From Armatimonadota bacterium (GTDB lineage: Bacteria; Armatimonadota; UBA5829; DTLH01), in contig JACPPP010000169.1 in the NCBI GenBank assembly GCA_016190935.1, forward strand, positions 1-50,788: a DNA stretch of 50,788 nt, read 5' to 3'. The notes beneath the pieces were generated by a model that did no database searches, was not told where the DNA came from, and worked only from the letters and a program-made list of their open reading frames with translations. Below are positions 1 through 50,788 of the stretch, piece by piece (position 1 is the first letter of the stretch; each line of letters opens with the position of its first letter). A program made the translations under genes and the position numbers.

Positions 1-1
1 C

Positions 2-435
2 TACCTGGTCCTCTTCACGCCCCTGATGGCGCTCTTGCTTTCCATGGGCCCGGCAGCCCTGGCCGCGGCGGCGACCCGGCTCGCACCGAGACGCTGGTTC
101 TGGCTCGCAGCCACCGCGGGCGCGATCGCTCTGGTGGCCGCCACTGCGGTGACGCTGCCGGCCTACTACGACGGCCGCGAGCGGACCTGGGACCGGGCCG
201 CCCTGGGCGCCTGGATATCGGCGACCGCCGAGCCCGAGGATGCCCTGGTGATGAACCCGGGCCACGACTGGCCCGTCTACGCCTACCACATCCGCGTGCC
301 TCTGAAATGGGAGAACATGCCCCGCGACCGCCGAGCCACCCGGGACCTGGTCCAGTTCCTCATGGCCCCCGCCATCCACGAGCGGGGTACCATCTGGGTG
401 ATCAGCGCCCCCGAGGCGGCCATCTCGGACCCCGA
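2..435 (+). CDS. C-terminal part of a multipass glycosyltransferase-like (GT39/ArnT-type) membrane protein, 5' partial; 3' end lost at a fusion junction
   Basis: The frame is open from base 2 (YLVLFTPLMALLLSMGPAALAAA...). Hydrophobic segments are followed by a soluble segment (YYDGRERTWDRAALGAWISATAEPEDALVMNPGHDWPVYAYH). Visibly more GC-rich than the downstream sequence. Confidence 0.5.
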
Positions 436-817
436 CGACGAGCTGCGCCGCTGGCTGGTCCCCCTCGCGCAAAGGTACCCACTGAATGATCTGATCGCCG
501 CCTGCCGCGCTTACGCAGAGGCAACCGGCCGGCGCGTGACCTATGAATACCTGCTTCTGGCGGGTGTGAACGACTCTCCGGCCCACGCCCGAAAGCTCGC
601 CGGGTTGATCAAGGGGTCACTGGCAAACGTCAACCTTATCCCCTACAACACTGTATTCGGGAAGGACTATAAGCGGCCACAGGCCGGGGCCGTGAAGGCT
701 TTCCGATCTGTGCTCCAGGACGCGGGAATTGAGATAACGGAGCGGTTCGAGCGAGGACATGCGGTCAGCGCCGCTTGCGGCCAGCTTTCGGCGGGGGCCG
801 GGTCAGGGGTTGGGTGA
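430..817 (+). pseudogene. rlmN: C-terminal part of 23S rRNA (adenine2503-C2)-methyltransferase RlmN, lacking its radical-SAM N-terminus; in frame with the upstream glycosyltransferase-like segment
   Basis: PDDELRRWLVPLAQRYPLNDLIAACRAYAEATGRRVTYEYLLLAGVNDSPAHARKLAGLIKG..VNLIPYNTVFGKDYKRP...DAGIEITERFERGHAVSAACGQL matches the RlmN C-terminal pattern (YPL..L..A...Y...TGRR+T+EY.L+.GVND...HA..LA.L+....VNLIP.N......Y..P...........+R.+RG.D+.AACGQL). Confidence 0.75.
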
Positions 818-855
818 TGGGTGTTGGGTGATGGGATTCAGGGGCCAAGATTCAG
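800..855 (+). repeat. Degenerate tandem heptads
   Basis: Read in 7s: GGGTCAG GGGTTGG GTGATGG GTGTTGG GTGATGG GATTCAG GGGCCAA GATTCAG. Confidence 0.7.
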
Positions 856-859
856 AATG

Positions 860-889
860 TTGTCACCGAAGTTTCTTTTGTGCTAAACT
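860..889 (+). promoter_or_regulatory. Candidate sigma70 promoter for the R-M unit
   Basis: TTGTCA, 18 nt spacer, TGC-TAAACT (extended -10), upstream of the ORF at 919. Confidence 0.35.
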
Positions 890-918
890 GCTTCCATAAG
901 CGCTAGTGTAAAATCGCG

Positions 919-1803
919 ATGCACGAGGATATAATGCTGCTGCCCTGCTCCCACGAAAAACGGGTGATTGCCCAAATCGAGCCAACGAAAAACCTGCTGA
1001 CGAATCTGAACATGCTGCACCCGGACGTGTTGACACAACATAACATCCAGCCTGAGGACTATCATGAGGCGCTGGTCTTTCGCTCAGCCATCGAGAGTAT
1101 GCGAGGCAGGTTCATTGCTTCAAGCACTCCGCAACGGCAGAGCTACGTTGCCGCTGTGCTCGGTGAACTAGCGAGAGAGAACAGAATCGAGAGGTTCGAG
1201 ACCCAGACGCGTCGTGAGCGCCATGACATCACTGTGCTGATCCGTAGCGCGCTAAAGCGAATGGCAGCAATCGAGGTTAAGGGCGGCGAAGGTAACAGCA
1301 TTAATATCTCACAACGCCCACTTTGGGCAGACGAGTTTCTCCTGTGGTGTCACCTCGATGGGGCAATCGTAAACCAACCAGAGGCAGGGATTGCCGCGAT
1401 AGTCTTTAATCGGGTGGTGCCCGAGATGGTACGGCGTGGAAAGCGAGTAGACGCGGTTATGGTGAAGGATGTGCTGTGCGGGTCTCCGGTACGTCCGTGT
1501 CCCAAGTACGGGATGTCGCAGCAGTGCAACGATAAGATCGCCCCAGATGTATATCTGCTGCCGCAGCGAATTCCGGTCTACCCAAATGATCCAGAGCCAC
1601 CAGTTCACACGAGGGACACCCTGGAACTGCCCTTTCTGATCCTCGACCACTACGGAGTGAAGAAGGCAGATTTCGGGAAGCATGTGTATGAGGTCGCTAT
1701 TCGCTTGGTAAGCGAGAAAGGACCGACTGGCGACCGCGTGATGCGGGTAGTGACGGTTTCTAAAGCCGGCACACTGTTGGCCACTCGAAAGGCAGGCGCA
1801 TAA
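919..1803 (+). CDS. Putative type II restriction endonuclease (PD-(D/E)xK-like) of an R-M unit
   Basis: AIEVKGGEGNSINIS contains an ExK-type motif; the stop codon overlaps by 1 nt the start of a DNA methyltransferase. No clear family recognised. Confidence 0.45.
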   Translation: MHEDIMLLPCSHEKRVIAQIEPTKNLLTNLNMLHPDVLTQHNIQPEDYHEALVFRSAIESMRGRFIASSTPQRQSYVAAVLGELARENRIERFETQTRRERHDITVLIRSALKRMAAIEVKGGEGNSINISQRPLWADEFLLWCHLDGAIVNQPEAGIAAIVFNRVVPEMVRRGKRVDAVMVKDVLCGSPVRPCPKYGMSQQCNDKIAPDVYLLPQRIPVYPNDPEPPVHTRDTLELPFLILDHYGVKKADFGKHVYEVAIRLVSEKGPTGDRVMRVVTVSKAGTLLATRKAGA

Positions 1804-2990
1804 TGTGCAGGACCCAGCAAGTCATTGATTCGGGCTACAACACTGGAAAATCGACAGTGCTCTGCGAGCCCGAGATCAGGCTTGACTCTCGCCTATGGAT
1901 CGGGTCATTCAACGGCCGCGAAAGCTCGCTGCACCAGCTCAGCCCGTATGTGGGAAAGCTCAAGTCTGGCATGGTGCGGGTGCTCCTGCGGCTCTACTCC
2001 TCCCCTGGGGATGTGGTCCTCGATCCTTTCTGCGGGTCAGGTGTAGTGCCATTGGAATCATTGCTACTGGGGCGGCGCGCGTGGGCCAACGACCTGAGCG
2101 TGTACGCATACACCATTACGAGAGGCAAGCTCAGTGCTCCGCCGTCTGTTCATACAGCCTTGGCAAATGCGGTGGAGGTCGCCGATGAGTGCGAAAAGCG
2201 CGCGGCTAGCGTAGACTTGTCCTGCGTCCCTGACTGGGTGCAGTCGTTCTTCCACCCCAAAACGCTCTGCGAGATAATCGTCGCCTTCCAGATCCTCTAT
2301 GAGAGATCAGACTATTTCCTGATGGCCTGCCTTTTAGGGATACTGCACCACGTAAGGCCGGGCTTTCTTTCCTATCCGGCCAGCCATCTAACACCATATC
2401 TGAGGAAGTCGAAGTACCCGCCCGCGCAGTTCCCGGACATGTACGGATACCGTGACGTCCGCTCCCGCCTACTCGCAAAGGTTCAACGCGCGTATAGACG
2501 TGTAGATACAATCGCCTGGTCGCCATCCGATTGGATGGTTACCTGTGATAACTCGATGGCCCTCAGATTCGCGGACGCGTCGGTAGACTCTATAATCTCA
2601 AGCCCGCCGTATTTCGGTGCACTTGACTACGCACGCGACAACCGACTGCGTCTATGGTTCCTGGGAATTACGGACTGGAAGGAATTGGACGAGGCACTGA
2701 CTGCAAATGATAAGGTCTACTTGCCACAGATGCGGTTGTGTCTTGCTGAGATGAATCGAGTGCTGCGCCCAGGGGCTTGCTGCGTGCTCGTCCTTGGAGA
2801 TGTCTACCGCAATGGCCGCACACGTAACACTGCAGAGATTATCGCCAAGGAAGCCGAGGATGTCACAAAGGGGCAACTTCGCACTGAGATGATCTATACC
2901 GATGAGATACCGGACGACCGTCGTTCGCGTCGGAACACTCGAACCACCAAATACGAGCGCATCCTTGTAATGCAAAAGTCCTCGAAATAG
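1803..2990 (+). CDS. DNA (N4-cytosine or N6-adenine) methyltransferase
   Basis: AdoMet-binding motif VVLDPFCGSGVVPLE near the N-terminus and catalytic motif SSPPYFGALDY near residue 267. Confidence 0.8.
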   Translation: MCRTQQVIDSGYNTGKSTVLCEPEIRLDSRLWIGSFNGRESSLHQLSPYVGKLKSGMVRVLLRLYSSPGDVVLDPFCGSGVVPLESLLLGRRAWANDLSVYAYTITRGKLSAPPSVHTALANAVEVADECEKRAASVDLSCVPDWVQSFFHPKTLCEIIVAFQILYERSDYFLMACLLGILHHVRPGFLSYPASHLTPYLRKSKYPPAQFPDMYGYRDVRSRLLAKVQRAYRRVDTIAWSPSDWMVTCDNSMALRFADASVDSIISSPPYFGALDYARDNRLRLWFLGITDWKELDEALTANDKVYLPQMRLCLAEMNRVLRPGACCVLVLGDVYRNGRTRNTAEIIAKEAEDVTKGQLRTEMIYTDEIPDDRRSRRNTRTTKYERILVMQKSSK

Positions 2991-3073
2991 CGCCGAAACG
3001 AAATGTTCCAGTTGTCCGGGATCAGGAGACCCCGCACGATCAGCACAATCTGATTGTTACCGGCAGAGGGTCA

Positions 3074-3119
3074 GCGGATGGATATCCGCCACACCTGGGC
3101 CGGGGAGGAATCTCCCCGG
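3074..3119. terminator. Pair of stem-loops between convergent genes; possible bidirectional termination region
   Basis: GCGGAT-GGAT-ATCCGC and CCGGGGAG-GAAT-CTCCCCGG. No U-tract. Confidence 0.35.
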
Positions 3120-3138
3120 GCATCATGTCCGACGGAAC

Positions 3139-3166
3139 AACCTCTAACCTCTAACCTCTAACCTCT
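3139..3166. repeat. Four perfect tandem heptads AACCTCT
   Basis: aacctctaacctctaacctctaacctct read directly. Confidence 0.9.
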
Positions 3167-3172
3167 AAACCG

Positions 3173-4045
3173 TCACCTGCCGAATCCGTTCAGCAACAGC
3201 TTTGGAACCTCGCTTGGAACACGAGCTACCGGGATTCCTGCCGCTTCGAGCTTTTCGATCTTGGATGCAGCGGTCTCGTCTTCGCCGCCTACCAGTGCTC
3301 CGGCGTGCCCCATCCTCTTGCCCGGAGGGGCGGTAAGCCCGGCGATAAATGCGACTACTTTCTTCGTCATCTTTTCCTTGATATACTGCGCGGCGACAAC
3401 CTCATCCTGACCCCCGATCTCTCCGACGATAACCACCGCATCCGTCTCCGGGTCCGCCTCGAAAAGCGGCAGAAGGCTGGTGAACCGGGAGCCGATTATC
3501 GGATCTCCACCTATACCTATGCAGGTGGACTGGCCTATGCCCGCCTCTGTAAGCCCAGATACGATCTCGTAGGTCAGAGTTCCGCTCCTCGATATGACTC
3601 CGACCCGGCCGGGCTTGTGGATGTGTCCGGGCATAATCCCTACCTTGCACTTAGTGGGGCTTGTGATGCCGGGACAGTTCGGGCCTATCAGCCTGATCCC
3701 GTTTGCGGTGAGCGCCTCATAGGCTGTCAGAGCGTCGAGTGTGGGGATCCCCTCGGTGATGCAGACAACGAGCCTGAGCGGCGCGTCGGCGGCCTCGAGC
3801 AGCGCGGACTTCGCAAACTGCGCGGGTACGTAGATTGCGGATGTGTTCGCCCCCGTCGCCTCAACCGCCTCTCTCACGCTATCGAATACCGGCACACCGT
3901 GGACCTCCTGCCCTCCCTTGCCGGGCGTCACTCCACCGACTACCTTTGTGCCGTACTCCAGCATCTTCTGGGTATGAAACGAGCCGTCCCTGCCGGTTAT
4001 ACCCTGCACTATCACACGGGTGCTTTCGTCAACTAGTATGCTCAT
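3173..4045 (-). CDS. sucD: Succinyl-CoA synthetase, alpha subunit
   Basis: [35 protein letters not shown]...; [37 protein letters not shown]. Confidence 0.95.
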
Positions 4046-5178
4046 CTCGACTTACCTATCTCCACAACTGTCTTCGCGCCCTCTTCGAGAGAGTCGGCGA
4101 CCATCATATCCGTGCCTTCGAGCAGAGCGCGTCCCTCTGCCTCATTGGTTCCCGCCATTCTGATAACTATCGGCACACGCACATCAAACTGCTCCCTTGC
4201 GGCGAGTATTCCCTTTACGATGTCATCACATCTGGTAATCCCGCCGAAGATGTTCAGGAATATGACCTTCACGCTCTTATCCTCAAGGATCAGCTTGAAC
4301 CCATCTACGACCTTCTTGGGATCCGAGCTTCCTCCCACGTCGAGGAAGTTCGCCGGTGAACCGCCGAAATGCTTAACTATGTCCATTGTGGCCATCGCAA
4401 GCCCCGCGCCGTTTACCATACAGCCTATCTCTCCGTCCAGCCGGACGAAGCTCAGATGGCCGTTCCTGGCCGCGGTCTCCTCCGGGTCTTCCTCTCTAAG
4501 CTCAAGGTTCTTCGGCTGACGGAAAAGAGCGTTGTCATCAAGCAGGACCTTTGCATCAAGCGCTATCACTGTTCCGTTTTCATCCACGACAAGCGGGTTG
4601 ATCTCGATCAGCGAGCAGTCGCGCTCGACGAACATCCTTCCCATCGCTGCCATTATCCGCGCGGCCGCGCCGGCCTGCCCAGCGTCGGGGAAGAGTTTTC
4701 TCGCAAAAGGAAGGCACTCCTCTTCTTTCAGCGCCCCGAGCGAACTTACGGGCGTCTCAAACCGCAGGATCTTCTCAGGGGAGGTTTTGGCGGTCTGCTC
4801 GATCTCCACGCCTCCTTCCGAGCACCCGATGAACACGACTTTTGATGCTCCGCGGTCGATCAGGAGGCTCAGATATACCTCTTTCTTGATGTTGACTGCC
4901 GAGGCCACCAGCAGTTTGCGCACGGGAAGGCCCTTTATGGACATAGAAAGAATGGCCTCCGCGGTCGTAGCCACCTGGTCCATCGTCTCGACCAGCTTGA
5001 TCCCCCCGGCCTTGCCTCTGCCTCCCACGTGCACCTGAGCCTTAAGGACGGCGGGCAGCCCCAGCTTCTCCGCTGCGCGGACCGCCTCCTCCGCTGTGGA
5101 TACCGCGATGTCACTCGCTGTGGGTATGCCATACTCCCTGAAAAGCTCTTTTGCCTGATACTCGTGTATCTTCATCAC
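4042..5178 (-). CDS. sucC: Succinyl-CoA synthetase, beta subunit (ADP-forming)
   Basis: [63 protein letters not shown]; 4 nt overlap with sucD. Confidence 0.95.
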
Positions 5179-5181
5179 AAA

Positions 5182-5934
5182 TCACCTTATCCGCTCGAGA
5201 AGTGACGCCAGCAAGAACTGACGGTTCATCCTCCCGATATTATGCACTTTAACTTCTTTGGGACACTGAATCTCGCATTCCCGCTCGTTGGTGCATGCGC
5301 CGAACCCGAGCTTGTCCATCTCTCGCACCATGTTGAGAACGCGTGTCCGCCATTCGGCCTTGCCCTGGGGCAGAAGCGACAGGTGCGCCAGCTTCGCCGA
5401 GAGGAACAGCATCGGTGACGCATTCTTGCAGGTTGCTACACACGCGCCGCAGCCGATGCACGCGGCAGCGTCCATAGCCAGATCCGCATCGTCCTTGGGG
5501 ATTGGAACTGCGTTTGCATCCGGCGCGCTGCCCGTGTCAACCGATATATAGCCCCCCGCCGCAATTACCTTGTCGAAAGCCGAACGGTCCACAACCAGGT
5601 CCTTTACAACAGGGAACGCCTTTGCTCTAATCGGCTCTATCGTTATTACGTCGTTTTCCCGGAACGCCCGCATATGAAGCTGGCATACGGTGGTCCCATG
5701 TTGGCTTCCGTGCGCTCGACCGTTTATCACCATGCAGCACGTGCCGCAGATGCCCTCCCGGCAGTCGTTGTCGAAGGCGATAGGCTCCTCTCCTTCCAGG
5801 ATCAGACCTTCGTTGACAACATCGAGCATTTCCATAAAGGACGTATCAGCGGAGATATCCGTCACCAGGTGAGGCACGAACCGTCCCTTGGACTTTGCAT
5901 TTCTCTGCCGCCAGACCATGAGCACGAAGTTCAT
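5182..5934 (-). CDS. sdhB: Succinate dehydrogenase/fumarate reductase iron-sulfur subunit
   Basis: [52 protein letters not shown]. Confidence 0.93.
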
Positions 5935-5935
5935 C

Positions 5936-7849
5936 TTACTTATAGCTCCTCTGCGCCAGCTTGATGTTTTCGAACTGGAGGGTTTCCTTGTGCGGGACTG
6001 GTTCGCTGTCGACGCCGGTGTACTCCCACGCGGCAGCGTAGCTATAGTTCTCGTCGTCCCTCAGGGCTTCGCCTTCCTCTGTCTGGCTCTCAACCCTGAA
6101 ATGTCCTCCGCAGGATTCCTTCCGGTGGAGCGCGTCGCGCACCATCAGTTCCGCCAGCTCCAGAAAATCGGCCACGCGCCCGGCCCTCTCCAGGTTCTGG
6201 TTAAACTCTCCGGGCGCGCCCGCTACCGTCACATTCTTCCAGAACTCCTCTCGAATCTCAGGTATCTTCCTGAGCGCAAGCCGCAGACCGGCCTCATCGC
6301 GGCTCATCCCGCAGTAATCCCACATAAGCATGCCGAGTTCCCGGTGGAAATCGGCCACTGTTCTCTTGCCGTTTATCGCCAGCAGCCTGCTCGTCTTCTC
6401 TTCCGCCTCCGCCGCAGCCCCCTTAAACGCGGAAAGGGAAGTATCGACTTTGCCAAACTCGTTTCCGGCAAAGTAGCCGCCTACGGTGTAGGGGATGACA
6501 AAATAACCGTCCGCCAGCCCCTGCATAAGAGCGCTCGCTCCCAGTCTGTTTGCTCCGTGGTCGGAGAAGTTAGCCTCCCCCAGGACGAAAAGGCCGGGGA
6601 CGGCGCTCATCAGATGATAGTCCACCCACAGCCCTCCCATCGTATAATGCGGGGCCGGATAGATGCGCATAGGGACATTGTAAGGATCCTCAGCGGTGAT
6701 ACGCTCGTACATCTGGAAGAGGTTCCCGTAGTTGTCCTCTATATTTTCGACGCCGTTTCGGGCTATCGCATCGCGGAAGTCGAGGTAGACCGCAAACCCT
6801 GACCCCCCGACGCCTCTTCCGGCGTCACACTGTTCCTTTGCGTTCCTCGAAGCTACGTCTCTCGGCACGAGGTTGCCGAAGCTCGGATACTTCTCCTCGA
6901 GGTAGTAACATCTCTTGTCTTCGGGGATCTGCGATGGTTCGCGCTTGTCTGCCGGGTCTTTGGGGACCCACACGCGGCCATCGTTCCGCAGGCTCTCACT
7001 CATCAGCGTAAGCTTGCTCTGGCAGTGTCCGGAGACGGGAATGCAGGTCGGGTGGATTTGGGTAAAGCAGGGGTTTGCGAAGTACGCTCCTCTCTTATGT
7101 GCCCTCCATATCGCCGATGCGTTGCTGCTCATAGCGTTGGTGGAGAGGTAGAAAACATTGGAATACCCGCCGGTCGCCAGGACTACCGCGTCGGCCGAAT
7201 AGCTCTCAAGCTGACCTGTGATCAGGTTTCGGACTATGATTCCTCTGGCCCTGCCGTCCACCAGCACGATGTCGAGCATCTCCCTGCGCGGGAACAGCTT
7301 TACTCTGCCTTCGTGGACCTGGCGCATCATGGCGCTGTAGGCCCCAAGCAGAAGCTGCTGGCCCGTCTGGCCTCTGGCATAAAACGTCCTCGAGACCTGC
7401 GCTCCACCGAAGGAACGGGTGACGAGCGTCCCGCCATAGTCGCGGGCGAAGGGAACTCCCTGGGCAGCGCAGTGGTCTATGATGTTCACGCTGAGTTGGG
7501 CCAGGCGGAAGACGTTTCCTTCTCTTGAGCGGTAATCTCCTCCCTTGACGGTGTCGTAGAACAGGCGGAAGATGCTGTCGCCGTCGTTGGCGTAATTCTT
7601 TGCGGCGTTTATCCCGCCCTGGGCGGCAATGCTGTGTGCTCTGCGCGGGCTGTCCTGGAGACAGAAGGTGAGGACGTTGTAGCCAAGTTCTGCAAGAGAT
7701 GCGGAGGCGGACGCGCCGGCAAGCCCGGTGCCCACGCAGATGACAGTGTATTTGCGCTTGTTCGCCGGGTTTACCAGCTTAAGCTCGCTCCGGCATCTAT
7801 CCCACTTCTGATCCAGAGGGCCGGAAGGTATTCTTGCATCCAGTGCCAT
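5936..7849 (-). CDS. sdhA: Succinate dehydrogenase/fumarate reductase flavoprotein subunit
   Basis: [43 protein letters not shown]-like [57 protein letters not shown]. Confidence 0.95.
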
Positions 7850-8505
7850 TATCTTGCGAATCCTCCACCGAGGGCTAAGAGTAAGAAAAGGGGTATTGAA
7901 GCAAACGCCACCGTCAAGGCAACCGCGCCTATTCTGCCGACGATGATGACAAATCTATCATACATGGGGTGCATCAGGCCAAGGCTTTGAAACGTGCTGC
8001 TGATTCCGTGGAAAAGGTGAAGCCCCAGCGCAAGGACTCCGAAAACATAGCAGGCGACTATCCAGGGCTGGCTCAAGATCGCGCTGATCATGTTGAATTC
8101 GCCGGCGCTCTCGTCTCCGGTCCTTACGGTCCAGATGTGAAAAACGATGAAAGCGAGGATAATGAGACCGGTGTAGATCATGGTAGACGAAGCTACAGTC
8201 CTGCCGCCGGCGGATTTCACCATAGAGTAGTTCACCGGCCTCGCCCTCCAGTTTTGCAATGTCAGGACTACGGCAAAAGTTATGTGGATCGCGAACATCG
8301 CGAACAGGCCTGCCTCTATAACCGGCAGGAAGGGTAGTTCGTGGAGATGATGTGCGTACTTGTCGAACCGTTCGGCGCCTTTATAGACGTAGGCATTGCC
8401 GTATAGATGCCCGAACAGAAACCCAAGTGATCCAAGGCCCGTCAGGGCCATAATACATTTTCTTCCAATGGATGACCGAATCAGGGTCACTAATAATAGC
8501 TTCAC
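7849..8505 (-). CDS. sdhC: Succinate dehydrogenase cytochrome b558-type membrane subunit
   Basis: About five hydrophobic segments; [51 protein letters not shown]. Adjacent to sdhA. Confidence 0.88.
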
Positions 8506-8523
8506 CTATCCCTCCGAGAAAAG

Positions 8524-8670
8524 CGGTCAGCAGTCAGCCTGCGGCAGGGGTTGGGTGACGGGGGTTGGGGGTTAGTAGGGTCATGGGTCATGGGGAGGCC
8601 CTCTGTTACCTGTTACCTGTTACCTACCACCTATCACCTATCACCTACCAACTATCGCTTGTTACCTTCC
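8524..8670. repeat. Compound heptad repeat: G-rich block followed by C-rich block
   Basis: GGTCAGC AGTCAGC ... GGGTTGG GTGACGG GGGTTGG GGGTTAG TAGGGTC ATGGGTC ATGGGGA ... GTTACCT x3 ACCACCT ATCACCT x2 ACCAACT ATCGCTT GTTACCT. Confidence 0.8.
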
Positions 8671-8687
8671 GCGCAATCCGTACATTC

Positions 8688-8716
8688 CGCGCATCCTGAG
8701 CTTGTCGAAGGACGCG
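8688..8716. repeat. REP-like palindrome (CATCCTGAGCTTGTCGAAGGA type)
   Basis: CGCGCATCCTGAGCTTGTCGAAGGACGCG; arms pair CGCATCCT/AGGACGCG with one mismatch. Related sequences at 36721 and 48703. Confidence 0.6.
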
Positions 8717-8740
8717 TTTCAGGAGGCCCAAGAAACAGCC

Positions 8741-9436
8741 TCACGCGTAAACAGCCTGTCTGTTAGCTGTGGACTTTCTGACGTTCTTTTGTGATTTCTT
8801 ATGGGCCTTCTGCTGCCAGATCAGGCCATAGTCCCTCACCTGTGCCCGTTTGCGTTCCGGCAGGTTCTTGACTATATCCCTGGCCGCATCGTGGCCAAGA
8901 TGCAGAGCTTTGAGATTCAGTTCGATGAAGTCCTTCTTGACAGTCGTCTTAAGAGCGGACTCGAGCGACTTCAGCGTGACGAGATTGGTAAACCCGCAGA
9001 GCGCTCCCAGAGCGATGATGTTGGTGACCATCTTGTTGCCGCATTCCTCGACTGCCATTTTGGTCATCGGTATCTCGATGGCCCTGCTCGTGGGAACGAC
9101 TCCGACGTTTGTGGAATCTACAATGAGAGCCCCGTGGTCGACCAGCGCGCCGTAGTAGGCGTCACAAGCTTTCTGGCTCAGGGCTATCAGTATGTCGAAC
9201 GTCCTGCACTGGAGGTCGTCCACCTCGCCCTTGCTCATAACTACTTCAGAGCGGCTCGCGCCGCCCCTGGCTTCGGGTCCGTAGGAGTTGGTCTGCACGA
9301 CGTTCAGTCCGTCATATATCCCCGCCGCCTCAGCGAGTATTCGTCCGGCAAGGAGCAGCCCCTGCCCTCCGGTTCCGCTCAGGCGCACAGCGACCTTCGT
9401 CGAAACTTCCAAATCCGGCATCTGATGCTTCATCAC
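8741..9436 (-). CDS. korC: 2-oxoglutarate:ferredoxin oxidoreductase, gamma subunit
   Basis: VRLSGTGGQGLLLAGRILAEAAG; NVVQTNSYGPEARGGASRSEVV. Confidence 0.9.
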   Translation of the reverse strand: MMKHQMPDLEVSTKVAVRLSGTGGQGLLLAGRILAEAAGIYDGLNVVQTNSYGPEARGGASRSEVVMSKGEVDDLQCRTFDILIALSQKACDAYYGALVDHGALIVDSTNVGVVPTSRAIEIPMTKMAVEECGNKMVTNIIALGALCGFTNLVTLKSLESALKTTVKKDFIELNLKALHLGHDAARDIVKNLPERKRAQVRDYGLIWQQKAHKKSQKNVRKSTANRQAVYA

Positions 9437-10299
9437 TTTCTCCCAATTGCTTCCTGCATCATCTGTTCATAGAGTTCGCAGTATTCAGGGCGCTCCGTGT
9501 CGCGATGCAGCACACCGATAACATACGGCTTACCGGTGGCCCTGGCCTTCTCGTAGTCCATAGTCTCGGAAACCATAATGGACTTCTCGCGCATGGCTTT
9601 GACCATTTCGACGGCGCCGCCCTCCATATTGATCCTGCCGTAGTACGTGTGGCAGTTGGAGATGATCTCTACCACGGAGAACCCCTTGTGCTCAAGCGCC
9701 ATCCGTATCATCTGCTCGACGTGCTTGACGTGATAAACGGTAGATCGCGCGACGAACGAGGCTCCGGCGCTTTTTGCAAGTTCACAGGTGTCGAACGGAG
9801 GCTCGACGCTTCCGTACACCGCCGTAGTCGCCCTCTTGCCGAGCGGGGTAGTCGGCGAGCACTGCCCGCCGGTCATGCCGTAGATAGCGTTGTTCACTAT
9901 TATCGCCGTAATGTCTATGTTTCGCCGCGCGGCGTGGATGAAATGATTACCCCCGATGGCAAGCGCGTCGCCGTCACCCATAAAGGTCATGACCTTGAGG
10001 TCCGGCCTTGCGAGCTTAACCCCTGTTGCGAAGCTCAGCGCCCGGCCGTGGGTCGTGTGCAGGGTGTTGCAGTCCACATACACCGGAATCCTCCCGGTGC
10101 AGCCTATGCCGGCGACCATAACCACTTCATCTTTACTGTAGCCCAGAGATTCGAGCGCCCGTATCGTGCCGCCGAGCACGATGCCGATCCCGCAGCCCGG
10201 ACACCAAAGGTGCGGGAACTTCTTCTTTACTCTGAGCCACTCATGTACAGCCGGTCTCCTAACCGGATGCTTTGTTGCAACCATAGTCTGTTCAGCCAA
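9433..10299 (-). CDS. korB: 2-oxoglutarate:ferredoxin oxidoreductase, beta subunit (TPP-binding)
   Basis: LWCPGCGIGIVLG; GIGCTGRIPVYVDCNTLHTTHGRALSFATGVKLARPDLKV; FMGDGDALAIGGNHFIHAARRN. Confidence 0.93.
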   Translation of the reverse strand: MAEQTMVATKHPVRRPAVHEWLRVKKKFPHLWCPGCGIGIVLGGTIRALESLGYSKDEVVMVAGIGCTGRIPVYVDCNTLHTTHGRALSFATGVKLARPDLKVMTFMGDGDALAIGGNHFIHAARRNIDITAIIVNNAIYGMTGGQCSPTTPLGKRATTAVYGSVEPPFDTCELAKSAGASFVARSTVYHVKHVEQMIRMALEHKGFSVVEIISNCHTYYGRINMEGGAVEMVKAMREKSIMVSETMDYEKARATGKPYVIGVLHRDTERPEYCELYEQMMQEAIGRK

Positions 10300-11473
10300 T
10301 GATGTACTCTCCAGTCCGCCTGTTCTTAGCGCGCAAGTCTCGAACCTTGTCCACGATCTGTTCGGCGGTGATGAACGTTGGGTCGAGCACGTTTATGCCG
10401 TGAATCTTATCCTGAGCGTTCGAAAGCCTCTCGACTTCCTTTCGAAGCTGCCCTACGTTCATCTCCGGAACGATCACGAGGTTCGCCCTCTCCAGCATAT
10501 TCTCCACCGGAATCTTGGGGAACGGCCAGACGATCATGGGGCGGAGCATGCCGGCCTTCACGCCGCACTGTCTCAGTATTTTCACGGCCATTCTGGCCGA
10601 GCGCGCCACCGACCCGTATGCGAAGATGCAAATCTTTGCATCCTCCATGCAGAACTCTTCGACCATGGTCAGGTCTCTGGAGTTATGGATCTCCTTATTC
10701 TTGAACTTCTCCAAGAGGGCGGAAATCTCGGATGGCTTCTCGGTCGGGAATCCGTAAACATCATGGGTGAGGCCGGTCACATGGAACCTGTATCCCTCGC
10801 CGAAGTTCGCCATCGGCGATACACCCGTAATGGAATCCTGATAATGCTGGTACCACTCGGGGGGCACCGTCGGCTTGATCCGGTCCACCACCTCCACTTC
10901 GTCCTGGCTCGGAAGGACCACCTTCTCGCGCATGTGGCCGACGATTTCATCCGAAAGCAAAACTACGGGAACCCGGTATTTCTCGGAGATATTGAAGGCC
11001 TTGACTGTGAGGGTAAAGCATTCGAGGACGGAACTCGGCACCAGGGCAACCGATGGGTAGTCGCCGTGAGACCCGTATTTGGCCTGCATTACATCTGCCT
11101 GAGAAGTCTTTGTGGGCAGTCCGGTGCTCGGGCCGCCTCGCATAACGTCGATGACAACGCAGGGTACTTCAGCCATCGCGGCGAAGCCTACGTGTTCCTG
11201 CATAAGGGAGAAGCCGGGCCCGCTTGTGGCGGTAAAAGATTTAAGCCCTGTAAGCGAAGCGCCGATTACGGCTCCGAGGCTTGCCATCTCATCTTCCATC
11301 TGGATGAACTTTCCTCCCACCAGAGGGAGTTCTCTTGCCATAACTTCGGCGATCTCGCTAGAAGGTGTTATCGGGTATCCTGCATAGAAGCGCGCTCCGG
11401 CGGCAAGCGCACCGTAAGCAACCGCCTCATTTCCTGATAGAAGTACCGGTTCGCCGGTTTTCACTGTGCTCAA
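10292..11473 (-). CDS. korA: 2-oxoglutarate:ferredoxin oxidoreductase, alpha subunit
   Basis: GNEAVAYGALAAGARFYAGYPITPSSEIAE; TATSGPGFSLM.EHVGFAAMAEVPCVVIDVMRGGPSTGLPTKTSQADV. Confidence 0.93.
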   Translation of the reverse strand: MSTVKTGEPVLLSGNEAVAYGALAAGARFYAGYPITPSSEIAEVMARELPLVGGKFIQMEDEMASLGAVIGASLTGLKSFTATSGPGFSLMQEHVGFAAMAEVPCVVIDVMRGGPSTGLPTKTSQADVMQAKYGSHGDYPSVALVPSSVLECFTLTVKAFNISEKYRVPVVLLSDEIVGHMREKVVLPSQDEVEVVDRIKPTVPPEWYQHYQDSITGVSPMANFGEGYRFHVTGLTHDVYGFPTEKPSEISALLEKFKNKEIHNSRDLTMVEEFCMEDAKICIFAYGSVARSARMAVKILRQCGVKAGMLRPMIVWPFPKIPVENMLERANLVIVPEMNVGQLRKEVERLSNAQDKIHGINVLDPTFITAEQIVDKVRDLRAKNRRTGEYIIG

Positions 11474-11476
11474 GCG

Positions 11477-11803
11477 TCATACCTCCGGCTTTTCGCCATT
11501 CTCTTCTTTTTCGGTGACGTCGATAGCGAAGTCAGGACAGTGCAACACGCACAACATGCACCCTATGCATTTTTCCGGGAAAGTTGCTTCGGGGTTGCCG
11601 AACGTGTCGCTGGTCAGGACAGCTTTCGGACAGAAAGCGACGCAGAGTCCACACTGCTTACACCATGCGTCGTAGATGCTAATATCGTAGCTGCCGGCCC
11701 TGCTCTGCGCTTTTCTCTCCATGGCGCGTTCCGCGCCCTCATTCTGTGGGGTTTCAGGCGCTTTCGCTGGGTCAGCCTTGACAGGTGCCATAGATGACTC
11801 CAT
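11477..11803 (-). CDS. korD: 4Fe-4S ferredoxin, delta subunit of the 2-oxoacid:ferredoxin oxidoreductase
   Basis: CKQCGLCVAFCPKAVL and CIGCMLCVLHCPDFAI cluster motifs; next to korA. Confidence 0.88.
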   Translation of the reverse strand: MESSMAPVKADPAKAPETPQNEGAERAMERKAQSRAGSYDISIYDAWCKQCGLCVAFCPKAVLTSDTFGNPEATFPEKCIGCMLCVLHCPDFAIDVTEKEENGEKPEV

Positions 11804-11916
11804 ATTTGGATCTGTTAGATCATCTTTTTGCCGTCGCCCCGCCAGGCGTTCTCTTGGGCGGGAGAATCCGCGGTTTAAGGGTACGTGACGAGGCGCTTAA
11901 AATCGGTCACACATCT

Positions 11917-11945
11917 AGTATGAACCTCAAACCCATTTTTGTCAA
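11917..11945 (-). promoter_or_regulatory. sigma70-type promoter for korDABC
   Basis: Minus strand TTGACA, 17 nt spacer, CATACT; korD start lies about 114 nt downstream. Confidence 0.6.
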
Positions 11946-11956
11946 TAGCCAGGCAT

Positions 11957-11998
11957 CTCGAATTATTTACTCGTTCCTCGTGAATAATTCGGGTTAGA
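11957..11998. repeat. AT-rich hairpin repeat downstream of ftsY
   Basis: GAATTATTTAC-TCGTTCCTC-GTGAATAATTC followed by GGGTTA. It shares CTCGTTCCTCGTGAATAATTCGGGTT (inverted) with 30794. Confidence 0.8.
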
Positions 11999-12005
11999 GT
12001 TGAAA

Positions 12006-12920
12006 TCAACCTCTGGTTGCGCTGCCGCGCACCTCTGGGCCCTCCACGAGGGCACGCACAAACTCTCTCGCATCGAAATCTTCGAGCTCTTCCATCCGCT
12101 CGCCGGTTCCGATGAGTTTGATGGGAACTCCAAGCTCGTCCTTTATTGTGATTACGATGCCGCCCTTCGACGTGCCATCGAGTTTCGCAAGGGCTATCGC
12201 CGTGACATTTACCGCAGCAAGGAACTCTTTGGCCTGATTGATGGCGTTCTGGCCGGTAGTTGCGTCCAAAACCAGGATCGTTTCATCCGTCGGATGTCCG
12301 AGAGCCCGCTCAACCACCCGGCCCATCTTCTTCAGCTCCTCCATAAGATTCGTTCTTGTGTGGAGCCGACCAGCCGTATCCGCAATAATGTAGTCTGCGC
12401 CCCTGGACTTTCCGGCCTGCAGCGCGTCGAAGAGGACGGCGGAAGGATCGGCCCCGGGCTGGTGCCTTACAATGTCCACCCCGACCCGCGAGGCCCATAT
12501 TTCTAGCTGATCTATCGCTGCGGCCCGAAAAGTATCGGCAGCCGCAAGCAGCGCCTTCTTGCCTTGTTTCTTGAACCGATATGCGAGCTTGGCTATGGTA
12601 GTAGTTTTCCCAACACCATTTACTCCGACCACGAGGTAGACAGTGGGAGGCTCCGGTGCGGTGGCCAGGCGAGCGTTGGCATCGGCTTCGAGTATATCTA
12701 TCAGCGATTGCTCCAGCCTGTCCCTGACGTGTGAGACCTCACTCAAGTGCTCGCGCCGCGCAGCCTGGCGCAGTTCGTCCACGACCCTGGTGGTTGTGTG
12801 TATGCTGATGTCGGCCTGCACCAGGATTTCTTCGAGATCATCGAAGAGTTCATCATCGACCGCCCGTCGGCCCGTAAGCAACTGATCTACTTTTTGAAAT
12901 ATTCCTCTGAAAACTCTCAT
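12006..12920 (-). CDS. ftsY: Signal recognition particle receptor FtsY (likely start at MRVFRGIF; the open frame extends to 12971)
   Basis: VVGVNGVGKTTTIAKLAYRFKKQGKKALLAAADTFRAAAIDQLEIWA; DTAGRLHTRTNLMEELKKM; KLDGTSKGG; GTGERMEELEDFDAREFV. Confidence 0.95.
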   Translation of the reverse strand: MRVFRGIFQKVDQLLTGRRAVDDELFDDLEEILVQADISIHTTTRVVDELRQAARREHLSEVSHVRDRLEQSLIDILEADANARLATAPEPPTVYLVVGVNGVGKTTTIAKLAYRFKKQGKKALLAAADTFRAAAIDQLEIWASRVGVDIVRHQPGADPSAVLFDALQAGKSRGADYIIADTAGRLHTRTNLMEELKKMGRVVERALGHPTDETILVLDATTGQNAINQAKEFLAAVNVTAIALAKLDGTSKGGIVITIKDELGVPIKLIGTGERMEELEDFDAREFVRALVEGPEVRGSATRG

Positions 12921-12974
12921 CCGGCTCTCCACATAAAAAGAAGCAGCCCACAAAGGGCCGCTTATCCACATAAG

Positions 12975-12983
12975 ATTATACCA
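12975..12983 (-). promoter_or_regulatory. Extended -10 element upstream of ftsY
   Basis: Minus strand TGGTATAAT, about 55 nt upstream of the likely start; no good -35. Confidence 0.4.
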
Positions 12984-13063
12984 AAATTCCTGTAAGGATT
13001 CAGGGTGGAGTTGGAGTTATACTTAAGCTCCAGACTATCGGAACCGCGAAGTACGGAAATGCC

Positions 13064-15562
13064 TTACCTCTTGCCGGCTTGAATCATTCTATACACCAAC
13101 CCACCCGGCTTGCACGGGGCCGAAATGTCCTGGCCGAGAACAGCGGCTGGGGCGCCCCAGAGGCACATGATCATATAGTAATCCGTGCCCAGCCCCGGGC
13201 TTCCGGTTTCTGCGTTCAAGGCCTGTCGTCCATCCCAGGTGTAGGCAAACCTGCACGAGTAGACTTCCTGACATTTTCTAAGAAGATCCAGCCCGAACTC
13301 CCTCTGTCCTTCATACATGTAGGCCATGGCAAGATAGTAGACGGTGAAATTTACATAGTTGTAAGTTCCGTATCCGCCTATGTCTTTGATGGCTGTGCCT
13401 TCGGGGCTCACATAGTTGGGAGGGATGCCCAAGTCGCCCACTGTGCAGCCTTTGTCCTTGATCGTCTGCAGCACTGTGGCGACGCGATCTTCCGGGAATG
13501 CTCCCGCCAAACCATGCGAACGGGCAAAATACTGGCCGTCCAACTGGATGGTGAATATCGCATCTCTGCGCCGGCCTGTCTCAGGTTCGTGATAACAGAG
13601 GTAGTAGCTGCCATTCCATAGATACTGCTCGAGAGCATCGGCCCCGGCCTTGAGCACCGCATCGAGATTCTTTGCATATTCCACATCTCTCATCTTCTCA
13701 GCCCACCGGCGCATCATCCTCGCCTGTGCCATGCGGAGACCACCTGCGTGTGAGACATAGCCGTAATATGGCAGGTCCTCGAACCATTCCGTATCCTCCG
13801 GGCCTTCACCGGTGTCGGTATTCTGTGTAGGCATAGCAGCGATCTGCGAGAGTCCGTAGTTGGGCCGCAGGTTCATCGTCCATTCCATATTCCGTTTGGC
13901 CGAGTCATAGAACTCTTTGAAGAACTTGTCATCTTGTGTCACCAGATAGTAGCGGTCAAGCCTTATCATATGATTAGGGCCATTAGTCACAGACTGCCAG
14001 CCCCGACCAGGTTCCACTAACTCCCAGTAACCTGTGCCACAGGCTATTCCGTCAGCAAACCTGGCACAACAGCCGCCAAGATTCCACGGCGGGCGTCCGT
14101 CCGGGAATTGGTAAGCCTTTACTGCTCGTAAAGTCGAGCGTTCCAACTCTGGGAATAAATACACCAGTGGAAGAGTCCCGACAGCGCTGTTTGGAGACGT
14201 GTCCATCTGAGAGCAGCCTCGTGGGGACTCATTGAGCGCGTAGATGCCGTCTTCCGGCTTGCACCAATCGCCGATAGGAGGTTTGGCCTGAGCCCAGATG
14301 CCAGTCCTTGTTATCATATGCAGGTTGTTTATCAGGGAATCTGCCAGCCAACCAGGCAGCTCGGGCGAGTTATAAACCTCCTCCTGCCACCGAATAATAC
14401 GCTTGAGCAGTTTCTGGTGGTCCTTCACTAGACGCTTTGCTACAGCCACAGCATCAGGATAGTACTTTGCGTACATATGGGTGTAGCTGTTTCCGCCAGT
14501 GTCGGGCCGTCCCCCTCCATTCCACTCCGGTGCATACCATGCAAGCACATATCGGACTACCTTCTCCTCCCTCGGCTTCAGGTCGAAGTCCACAGCAAGA
14601 GAAGCGCCACCAGTCTCTGGCGCGGTATTGGGAAGTCTATTCTGGATACTACTCCACTTCCTGCCGTCCGTGCCGAGTTCCCCTCCCGTTCTGATCTTGT
14701 CGTCGCCTATCACTGCCAGCACATAGCTCATCTTCCAGTTGAGGTCGTTAACCCACACTCCTGCAGGAGTTCCCGACAGCGCCTTGCGCACTATGTTGTG
14801 CGATGGGAGATTGGGACGGCTCGGATTCGGGGCGCCAACCCATACCGGCCCCTTCCGGTCCCGTTTAGTCTTGTGCGAGTCAAATCCGGGAAAGCTGAAA
14901 GCAATTGTGCCCGTATGCCTGGATTGTGTATGATTTCTCAGACGCACCTCGAAAACCGCGCCGGGAATATTCGAGTCAGCCACGTCTCCAGGGATGAAAG
15001 GCGCCCAAGCACGGAGTCCTACCGAGACCGGGGCATCCGTCTGATACTCCAGATCAGCAATAGGATAGTGCCCCCAATAGTCTATCGACCGCGCCTTCTC
15101 CACCCCTTCGAGCGCCAGATCCGGGCCGAATTCCGAAGGCTCGCGGCCTGTCCCAATGTAGTTCTTGGTCTGACCTGTTGTTAGGACCCACGTTCTGCCG
15201 CCAACGCTTATGCCCAGGATAGGAGTGTTGATCGGGCCGCCCCGAGGCGTCAGGTGATTAAAGATCGAGCTAAGACCCAGAGTGCCTGCCGTCTCCAGGT
15301 CCAAACAACCCGTGGCAACGCCACCGAGGGGCATTCCAGACGGAGGACGAGGATCACCCCTGTAGATGATGCCCGTTACCGGTCTGGTATAACCCACCGC
15401 GTTGAACTCTGACCATTTCGCCGCAGGCAGTCCGGCAGGAAACAGTGTCGCGCCCACGGCGTGGCTGCTGACGCAGACTCCGCCCACCAAAACGACAACG
15501 ACCGCTCGTAAGAACTGCTTTCCAAAAATATTTCGTAGTCTAAGAATCCTCATTTTCATCAT
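13064..15562 (-). CDS. Secreted GH116-like glycoside hydrolase (GBA2_N + DUF608 architecture), paralog 1
   Basis: Signal peptide; GMPLGGVATGCLDLETAGTLGLSSIFNHLTPRGG; NESPRGCSQMDTSPNSAVGTLPLVYLFPELE. Aligns end to end with four other ORFs in the window. Confidence 0.8.
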   Translation of the reverse strand: MMKMRILRLRNIFGKQFLRAVVVVLVGGVCVSSHAVGATLFPAGLPAAKWSEFNAVGYTRPVTGIIYRGDPRPPSGMPLGGVATGCLDLETAGTLGLSSIFNHLTPRGGPINTPILGISVGGRTWVLTTGQTKNYIGTGREPSEFGPDLALEGVEKARSIDYWGHYPIADLEYQTDAPVSVGLRAWAPFIPGDVADSNIPGAVFEVRLRNHTQSRHTGTIAFSFPGFDSHKTKRDRKGPVWVGAPNPSRPNLPSHNIVRKALSGTPAGVWVNDLNWKMSYVLAVIGDDKIRTGGELGTDGRKWSSIQNRLPNTAPETGGASLAVDFDLKPREEKVVRYVLAWYAPEWNGGGRPDTGGNSYTHMYAKYYPDAVAVAKRLVKDHQKLLKRIIRWQEEVYNSPELPGWLADSLINNLHMITRTGIWAQAKPPIGDWCKPEDGIYALNESPRGCSQMDTSPNSAVGTLPLVYLFPELERSTLRAVKAYQFPDGRPPWNLGGCCARFADGIACGTGYWELVEPGRGWQSVTNGPNHMIRLDRYYLVTQDDKFFKEFYDSAKRNMEWTMNLRPNYGLSQIAAMPTQNTDTGEGPEDTEWFEDLPYYGYVSHAGGLRMAQARMMRRWAEKMRDVEYAKNLDAVLKAGADALEQYLWNGSYYLCYHEPETGRRRDAIFTIQLDGQYFARSHGLAGAFPEDRVATVLQTIKDKGCTVGDLGIPPNYVSPEGTAIKDIGGYGTYNYVNFTVYYLAMAYMYEGQREFGLDLLRKCQEVYSCRFAYTWDGRQALNAETGSPGLGTDYYMIMCLWGAPAAVLGQDISAPCKPGGLVYRMIQAGKR

Positions 15563-15585
15563 TTCCTTTCCTTAGGCGCCTCAGT

Positions 15586-16398
15586 TTATGACTGCCGTGT
15601 TATGCTGAAGTCAATTCCATTGAGGCCAGCCAATGTTGCGGACGGATCCCAATAAAATCCGACGCAGATCCTGTCGCCTTGCGACACCGAGATGTTGCGT
15701 AATTTGGAAGCGTCAGATCCCAGTATCTCCGCAAAAGTCGCAGGATTGCTCGAATCACAGTTATCTTCCCAGAGAGGAACTACGAAATCGGCAAAGATGA
15801 CTTCATCGGCCGCACCAATACCATTTGAAGCCCTGTCTATCCAAAGCCGGACTCGCGTCCGCCGTTTGTCGGTGTCCCAATACTGCCCTGACTTCCATCT
15901 CGCAGTCCAGACTCCGCCCGAAACGCTGACCGTCATAGGCTCCGGCGCGGTCCAGACGGCTGCGGTCATCACTTCCTTACCTTTTTTCGCATCCGGGCAG
16001 GTGGCCGCCGCTACCCTGCCTAACGGCCAATCATATTCAGTTCGGTCTATATTCCCCGGAATGTTGCCGCCGCCAACGTTCTTGCCCATCATCGGCATTC
16101 GAGTTGTCGGTGAATCGCCAAGCCACCACCCTTCAATGCCGAATGCGCCGCTCCATCGGTTTGAATGAGTAAAGCGCATGGCTCTGTTGAATGCTCTCCA
16201 ACTCCAGTCGGGGTTGAACCCCACGGAATAAACACCCCATGCGCTGTCCGGGCCGAAGGGTATCCCGCTCAGAGTCTTTCCTTCTAGGCTCCAATCGGCC
16301 GCCATGTCCCACTTTTGGACAGCCTGGGCCGGCGCCGGGCCAATCACGACGGCCAGAACTATGGCTGCTTTCACCATGAGTCGCAGTCTTTGCCTCAT
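15586..16398 (-). CDS. Secreted protein of an unrecognised family, copy 1 (next to a GH116-like gene)
   Basis: Signal peptide; highly similar to 36852..37652 (EGKTLSGIPFGPDSAWGVYSV, KRRTRVRLWIDRASNGIGAADEVIFADFVVPLW). Confidence 0.75.
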   Translation of the reverse strand: MRQRLRLMVKAAIVLAVVIGPAPAQAVQKWDMAADWSLEGKTLSGIPFGPDSAWGVYSVGFNPDWSWRAFNRAMRFTHSNRWSGAFGIEGWWLGDSPTTRMPMMGKNVGGGNIPGNIDRTEYDWPLGRVAAATCPDAKKGKEVMTAAVWTAPEPMTVSVSGGVWTARWKSGQYWDTDKRRTRVRLWIDRASNGIGAADEVIFADFVVPLWEDNCDSSNPATFAEILGSDASKLRNISVSQGDRICVGFYWDPSATLAGLNGIDFSITRQS

Positions 16399-16457
16399 AT
16401 TCTAATGCTCCTTTCTGAATCGGTATCAATCAAACGCACTGACTAACCTCCATCTGA

Positions 16458-18350
16458 TTACGGGAAATACGGAAAGTGATTTCCCGATGGACTTACCTTA
16501 ACGACATAGTTGCCCCGCCAGTGGACTGTGAAAGTCTCAGGGTGCCGGGTCTTCACGCGTTCCTTTGTGACACGCTCCTTAACCGGGAAACTAACTTCGA
16601 TTATATCCCCCTTTGCCACACTGCCAAGAGCCACGTATTGGCCCGCCTTGTCAAGATGGTCCTCCGCGCTGATTTCCCTGCCGGCGACGGTAAAGGACAT
16701 CTCCTTAGGCTTCAGACAGGTTGGCACACGCACGAATACCCTGGCATCCCGCCGGAGTTTGATTTCCGACTGGCCTGAGACCGGGAGTCTTGTTTTCATC
16801 TCTACGTGAGGTGAGGCGCGGTTTATGAAGTAATTTATCCTTACCTGACCGTTCGTAGAATGAATCGCGTCGCGCCAGCCGGAGTAGAGGCCACGAACGC
16901 CCGCATAATGGCAGCAGGCCGCGAGATCCAACTCCAGGTTCCCTTGCTCATTGGTCCGAACCAGATCCTCCGGAATATGGCTCGCAGGCCAGGCGCCGTC
17001 GAACCTCCGAGCCGTGCCCAACTGCTCCTCCACGTCGCCTTTATACTGTCTTGCAAGGAACTCCAGCAATCTCGGTGTAATCAAGATTTGCGAGCGTGCG
17101 ATTGTGTTAACAGTCATTGCCTCCACATCGTCGTGCAGGTTGACCCAGTGGCGAAAATCAGGAGCCAAGTCGGCGCATGAGGCCATTGCCTCCGCCAGTT
17201 CTATCATATCCGCTGTGCAGCAGGTCTCGGTATCGTCACTCAGCAGTCCAAGCCCTATTCGTTCAGGACCCCAGCCAACAAGACTGGCGCGGCCCGGATT
17301 GTCTTTAGAGAACATCCATTTGTAAATCTGCCCAACACGGTTTAGGTATCGCCTGGACTCTTCGAGTCGGCCGTGCGCAGCCAGGTAGCGCGAAAGCTTG
17401 ACGACACCTATGAGCGTTGCTGTCTTCGAGTGGTAGTGCCCGACAAATGAACCCTCTGACCCAAACCGGAAATAGCTCTTCACGTTCTCACTCTCAACTA
17501 TATCTCCCTGATGGCCGCCCATCTCACAGTTGGCAAAGCAGATGGCCAGATCAAGCGCCTTGCGGTCATCAGTCAGTTCAACATACATCATCAAAGGTTC
17601 GATGGCCACGCCGGCGCGATTGTAGCAAAAGTAGCTGTCGGGGTAAGGCTTGCCTGGTTTGTCGTTCTCAAAGTCGTCGCTGGGCCACCCTGCATAAGCT
17701 CCCCAGGTTGGGTCCTCGCCCCGAATAGTTGCGAAGCGATCCAGACCTCGGATCATACGGTCGATCCGAGGTCTCAGAAGGCTCCTGTCTTTTGCCGAGA
17801 CCTCATACCAGCGTACCAGCGCCCGGAGGGTCTGGCCCTGGTCCCAGGTGTGATAACGATAAATACCCTTTTCGGTGTCCGAGAGGTCCGGTATGTATAC
17901 CAGCCCGGTCTCGGGATGAAGCAGAGACAGGAGGAACTTGCGCTGGCCCTGCTCGACTTCCAGTCCGGTTGTCTTGTCCCCGGTCATTTCGCGAAGCCAC
18001 GTCCAGGCCAAGACCGCGCGGGCAGTGCAATCACCCAGATCCCATTGCGCGTGAGCTCTCTTTGCCTTGGGCCAAAGCTTGCTGTCGAAGACAGCCCTGT
18101 AGTAGCCTTCGGGGCCTGGTATGCGTCTAGGAGCCTGCGACATGAATCCTTCGAGAGCTCGCCGAGCCCGCGCTGTGAGATCAAGCGGCTGCATGAACTC
18201 CTTCAAATCCACATCGAAACGTTGTGCGTCAGCTTTCTCCTCCGCATTCCGAAGATCTGTAGCTGCCAGCTTCAGCACTCCGGTCACCAACAGAAGAGAT
18301 GTCAGAGCAACGATCGTTCGAATGATACTAGCGTTTCTCATGGTTCGCAC
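16458..18350 (-). CDS. Secreted (alpha/alpha)-barrel glycoside hydrolase, GH127/DUF1680-like
   Basis: YRYHTWDQGQTLRALVRWYE, ETCCTADMIELAEAMA, GQVRINYFINRASPHVEMKTRLPVSGQSEIKLRRDARVFVRVPTCLK. Confidence 0.55.
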   Translation of the reverse strand: MRTMRNASIIRTIVALTSLLLVTGVLKLAATDLRNAEEKADAQRFDVDLKEFMQPLDLTARARRALEGFMSQAPRRIPGPEGYYRAVFDSKLWPKAKRAHAQWDLGDCTARAVLAWTWLREMTGDKTTGLEVEQGQRKFLLSLLHPETGLVYIPDLSDTEKGIYRYHTWDQGQTLRALVRWYEVSAKDRSLLRPRIDRMIRGLDRFATIRGEDPTWGAYAGWPSDDFENDKPGKPYPDSYFCYNRAGVAIEPLMMYVELTDDRKALDLAICFANCEMGGHQGDIVESENVKSYFRFGSEGSFVGHYHSKTATLIGVVKLSRYLAAHGRLEESRRYLNRVGQIYKWMFSKDNPGRASLVGWGPERIGLGLLSDDTETCCTADMIELAEAMASCADLAPDFRHWVNLHDDVEAMTVNTIARSQILITPRLLEFLARQYKGDVEEQLGTARRFDGAWPASHIPEDLVRTNEQGNLELDLAACCHYAGVRGLYSGWRDAIHSTNGQVRINYFINRASPHVEMKTRLPVSGQSEIKLRRDARVFVRVPTCLKPKEMSFTVAGREISAEDHLDKAGQYVALGSVAKGDIIEVSFPVKERVTKERVKTRHPETFTVHWRGNYVVKVSPSGNHFPYFP

Positions 18351-21016
18351 CTCTGGAACTCCGAGTTACCCTGCAGTCTTGAGACCCGGTTCCGGCCTTT
18401 AGTCGCCAGCCGGTAAGTCTTCCCTCGTTGGGTGTCAAACTCGGTCACGCCATCCTTGTAGGAACTTTGAACCTCTCTGCCATTCTGCGTAACCACCAGC
18501 TCCCCTGCGGGATTAAATGATTTCACCCGGCATCGTTCACCCCACAGAGACTTGAGCGTTGCCTCGACGAGTCGCCTGTCTTTCCAACTCATGCCAACTT
18601 CAAACCCGCCCCTGCTTCGGAAGCCTCTGATCTGTCCATCGCCCAGTTCCTTGGGTAGCGCAGGAAGCAGGCGCAGCAGACCTCGACGGTCCTGGAAGAA
18701 CAGTTCACTGACGGCCCCTACTGCCGCGATGTTCGACTCGATCTGCCACAGCCTCTTCTCCTTGAAGAGCTCGTAACTCGGCGAGCCTGGGCGCCAGCCG
18801 CAGAGACTGGAAAAAAGGTTCTGCATAATATGGTCAGCGATGTAGAGGTTGATCTGCTTTATGGCCTCCTCCGGCTCGTAAAGCCGGGCGTGAAGCTGGG
18901 CATCCCAGACCATGGAGAACGCCATTCCGCTGTTCATCCCTGCGGCATGCCGCTTAGCCAGGGCTTTGCGCGCGCCCTCAAGGTATTCAGGTGTGTCCTC
19001 AAGCGTGATACGATCACCAGAACACAAGCCGATCAAATGGGAACGGTGCCTATGGCCTGGGTCTGCTTCCGGATACTCCTCCGTCCACTCAAGAAGCCGG
19101 CCGTCCGGGGCCAGCACCGGCATCGGCACCCTTTGGAGTATCTCAGACCAGACCTTGCGCTTGTCCGCGTCCACGTTCAGTGCCTTGCTAGAGGTTATGG
19201 CGTTCGAGAATACCTCATGTATAAGCTCCAGATCCCAGGTAGCCGCTGTAGCAAGCACATTGAAGCTTGCCCACCAGCGGCCCGAAAAGACTTTGGATTT
19301 GCGTCCGGCAATGGCCATCTCAGGAGAACAGCTCGGACAGGGAACCAACCGGCCTCCCTTCGTCTCTAACAGGTTATCCTCGTAGAATAAGGCAATCTCC
19401 TTGAGGAATGGATACATCTTGTTCTTCAGGAAATCAAGATCGTGAGTGTATTCCCAGTGGCGCCAGAGAAGCTGGGCTATCCAGGCTGCAGCGCCGGTTG
19501 CGAACATACAGTTGCCGTCTGGTCCGCCGATGTCTCTCAGCCCACAGACAATGTTGAAGAACACGCCCCGGCACCCGTAGCGGTCCATCGCGGCAATTCG
19601 CGCCTTAGGCATCATACTAATAACCCAGTCAGCAAGCGGCTCTTTCAGATCGGAGAGATTCACCATGCTGAGCGGCCAATAGGACATCTCAGCGTTCAGG
19701 TCGAAGTGAAGGTCACAATCCCAGGCAGGTCGGCGGTCCTGGTTCCAGATGCCCTGAAGCGTTATTGGACATTTCGGCGGCTCTCCAGCGGGCGCCGGCC
19801 GACCACTTGTGATTGCCAGGTAACGGCCGATGTTGAATAGTTGTTCGACCAAAAGCGCTGAGGCAGCCCCGGTCTTGTGAGCTTGTTCAACTAACTCATC
19901 GGTGGGAATCGGCTCCTGGGCTTTGCCCAGCGATAGCTCCGACCTGCGATAATACCGCTGATGATCCTTTATATGCTCCCTTCGCAGCCTCCCGTAGTCT
20001 GTTGGGGTAGCATTAAGCCTCCTGCGACACCATCCCGCAGGATCATCTCTTGACTCATCATCGGTCGCTATACTGAGCAGAAAGATTATCTCATCCGCCC
20101 CCTCAAAACGGTTTGAGACTCCCGCAGGTTCGGTTGAGCGAGGCTCACCCCAAGCGTGAAGTAGGAATGTGTTGGGCGGGTCCTTAGCTGGCATCTTGCC
20201 GGGCGGAGGCTGATAGATGCTGCGCCCTACACTGACCCTTCCCCCCTTGTTGATCACCCGAAGTACAGATGCGAATCTTATACCCTCCTCCAACCGCCCT
20301 TTCATAACAACTTCTCCAGGAGTCGCGCTCCCTGTCATCACACAGTCTGGATCGAGCAGTCGGGAGAGAGTGATCTCTCCTGTCAGCTTACCTCGCCTGT
20401 TTGCCCTCAGCCGTGTTACCAGCACCTGCGCAGACCAAGAAACAAATGACTCCCGATCGTACCTTACACCGTCCACAATGTAAGATGCATTCGCGATCCC
20501 GGTATCCAGGTCCAGGCTCCGATAGTAGTCAGTAATCTCGCTGTTTTCATTATGTGCCGGATAAATGCCTAGGTCACCTACTGGAACCATAGGGTTAATG
20601 CCGGCAGACTCAAGGTCGAGCTTTAATCCCTGGGCTGCCGCCTGGGTCAGGCATTTCATCAGCATCAAGTCTTGGGCCTCGTCCCATTTGTCCTCAGCAC
20701 AAAGCCGACGGAACTCAGGCATAAGAGATGCGGTGTTGTATTTGCGATAAGAGTAGTACTTTCGCCATAGACGGTCGTGGTTCAGCCCGATCCGCTCGCG
20801 CAGAGGGCCGCCAAGGACCATCCCGCCGATGCGCCCATTGCCGATGGGGTAACCCAAAACCCACTCACCTGCAGGCTTCCGGCTCCAAACCACGTGCCCA
20901 CTCAATGCCTTCTTGCGATCCGGCTGGACCCTGGCGGCGTCCGTCACGGAACATAGCGCCATGACCGACAAAGCCATTGCTGCTACGATTGCATGGAATG
21001 CTGGCTGTTTTCTCAT
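18338..21016 (-). CDS. GH95-family alpha-L-fucosidase-like protein
   Basis: WVLGYPIGNGRIGGMVLGGPLRERIGLNHDRLW; LQGIWNQDRRPAWDCDLHFDLNAEMSYWPLSMVNLSDL; HRHRSHLIGLCSG; LLRLLPALPKELGDGQIRGFRSRGGFEVGMSWKD. Confidence 0.85.
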   Translation of the reverse strand: MRKQPAFHAIVAAMALSVMALCSVTDAARVQPDRKKALSGHVVWSRKPAGEWVLGYPIGNGRIGGMVLGGPLRERIGLNHDRLWRKYYSYRKYNTASLMPEFRRLCAEDKWDEAQDLMLMKCLTQAAAQGLKLDLESAGINPMVPVGDLGIYPAHNENSEITDYYRSLDLDTGIANASYIVDGVRYDRESFVSWSAQVLVTRLRANRRGKLTGEITLSRLLDPDCVMTGSATPGEVVMKGRLEEGIRFASVLRVINKGGRVSVGRSIYQPPPGKMPAKDPPNTFLLHAWGEPRSTEPAGVSNRFEGADEIIFLLSIATDDESRDDPAGWCRRRLNATPTDYGRLRREHIKDHQRYYRRSELSLGKAQEPIPTDELVEQAHKTGAASALLVEQLFNIGRYLAITSGRPAPAGEPPKCPITLQGIWNQDRRPAWDCDLHFDLNAEMSYWPLSMVNLSDLKEPLADWVISMMPKARIAAMDRYGCRGVFFNIVCGLRDIGGPDGNCMFATGAAAWIAQLLWRHWEYTHDLDFLKNKMYPFLKEIALFYEDNLLETKGGRLVPCPSCSPEMAIAGRKSKVFSGRWWASFNVLATAATWDLELIHEVFSNAITSSKALNVDADKRKVWSEILQRVPMPVLAPDGRLLEWTEEYPEADPGHRHRSHLIGLCSGDRITLEDTPEYLEGARKALAKRHAAGMNSGMAFSMVWDAQLHARLYEPEEAIKQINLYIADHIMQNLFSSLCGWRPGSPSYELFKEKRLWQIESNIAAVGAVSELFFQDRRGLLRLLPALPKELGDGQIRGFRSRGGFEVGMSWKDRRLVEATLKSLWGERCRVKSFNPAGELVVTQNGREVQSSYKDGVTEFDTQRGKTYRLATKGRNRVSRLQGNSEFQRCEP

Positions 21017-21019
21017 CTT

Positions 21020-23236
21020 TTAATCCTCATTATCCCTGGCTGATGCCGCTTTGACTTGAGATTTGTCCCTTTCTGCAGACGCCTCACTTTTTCGGTTGTG
21101 TCTGACCCCAACCTGTCTCAGATCTACAGGCTCAAATCCCATTTTCAAGGCGGGAGATTCAGCCTTCAGCCGGTAGTTGTCGCGTTTCGGATCGACAAAC
21201 ATCGGGTCCGTCGTCAACGAGTGCCCATCATATCCTAGATTCTGCCACTGCCCAAACTCAGAATAATCTCCGTTCTTCCTGAAAAGAAGATTGTAGTCTG
21301 ACTCCGCAACCACTCTCTTTCTGCTTTCCGGGGTGCGGAAAATACCCGCATCAGAGTGGAACTTGATCGTAAAAGTATCTGCTCCGGCGTCGTTGTAGAT
21401 GATGTTCTTGAGGATGCGGTTCTCTGCAACATATTGATACACTCGCTCATCATCAAGGTGCGGAGGAACTCCGAAGGATATCTGATTCCAGCAGTTTACG
21501 AATATGTTATTCTCAACTGTGTTTCTTCTACCAGCGTTGGTCCAGAACCCGTATCCTGCCCGCGCCACGATATTCCCATACACTTTGCAGTTTGCGCTCA
21601 GGTCGTCAAGATAGATTGCGAAGGTCCAGTGATTGGGCGTGACGCACTTGTCCCCTTCCACACGACACCCAGGGACATCAGCTATAAGATTGTGCCGGAT
21701 GATATGGCCTGCCATCTCCGGTATGTCCGACAAGTCTATTACAACGCCCGTATAGGTGTCCACCCGGCAGACAATTGCTCCGACCTCGTTGCCTTCCAGA
21801 CCCGCCCGTCTGATTTCGTTGTATTCGATGACATATCGGCTGAAGGGGTTGGCGACGTGTATGGCCCCAGTAGGTATATCGTGAATGTAGTTATGAGCTA
21901 TGAGGTTATCACCTCCGAAAGATTTTTCACCAACATTCAGGTATCGAACAGTTATCGGGTGAGCGTACTTGTTGAAGGCCCCGCAGTGGTAAATGTGGTT
22001 GTCCACAATCTGGTTGGAACGTAGGCGACCGCCAGCGTCGATTGCCTCATTCCCCGCGTAGCTAAATTCGTTATGCTGAATTACGTTCCACGAACTCTCG
22101 CCGTCCTTGGTGCCGATGAGGCTTAACGCATTGTTTCCAACAGCATGGAAATGGTTATCGCGGATGGTAACATGCTCGACACCCTCCAGACGCATCGCAT
22201 CACCGCCTGATGTCTCCGTGAACGTTATCCCGGAGATGGTGAGCCATTTTGTTCCGCACACTGTCATCAGAGTGCCTAGAGCCGGAGCGATAACTTCTCC
22301 ACCGTCGCCTAAACCAGTGGGCGGCCAGAAGTATGCTTTCCCTTCCTCCCAGTCCAGGCACCATTCGCCCGGCTGGTCCAACTCCTCCAGAGCATTCTCC
22401 ACCCGGAACCGGTTTATCGACGTGAAACCTAAATGTTCGTGTTCGCCCATGGAGTATCTAGCGTGAACGATAAGATTGTCATAATCTATAGACTTGATCG
22501 CAATGATATCCGAGCCCCATCCTGCCCCAGCGCCGACATAGAAGTAGACCTCAGCCAAACTGGGCTTTGACAGGCGCTTCTTGAATAAGCCGGCTCCGTA
22601 TTTGAAAGCATCAGACCCCGCTGAGCCCCGCATGTACGCCCAGCCCCCATAAAGCGGGTTGTCGGGGTCGAAGTTGGGAGTGCGAGCCCGAATCTGCTCC
22701 TTTCCATTAAAAAAGAGTTGTCTGAACCTCCATTTGCCATCTTTTGCCGCAGGCAGGTCGGCCTCCAAAATCTTGCCCTGATAAGGCTTCCATCCGGTAA
22801 TCTTTCTTCCACCACTCAAAACAGGCTTCTCGCCTGAGTAAGCGGTCCAAACAATAGGAAGGTCCGGGGTACCGCTGTCTTGCTTGTCGAGAAGAAGAGG
22901 CTCCGCAAGGAAGTATTTGCCTCCTCGAACCACTATCTTGATCGGCTCCTTGGAATTCATTTGCGTCTGTCTTAGATCTCGCACTGCGTCCCGCGCCTGT
23001 GCCAGCGTAGCGAAGGGGCCATCCGTACTTGTCGCATTTGGAGCCGCAATCTTGCCTGACCATGTGTCACTGCCGTCTATGGAAACGTAGAAGGTGATGT
23101 CTTTCCCCTGTTTGGCTAACGCATGGGCTTCAGATGGAAACATGAGCAACGATGCAACCACAGAAACAGCGGTTAACGCATGGAATCTTTTCCTTTTCAA
23201 GGCCACGCATTGGCGGCCACATAACGTCCAACCCAT
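21020..23236 (-). CDS. Secreted right-handed parallel beta-helix protein, GH141-like
   Basis: ITFYVSIDGSDTWSGKIAAPNATSTDGPFATLAQARDAVRDLR...VVRGGKYFLAEPLLLDKQDSGTPDLPIVWTAYSGEKPVLSGGRKITGW; repeated NxI/IxxN beta-helix coils. Confidence 0.7.
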   Translation of the reverse strand: MGWTLCGRQCVALKRKRFHALTAVSVVASLLMFPSEAHALAKQGKDITFYVSIDGSDTWSGKIAAPNATSTDGPFATLAQARDAVRDLRQTQMNSKEPIKIVVRGGKYFLAEPLLLDKQDSGTPDLPIVWTAYSGEKPVLSGGRKITGWKPYQGKILEADLPAAKDGKWRFRQLFFNGKEQIRARTPNFDPDNPLYGGWAYMRGSAGSDAFKYGAGLFKKRLSKPSLAEVYFYVGAGAGWGSDIIAIKSIDYDNLIVHARYSMGEHEHLGFTSINRFRVENALEELDQPGEWCLDWEEGKAYFWPPTGLGDGGEVIAPALGTLMTVCGTKWLTISGITFTETSGGDAMRLEGVEHVTIRDNHFHAVGNNALSLIGTKDGESSWNVIQHNEFSYAGNEAIDAGGRLRSNQIVDNHIYHCGAFNKYAHPITVRYLNVGEKSFGGDNLIAHNYIHDIPTGAIHVANPFSRYVIEYNEIRRAGLEGNEVGAIVCRVDTYTGVVIDLSDIPEMAGHIIRHNLIADVPGCRVEGDKCVTPNHWTFAIYLDDLSANCKVYGNIVARAGYGFWTNAGRRNTVENNIFVNCWNQISFGVPPHLDDERVYQYVAENRILKNIIYNDAGADTFTIKFHSDAGIFRTPESRKRVVAESDYNLLFRKNGDYSEFGQWQNLGYDGHSLTTDPMFVDPKRDNYRLKAESPALKMGFEPVDLRQVGVRHNRKSEASAERDKSQVKAASARDNED

Positions 23237-23262
23237 AGAAATCCTCCTTCTAACAGGGAGCG

Positions 23263-23276
23263 AATGTTACAACATT
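23263..23276. promoter_or_regulatory. Operator-like near-palindrome upstream of the GH141-like gene
   Basis: AATGTTACAACATT; near-identical to AATGTTATAACATT at 42955. Confidence 0.4.
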
Positions 23277-24674
23277 CCGTCTGCGTGCCAGACTGTACTA
23301 TGTGCTTTAGAACCGGAATACTTTCCAGCCTGAATCATTCTGTACACCAGTCCTCCGGGCTTGATTGGGCCGCTTGGATCCTGGCCAAGCAAAGCGGCAG
23401 GTACCCCCCCATAAACCCATGTTCTGGTAGTAGTCTGTACCGTGGGACCGCTCTCCGGTGTCCTCTCTCCCGCTAAAGACATTTGCTCCATCCGAGGTGT
23501 AGCCCCACCTGCAGGAATATACGTCCAGGCATTCCTTGACCAGGTCAAGCCCGAACTCCTTCTGACCTTCATACATATAGGCGCTTCTGACTGAAATTGC
23601 GCGCGAAACGCAATCAAATTTCTTCAGAAGACATACAACGCAATTTCAGTCAGAAGGGCAGCGCGGCGAAGCCCGTAATCTTTGGTTCCGGCTCCGCCGG
23701 GTTGGGCTAAAGTCCAGAGCAGCAGACGCGCCACCGTCATCACGAGTCGGCCGCGGCAACTTCTGCTCAATTCGCTCCACTTCCTGCCATCAGCGCCAAG
23801 CTCCCCGCCGAATCTCGGTCTCTCGCCGCCGATTGCCCCCAGCACATAGCTCATCTTCCAGTCAACATCCGACACCAATGTGCCCGCCAGCTTCCTCTTC
23901 TCTATCTCCTTTCGCACTATCTTATGCTTGGGCATGTTGTGTAGCAGCCTTGCGTAGCCGGGGCGCGTTTGGATCCATGCGGCTCTTGTGCTCCTCAAAG
24001 TCGGGAAAGCTAAAAGCAACGGTGCCAGACTGGTTTGACAGTGTGGTGTCTTGGAGGTGTGCTTCAAAGACTGCTCCGGGAGTGTCCGAGACGCGTGTAT
24101 CACCAGGTATGAACGGAGACCAGGCTCTAAGTGCAACAGATACCGGGGCATCGGTCTGATACTGAATGTCCACAACTGGATAGTGTCCCCAGTAGTCGAT
24201 GGACTTAGCCATCTCCACGCGTTCCAGCATCAGGTTCGGCCCCAGCGGCGGAACCCAGTCCCTGGTCATCCCCAAGACGCTGCCACCACGGCCTCCATCG
24301 TATTGTTTCGTCTCGCCTGTGGTGAGCACCCAGGTCTTACCGCCTGTGCTGATGCCGAGTATAGGTAGGTTTATGGGGCCACGTCTTGGAACGTGACTGT
24401 TGAAGACTGTAGAGTAGCCGAGCAAGCCGCTTGTCTCCAGGTCGATACAACCTACATCGATTCCGCCAAGCGCGACTCCACAAATGACCTTGTCCTTGAG
24501 ACGATAGATCATCCCGCTGACCGGCCTGGAGAAACCGTCTGCTCGGAATTCCACCCACTCCTTCCCTGGCAGGTCTCTCGGGAAGAGTTCCTGCGGGGTT
24601 GCCTGGCCGCTCGACAGACATCCTGCTGACAGTAGCGCAGTCGCCACGACCAACTCGAAAGCCGATCTAACCAA
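23267..24674 (-). pseudogene. Decayed GH116-like gene with several frameshifts and a deleted centre
   Basis: The N-terminus (24674..23922) matches the paralogs, then continues in other frames in 24175..23624. The catalytic middle is absent and the C-terminus resumes at AYMYEGQKEFGLDL (23307..23617). Confidence 0.85.
23584..23656. repeat. 73 bp element with perfect 18 bp terminal inverted repeats at the deletion point of the GH116 pseudogene
   Basis: CTTCTGACTGAAATTGCG ... CGCAATTTCAGTCAGAAG. Confidence 0.9.
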
Positions 24675-24712
24675 CTTGAAACCTCCATCTAGTGTTCGGC
24701 GATTTACTGAAC

Positions 24713-27139
24713 CTATTTCCTTTGCGCGGCGTGCAGAATCCTGTCAACAAGCCCACCGGGCTTGACGGGCGCGCTCAAGTCTTTCCCCTCAATTGCCGCA
24801 GGTAAAGACCACAGCATCATACAGACGTAGTAGTCGGTAGCTACTCCCTCGCCATTGTTCACCCATCCTTTGGTCCTAACAGGCATGTCCCAGGCATACC
24901 CCTGGTCTAAGATTATATTCTTGAAGACCTCGTGGGCCAGATCCATCCCTGCATCCTGCTGTCCCTCATACATATAGAGCATAGACAGCATAAGCGCGAA
25001 TGGTATTACACAGCTATATTCCCCGTACCCTACCCCCTTTGCATAACCCCCGTCAGGAGTGGCAAAATCCATAACACCTCCAGTGCCAAGAGGCAGGTTG
25101 CACCTCTTCACCGTATCAAGCACAGTCTTCACCCTGTCCCTCTGGAATACCCCGGGCAGACTGTGGAAGTGCGTTATCCACTCCCCATCTAACTGGTAAG
25201 CAAACACTAGCTCACTCCTCTTTCCACTCTCCGGCTCCCAGAATAGCAGATAGTGGCTCCCGAGCCACGTCTTCGTCTCAAGAGACTTCTGCGCTGCCGC
25301 GATCCATTCATCACATTGCCTTGCGAACTTCTCATCTTCTGCCTTCTCAGCCATCCTCCTTGCTATCCGCAACTGCGCCATATGCACTCCCCCAACGTGC
25401 GGTACCATCCCCCACCAACCTGGATCCCGCGGCTCAAACCAGTGCGCCGACAGACCTTCCGTCTCGCGGTTTCCGGTCGGCATGCTGATGATCCGATCCC
25501 CAAGCTCATACTCGGGTCGTAGGTTAACGGTGAAGATGGCGTTATTCTTCACCGAATCATAGAACTCTCTGTTGAACTTCTCGTCACCCCAGCACATAGC
25601 ATACCGATCGACCATGGCTGTGTAGCAAGCGCCATTAAGAGTGGTCTGAACCCCCGTGTTCGAGTTTGCGAAGTCCCATCCACCGCCGAAATTCCAGGGA
25701 ACGTCATCATTTCTCGAGTAACCCTTGTAGCCCCGCAGCGTTGACAGGGCCAGGTCCCGGAACAGATAGACCAGAGCAATATTGCCACAGAAGCTGGCCG
25801 GGATGCACTCGATCTGTGGACAGTCACGAGGGCTTTCGTTCATCCCAAACAACCCATCCTTTGGACGCACCCACGCCGGCATTGGAGGCTTTGCCTGTGC
25901 CCACACTCCACATTCTGTGAACATATACAGGATGTTGACCAGGCTGTCTTTGAGCCAGACCGGCAGCTTTGTTTCCGAGTAAACCTCCTGTTGCCAGGCA
26001 ATAACCCGCTTCAGTAGCGACTTGTGATTCTTTGCCAGCATCTGCGCAGTTTGTGCCGCAGAGGGATAATGCCTGGCATACATATGGGTGTATATATGGG
26101 GCGAGAAGTTCAACCCGGTGGTAGACCAGTTATAACCTCCTCCCTTCCAGGTCGGAGCATACCAACTCAGGACGAACCTCACTACCTTCTCCTTGCCTGC
26201 ACCAAGTGAGAAGTCCACAGCAGCAGATGACCCTGCCTGGTTCAACTGGGCCTGAGGCAGGGATAGAGCTATCTTAGCCCAACCTGCTCCATCGGCCCCA
26301 AGCTCTCCGCCAACTCGAAGGTTCTCCTTGCCGATTACCCCCAGTGCATATGAGGCCAACTCTGTGGTTACCTCTACACCATTGAATCCACCTTTAACCT
26401 CTCGCCTGGAGAACTGGTCGGTCCCAGCTTCCTTCACTGTGGGACCGGGAAATGAGAAGGCTATGGTTCCCTGCTGAGGGGATCCGCTCGTGTTCCTCAG
26501 CCGCACCTCAAATACAGCCCCAGGTATCATAGAATCTACCACATCACCAGGCAGGAAAGGAGCCCAAGCACGCAGCCCCACACTCACTGGAGCATCGGTA
26601 TCGAACTCTACGTCGGCTATTGGATAGTGCCCAAAATAGTGGATCTCCTTGGCTGTCTGAACTCCTTCCAGCTTCAGGTCCATAATCAAGGGATTTACAA
26701 AGTCCGGATACAGACCCTTTGTGTAGATCGTGTTGCGAAGCTGGTAATCCCCCTTCTCCTGCTTCGGCTGCTTATCGCAGAGGACCCAGGTCTTGCCGCC
26801 CACCGAAAGACCCAGGATCGGAACGTTCAATGGGCCGCGCCGAGGGCTGTTGGTGTTGAACAGGCTACAGTAACCAAGCAGCCCGCTCGTCTCCAAGTCT
26901 ATGCACCCAGTATCGATCCCACCCAATGGCATCCCACAAGTGGTGGGCTTGGCCAGCCGATAGATAACCCCACAGGCGGGTTTGGAGAAACCTGCCGCGC
27001 CAAAACTGACGCACGTCCTGCCCGGTAGGTCGGTGGGGAACAACGTGTTGGGCTTTGCAGCGCACAAGCCCGCGCCGTGACCGATCAGAAACACCATTAT
27101 GGCCGACAATACCATGAAGCTCATCTTGCCCGTTTTCAT
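24713..27139 (-). CDS. Secreted GH116-like glycoside hydrolase, paralog 2
   Basis: GMPLGGIDTGCIDLETSGLLGYCSLFN; FGMNESPRDCPQIECIPASFCGNIALVYLF; SAHWFEPRDPGWWGMVPHVGG. Confidence 0.8.
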   Translation of the reverse strand: MKTGKMSFMVLSAIMVFLIGHGAGLCAAKPNTLFPTDLPGRTCVSFGAAGFSKPACGVIYRLAKPTTCGMPLGGIDTGCIDLETSGLLGYCSLFNTNSPRRGPLNVPILGLSVGGKTWVLCDKQPKQEKGDYQLRNTIYTKGLYPDFVNPLIMDLKLEGVQTAKEIHYFGHYPIADVEFDTDAPVSVGLRAWAPFLPGDVVDSMIPGAVFEVRLRNTSGSPQQGTIAFSFPGPTVKEAGTDQFSRREVKGGFNGVEVTTELASYALGVIGKENLRVGGELGADGAGWAKIALSLPQAQLNQAGSSAAVDFSLGAGKEKVVRFVLSWYAPTWKGGGYNWSTTGLNFSPHIYTHMYARHYPSAAQTAQMLAKNHKSLLKRVIAWQQEVYSETKLPVWLKDSLVNILYMFTECGVWAQAKPPMPAWVRPKDGLFGMNESPRDCPQIECIPASFCGNIALVYLFRDLALSTLRGYKGYSRNDDVPWNFGGGWDFANSNTGVQTTLNGACYTAMVDRYAMCWGDEKFNREFYDSVKNNAIFTVNLRPEYELGDRIISMPTGNRETEGLSAHWFEPRDPGWWGMVPHVGGVHMAQLRIARRMAEKAEDEKFARQCDEWIAAAQKSLETKTWLGSHYLLFWEPESGKRSELVFAYQLDGEWITHFHSLPGVFQRDRVKTVLDTVKRCNLPLGTGGVMDFATPDGGYAKGVGYGEYSCVIPFALMLSMLYMYEGQQDAGMDLAHEVFKNIILDQGYAWDMPVRTKGWVNNGEGVATDYYVCMMLWSLPAAIEGKDLSAPVKPGGLVDRILHAAQRK

Positions 27140-27184
27140 TCTTGCACTCCTTCTTTATGTTTCACATAAGACTTGTGTTGGGAA

Positions 27185-27241
27185 TTAGTCCGCACATTTG
27201 ATCAGGTAAGTCTCGCCGCGCTTCACCGGAAGCCTGATCAC
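27185..27241 (-). pseudogene. C-terminal remnant of a glycoside hydrolase
   Basis: Minus strand encodes VIRLPVKRGETYLIKCAD*, resembling the tail of the nearby GH95 (FDTQRGKTYRLATKG); no upstream part of the gene remains. Confidence 0.45.
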
Positions 27242-27720
27242 CTAGCGTGAACGATAAGATTGTCATAATCTGTAGACAGGTCGGCCGCCAGAATCTTGCC
27301 CTGATAAGGCTTCCATCCGGTGATCTTTTTCCCACCGCTCAAAACAGGCTTCTCGCCCGAGTAAGCGGTCCAGATAATAGGAAAACCTTCGCTGCCGCTG
27401 TCTCGCTTATCGAGAAGAAGAGGCTCCGCAAGGAAGTATTTGCCTCCTCGAACCACTATCTTGACCGGCTCCTTGGAATTCATTTGCGTCTGTCTTAGAG
27501 CTCGCACTGCGTCCCGCGCCTGTGCCGGCGTGGCGAATGGGCCGTCCGTCTTTGTCGCATTTGGAGCCGCAATCTTGCCTGACCATGTGTCACTGCCGTC
27601 TATGGAAACGTAGAAGGTGATGTCTTTCCCCTGTTTGGCTAACACTTGGGCTTGAGATGTCGCAACAATGGAAAGTATCACTATCCATTTGCTCAGCAAC
27701 TGCACTTTCGGTTTTGCCAT
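27238..27720 (-). pseudogene. Truncated, internally deleted copy of the GH141-like beta-helix gene
   Basis: Near-identical to residues ~40-160 of 21020..23236, then jumps from KILAADLS directly to TDYDNLIVHAR and stops. Confidence 0.85.
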
Positions 27721-27746
27721 AGTCCTCCGGGCCTTTCTATCAAGAG

Positions 27747-29189
27747 CTACTTTATCCGCTTCAAAACCTCGATCTCAAACGCGGCCTTTCTGCCTACTGG
27801 AGGTCGCTCCCAGAACCCCTTCTCCCACCTCGGCCACATCAACTGGGACTCCCATTGGCCATATGCGTTCCTCAGCTCATCTACAATCTCCGGGTGCTGC
27901 TCGGCCAGGTTCTTGGACTCGGCAATATCTGTGGAAAGATCATAGATCTGGAGCAGCTTTCTGTCCTCGCTTCTCATATATCCATACCGGTTCGTATACA
28001 GCCTCTTGTACGTTTCTGGATCTTCATAGAGTTTGTCGTATTCCACTGGATGCTTGACCAACTTCCATCTGCCCTTACGGACAGCGTATCCTTTGTCAAA
28101 GCTCTTATACATTTCTAATTCTCGCCAGAACAGGAGCTCGTGTGGGGGTGTCTTTCTCTTGCCGGTTAGATAGGGGACAATATCTACTCCGTCCATCACA
28201 CGATCTTTGGGCAGCATGCCACCTGCTGCCGCCACTGCCGTCGCAAAGATGTCAACCGAGATGACTGGCTCTTTATACACCTGCCCGGCTGGGATTTTCC
28301 GCGGCCACTGGAAGAGGAACGGCACTCTTATTCCGCCCTCCCAGAACCTTCCTTTGCTACCTCTCAGCCCGCCATTATTGGAACCCGCCGCGCCGCCGTT
28401 ATCGCTTAGGAAGAAGATCAGCGTATCCTGCTCCAGTCCGGTCTCTCTCAACTTATGCAGCACCGCGCCCACGCCGTCGTCAACAGCGCTCACCATTGCG
28501 GCGTAAACCCGACGGAGATTGTCGCTGATGTGCTCGAAACGTCCAAGGTATTTCTGTGGAGATTGCATTGGAATATGCGGTGCGTTGTAAGCCAGGTAGA
28601 GAAAGAACGGCTGGTCCTGATACCGGTCGATAAACGAGACTGCCTCACGCGTGAATGCGTCAGTCAGGTATTCCTTGTCGTCGTAGACTACCTCCTGGTT
28701 CCTATAAATGGGATACCAAAAAAGGTTGGACTCGTCCGGCGTTAGATCAGTATAGTTATGTGCGCCGCCCAGAAATCCAAAGAACTCATCGAACCCTCGA
28801 TTTAGGGGATGATGCCCAGTCGACATGCCAAGATGCCATTTCCCGACGGCCCCTGTTGCGTAGCCATTCTCTTTCAGGGCGTCAGCAATAGTTATCTGAT
28901 CTAAGGGTAGACCCGCATTCTCGTCGATCGTAAGTGAAGTCTCTGTTGTGCGCTCCCACGGGTTGTACTCGTGTCCAAACCGCTGCTGATACCGGCCCGT
29001 TAACAATCCCGCACGAGACGGACTGCAAACAGGGCAGGTTACGTAGCCATCAGTGAACCTGACTCCGTTCTGGGCAATAGAGTCTATGTTGGGTGTCGGG
29101 ATGTCTTTGCACCCATAGCAGCTAAGATCCCCGTACCCCTGGTCATCCGTAAGTATCAAAATGATATTTGGTTTGCGTCTCTCTGGCAT
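27747..29189 (-). CDS. Arylsulfatase-family sulfatase (Cys-type formylglycine site); no obvious signal peptide
   Basis: PNIILILTDDQGYGDLSCYG; CPVCSPSRAGLLTGRYQQRFGHE (CxPxR). Confidence 0.9.
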   Translation of the reverse strand: MPERRKPNIILILTDDQGYGDLSCYGCKDIPTPNIDSIAQNGVRFTDGYVTCPVCSPSRAGLLTGRYQQRFGHEYNPWERTTETSLTIDENAGLPLDQITIADALKENGYATGAVGKWHLGMSTGHHPLNRGFDEFFGFLGGAHNYTDLTPDESNLFWYPIYRNQEVVYDDKEYLTDAFTREAVSFIDRYQDQPFFLYLAYNAPHIPMQSPQKYLGRFEHISDNLRRVYAAMVSAVDDGVGAVLHKLRETGLEQDTLIFFLSDNGGAAGSNNGGLRGSKGRFWEGGIRVPFLFQWPRKIPAGQVYKEPVISVDIFATAVAAAGGMLPKDRVMDGVDIVPYLTGKRKTPPHELLFWRELEMYKSFDKGYAVRKGRWKLVKHPVEYDKLYEDPETYKRLYTNRYGYMRSEDRKLLQIYDLSTDIAESKNLAEQHPEIVDELRNAYGQWESQLMWPRWEKGFWERPPVGRKAAFEIEVLKRIK

Positions 29190-29259
29190 ATTTTCGAACC
29201 TCCTCTGGCTTGATAATACTATCCCGTTTATTCATCGAGCATCGAACATTTGGGTAACC

Positions 29260-29302
29260 TGCACTATTCACTTGGCACTCGTGAATAGTACAGGTTATTG
29301 TG
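29260..29302. repeat. Hairpin repeat overlapping the stop codon of the Tat sulfatase
   Basis: TAACCTGCACTATTCAC-TTGGCACTC-GTGAATAGTACAGGTTA; 17 bp arms with one mismatch and a 9 nt loop. Confidence 0.85.
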
Positions 29303-30776
29303 GGCGCTCAAAGTAGTATCTTGGCCACCGTGGCATCGACAGCTCCGACTCCCACTTCGCCAGAGCTTTGGTCAAATGCTGAACCACCTTAGGATGTTCA
29401 GTCGCAACATCGTTCTTTTCGCCTATGTCTTCTGTCAGGTCGAAGAGCCTCACAGGCTGATCGCCTACATTCTCGAAACCGCCTTCTCGAGATTTCACGA
29501 GCTTCCATCTCCCGCTACGCACGGCGTAACCCTTGTGGAAGCTTCTGAACATCTCCATCTCGCGCCAGAAGAGAAACTCGTGAGGCGGCCCATCCTTCAG
29601 CCCGGTCAGGTATGGGATCAGGTTCATGCCGTCCATAACCCGGTCTTTAGGCATCTTCCCGCCAGCCGCGGCTACGGCAGTAGCAAAGATATCCAGTGAG
29701 ATCACCGGTTGGCGATAGACCTGCCCGCCTTTGACCCGCCTCGGCCACTGGAACAAAAAGGGCACGCGTATGCCGCCTTCAAAGAAAGTGCTCTTGTAAT
29801 CCCGAAGGGGGCCGTTGCTTGCTCCTCCCGGAAAAACTTTCCCCGGACCAGAAAACGTTCCGCCGTTATCGCTCAGAAAGAAGACCAGCGTATCCTGTTC
29901 GAGACCCAATTCCCTCAATTTGCCCAGTATCTCGCCCACGCTGTCATCGACCGCGCTCATCATCCCCGCATAGCTTCGGCGAGTTTCATCAGAGATGTGC
30001 CTGAACCTGTCAAGATACTTCTGTGTTGCCTCCAGAGGCCCGTGCGGGGCATCGTAAGGCAGATACAGGAAGATGGGTTTGTCACGATGCCGCTCTATGA
30101 AAGAAACTGCCTCTTTGGTCCATTCCTCCGTGAGAAACGGTATTACGTAATCAACAGGCTCTGTGCCCCTCATGACTCCATTGTTCTGGTAATTCGGCTG
30201 ATAGTTGACCTTGGGTCCCACCGTGTCCAACGTACCATAGAACTCATCGAAGCCGCGTCTGAGGGGATGATACTTTGGCGCCATGCCGAGATGCCACTTT
30301 GAGATCACTCCGGTAGCGTAACCTGCGGCCTTAAGCGCATCGGCTATTGTTATCTCCTCAAGCGGCAGACCTCTATTTGCATCTATTACGCCTGTCCCAT
30401 ACCAGGTTCTGGGGCTGAAATTGAACTCGTGGCCGAAACGCTGCTGATACCGCCCCGTCAGCAGCCCCGCGCGAGACGGGCCGCAGATAGGAGCCGAGAC
30501 GTATCCGTCCGTAAACTTAACACCATTACGGGCTATGGAATCGATATTTGGAGTTGGGATATCTCGGCAACCATAACAGCCTGAGTCACCATATCCCTGG
30601 TCATCCGTGAAGAATACGATCACGTTCGGCTTGCGTTTCTCCGGGCCGGCCTCCGCAAGAGGCAGACCCTCTATCAGTAGCGCGGCCGCAGTGGCGCCCG
30701 TGAGCGCCAAAAACTCTCTGCGGTCCAACGGCAGACCGCGCTCATCTTTACCTCTTACATCCTTTTCTCTCGTCAT
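29295..30776 (-). CDS. Arylsulfatase-family sulfatase with a Tat-type signal
   Basis: LDRREFLALTGATAAALLIEGLPLAEA; PNVIVFFTDDQGYGDSGCYG; ICGPSRAGLLTGRYQQRFGHE. Confidence 0.9.
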   Translation of the reverse strand: MTREKDVRGKDERGLPLDRREFLALTGATAAALLIEGLPLAEAGPEKRKPNVIVFFTDDQGYGDSGCYGCRDIPTPNIDSIARNGVKFTDGYVSAPICGPSRAGLLTGRYQQRFGHEFNFSPRTWYGTGVIDANRGLPLEEITIADALKAAGYATGVISKWHLGMAPKYHPLRRGFDEFYGTLDTVGPKVNYQPNYQNNGVMRGTEPVDYVIPFLTEEWTKEAVSFIERHRDKPIFLYLPYDAPHGPLEATQKYLDRFRHISDETRRSYAGMMSAVDDSVGEILGKLRELGLEQDTLVFFLSDNGGTFSGPGKVFPGGASNGPLRDYKSTFFEGGIRVPFLFQWPRRVKGGQVYRQPVISLDIFATAVAAAGGKMPKDRVMDGMNLIPYLTGLKDGPPHEFLFWREMEMFRSFHKGYAVRSGRWKLVKSREGGFENVGDQPVRLFDLTEDIGEKNDVATEHPKVVQHLTKALAKWESELSMPRWPRYYFERPQ

Positions 30777-30793
30777 ATCATAAGATCTCCTTC

Positions 30794-30819
30794 AACCCGA
30801 ATTATTCACGAGGAACGAG
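30794..30819. repeat. Single-arm copy of the AT-rich 3'-end repeat
   Basis: AACCCGAATTATTCACGAGGAACGAG, abutting the stop codon of 30820..33906. Confidence 0.8.
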
Positions 30820-33800
30820 CTACCTGTTCCTGCTTGCTGCTGGGCTTGCAGCGGCGCGTATTCTCCAAACGAAACCCCCCGGTGAACACGCAGTATGTAT
30901 GTCCTGTTTCATAAGCGAGATCGGGAATGTCCAAAGCATTGGATTATGGTAGTATTCAAGGCCCAGCGCACGACTACCGTCCACCTTGACCATAGCAGGC
31001 TGATCCCAGACCATATTCTGGCGGATTGCAATGTTGTGCCAGGTGCGACGAACTATCTCAAGCCCTAAAGCCTCAAAATGAGGATCGTTGCTTCTGACCA
31101 TTGCTGTAGCTACTGCAAGTGTGGAATACGAAGGAACCATGAAAGTAGCATAACCGGGCGTGGTATCTTCACTGCCATCGGGACGACAGGCAAGTCTGAT
31201 CCCATACTTGGTAGCAGCATAGTTCAGTCGCTCGAGTGTTGACATCACCCTAATAACCCGCCGCTCCGGCAGGATGCGGGGCAGAGAGTGCAGGTTTGCA
31301 AACAGGTCCCCGATTAGTTGGTCGCAGGCCACAGTATCTGATTTCTTGCCTGTAACGCTGTCGTTGTATAGAAAATAGGAACCGACAGGCTCGTTCCAAA
31401 GTCTCTCTTCAAGTGAGCGGCTTCCCTTACGGTACCATGAGCGACATTCCTGTGCAAACTCGGTGTCCCGCTGCATCTTAGCCATCCGCTCTACTATGCC
31501 TAATGTGGCCAGCCAATAAGTGGATACGTGCGGGGCTGCCCCTTCCATGTGCCAGGCATCGAGGTAGTGACCACCAGCGTGAACATCCGGCAGGCCATCT
31601 CCATCTTCGTCCCTCGTGAACATGAACTTCAGGCCGGCCTTCACCGAAGGATACCACTCATCGAGCACCTTGTCATCACCTGTCGAGAGCCTGTAACGAT
31701 CCACCATGTGAATGTATACCTGTCCGTCTATCGCAAGCTGCTGACCGAACCACGGGCGATCAGCCTCGGTGCTGGGCCCCGTGCCTAGAACAGAAGGTGT
31801 CTGGCCAGTATCCCGCTTCTGATAGTGTTTATAAGCCCTGAGTTTCCTCAAGCCAAGTTCCGGAAAGAGCAGGTTGACAGCCCACTCGCCGAATTCGTCG
31901 TTGGCTATACAGGATTGCTGGACACATGATATAAGGCTTTCGTTAACACAGAAAAACCCATCCTTTCCCCACCAATGCTTGGGGTCCGGGCTCTTCATTA
32001 TGAAACTCTGTTGAGACAGGAGGCCGAGTACGTTTATCAAGGAGTCCTGCAGCCAGCCCGGCAGTCGCTTTTCACCATATACTACCTCCTGCCAGGCTAG
32101 CACTCGATTCAGCAGCGACCTGTGCTCACGAGCCAGGTATGCTGCTACAGCAGCAGGGCTTTTGAACCGTGTGGCATACATGTTCACGTAAGGGTTTCCG
32201 TGGAATGATTTCCAATTTGGCGCGCACCACGCCAGAACAAATCGAATCGTCCTACTCTGGCCAGGCTCAAGAGAGAAGTCTACGGCAGCGGATGAACCAA
32301 CATCATCCGCAGAAGGTTTTGGGAGCGTCGAACCTATGCTGTTCCAAGTTACGGCGTGCTCACCCAACTCCCCACCAAACCGCACGTTTTCCTTGCCGAT
32401 TACTAGAAGAGCATAGCTTCGTTCAAAACCTTCCTCAAAGGTTTTCACCGTGACACCTGTAAACTCGCGTCCAGCAAATCGGCGTCGGGTTTGAGAAGGG
32501 CATGACTGCTGAGAAATGTCGACACCATCTTCTAAGCCAGCGAATGACTCCGCCTTGAACCAAGAGTCCAAGCCGTCCAGTCTGTCAGGGGATATCGATT
32601 TGACGGAATCACGATAGGCCGTGTCCAGTCCGTATTTCCTCGCCAGATAGCAGCCGATGCCGTTGGTCTCGTCATCAGTCAGCGCTCGGTTATAGAGGAC
32701 GACTTCTCCGACAATCATGTAGGGAGTGCGGAAAGGAGCGTGAGCGCCAAGAAAGGGAGGCATTGGAAGCATGTTTGGCGTTGCCGAACTGCTGTTCGAG
32801 GCCAGCGGACGGTCGACGCCGTCAATCGCAATGCTGGTTGTATCGCTGATCGGCCCGGGCTTCTTTCTTACGCAGATGATGGTTGGCTTGCCCCAATGGC
32901 CCTTAAACGTGTTAGCATTGGTCATCGCACTGCCGCCAGCGCCAGCCACCCAATTTACCCTATTAGCGGTAGCTTCGACCTCGATAGCCGTCCCTAAGCC
33001 CGCTTCGCCGCCGGCGCCCCAACTGACGATGTGGGTAGCGGAAGCACCAGCTTTATATACCGTGCCAAGGAAAAAGACAGTAAACGCAGGATCGCCGCCC
33101 CACGCGGCTCCGCTAACACCTTTCTGCTGGGCGGGCAACTGGAAACGAGGATCGCTGCCGTTGGAGATACACTTAACCCCTGGGCGGCCGTTCAGCTCTC
33201 TTGCAACATAGGTGTGTGCTTGTCTTGCCTTCCGCGGGCCGGAGAAGCTGAATGCGAGTGTCCCTTTCTGCATCCGGCTACTGGTATTGTGCAACTGCAC
33301 CTCGAACACCGAACCCGGCGTGTTGGAGCCAACCGAGTCACCAGGAAGGAATGGAGTCCATGCACGAAGAGCAACGCTTACCGGGACATCCGAATCATAT
33401 TGAACATCTGCTACAGGATAGTGGCCCCAATAGCTGATATCCCTTACCTCCTGAACCCCCTCAACAGGATGCAGAGAGAGCAAAGTGGTCTTTCCTTCAA
33501 CGGATATCCCAAGGAACGGCAAGCGACGGACAGGCACATTAGTTCTTGTCGCAGCGCCATCGGCATTCTCCAAAGCAGCTCCGTGGTCAACCAAATCGAC
33601 TACCGCTAGGCACCTTCGTTCCATATAGTTGCTGAATATAGTGCCGGCGTAATCGAGAGTGCCGTCCGTACCGAGACTGATGAAACCGGTGCCAAGTCCC
33701 CCGAGCGGCATCCCCGGCAGCATATTGCCACCACGATAGATGACTCCGGTAACAGGCACAGTGAAACCTTCGGCAGGGAAAGCCGCCCACTGCCTTCCGG

Positions 33801-33906
33801 GAAGGGAATCAGGAAAAAGTCTTGCTTCCCTTCCGGCGCTGACGGATCCCGGCATCAGAATCGCAACGGTCAAAATGACAATCAGCATCCTGTGGTTCAT
33901 AGTCAC
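30820..33906 (-). CDS. Secreted GH116-like glycoside hydrolase, paralog 3, with a LamG-like insertion in the N-terminal beta-sandwich
   Basis: MPLGGLGTGFISLGTDGTLDYAGTIFSNY; HYLDAWHMEGAAPHVSTYW; extra ~235 residues with LamG-type EVVLYNRALTDDETNGIGCYLARKYGL. Confidence 0.82.
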   Translation of the reverse strand: MTMNHRMLIVILTVAILMPGSVSAGREARLFPDSLPGRQWAAFPAEGFTVPVTGVIYRGGNMLPGMPLGGLGTGFISLGTDGTLDYAGTIFSNYMERRCLAVVDLVDHGAALENADGAATRTNVPVRRLPFLGISVEGKTTLLSLHPVEGVQEVRDISYWGHYPVADVQYDSDVPVSVALRAWTPFLPGDSVGSNTPGSVFEVQLHNTSSRMQKGTLAFSFSGPRKARQAHTYVARELNGRPGVKCISNGSDPRFQLPAQQKGVSGAAWGGDPAFTVFFLGTVYKAGASATHIVSWGAGGEAGLGTAIEVEATANRVNWVAGAGGSAMTNANTFKGHWGKPTIICVRKKPGPISDTTSIAIDGVDRPLASNSSSATPNMLPMPPFLGAHAPFRTPYMIVGEVVLYNRALTDDETNGIGCYLARKYGLDTAYRDSVKSISPDRLDGLDSWFKAESFAGLEDGVDISQQSCPSQTRRRFAGREFTGVTVKTFEEGFERSYALLVIGKENVRFGGELGEHAVTWNSIGSTLPKPSADDVGSSAAVDFSLEPGQSRTIRFVLAWCAPNWKSFHGNPYVNMYATRFKSPAAVAAYLAREHRSLLNRVLAWQEVVYGEKRLPGWLQDSLINVLGLLSQQSFIMKSPDPKHWWGKDGFFCVNESLISCVQQSCIANDEFGEWAVNLLFPELGLRKLRAYKHYQKRDTGQTPSVLGTGPSTEADRPWFGQQLAIDGQVYIHMVDRYRLSTGDDKVLDEWYPSVKAGLKFMFTRDEDGDGLPDVHAGGHYLDAWHMEGAAPHVSTYWLATLGIVERMAKMQRDTEFAQECRSWYRKGSRSLEERLWNEPVGSYFLYNDSVTGKKSDTVACDQLIGDLFANLHSLPRILPERRVIRVMSTLERLNYAATKYGIRLACRPDGSEDTTPGYATFMVPSYSTLAVATAMVRSNDPHFEALGLEIVRRTWHNIAIRQNMVWDQPAMVKVDGSRALGLEYYHNPMLWTFPISLMKQDIHTACSPGGFVWRIRAAASPAASRNR

Positions 33907-33956
33907 TCCTCAACCTAATGCTTGAAGGGATGCTCAGCAGATTGTTCGGTTCTTCT

Positions 33957-33968
33957 GCACTATAGTGC
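33957..33968. promoter_or_regulatory. 12 bp perfect palindrome upstream of GH116 paralog 3
   Basis: GCACTATAGTGC. Confidence 0.3.
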
Positions 33969-33984
33969 GTTCGATATCTACCAC

Positions 33985-34112
33985 CTGAAACGCGAAGACA
34001 CGAAAGCCGCGAAGGCCACGAAAGCTGTGTATGAAAGACTGGTGGACAGCCCGGAAGACATATCAGGTTGGGCTTTTCGTGTCATTCGTCCTTTCGCGTC
34101 TTCGTGTTTCAA
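33985..34112. repeat. Imperfect ~40 bp inverted repeat built of ~9 bp CRCGAARRC units
   Basis: CTGAAACGCGAAGACACGAAAGCCGCGAAGGCCACGAAAG versus the reverse complement of CTTTTCGTGTCATTCGTCCTTTCGCGTCTTCGTGTTTCAAC. Confidence 0.75.
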
Positions 34113-34235
34113 CATGCACAAGGACAACTTTCGACAGTAATAAATTTCAAATCCAGCTCCAACAAGGGTGCGCAGACCAGCCAATACGCATAAAGCAGTC
34201 TGAAGCAACTGCTGATGCTTGCGAATAAGTCGGCG

Positions 34236-36725
34236 CTAACCTTTTCCAGCCTGGATCATTCTGTAGACCATGCCGCCTGGCTTGGCCGGGCCGGACGCAT
34301 CCTGACCCAGAACGGCGGCGGGAACACCCCAAAGCCCCATATTCTGATAGTAATCGACGCCGTAGCTCCGCACGCCGTCATCGGTCTTTCCGCTGTTTAC
34401 GTTCACGCCGTCCCAGGTGTACCCCTGCTGGCAGGAATATGCATCCAGGCACTTCCGCAGCAGATCCAGACCAAAGTCCTTCTGGCCTTCATACATGAAG
34501 AGCATCGAGGTGTAGTAGGTCGTGAACTGAACATAGGTGTAGTTACCGGTAAGGTAACCTTCGATGTCTGTCTTCCAGGCGGTGCCGTCCGGGCTCACGT
34601 AGTTCGGCGGGATTCCCAGCTTACTTATCTTGCAGGACTTGCGGACGAGTGCAAGGGTCTTATCGACATTCTCCTGCGGAAACACTCCAGGCACGCCGTG
34701 CTGGTAGGCGAAGAACTGTCCATCGAGTCCCGGAGTGAAGAGCGCATCGTGCTTGCGGCCGGTTTCAGGCTCGTGGAAGCACATATAGTGGTCTCCAGCC
34801 CATAGGTGCTCCTGGAGCGCTCTTGCTCCGGCCTGGAGGTAGTCATCCATCTTCTTGGCGTGTGCTGTGTCGCCCATTTTCTCGGCCCAGCGGCGCATCA
34901 TCCGAGCATGCGCCATTCTGTAGCCTCCCCCGTGTGAAACATAGCCGTAGTAGGGCCTGTCTTCGAACCACTCCGTATCATAGGCCAGAGTGGAATCCGT
35001 GCCCTCGGTCGGCATTGCAACAATCTGAGAAAGGCCGTAGTTCGGCCTCATGTTGAACGCCCAGTCCGTATTCCGCTTAGCCGAATCATAGAACTCCTTG
35101 AGAAAGCTGTCATCGCCGGTGATCTTCCAATACCTGTCGAGACGCACCATGTAGTTAGAGCCGTCCATCACAGCCTGGTAGCCGCGCGACGGGTAGACCA
35201 TCTCATAGAACTCGGAAGGGTCCATGCCGTCGCCCTGATCCCCCGTCGTACCTCCAAAAACCCAGGGTGGGCGTCCGTCCTCGAACTGGTAAGCCTTGCA
35301 CGCTCTAAGGGTGGAGCGTTCACACTCCGGGAAGAAGTAGCACAGAGGGATGTTGCCGCATGCGCTGTTCGGGCTTGTGTCCAACTGCGAGCAGCTTCGC
35401 GGCGCTTCGTTGAGAGCAAATATCCCGTCTTCAGGTCTGCACCAGTCTCCAACAGGGGACTTCGCCTGTGCCCAGATTCCTGTGCGGGTGATCATGTGCA
35501 GGTTGTTGATCAGCGAATCTGCAAGCCAGCCGGGAATCTCAGGCGTCTTGAAAGCCTCTTCCTGCCAGGCGATGATCCGCTTAAGCATGCTGCCGTGTTC
35601 TTTCGCCAGAAGTTTCGCCACGGCGGGAGCGTCCTTGTGAAACTTTGCGTACATATGAGTGTACGTATTGCCCCCCGTATCGGGCGCGCCATTGCCCTTC
35701 CATTCCGGCGCGAACCACGCCAGCACGTAGCGCACCGTCTTCTCCTGGCCGGGCTCAAGAGTAAAATCGACCGCCACGGATGAGCCGCCTGTCTCGGGAT
35801 CGGTCCCCGGCAGGCTCCTCGCAATCCTGGCCCACTTCGGCCCGTCCGTGCCAAGCTCTCCACCCGTTCTGGGCTTCTCATCGCCGATAACTCCGAGCGC
35901 GTAGCTCATCTTGCAGTTCACATCTGATACGTAGACGCCGGACGGGCCGTTCTTGAGTCGCTTTCTGACGATCTTATGCTCAGGGACGTTCGGAAGTACT
36001 CGCGCATAGCCCGCCCACGGCATGAACATCTGCGGGTCAAGTCCACTCTTGTGAGAGTCGAATCCAGGAAAGCTGAAGGCGAGGGTGACAGTCTGTCTGG
36101 AAGCCGACGTGTTGGCAACATGGACCTCAAATACGGCCCCGGGCGTGTCGGAATCAGCGGCCCAGCCGGGGAAAAAAGGAGACCATGCACGGCAGGCTGC
36201 GCTTACCGGCGCAGTCGTCTTGAACTGTAAGTCCGCTATGGGATAGTGTCCCCAGTAGTCGATTGATTCGGCTTTCTCTACGCCCTCCAGCACCATCTGA
36301 GCGGCGAGAGGAAGGGGCTCTCGACCGGTGTCGTACTTCTTAGTCTCGCCGGTTGTCAGCACCCAGGTCTTCCCACCGACGCTCACGCCCAAAAAAGGTG
36401 TATTGATCGGTCCACCGCGCGGAGTCAGGTGATTGAAGATCGAGCTGTATCCAAAGGCTCCGGAAGACTCTATGTCGATACAACCTGTATCAACGCCGCC
36501 TAGCGGCACACCCGAAACCGGGCGCGGCTCGCTGCGATAGATAATCCCGGTCACCGGCGTGGAGTAACCCGCTGCCTTGAAGGTAACCCACCTGGCGGGG
36601 GTCAGGTTCTCAGGAAAAAGCAGCCCTCCGCCGGCAGCCCAGCTTCCTGTGTGAGCAGTAATCGCAATAACGATGATTAGTGTTAGCTTTGATGCCAATT
36701 GCGATAAGAGCAAGCAGTTTCGCAT
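34236..36725 (-). CDS. Secreted GH116-like glycoside hydrolase, paralog 4 (likely start MRNCLLLSQ; the open frame extends to 36821)
   Basis: GVPLGGVDTGCIDIESSGAFGYSSIFNHLTPRGG; LNEAPRSCSQLDTSPNSACGNIPLCYFFPECE; close to paralog 1. Confidence 0.8.
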   Translation of the reverse strand: MRNCLLLSQLASKLTLIIVIAITAHTGSWAAGGGLLFPENLTPARWVTFKAAGYSTPVTGIIYRSEPRPVSGVPLGGVDTGCIDIESSGAFGYSSIFNHLTPRGGPINTPFLGVSVGGKTWVLTTGETKKYDTGREPLPLAAQMVLEGVEKAESIDYWGHYPIADLQFKTTAPVSAACRAWSPFFPGWAADSDTPGAVFEVHVANTSASRQTVTLAFSFPGFDSHKSGLDPQMFMPWAGYARVLPNVPEHKIVRKRLKNGPSGVYVSDVNCKMSYALGVIGDEKPRTGGELGTDGPKWARIARSLPGTDPETGGSSVAVDFTLEPGQEKTVRYVLAWFAPEWKGNGAPDTGGNTYTHMYAKFHKDAPAVAKLLAKEHGSMLKRIIAWQEEAFKTPEIPGWLADSLINNLHMITRTGIWAQAKSPVGDWCRPEDGIFALNEAPRSCSQLDTSPNSACGNIPLCYFFPECERSTLRACKAYQFEDGRPPWVFGGTTGDQGDGMDPSEFYEMVYPSRGYQAVMDGSNYMVRLDRYWKITGDDSFLKEFYDSAKRNTDWAFNMRPNYGLSQIVAMPTEGTDSTLAYDTEWFEDRPYYGYVSHGGGYRMAHARMMRRWAEKMGDTAHAKKMDDYLQAGARALQEHLWAGDHYMCFHEPETGRKHDALFTPGLDGQFFAYQHGVPGVFPQENVDKTLALVRKSCKISKLGIPPNYVSPDGTAWKTDIEGYLTGNYTYVQFTTYYTSMLFMYEGQKDFGLDLLRKCLDAYSCQQGYTWDGVNVNSGKTDDGVRSYGVDYYQNMGLWGVPAAVLGQDASGPAKPGGMVYRMIQAGKG

Positions 36726-36764
36726 CCTGAGCATGCTGAGCTTGTCGAAGCACGAAGGGTGCGG
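36721..36764. repeat. REP-like palindrome overlapping the 5' extension of the GH116 ORF
   Basis: CGCATCCTGAGCATGCTGAGCTTGTCGAAGCACGAAGGGTGCGG. Confidence 0.6.
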
Positions 36765-36837
36765 AACTGCGAGTGGCGGCTGCCATGGCAACTGGCGCAA
36801 GTACCGGTTCAGCATAATCAATTTCCTCCTTACGTTA

Positions 36838-36854
36838 GTGAATAATTCGGGTTA
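36838..36854. repeat. Single-arm copy of the AT-rich 3'-end repeat, supplying the stop codon of 36852..37652
   Basis: GTGAATAATTCGGGTTA. Confidence 0.75.
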
Positions 36855-37652
36855 ACGTCCCACTCTGAAGTCGATGCCAGATAGCCCGTAGTTCTCAGCG
36901 GTTTCATCCCAATAGAAACCGATGGCAATCCTGTCACCATTTGACACAGCAATCTTCTGCAATTTCTGAGTTTGAGCGCCTAGAATATCAGCAAACGCGC
37001 ACGGTTTGTCTGAGTTGCAGCCTTCTGTCCACAACGGCACGAGATAGTCTGCAAAAACGACCTCATCCGGAGCGCCTATGCCGTTGGCAGCCCTGTCGAT
37101 CCACATTCTGACCCTGGTGCGGCGTTTGGCGATATCGCCGAACTGGCCCGCGGGCCAAACTCCACCGGACACGTTGACGGTCATCGCGCGAGGGGCAGTC
37201 CAGGCTATCGTCGTCATTATGCCCTTGCCCTTGTTATCAGGCCAGGTGCACGCCGCGACCCTGCCCTCCGGCCAGTCGTAGTTGCTCCCGTAGGCAAGGC
37301 CCGGAACGTTGCCTCCATCCATCTGCTGTCCGACCATTGGTATCCTGGCTTTTGGTGTGCCCCCCAGCCACCAGCCGTCGATGTTGTAGAGATAGCACCA
37401 GGGGTTGGAGACCGTAAAGTGCATAGCTCTGTTGAAAACGGTCCATTTCCATTCCGGGTCGAACTGTACGGAATAGACGCCCCAGGCGATGTCGGGACCG
37501 AAAGGAATGCCTGCAAGCGTCTTGCCCTCCAGTGCCCAATCCCTTCCCAAGTCCCACGAGTCCGCAGCTTGCGTTGATGCAGACGCAAATAAAGTTGCAA
37601 CAAGCAAGGCCGCGATGGCGGCAGTGTTGAGCAGCCGCAAATACTGCTTCAT
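36852..37652 (-). CDS. Secreted protein of an unrecognised family, copy 2 (next to GH116 paralog 4)
   Basis: Paralog of 15586..16398: EGKTLAGIPFGPDIAWGVYSVQF, KRRTRVRMWIDRAANGIGAPDEVVFADYLVPLW. Confidence 0.75.
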   Translation of the reverse strand: MKQYLRLLNTAAIAALLVATLFASASTQAADSWDLGRDWALEGKTLAGIPFGPDIAWGVYSVQFDPEWKWTVFNRAMHFTVSNPWCYLYNIDGWWLGGTPKARIPMVGQQMDGGNVPGLAYGSNYDWPEGRVAACTWPDNKGKGIMTTIAWTAPRAMTVNVSGGVWPAGQFGDIAKRRTRVRMWIDRAANGIGAPDEVVFADYLVPLWTEGCNSDKPCAFADILGAQTQKLQKIAVSNGDRIAIGFYWDETAENYGLSGIDFRVGR

Positions 37653-37676
37653 GTTAATATGCTCCTTTCTAGTGTG

Positions 37677-38462
37677 TTAGTGCTCCGCAGGAAGCGGTTT
37701 TGTGTCTACCCACATCTTCCACGGATAATCTGAAATGACACCCTCCGTAGTCGTGACAAACCCGTGAAGGCCCAATATAGTCATAGCAGCTTGCTGATGA
37801 TCGGGCCTGGGATCAATGTTCGCATCCTCAACGGTGATGGTCTGATACCCATGGTTCAGAGCCTCAAGGGTGGTAAATAAAACGCAGTGAGAAGAGCAGA
37901 CACCTGTCATAAAGAGTGTGTTTATGCCTTTCCGTCTCAGTATCTTGTCCAGATCGGTATGCAGGAAGCCTCCAGTATGAGGCTTCTTCGTTACCACCTC
38001 GTCCTCTCTTGGCTTGAGCCTCGGGTGGACTCCGTCGTCGCCTATGTGGGTATAGATGACCGGCATTCCTTTCTCCCTGAAAAACGCTACGAGCTTCTCC
38101 AAATTCGGCCAGACGACCTTGTCGCGCCGTTTCTCGAATATCTTCCAGAGCTCGGGGCTGAAGCCGCCTACGGCGCCCATAAACCCTGTCTGTTCGAGAC
38201 AGATCTCCTCCATGTCGATGACCACTAAAGCGCATTGCTTTGGGTTGATGTCTCTCCTTAGGCCCGGGCTCTTGCCTAGTGCCACATGGTACGCCCAGCG
38301 GTCCTGGCCGGGATGCTCAGATAAGAACTCAGCATACGGCTTGCCGGCAAATGGCGAATCTGAGCCAGCGCCCCGAGAAGTTTCCGCAAGCAGAGGCAGG
38401 GGGATGTGCATTACGGCCATCACAGCAGCCAACAATCCAAGCGAATTAAACCACCTTTTCAC
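37677..38462 (-). CDS. Secreted isochorismatase-like cysteine hydrolase
   Basis: N-terminal signal (MKRWFNSLGLLAAVMAVMHIPLPLLAE); CALVVIDMEE; LFMTGVCSSHCVLFTTLEALNHGYQ. Confidence 0.8.
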   Translation of the reverse strand: MKRWFNSLGLLAAVMAVMHIPLPLLAETSRGAGSDSPFAGKPYAEFLSEHPGQDRWAYHVALGKSPGLRRDINPKQCALVVIDMEEICLEQTGFMGAVGGFSPELWKIFEKRRDKVVWPNLEKLVAFFREKGMPVIYTHIGDDGVHPRLKPREDEVVTKKPHTGGFLHTDLDKILRRKGINTLFMTGVCSSHCVLFTTLEALNHGYQTITVEDANIDPRPDHQQAAMTILGLHGFVTTTEGVISDYPWKMWVDTKPLPAEH

Positions 38463-38480
38463 TCCTCGATTCCCACACTT

Positions 38481-40400
38481 TCATCGTCGTTCTTCCTTCT
38501 CGGTTGCAAGGAGCAGAAAGGCTCCAGCGGCAAGACCGAGGTCTCGCGAAGGGATGTAACCGGCTTGGTGAACACAGTATCTGAGAAGGTCTACACTGTA
38601 GGGCAACCCCGTCTTTCCTTTGAGCGCCACGGCATCCTGAAAAGCCTCCAAAGGTGACTTGGAACCCGGCTGCCCAAGCGCCTCTGCCAGCCGCGCAAGA
38701 TCCTCTTTTGTTAAGGATTTGAGCGCAGGTGGCATCGGGTCTTCAAGCCACGGCAGTCTTTGGCTTGCCCTCATCTTCTGCCACCACTGCAGACGCTCCA
38801 ACTGGACAAGACTGCAGAGGATCAAGCCTGAGTCAGCCGGGTCGTCTGCAAGTCCCCCGCATTCGGGTATGCGGTTAAGAAGAGATGCGGCAGCGAAAAC
38901 TGACTCCTTCATCAGCGCATCGTCGTGTGGACACAACACAGCAGTCTGAATGATGTGGTACACCGTCTCTGGAGTATAATCGTGCTTCCTTGCCGACAGA
39001 AACTGTACCATGGTCTGAGCAGCCTGCTTCTGGTAGTTAGAGGACTGCGCTGCCAGCGCGCAGGCCGCCGGTATATGAGCCTCCGGCTTATCTGCCCCAA
39101 CCTCGGACAAGACTTCGGCCGCAAGGCTGTCTTCTACTTTCTCACGAGTCGGGAGTGAGGCGCGCAAATACATCCACTGCCGCTTCGATTGAGCGTCCCC
39201 ATTGTTGGCGGCTTTGGACAAAAACTCCTCCACAAACTCACTGTACTTTGGATCCCTTGTCTTCTCCGAAGCGGCAAGCAGACCAGCAAGAGCGATCCTG
39301 ATGCTAAAGGTCGGCTCGGCATGATCCCAGGTGGCGCGCACTCTCTTTGCTTCCTCACTCTGGTAAGCCGCCGACACCAGCCGGTCGGCCACTATTCTCA
39401 CAAGGTCTCGTTCTGCTACCTCCTGCTGCGTCACCGCGCGCTTTGCCCTCACTGTGCGCACCTCTTTCTTATTGACGCCCTCAAAATGCGTCAGGCAGTC
39501 CTTCAAGACCTCCGCCTTTGCGAGCGGAGTCCGGAATCCGAGCAGTTCACCTGCTGTGGGGGCTATATCTATGAGCAGAGCTCGTCTGCTTATACTGATA
39601 TTCTTCGGGGTGTCGGGGCCGAGGACAGCGAGCATTATATGCTGGCAGCCTTCGCAATCGCAGCCGTGCCAGTTATAATCCCCGTGGGGCTCATCGTGGC
39701 GTCCGTGATCGTTTGTCAGGATCAGCGTGGTCTTGTCTTTGTATGCAGAGTCGGTCTGGATCTTCTGCCAAAGCCTCCACATCATTTCGTCGCACGTCTG
39801 AATCGCCTTTGTGTGTTCTGCAAATGGCCCACCATGGCCTGAGCTGTCGGTGTGGCCGAAATTTATCAAGACAAGCGATGGGTGATCTGTTTCCATCACA
39901 TGAAAGACCCGGGCGAGCACTTTTTCGTCACCGTCAGCATCCTCGCCGACGCCGGCTTCAAAGTTTGGTTTGGGGCAATCAGCATACTGGGGAAATGCGG
40001 TGGCTGGTGAGAAAGCGTAACTCCCTTTGCCGAAAATGATCCACACCTTGGACCGTGGGACCTTACACTCATCGAGGTAGTAGTCGAAGATGGACGGCAT
40101 GCTCATTCGCGGCCCATCGTTGCTGCAGGTCTGCCAAGTGCCGGTTACAAGGCTGCTGTGGCCTGGACGGGTAACGGTTATGCCCGCGTTGTAAAAGTTC
40201 GTGTAAATAGTTCCCTGAGGCCTGAGATCGTTCCAGATATGAGGTATGTACTTGTGCGAAGGATCACCGAACGTCTCCGAGTACCTCACGCCATCCATCA
40301 CGCAGATAAACACGTTCTGCGTTGAGTACTTCGCCCCAGCCAGCACCGGCTGGACTATGCAGAGCGCCGCCAGAAGGAATAAGCAAGACAAACGATTCAC
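38481..40400 (-). CDS. Secreted alkaline-phosphatase-superfamily protein (phosphodiesterase/sulfatase-like) with a helical C-terminal extension
   Basis: NVFICVMDGVRYSETFGD; AGITVTRPGHSSLVTG; LVLINFGHTDSSGHGG; TLILTNDHGRHDE. Confidence 0.75.
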   Translation of the reverse strand: MNRLSCLFLLAALCIVQPVLAGAKYSTQNVFICVMDGVRYSETFGDPSHKYIPHIWNDLRPQGTIYTNFYNAGITVTRPGHSSLVTGTWQTCSNDGPRMSMPSIFDYYLDECKVPRSKVWIIFGKGSYAFSPATAFPQYADCPKPNFEAGVGEDADGDEKVLARVFHVMETDHPSLVLINFGHTDSSGHGGPFAEHTKAIQTCDEMMWRLWQKIQTDSAYKDKTTLILTNDHGRHDEPHGDYNWHGCDCEGCQHIMLAVLGPDTPKNISISRRALLIDIAPTAGELLGFRTPLAKAEVLKDCLTHFEGVNKKEVRTVRAKRAVTQQEVAERDLVRIVADRLVSAAYQSEEAKRVRATWDHAEPTFSIRIALAGLLAASEKTRDPKYSEFVEEFLSKAANNGDAQSKRQWMYLRASLPTREKVEDSLAAEVLSEVGADKPEAHIPAACALAAQSSNYQKQAAQTMVQFLSARKHDYTPETVYHIIQTAVLCPHDDALMKESVFAAASLLNRIPECGGLADDPADSGLILCSLVQLERLQWWQKMRASQRLPWLEDPMPPALKSLTKEDLARLAEALGQPGSKSPLEAFQDAVALKGKTGLPYSVDLLRYCVHQAGYIPSRDLGLAAGAFLLLATEKEERR

Positions 40401-42931
40401 AGGAGTTCCCTCTTTTCAGTCTGAGTGGCCGGTTGTAACGATGCCCTTCCGCGTTGATTTCGTCTGTCGAGACGACCCGCTTTGAGGATTCTGTCCACCA
40501 GCCCGCCGGGTTTGCACGGGTCGGAGAGAACCTTGCCTTCGATCGCCGCAGGCAGCGCCCAAAGCATCATAACCTGGTAGTAGTCACTCGCTACCCCGAC
40601 TCCGTTGTTCTCCCAGCCACGGGTCATAACCGGCATATCCCACTCGTAGCCCTGGTCCAGAATGAGATTGCTGAAGACCTTGTGGGCAACATCCATACCG
40701 ACCTCCGGCTGGCCCTCGTAGATGTACTGCATGGCAAGCATAAGAGCTTCGGCTATGAAGCAGCTATACTCACCGTAGCCGGCTCCTTTGGCGTAGGTCC
40801 CATCCGGGTTGGCAAACGCTACAACTCCACCTTTGCCCAGTGGGACATTGCATTGCTTCACTTTCTCCAGCGCCGTCTTCACACGATCGCGCCGGAATAT
40901 GCCCGGAAGCCCGTGAAAATGCGCGATCCATTCGCCGTCCAACTGGTGTGCAAAGATCAGGTCGCATCTCTTGTCCGTCTCCGGTTCCCAGAATAGTAGA
41001 TAGTTGTCGCCATTCCACATCTTCGTTTCGAGTGACTTCTTCCCGGCTGCGATCCACTCATCACACTGTCTGACAAACTCCTTGTCTCCGACCTGCTCGG
41101 CCATTCTTCTCGCTATCTCGATCTGCGCCAGATGGATGCCGCCGACGTGTGCAACCATTCCGTAGAAGCCCGGATAAGTGGCCTCGAACCAATGGGCCGA
41201 GAGGTTTTCGGTGTATTTGTTCTTGCTCTGCATGCTGATTATCCGATCACCGATCTCATACTCCGGCCTCAGGTTGACCGTGAAGACGGCGTTCCTTTTA
41301 ACGGAATCATAGAACTCACGGACGAACGCATCATCACCCCAGCACATCCGGTAGCGATCTACCATGGCCGCGAAGCAGATACCATTGAGCGAGGTTTGGA
41401 CTCCGTGGTTGTGGTTCGCGAAGTCAGTTCGCGCCCAGCCCCCGAAGGTCCACGGGACATTTCCATTTTCCTCCATATAGCCTTTGTAGCCTCGCAGTGT
41501 TGAGAGAGCCAGCTTGGGAAAGAAATAGACTATGGGCAGGTTGCCGTAGAAGCTGCAAGGGATACATTCGATCTGCGGATTGTCCCGCGGGCTCTCGCTC
41601 ATTCCAAAGAGTCCGTCTTCCGGCTTCACCCAGCTCGGCATCGGTGGTTTGGCCTGATCCCACATGCCACATTCAGTGACCATATACAAATTGCTGATTA
41701 GCGAGACCCTGAGCCAGGCCGGGAGCTTCTTCTCCGCATAGACCACCTGCTGCCAGGCAAGTATGCGCGCAAGCAGCGACTTGTGGTTCCTTGCGAGCGA
41801 CTCGGCAGCGGACTGAGCGGCCGGGTAGTGTTTGGCATACATATGGGTGTAGGTGTGGCCGATGTTGGACCAGTTGTACCCTCCACCCTTCCAGGTCGGC
41901 GCGCTCCAACTGAGCACAAACCGGACTACCCGGCTCTTGCCCGCTCCAAGGGAGAAATCGACCGCGGCGGACGCCCCCGCACTGCTCTGCCCGGACTCAG
42001 GCAGGGACGATGCAATCTGCGCCCAAGACTGGCCGTCCGCGCCAAGCTCCCCACCGGTTCGCAGTTTCTCCTTGCCGATCACTCCGAGCGCGTACGAGGC
42101 GAGATCAGACGTGATGGAGAGGCCGCTGAAGGGTCCACTTATCTTATGCCGCTCGAACTCGCTCGTGCCGGCTTCTTTCTCCGTCGGGCCTGGGAATGAG
42201 AAAGCTATGGTCCCGCGCTGCGCGGAGCCTGTTGTGTTCCTCAAACGAACCTCGAAAACTATTCCCGGAATCATAGATGATGCCACGTCGCCCGGTATAA
42301 ACGGCGACCAGGCGCGCAGACCGACGGAGACCGGCGCATCTGTCTCAAATTCGATGTCCGCAACAGGATAATGTCCCCAGTAATGGATCTCTTTCGCTGT
42401 CCGAACGCCCTCCAGCTTGAGATCGAGCAACAGTGGATTCACAAAATCTTGATATAAGTCCTTGGTGTAAGGCCCGTTGTGAAGCTGGAAGTCGCCCCTG
42501 TCCTTCTTAGGCTGCTTGTCGCAGAGAACCCACGTCCTGCCGCCAACGCTCAGACCCAGAACCGGCAGATTGACCGGCCCGCGCCGGGGGCTGTCGGTGT
42601 TGAACAGGCTGCAATAACCGAGGAGACCGGTTGTCTCCAGATCGATGCATCCCGTATCAATTCCGCCGAGCGCCATCCCGCAGGTGACTGTGTCCTTGAG
42701 TCGGTAGACCACTCCACATACCGGCTTGGAGAAGCCGTCAGCGCGAAATTCGATCCACTGTCTGCCTGGCAGGTTGGTAGGAAAAAGTGTTTGCTCTGCG
42801 CTGGCACGCCCGACTATCGCCAGCGCCACCATAAGTATCATCGCCAATAGGATAGTTCGATAACTGAGAGGATTCATGTCATTTCTCCAACACTTTGTTT
42901 CATCGCGATGGGGAATGAAGGTTCTCGTCAA
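40397..42931 (-). CDS. Secreted GH116-like glycoside hydrolase, paralog 5 (likely start at MNPLSYRT, ~42877)
   Basis: Close to paralog 2: CGMALGGIDTGCIDLETTGLLGYCSLFNTDSPRRG; FGMSESPRDNPQIECIPCSFYGNLPIVYFF. Confidence 0.8.
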   Translation of the reverse strand: MTRTFIPHRDETKCWRNDMNPLSYRTILLAMILMVALAIVGRASAEQTLFPTNLPGRQWIEFRADGFSKPVCGVVYRLKDTVTCGMALGGIDTGCIDLETTGLLGYCSLFNTDSPRRGPVNLPVLGLSVGGRTWVLCDKQPKKDRGDFQLHNGPYTKDLYQDFVNPLLLDLKLEGVRTAKEIHYWGHYPVADIEFETDAPVSVGLRAWSPFIPGDVASSMIPGIVFEVRLRNTTGSAQRGTIAFSFPGPTEKEAGTSEFERHKISGPFSGLSITSDLASYALGVIGKEKLRTGGELGADGQSWAQIASSLPESGQSSAGASAAVDFSLGAGKSRVVRFVLSWSAPTWKGGGYNWSNIGHTYTHMYAKHYPAAQSAAESLARNHKSLLARILAWQQVVYAEKKLPAWLRVSLISNLYMVTECGMWDQAKPPMPSWVKPEDGLFGMSESPRDNPQIECIPCSFYGNLPIVYFFPKLALSTLRGYKGYMEENGNVPWTFGGWARTDFANHNHGVQTSLNGICFAAMVDRYRMCWGDDAFVREFYDSVKRNAVFTVNLRPEYEIGDRIISMQSKNKYTENLSAHWFEATYPGFYGMVAHVGGIHLAQIEIARRMAEQVGDKEFVRQCDEWIAAGKKSLETKMWNGDNYLLFWEPETDKRCDLIFAHQLDGEWIAHFHGLPGIFRRDRVKTALEKVKQCNVPLGKGGVVAFANPDGTYAKGAGYGEYSCFIAEALMLAMQYIYEGQPEVGMDVAHKVFSNLILDQGYEWDMPVMTRGWENNGVGVASDYYQVMMLWALPAAIEGKVLSDPCKPGGLVDRILKAGRLDRRNQRGRASLQPATQTEKRELL

Positions 42932-42954
42932 ACCGGTTCGTCCAGGAAGCTTGG

Positions 42955-42968
42955 AATGTTATAACATT
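42955..42968. promoter_or_regulatory. 14 bp perfect palindrome, operator-like, upstream of GH116 paralog 5
   Basis: AATGTTATAACATT; near-copy at 23263. Confidence 0.45.
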
Positions 42969-43005
42969 GCATCTTCTTGTATTCTGGCACGTATAATCTG
43001 ATTTG

Positions 43006-44769
43006 TCAACCCTTAGGGGTAAAGAGTTGGAATTCCCGGATGCCAGGGTGTCCATCGCCTCCGACCGCTGAGACGACCAGTCGAAAAAAGATTGCTTTCA
43101 CCGGAGAGAACTTCATTAAACACTTGTAACCGATCTGATTCCCTTGCCTAATCGTTCGCCACTGACCGCCATCTTTGTACTGCAGTTCGAACTTGCTGAT
43201 CCAGTGGCGATCAGGGGTATCGATAGAACTGAGCAGCGCGCTGTCGATCAGCGTGGGACTGCCAATGTCAACCTCCAGAGTCAACGGCAGTTTGCTCCCG
43301 TCGCCGACCCAAATTGTGCGATAATCATCATCTACGGCGTTCGCTGGACTATGAGTTAGTCCGGCAAAGGCAGATCCAATAGACACAGGAATGTTATCCG
43401 GGAGGGTTGACGAGGCAGTGACGGTCTTACCAAATGCCACTGAACCAGAGCAGTGAGGAACCAGAGGCGAAATGTCGGATGCCTGACCATTCAGTGTTAA
43501 CGTCACAACAGTATCGAGGTCATTTCTATCCCCCTCGGGCACTCGAATCTCTATTCCCTGCGGGCCTTGTTTTACGTCCACTCTTCCGCCTGCCAGCACT
43601 CGGCTGCTGACAATCTTTTTCGGAAGCTGGGACAATCTCATTGGGTCATTACCGTCCCAATCCAGTATGTGAACGTAGATAGTATTACCTTTGTGGGTGC
43701 TGGATATCCACGGTGACGGCATAAAGGGTCCGCCCCGTGTGCCATAGATGCTTTCGCCGTTCTTCCCGATCCAATCACCGATGGCTTTCAGTGTGTCTGC
43801 CTGAACCTGTTCGATCTGGCCGTTTGGCATGGGGCTGATATTGAGCAGCAGATTGCCATTGCCGCCCGCACAGCGGATCAGGGTGAGTATACATTCCTTG
43901 GCCGACATCTGGTTCGCGCTCGGCTTCCAAGCCCATTGCTCACCCATACTCATGCAGCTCTCCCAGTCGGGCGTGATTCGGAAGCCTCCGATTGTTCGCT
44001 CAGGTGTGATAAAATCTCCGGGCAGGCCGCCTCCCCGGTCATTGAGGATTATCCCTGGCTGGAGCGTTCGGATCAGCTTGTAAAGGTTGTACGTGTCATA
44101 GGTTTTCGGGTCGCTGACAGGCCGTTCACAGTCGAACCACATGATGTCCACCCTGCCGTATTTTGTGAGAAGTTCGCGCACCTGGTCCATCATGTATTTC
44201 ACGTATCTGGCGTGCTCCGGCCTGCAGTGGTCCGGGTGATACCAGTCCGGCACCGAGTAGTAAAGGCCGAACTTCAAGCCGGCCTCGTGACAAGCCTCAG
44301 CCAGTTCCGCCACTATATCACGTTTGAACGGAGAGTTGGTGATGTTGTAGTCTGTGGTACTCGTGTCCCACATGCAGAAGCCATCATGGTGTTTGGCTGT
44401 AAAGACGATATATTTCTGCCCGGCCGCCTTGGCCAGCGCAACCCATTCTCTGGCGTTGAACTTGTAGGGGTCGAACCCTTTGTAGAGGTTGTCATAGACA
44501 TGCTGAGGAATGATTCCGTTGTCGGGTATGCTTCCTCTTTCCCCCTTGCGCGACCAACTGATCTCCGTTCCCACCATCGTACACGGGCCCCAATGGATGA
44601 ACATACCGAACTTCGCGTCGCGCCACCATGTCATATCTTCGGCTTTGGCGCGCAAGTATGGCTCGTACTCCTTGGCGTTCTGACCATAGGCAAGGCTGGC
44701 ACAGTTTAGAAGAATCGTAATAAAGGCGAATCCACAAGCGAATTGGCGGAGCAATGTGGAGTTTCTCAT
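43006..44769 (-). CDS. Secreted GH29 alpha-L-fucosidase with C-terminal F5/8-type (CBM32-like) domain (likely start MRNSTLLRQ; the open frame extends to 44862)
   Basis: WWRDAKFGMFIHWGP; AKHHDGFCMWDTSTTDYN; RVDIMWFDCERP (nucleophile Asp motif); discoidin-like C-terminus. Confidence 0.9.
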   Translation of the reverse strand: MRNSTLLRQFACGFAFITILLNCASLAYGQNAKEYEPYLRAKAEDMTWWRDAKFGMFIHWGPCTMVGTEISWSRKGERGSIPDNGIIPQHVYDNLYKGFDPYKFNAREWVALAKAAGQKYIVFTAKHHDGFCMWDTSTTDYNITNSPFKRDIVAELAEACHEAGLKFGLYYSVPDWYHPDHCRPEHARYVKYMMDQVRELLTKYGRVDIMWFDCERPVSDPKTYDTYNLYKLIRTLQPGIILNDRGGGLPGDFITPERTIGGFRITPDWESCMSMGEQWAWKPSANQMSAKECILTLIRCAGGNGNLLLNISPMPNGQIEQVQADTLKAIGDWIGKNGESIYGTRGGPFMPSPWISSTHKGNTIYVHILDWDGNDPMRLSQLPKKIVSSRVLAGGRVDVKQGPQGIEIRVPEGDRNDLDTVVTLTLNGQASDISPLVPHCSGSVAFGKTVTASSTLPDNIPVSIGSAFAGLTHSPANAVDDDYRTIWVGDGSKLPLTLEVDIGSPTLIDSALLSSIDTPDRHWISKFELQYKDGGQWRTIRQGNQIGYKCLMKFSPVKAIFFRLVVSAVGGDGHPGIREFQLFTPKG

Positions 44770-44815
44770 TCTTGGACCTCCTGTCAATCTCTGGATAAAG
44801 TCTAAAAGCTGAGCG

Positions 44816-44852
44816 CGCAATGAGCAATGTGCAATGAGCAATGAGCTATGAG
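44816..44852. repeat. Five tandem heptads GCAATGA-type
   Basis: GCAATGA GCAATGT GCAATGA GCAATGA GCTATGA. Confidence 0.85.
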
Positions 44853-44865
44853 TATTTTGCATTCC

Positions 44866-46620
44866 TCATCGTTCATCGCTCATATTCGGCGCAAATAGCT
44901 GAATCTCGCGTACGCCAGGGACACCGGAGCATTCGAGTATGACCAGCCTGACGAACCGAGTCTTGATGGGGCGGAACTTCACGTGCCACTTGTAGCCGAC
45001 GACTGTTGGCGGGTTAAATGGCACCTTCCACTGGCGGCCAACCTCCTTGCCCTCGATAGCCCTCCATTCGTCGCCGTCCATATATTCAAGCTCAAACTTC
45101 TTGATGAAATGAAAGTCACAGTCGTCCGAGCTAACGAGTGCCCTCTCGGTCGTTATTGGCTCGCCGAGATCTACTTCGAGTGTCAGCGGCAGTTTGGCGG
45201 GATCGCCGTGCCATATAGTCTCAAAATCGTCATCGACCACGTAGCCGGGATTGCCTTCGCGAGTGCCGGAGGCGGTGATCTTCTTCCCGGCTGCGACCGA
45301 GCCCGAGCGAAAGGGTACCCGCAGGGCTAGTTCGGAGGCCGGGCCATCCAGTGTTAGGGCAACTATTGTGTCGATCTCCCGCCGATACTGCGTCGGCACC
45401 CGAATCTCGATCCCTTCCGACATCTGCTTCACATCCACTTCGCCCCCGGTAAGTAATGAGCTATCGACGATCTTCTTTTCGATTGGAGTCAGCCTGATTG
45501 GGCCGTCGCCTTCCCAGTCCAGGATATGAAGGTAGACCGTGTTTCCCCTGTGGGTGCTGACCATCCAGGGTGAAGGTTTGAATGGTCCTCCTCTGGTGCC
45601 GTAGATGCTTTGCCCGAATTGGCGTGTCCAAGCGCCCATCTCCTTAAGCCGTTCGATTTGCGGTTGCTCAATGGCGCCATTTGGCATAGGGCTGACGTTG
45701 AAGAGGAGGTTTCCATCTCCACCGGCACAGCAGAGCAGGAAATGCATGGAATCAATGAAAGACATTACAGGGCTTCCGGGTGTCCACGCCCACAGCCATC
45801 TCATCTTCACCGCGCTTTCCCACGGCCTGACATTGTCGAATCGACCGACTTGCCCTTCAGGAGTGGAAAAATCACCATTGAGGCCAGCGCCACGGCTGTT
45901 GATGAGTATCCCGGGCTGCAGCGTACGGGCCAGCTTATAAACATTGTACATATCGTAAAGCTGCGGTCCCGGCACGGCTTGGACGCTGTCGAACCACAGG
46001 ATATCCACCCTGCCGTAATTGGTGAGAAGCTCGCGAAGTTGGTCGAGCATGTATTGATTGTACCTCGCTTGATTCTCAGTTCTGTGGTCCGGGTGGTACC
46101 AGTCCGTAATGGAGTAGTAAACTCCGAACTTCATGCCTTCCTCGTGACACGCCTTCGCCAGTTCCGCCACTATATCACGTTTGAACGGAGAGTTGGTGAT
46201 ATTATAATCCGTTGTCTTGGTGTCCCACATGCAGAAGCCGTCGTGGTGTTTGGTTGTGAAGACGATGTAATTCTGCCCTGCCTCCTTGGCTAGTGCCGCC
46301 CATTCTCTGGCGTTGAAGTTGTAAGGGTCGAACCCCTTGTAGAGGTTGTCATAGACGTGTGTTGGAATTATGCCGTCGTCGGGAACACCGCGCCTTTCTC
46401 CCTTGCGTGACCAACCGATCTCGGTTCCAGCCATCGTACACGGGCCCCAGTGGATGAACATACCGAACTTCGCGTCGCGCCACCAAACCACGTCATCCGG
46501 CTTTGCGTTCAAGTACTGCTTATACTCATCGGGGCTGTCGGCTCGCGCAGGACCGGCATGAGATGTTACAACGAGCGTCACTATCAGTGTAGGGATTATC
46601 AGACTCGCGATTCTGCTCAA
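44866..46620 (-). CDS. Secreted GH29 alpha-L-fucosidase with C-terminal F5/8-type domain, paralog 2
   Basis: WWRDAKFGMFIHWGP; TKHHDGFCMWDTKTTDYN; RVDILWFDSVQ; long near-identical tracts with 43006..44769. Confidence 0.9.
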   Translation of the reverse strand: MSRIASLIIPTLIVTLVVTSHAGPARADSPDEYKQYLNAKPDDVVWWRDAKFGMFIHWGPCTMAGTEIGWSRKGERRGVPDDGIIPTHVYDNLYKGFDPYNFNAREWAALAKEAGQNYIVFTTKHHDGFCMWDTKTTDYNITNSPFKRDIVAELAKACHEEGMKFGVYYSITDWYHPDHRTENQARYNQYMLDQLRELLTNYGRVDILWFDSVQAVPGPQLYDMYNVYKLARTLQPGILINSRGAGLNGDFSTPEGQVGRFDNVRPWESAVKMRWLWAWTPGSPVMSFIDSMHFLLCCAGGDGNLLFNVSPMPNGAIEQPQIERLKEMGAWTRQFGQSIYGTRGGPFKPSPWMVSTHRGNTVYLHILDWEGDGPIRLTPIEKKIVDSSLLTGGEVDVKQMSEGIEIRVPTQYRREIDTIVALTLDGPASELALRVPFRSGSVAAGKKITASGTREGNPGYVVDDDFETIWHGDPAKLPLTLEVDLGEPITTERALVSSDDCDFHFIKKFELEYMDGDEWRAIEGKEVGRQWKVPFNPPTVVGYKWHVKFRPIKTRFVRLVILECSGVPGVREIQLFAPNMSDER

Positions 46621-46654
46621 TTCTTGCTCTCCTTTCGTTTTCCACCAGATCCGA

Positions 46655-47872
46655 TCATGCCGCCGTTATTTGCCTCATCCGCTCAGCAGCGGCCGCCAGA
46701 GCTTCTTTCACGCTTACCTGCCCGATGAAGGCGGATTGTATTGACATCCAGAGAGCGTCTTCGACTTTGGGATACGATGCGAACTTGGGTGGAATGAGCA
46801 TGTGGTCGCGGACGCTCCTACCCAGTATTTCGAGCCTTTCTGCCTCAATCGATCCCGGTTCACACTCAGCCTTAGCTTGCTGCTGGACTGAAATCCTCGG
46901 GACTATTGTTCCCTGTCTCGACTCCACTAACTGGCATTCCTCACTTGTGAAGAAACGGAGCAGCCGAAGCGCGCCATCCATATCTCTTACGCTCTTTGGG
47001 ATGGCAAATCCGAAGGCGCCGGAATAAATCCACCGCTGACCGGAAGGGCCGACCGGGTAGATGCAGATTCCGAACTTGCCAGCTACTTTGGAGGACTTCG
47101 GGTCCCTGTATCTATAAAATCCGCCAGGCCAGTCGCCCACAATAGCGCATCTCCCTTCGCAGAACAGTGAGGCGACCGCGTCGTAATGCATATTAGGCGT
47201 CTCTTCAGGAGCGGCTTTCAGATGCAGGTAAATACTTTTCAGATAGTACAGCGCCCATTCGCCTTCAGGACTTTCGAGCCCGGGAGTCAGGTCTTTTTTC
47301 CAAAGCTCTCCTCCCGCCATAGCCAGGAGCTCGTAGAAGGAACCGAACAAGCCGGAATACCGTCCTGGGAAGGAGTAGCCGTAGAGTTCGGGGCCACGGG
47401 CAAAATGTGCCGCAATGTCGCGAAGTTCATCCCAGGTCTTAGGCGCGGCGAGATCATAGCCAAACCTGGCTCGAAAGCGAGTGCGTTCTTCAGGGTCTTC
47501 AAACAGGTCTTTGCGGTAGTAGATAACTTTGACGTCGGTGTTCCTGGGCAACTGGTACAGCCGGCCTTCGATCCGCATAAGATCAATCGTAGATGGTGTG
47601 AACTGCTCCAACTCGCTATCAGTAAAGTACTCGTCCAGGGGCAGCAGCCACTGGAATTGGGAAGGAGCATACTTCGAGTGTGTAACAATAAGGTCGTAGT
47701 CTCCTCTGCCACTGCCATAAACCTCCGCTATGTGCTCATTCAGTTCCGGATGCGGAGCTTTGAAACCTATATCCACTGTATAGCCTGATTCCTTCCGGAA
47801 CCTGGGAATCTCATCGTAGAGCCTATCGTACATGGGCCCGCCAACCAATGCTACCTTGAGAGTATTCATCAT
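46655..47872 (-). CDS. Family 1 extracellular solute-binding-like protein without a visible signal peptide
   Basis: YDLIVTHSKYAPSQFQWLLPLDEYF; RLYQLPRNTDVKVIYYRKDLFEDP; PKTWDELRDIAAHFA; CAIVGDWPGGFYRY; FFTSEECQ. Confidence 0.8.
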   Translation of the reverse strand: MMNTLKVALVGGPMYDRLYDEIPRFRKESGYTVDIGFKAPHPELNEHIAEVYGSGRGDYDLIVTHSKYAPSQFQWLLPLDEYFTDSELEQFTPSTIDLMRIEGRLYQLPRNTDVKVIYYRKDLFEDPEERTRFRARFGYDLAAPKTWDELRDIAAHFARGPELYGYSFPGRYSGLFGSFYELLAMAGGELWKKDLTPGLESPEGEWALYYLKSIYLHLKAAPEETPNMHYDAVASLFCEGRCAIVGDWPGGFYRYRDPKSSKVAGKFGICIYPVGPSGQRWIYSGAFGFAIPKSVRDMDGALRLLRFFTSEECQLVESRQGTIVPRISVQQQAKAECEPGSIEAERLEILGRSVRDHMLIPPKFASYPKVEDALWMSIQSAFIGQVSVKEALAAAAERMRQITAA

Positions 47873-47874
47873 AA

Positions 47875-48636
47875 TCAGTACCCCAGCGACACCGCTCCGT
47901 CGACAGGAAGAGCAACTCCAGTGACGAACGAAGCATCATCGCCCGCAAGAAAGGCTACCGCCTTGCCGACCTCCTCGACAGTCGCGATCCGCCCAAGTGG
48001 ATGGACAGAGTAGATGTAGTTTCTCGCAGCCTCTGGGTCAGGCTGCTGGTTGAACCAGTCCTCCACAAGGGGAGTCTGCACCCATCCGGGACATACCACA
48101 TTCACCCGCACTCCATAAGGCGCCATATCGAGTGCCATTCCTTTGCTCATGGCCACTATTCCACCCTTGGTCGCCGAGTAGGCAGCAGCCTTGCTCTGGC
48201 CTATGACACCGACCATTGACGACATGTTAACGATGCTGCCTTTAGTCTTGATCAATTCGGGAAGAGCATACTTGCTGCACAAAAAGTAACTCTTGAGGTT
48301 GATACGCTGCACCCTGTCCCACTCCTCTTCCGTTTGGTCAAGAATGTTCTTCGAGATGTGAGTGCCGGCGTTGTTTACCAGGACATTGATCCTGCCGAAA
48401 GCGGCGAGCGTTTCCGTGACCATTCTCTTCACACCTTCAGAGGTAGAGATATCAGCCTCTATGAAGACGGCACTGCCGCCCGCCGTTATCAGATCATCCC
48501 TGGCCGCATTACCAGCCGCTGCATCCCAGTCAACTATGGCTACGGATGCTTTACGTTCACAGAATACCTTAGCGCATCCCTTGCCAATTCCCTTTGCTCC
48601 ACCAGTGATTACCACTACTTTGCCAGTGAAATCCAT
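47875..48636 (-). CDS. Short-chain dehydrogenase/reductase, L-fucose dehydrogenase-like (likely start MDFTGK)
   Basis: VVITGGAKGIGKG; NNAG; SSMVGVIGQSKAAAYSATKG; C-terminal PLGR...EVGKAVAFLAGDDASFVTGVALPVDGAVSLGY. Confidence 0.8.
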   Translation of the reverse strand: MDFTGKVVVITGGAKGIGKGCAKVFCERKASVAIVDWDAAAGNAARDDLITAGGSAVFIEADISTSEGVKRMVTETLAAFGRINVLVNNAGTHISKNILDQTEEEWDRVQRINLKSYFLCSKYALPELIKTKGSIVNMSSMVGVIGQSKAAAYSATKGGIVAMSKGMALDMAPYGVRVNVVCPGWVQTPLVEDWFNQQPDPEAARNYIYSVHPLGRIATVEEVGKAVAFLAGDDASFVTGVALPVDGAVSLGY

Positions 48637-48664
48637 ATGTCTCGACCTCCAGATCTCCAACTAC

Positions 48665-48762
48665 AGTGCGTCCTAAAACTGTTACAGAGACAATCCTTCT
48701 ATGGCATCCCTAGCCTGTCGAAGGATGCGACTCCACCAAGTGATCGAGTTTTAGGACGCACT
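48665..48762. mobile_element. 98 bp MITE-like element with 16 bp perfect terminal inverted repeats
   Basis: AGTGCGTCCTAAAACT (48665-48680) ... AGTTTTAGGACGCACT (48747-48762). A REP-like GCATCC...GGATGC palindrome is nested inside. Confidence 0.7.
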
Positions 48763-48763
48763 C

Positions 48764-49510
48764 TTAGTCCATTATCAAACCACCATTAATATCTACGATC
48801 TCTCCAGTGATGTATTTTGCTGAGTCTGAGGCAAGGAACAAGACTGCCCCAGCGACATCCTCCGGGGTTCCGAACTCGCCGAACGGAACTGCGGCCGCAA
48901 AGGCCGCCTTTGTTTCCTCTCCCCAGGCACTCGTTAGTTCGGTCTCAATTGTGCCGGGACATACTGCGTTGACGCAAATTCTATGCGGAGCTGCGTATCG
49001 TGCCAGTGATTTAGTCAGGCAGATGACGCCGGCTTTCGCGGCGGCGTAGTGGGATCCGGCCACCACGCCACCCAGCTTGCCTGCTGAGGAAGCCATGTTG
49101 ATGATTTTTCCGTAGCCTCGTTCAATCATGCCAGGAAGTACCTCCCTGGACCATAGGAACACGCTCTTGAGGTTGACTGCCAGGAACCTGTCCCATTCCT
49201 CGGAGGAAATGTCCATAACAGTGACCTTCCTGCAGATGCCCGCATTGTTCACCAGGATATCCACACGGCCAAAGGCGCCATTTATCTGGCTGACCGCCGA
49301 TTTGACCTCGGCTTCGACCGAGACGTCTGATTGGACGGCGATGGCGCGTGCTCCGTTTCTCTGTATCTCGCCTGCGGTTGAGCGAGCCGCATCAATGTTG
49401 AGATCGACTATGGCCACATCAGCTTCGCACCGACCGAAAGCAAGAGCTATTGCCCGGCCGATTCCCTGCCCCCCTCCGGTGACTACCGTCACTTTGTCGA
49501 TGAAGTCCAT
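48764..49510 (-). CDS. Short-chain dehydrogenase/reductase, paralog 2 (likely start MDFIDK; the open frame extends to 49543)
   Basis: VTVVTGGGQGIGRAIALAFG; LVNNAGICRKVTV; SSAGKLGGVVAGSHYAAAKAG; ITGEIVDINGGLIMD. Confidence 0.85.
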   Translation of the reverse strand: MDFIDKVTVVTGGGQGIGRAIALAFGRCEADVAIVDLNIDAARSTAGEIQRNGARAIAVQSDVSVEAEVKSAVSQINGAFGRVDILVNNAGICRKVTVMDISSEEWDRFLAVNLKSVFLWSREVLPGMIERGYGKIINMASSAGKLGGVVAGSHYAAAKAGVICLTKSLARYAAPHRICVNAVCPGTIETELTSAWGEETKAAFAAAVPFGEFGTPEDVAGAVLFLASDSAKYITGEIVDINGGLIMD

Positions 49511-49520
49511 TTTCGTATAA

Positions 49521-50561
49521 TCACTTGACGAGAGCGTTGCCATAACCTACTATTGCCGTTGCCGCAACGATGACGGCCATCCCAGCATACATTGTTCGGA
49601 GAGGGCCGCCTTCCGCATTTCGCCACTCTCCGGTTAACACTCCCCATATATTAGAGGCTGCGATACAAAGGCCGATGTATATAGCCCAGCCTGCCGAGCC
49701 CCCGAGTGTGCCCATCATATCGGCCGCCCTTCCATAGATGGTAACGGAGAACATCCAGAGCACAGCCATCAGCGCAGCGAAGATCCAGTGGCTGCCGGCG
49801 CGAGGCTTCGCGTATGTCGACCACGTCCGGTTCTTCGTCAGAAGCGTCGCGCAAAATACTAGATTGACCGCATACCCTCCGAGGAGCGTGAACGCCCAGA
49901 TCGCGTCCGATGCCCCTCCCGCCGATGCTCCGGCGGCTAGCGCCGCTTCTCTAATCCCTCCTCCGAAGGTGAAGGCGAAGTTAAGCATGGCGCTGAAAAG
50001 TCCGGCGAAGACGGCCATTATTAATCCTATCACGAACTTTTTCTTTGAGACAGAGGAGCTAGCAGCCTGTTTTTCGCCTGATCCCGGGTCTTTTTGCGCA
50101 TCTCTTCTGTTTCCCGCGACCGCGGATATCGCGACTCCCACGACCAGGAAAACTACTCCCAGTGTAATCAGCATCCCTCCCGGAGTCGCAAAGACCTGTG
50201 GGCTGGCAGCCATTGGGACCAGGGACCCGACGGCGGTAGTAAGTCCGAGTGCGATGGCATAGGTCAGGCTCATTCCTATGACTGCCAGACTAAGGCCAAA
50301 CAGGACATTCCCTACACCCCATGCCGCCCCAAATATGAAGGTCATCGCAAGAGGCACTGCATTTGTGCTGGCATATACTGCCAACAAGCCCGGCGTCGTG
50401 ATCAGCGCCACACCCCACGGTATAATTATCATCCCTACTGTAGCGAAAACGAGCCAGGTGTTTTCCCAGGCCCATTTGCCCGTCCACTTAAGCGGAAGGC
50501 CGTACGTGCCGAGCATAAGTCCGGCGGCCAGCGCCAGAACGAAACCGAGCCCTGCGTTCAT
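49521..50561 (-). CDS. rhaT: RhaT-type L-rhamnose/6-deoxyhexose:H+ symporter
   Basis: GLMLGTYGLPLKWTGKWAWENTWLVFATVGMIIIPW; AAWGVGNVLFGLSLAVIGMSLTYAIALGLTTAVGSLVP; about ten hydrophobic segments. Confidence 0.85.
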   Translation of the reverse strand: MNAGLGFVLALAAGLMLGTYGLPLKWTGKWAWENTWLVFATVGMIIIPWGVALITTPGLLAVYASTNAVPLAMTFIFGAAWGVGNVLFGLSLAVIGMSLTYAIALGLTTAVGSLVPMAASPQVFATPGGMLITLGVVFLVVGVAISAVAGNRRDAQKDPGSGEKQAASSSVSKKKFVIGLIMAVFAGLFSAMLNFAFTFGGGIREAALAAGASAGGASDAIWAFTLLGGYAVNLVFCATLLTKNRTWSTYAKPRAGSHWIFAALMAVLWMFSVTIYGRAADMMGTLGGSAGWAIYIGLCIAASNIWGVLTGEWRNAEGGPLRTMYAGMAVIVAATAIVGYGNALVK

Positions 50562-50617
50562 AGACCAGATCCACCCTTCTCAGGCGACGGAAGACCGCAG
50601 CCCGCATAATTGTATTC

Positions 50618-50646
50618 AATATACGATTACCTTCTCTGCTTGTCAA
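50618..50646 (-). promoter_or_regulatory. Strong sigma70 promoter for the rhaT-led minus-strand cluster
   Basis: Minus strand TTGACA, 17 nt spacer, TATATT, 57 nt upstream of the rhaT start. Confidence 0.7.
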
Positions 50647-50689
50647 GGGCCTGTAAGACCCTGAATCGGGTGCGCGCCAAATTCGTGGT

Positions 50690-50703
50690 AGAACAGATGT
50701 TCG
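50690..50703 (+). promoter_or_regulatory. LexA/SOS-box-like site (Gram-positive-type consensus)
   Basis: AGAACAGATGTTCG versus CGAACRNRYGTTCG. Confidence 0.45.
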
Positions 50704-50764
50704 GCATGAATCGAGGTGATGGTTGTCGAATTCTCCGTTAGACCAACTATTTGGAGGGGCGATT

Positions 50765-50788
50765 ATGGCAACCGAGAGCCGTGATGAG
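50765..50788 (+). CDS. Start of a plus-strand gene cut by the window end; possibly recA
   Basis: GGAGGGG ribosome-binding site, then ATG GCA ACC GAG AGC CGT GAT GAG (MATESRDE); LexA-like box upstream. Only 8 codons visible. Confidence 0.35.

Follow-up and report, generated by a model that had tools for sequence, protein, structure and literature searches.

A SusCD-free cluster of secreted enzymes in an Armatimonadota bacterium that probably dismantles a fucose-bearing glycan

Described systems and the layout of the locus

The RG-II set of B. thetaiotaomicron combines GH141 with GH95 and GH127-type enzymes. The locus analysed here likewise places GH141 alongside GH95 and a GH127-type enzyme, but it has sulfatases and lacks both SusCD and pectin backbone enzymes. 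Marine Verrucomicrobiota carry SusCD-free fucosidase/sulfatase clusters, in genomes that also encode rhaT/fucP proton symporters (PMC8857213). Co-localised fucosidases, other glycoside hydrolases and sulfatases without SusCD are common to those clusters and our locus (PMC8857213), which differs in its five clustered GH116 genes, a genome-wide total of two sulfatases and the absence of RhaA; bacterial microcompartment genes are not seen in the window. Fucoidan-degrading Kiritimatiellales also combine sulfatases with fucose-glycan degradation outside Bacteroidota, with hundreds of sulfatases and anSME (PMC6388578), whereas two sulfatases and no anSME were detected here. The preliminary description had set the organisation apart from Bacteroidota PULs. 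This is right as to the missing SusCD pair, but such an organisation has already been published for Verrucomicrobiota (PMC8857213). Clusters of this general layout have been described in other bacteria; several of the enzymes here are unusual variants. What we describe is a fucosidase cluster that lacks SusCD, is associated with a symporter and lies in a genome almost without sulfatases. It includes two enzyme groups whose specificity is not readable from known members: the GH116 enzymes, which lack the tested glucose-recognition residues, and the Zn/Cys group of the GH127-like enzyme.

The window is an entire contig (C109, positions 1-50788) of a 366-contig assembly, from a genome that is 92% complete; the sequence stops at 50788. 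Positions 13064-50561 hold 21 ORFs and one GH116 pseudogene, all on the minus strand:

13064..15562, minus: GH116-family enzyme a, in a clade with d and the C1 copy
15586..16398, minus: SMALL_a, orphan secreted domain protein just upstream of GH116 a, 60% identical to SMALL_d
16458..18350, minus: divergent GH127/GH146-like enzyme (E-x-C and CC Zn/Cys motif; profile match to structures)
18338..21016, minus: GH95-family enzyme (PF22124 3e-100; 2rdy E 2e-98)
21020..23236, minus: GH141-family beta-helix enzyme (PF21231 7e-9; profile matches 5mqp and 9rx2)
23267..24674, minus: GH116 pseudogene, the sixth copy (stop, frameshift, central catalytic region missing)
24713..27139, minus: GH116-family enzyme b, sister of e (70% identical)
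27238..27720, minus: truncated GH141 duplicate (91% DNA identity over 300 nt; 79% protein identity, then an internal deletion)
27747..29189, minus: sulfatase 1, Cys-type (C-S-P-S-R), no signal peptide (PF00884 2e-71)
29295..30776, minus: sulfatase 2, Cys-type (C-G-P-S-R), Tat-like signal (PF00884 2e-59; motif and N-terminus)
30820..33906, minus: GH116-family enzyme c, longer, of another clade
34236..36821, minus: GH116-family enzyme d, in a clade with a and the C1 copy
36852..37652, minus: SMALL_d, orphan secreted domain protein just upstream of GH116 d
37677..38462, minus: isochorismatase-fold hydrolase, signal-like N-terminus (PF00857 2e-28)
38481..40400, minus: alkaline-phosphatase-fold hydrolase, exported (PF01663 8e-13, phosphodiesterase/metalloenzyme fold)
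40397..42931, minus: GH116-family enzyme e (nucleophile E446, acid/base position E583)
43006..44862, minus: GH29 with F5/8 C domain, exported (PF01120 9e-86; alignment to fucosidase 6gn6 E 7e-73)
44866..46620, minus: GH29 with F5/8 C domain, exported (PF01120 9e-74; WFD motif)
46655..47872, minus: solute-binding-protein-like protein, no signal peptide (PF01547 4e-30)
47875..48660, minus: SDR oxidoreductase 1 (PF13561 1e-63)
48764..49543, minus: SDR oxidoreductase 2 (PF13561 5e-63)
49521..50561, minus: RhaT-family sugar/proton symporter (PF06379 E 1e-34)

Pfam matches of the locus proteins lie far beyond chance (E-values down to 1e-100). They confirm the families first named for the locus (two GH29, GH95, GH141, five GH116, two sulfatases, the AP-fold enzyme, two SDRs and RhaT), and the earlier count of about 20 co-directed genes on one strand also stands. 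The single orientation is true of all locus genes but is not a special feature, as the minus-strand run does not stop at the locus but extends to 3173 across genes of central metabolism, with only 92 bp to ftsY. Among the putative hydrolases and sulfatases that are intact, all but sulfatase 1 have an export-like N-terminal segment (14 of 15); the proposed secreted or periplasmic location of the enzymes is borne out to this extent. Five items had gone unmentioned before: the decayed sixth GH116, the truncated GH141 duplicate, the leaderless solute-binding protein, the isochorismatase-fold hydrolase and a pair of paralogues of about 266 aa without a Pfam match.

This is a real cluster of genes for secreted enzymes, whose probable role is to dismantle a fucose-bearing glycan outside the cytoplasm. 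We lean towards a SusCD-free polysaccharide-utilisation-like cluster, in which mostly exo-acting enzymes debranch a fucosylated glycan and the free sugars are then taken up by symport. The exported GH29, GH95 and GH141 enzymes would jointly remove alpha-L-fucosyl-type groups, and the Zn/Cys GH127-like enzyme and five GH116 enzymes of a distinct kind would remove beta-linked furanosyl or pyranosyl groups. The sulfatases, if active as such, and the AP-fold hydrolase would strip ester groups. Freed monosaccharides, most plausibly L-fucose, would enter through the RhaT-family symporter and be oxidised or isomerised in the cell. This reading draws on the families, catalytic residues, export segments, short gaps and a promoter-like site upstream of rhaT, and also on a fucose-isomerase-family gene, the absence of RhaA, a second rhaT neighbourhood and a single TonB plug. 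Against it stand the few endo-acting candidates, a sulfatase maturation that is unaccounted for, a gene order not conserved in the relatives examined, and the GH95 motif D-L-N versus N-I-N of 2rdy, which bears on specificity. The scarcity of endo-acting candidates leaves GH141, or some other source, to account for polymer breakdown.

Fucosidase families and the GH127-like enzyme

The fucose-targeting part of the preliminary description is upheld, with two GH29, one GH95 and one GH141 enzyme present and RhaT close by. Both GH29 proteins carry the Alpha_L_fucos domain (PF01120) and the WFD motif, whose Asp we take to be the nucleophile. The GH95 catalytic domain scores 337 bits and retains the SPE Glu, presumably the acid, while the site of the presumed Asn pair (N-x-N) reads D-L-N, as in 8zbv; 2rdy has N-I-N. 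The GH141 protein has the GH141_M insertion in the beta-helix (PF21231, 36 bits against a cut-off of 27), and its profile matches BT1002 (5mqp, 6e-34) and 9rx2 (1e-76); the alignment to 5mqp breaks down before the region of the catalytic Asp pair (BT1002 D523/D564). BT1002 acts on RG-II, and some GH141 members are endo-fucanases (PMC12786026).

By itself, the protein at 16458-18350 matches no Pfam model at E-values up to 10. Performing a profile search with the 12-member group around it, we find matches to GH127/GH146 structures (6ex6, E 3.5e-17; 3wkw, 2.5e-10), and 8 of the 12 members match PF07944 weakly. The zinc site of GH127/GH146, one Glu and three Cys (PMC10728902), corresponds to E375, C377 (E-x-C), C479 and C480 (CC), kept in all 12 members, as is an H-x-H motif. 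HypBA1 and BtGH146, which are beta-L-arabinofuranosidases, have this site in common with our enzyme (PMC10728902); unlike them, it has no Pfam match alone, and it is only 20-37% identical to its own group. Because of the missing match and the weak ones among relatives we call it GH127-like, not GH127. The earlier label of the same wording is kept for the structural match and the conserved Zn/Cys site, with the reservation that Pfam does not recognise the window protein. This Zn/Cys group escapes current Pfam models.

These enzymes bring up a plant cell-wall substrate (RG-II side chains, arabinogalactan protein or fucosylated xyloglucan), a narrower form of our preferred explanation with the substrate named. 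GH141, GH95 and the GH127-like enzyme would act on side chains and GH116 on beta-linked residues. RG-II is the target of the GH141 enzyme BT1002 (PMC12786026), AGPs and RG-II contain beta-L-arabinofuranosides, the substrate of GH127/GH146 (PMC10850190), and a GH42 gene adjoins another GH116 of the genome. However, no GH78, GH106, GH28, GH2 or PL domain is found among the window Pfam matches, the sulfatases stay unexplained and the window GH141 is distant from BT1002. We regard this substrate as possible but rather doubtful.

Transport, gene order and the unity of the cluster

No SusC/SusD pair occurs among the window Pfam matches, and the genome has one TonB plug, as expected from the first account of a locus without SusCD. 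The claim that an ABC permease is lacking is true of the contig, but a solute-binding-protein homologue is present, and other GH116 loci of the same genome include ABC-importer genes. Only 227 bp of contig remain beyond rhaT, which limits what the sequence can say about missing transporters. The ABC-type solute-binding protein has no N-terminal hydrophobic segment and starts at the mature fold; leaderless homologues are 48-50% identical, and one adjoins an SDR1 homologue.

A sigma70-like site (50646-50618, 11/12 match) lies just upstream of rhaT, which is probably the first gene of the cluster. RhaT satisfies the Pfam family cut-off and scores 245 bits in the NCBIfam equivalog model, below the cut-off of 369. 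The rhamnose import first proposed keeps its RhaT-family symporter near fucosidases, but is weakened by this sub-threshold score, by six RhaT paralogues in the genome and by the absence of RhaA (rhamnose isomerase), none being found in the genome. A fucose-isomerase-family gene with all three domains is present in the genome, and SDR1 reaches 184 bits in the L-fucose dehydrogenase model, below its cut-off of 300. A second genomic rhaT has genes for an SSF symporter and a GH95-like protein as neighbours.

It is unlikely that the locus is not one unit at all, but a set of independently acquired glycosidase genes, grown by duplication and decay and separately regulated. The pseudogene, the truncated duplicate and a 329-bp gap (33907-34235, the largest) fit such a history, as do the same-strand run into housekeeping genes and an SBP-SDR1 pair found elsewhere without fucosidases. 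The synteny search that had been suggested also came out this way: the clusterwide gene order is present in none of the relatives examined, and the contig search yielded no more than three relatives of the GH116 genes, from Hydrogenedentota, Terriglobia and Latescibacterota, none of them syntenic. Speaking for one unit are the strong functional coherence, intergenic gaps mostly below 60 bp, the second rhaT/GH95-like neighbourhood, and SMALL domains that both adjoin GH116 and are fused to GH141.

Sulfatases, GH116 enzymes and the SMALL domain

Both sulfatases carry the S1 formylglycine motif C/S-x-P-x-R, and they are the only PF00884 sulfatases of the genome. Three FGE-domain proteins are encoded, all without the canonical Cys pair, and no anSME scored above the cut-off; thus neither type of canonical sulfatase maturase was found in this 92% complete genome. 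The substrate had been called sulfated. The case for this is weak: the two sulfatases in the locus are the only two genome-wide, one lacks a signal and no canonical maturase was found.

The same evidence bears on a fucoidan-type locus, in which a GH141 endo-fucanase would cut a heavily sulfated fucan, sulfatases would desulfate it, and GH29 and GH95 would finish the breakdown. GH29, GH95, GH141 and sulfatases do co-occur here, and endo-fucanase activity is possible in GH141 (PMC12786026). In comparison with two sulfatases, however, two cultured fucoidan-growing anaerobes have 521 and 480 (PMC6388578). The signal-less sulfatase and the missing maturases count against fucoidan too, no GH107- or GH168-type endo-fucanase is seen in the window, and a fucan would leave five GH116 enzymes unexplained. 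No paper treating fucoidan together with GH116, GH141 and sulfatase turned up in the literature search. We hold a fucoidan substrate to be quite improbable.

All five intact GH116 proteins have PF12215 (N-terminal) and PF04685 (catalytic) above cut-off, and about 20 GH116 copies exist in the genome. Numbering was mapped to TxGH116 (E441/D593), with D452 and H507 at one constant offset. Of 22 aligned copies, 21 have Glu as the nucleophile and one has Asp; the five window copies all have Glu. The acid/base position is Glu or Asp in 21 of 22; in the window it is Glu (WFE) in a, b, d and e and Asp in c, a conservative change. Fold family and catalytic positions are common to the window enzymes, the beta-glucosidase TxGH116 and the exo-beta-D-arabinofuranosidase ExoMA2 (PMC10509167). 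In contrast, position 452 at subsite -1 is Asp in TxGH116, His in ExoMA2, and Pro (four copies) or Ala (the fifth) in the window. The His507-bearing stretch of TxGH116 is inserted with respect to the window family and has no counterpart in its profile. Both Asp452 and His507 contact the sugar at subsite -1 in TxGH116 (PMC11375437). Although the closest solved structures are beta-glucosidases/glucosylceramidases, the lack of both contacts makes glucosylceramide-like or plain beta-glucoside substrates highly improbable, and we ruled out glucosylceramide specificity on these subsite residues.

The two SMALL proteins belong to a family of about 266 aa that has no Pfam, NCBIfam or PDB match. Tentatively, the locus may represent a lineage-specific glycan-degradation system, joining an expanded GH116 group to this previously undescribed secreted accessory domain as a possible carbohydrate-binding partner. 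Structure prediction gave pLDDT 33 for SMALL alone, and pLDDT 48 with pTM 0.53 together with its one window paralogue. CBM32 domains came top in a PDB fold search with the latter model, at a query TM-score of only 0.24; this low-confidence model hints at a jelly-roll fold, which we do not count as evidence. A search of 250 genomes of the phylum gave one marginal match, and about ten matches lie in this genome, one of them fused to GH141.

Gene content, order and boundaries

The source assembly spans 3.84 Mb in 366 contigs and is 92% complete; the window is a complete contig (C109, 50788 bp). On its minus strand, 13064-50561, we find 21 ORFs and one GH116 pseudogene, transcribed in this order:

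First third: RhaT, SDR2, SDR1, solute-binding-protein (SBP) homologue (46655-47872), GH29, GH29, GH116_e, alkaline-phosphatase (AP)-fold hydrolase (38481-40400)
Continuing: isochorismatase-fold hydrolase (37677-38462), SMALL_d, GH116_d, GH116_c, sulfatase 2, sulfatase 1
To the end: GH141 remnant (27238-27720), GH116_b, GH116 pseudogene (23267-24674), GH141, GH95, GH127-like, SMALL_a, GH116_a

The preliminary description of a co-directed gene cluster is sound, its families other than the GH127-like one being confirmed by domain, and the gene list contains no SusCD, as had been claimed. Intergenic gaps are mostly <60 bp, with a single one of 329 bp. The same-strand run extends into ftsY, 92 bp downstream, and central-metabolism genes beyond, so orientation by itself is no evidence of a unit. 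The stretch 3173-12971 on this strand encodes succinyl-CoA synthetase and fumarate reductase/succinate dehydrogenase, subunits of 2-oxoacid:ferredoxin oxidoreductase, and ftsY. Performing consensus matching, we found only two sigma70-like sites with 11/12 positions in the whole window. One (50646-50618) lies just upstream of rhaT on the correct strand and so points to transcription starting with rhaT, a consensus match being no proof.

The GH116 pseudogene lacks the central catalytic region, and the GH141 remnant is the surviving 5′ copy of GH141. This decayed GH116 and truncated GH141 lie either side of intact GH116_b and are signs of local gene duplication and loss.

Glycosidases and the SMALL domain

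Domain matches established GH141, GH95 and GH29 membership. The proposed fucose target is supported. The nearest solved structure to the window GH141 is 9rx2, a beta-helix with no stated function; BT1002, a GH141 of B. thetaiotaomicron, is more distant. Characterised GH141 activities include alpha-L-fucosidase, xylanase and endo-fucanases (PMC12786026), a diversity from which the role of the window enzyme is not readable.

The GH127-like protein matched no Pfam model. All 12 members of its family share E-x-C, CC and H-x-H, and their profile matches GH127 and GH146 structures. As the beta-L-arabinofuranosidase HypBA1 holds zinc by one Glu and three Cys and uses Cys as nucleophile (PMC10728902), the window protein is likely a Cys-nucleophile glycosidase.

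Glu is conserved as nucleophile in all five intact GH116 copies; at the acid/base position, c has Asp and the other four have Glu. We mapped them to the beta-glucosidase TxGH116 via a constant offset of 28 in its 842-residue PDB chain, which puts D452, H507, E441 and D593 on the correct letters (D452 and H507 numbered as in PMC10509167, PMC11375437). D452, which touches the sugar (PMC11375437), is replaced by Pro in a, b, d and e and by Ala in c, and the His507-bearing stretch is an insertion relative to the window's family. With both missing, ordinary beta-glucosidase activity is unlikely. In a tree, the 19 genomic copies analysed form two clades, one including the other-phylum relatives; GH116_b and GH116_e are sisters (70% identical).

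SMALL_a and SMALL_d, orphan secreted domain proteins with 60% identity, stand immediately upstream of GH116_a and GH116_d, respectively. A third copy, on contig C1, precedes a GH116 of the same clade. The domain has ten matches in the genome, some as repeats in proteins >1000 aa, and only a single marginal match across 250 further genomes from this phylum. One SMALL-bearing protein also carries a GH141 domain, and one has a PEP-CTERM-like tail. SMALL may be an accessory, possibly carbohydrate-binding domain, the structural hint being weak. Proteins of 1000-1600 aa at L015:7314-12212, L015:12561-16076 and L017:1138-4281 combine SMALL repeats with CHB_HEX_C/Fn3-assoc domains; one ends in GH141.

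A simple hydropathy test of N-termini (not SignalP) found a hydrophobic segment in all GH enzymes, both SMALL proteins, the AP-fold and isochorismatase-fold proteins and sulfatase 2, the last with a Tat-like RR motif; it found none in sulfatase 1, the SBP homologue or the SDRs. The N-terminus of the isochorismatase-fold hydrolase is signal-like, and a homologue of this protein (53% identical) adjoins a GH141 in L017.

Sulfatases and maturation

That the glycan is sulfated stands weakly. Both window sulfatases carry a Cys-type motif, and no further PF00884 protein turned up in the genome. The FGE active site carries a C-x4-C pair. This pair is absent from all three FGE-domain proteins of the 92%-complete genome, where no anSME scored above cut-off either. 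The maturase may be encoded in the 8% that the assembly lacks or belong to a different type; otherwise the sulfatases go unmodified. By comparison with these two, cultured Kiritimatiellales that grow on fucoidan encode 521 and 480 sulfatases (PMC6388578).

Sugar uptake and related loci

RhaT falls within its Pfam family but below the curated equivalog cut-off, and is one of six family members in the genome. RhaA was not found by a genome search covering this type of rhamnose isomerase. The rhamnose claim is thus weak. One genome protein has all three fucose-isomerase domains, at a score far below the FucI equivalog cut-off. Given this protein and the absence of RhaA, fucose seems the more plausible candidate for the sugar that RhaT transports.

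Like the SBP homologue, its closest relatives from other families within the phylum lack a leader, and a homologue of SDR1 (64% identical) adjoins one of them. The SBP homologue probably resides in the cytoplasm instead of serving an importer, and possibly binds sugar. At 46655-48660 it is paired with an SDR; both this pairing and the missing leader are seen again in L086, from a distant family within the phylum.

Import had been proposed to proceed by symport. GH116 loci elsewhere in the genome adjoin ABC-importer genes (LacI, permease and ATPase on C1; SBP and permease on C25); symporters are thus not the organism's only means of uptake.

Clusters of fucosidase and sulfatase genes with rhaT and fucP but no SusCD have been described from Verrucomicrobiota (PMC8857213). 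The present cluster resembles them in its fucosidases and sulfatases without SusCD, with a few unusual parts in addition; its general layout is therefore known, not new. Searches with the SBP homologue and GH127-like protein (250 phylum genomes) and a GH116 scan returned no locus of like composition; most loci were only a few kb, so synteny was tested locally only.

Sister loci in the genome (L016, L020, L092) combine GH116 with LacI/an ABC importer, GH116 with SBP/permease and GH42, and RhaT with an SSF symporter and a GH95-like enzyme. Several type II pseudopilin-like genes (GFTLIELLVVIAIIAILAAILFP), some tandem and with sequences that may be reminiscent of Armatimonadota, adjoin glycosidase genes in L020, L022, L023 and L092.
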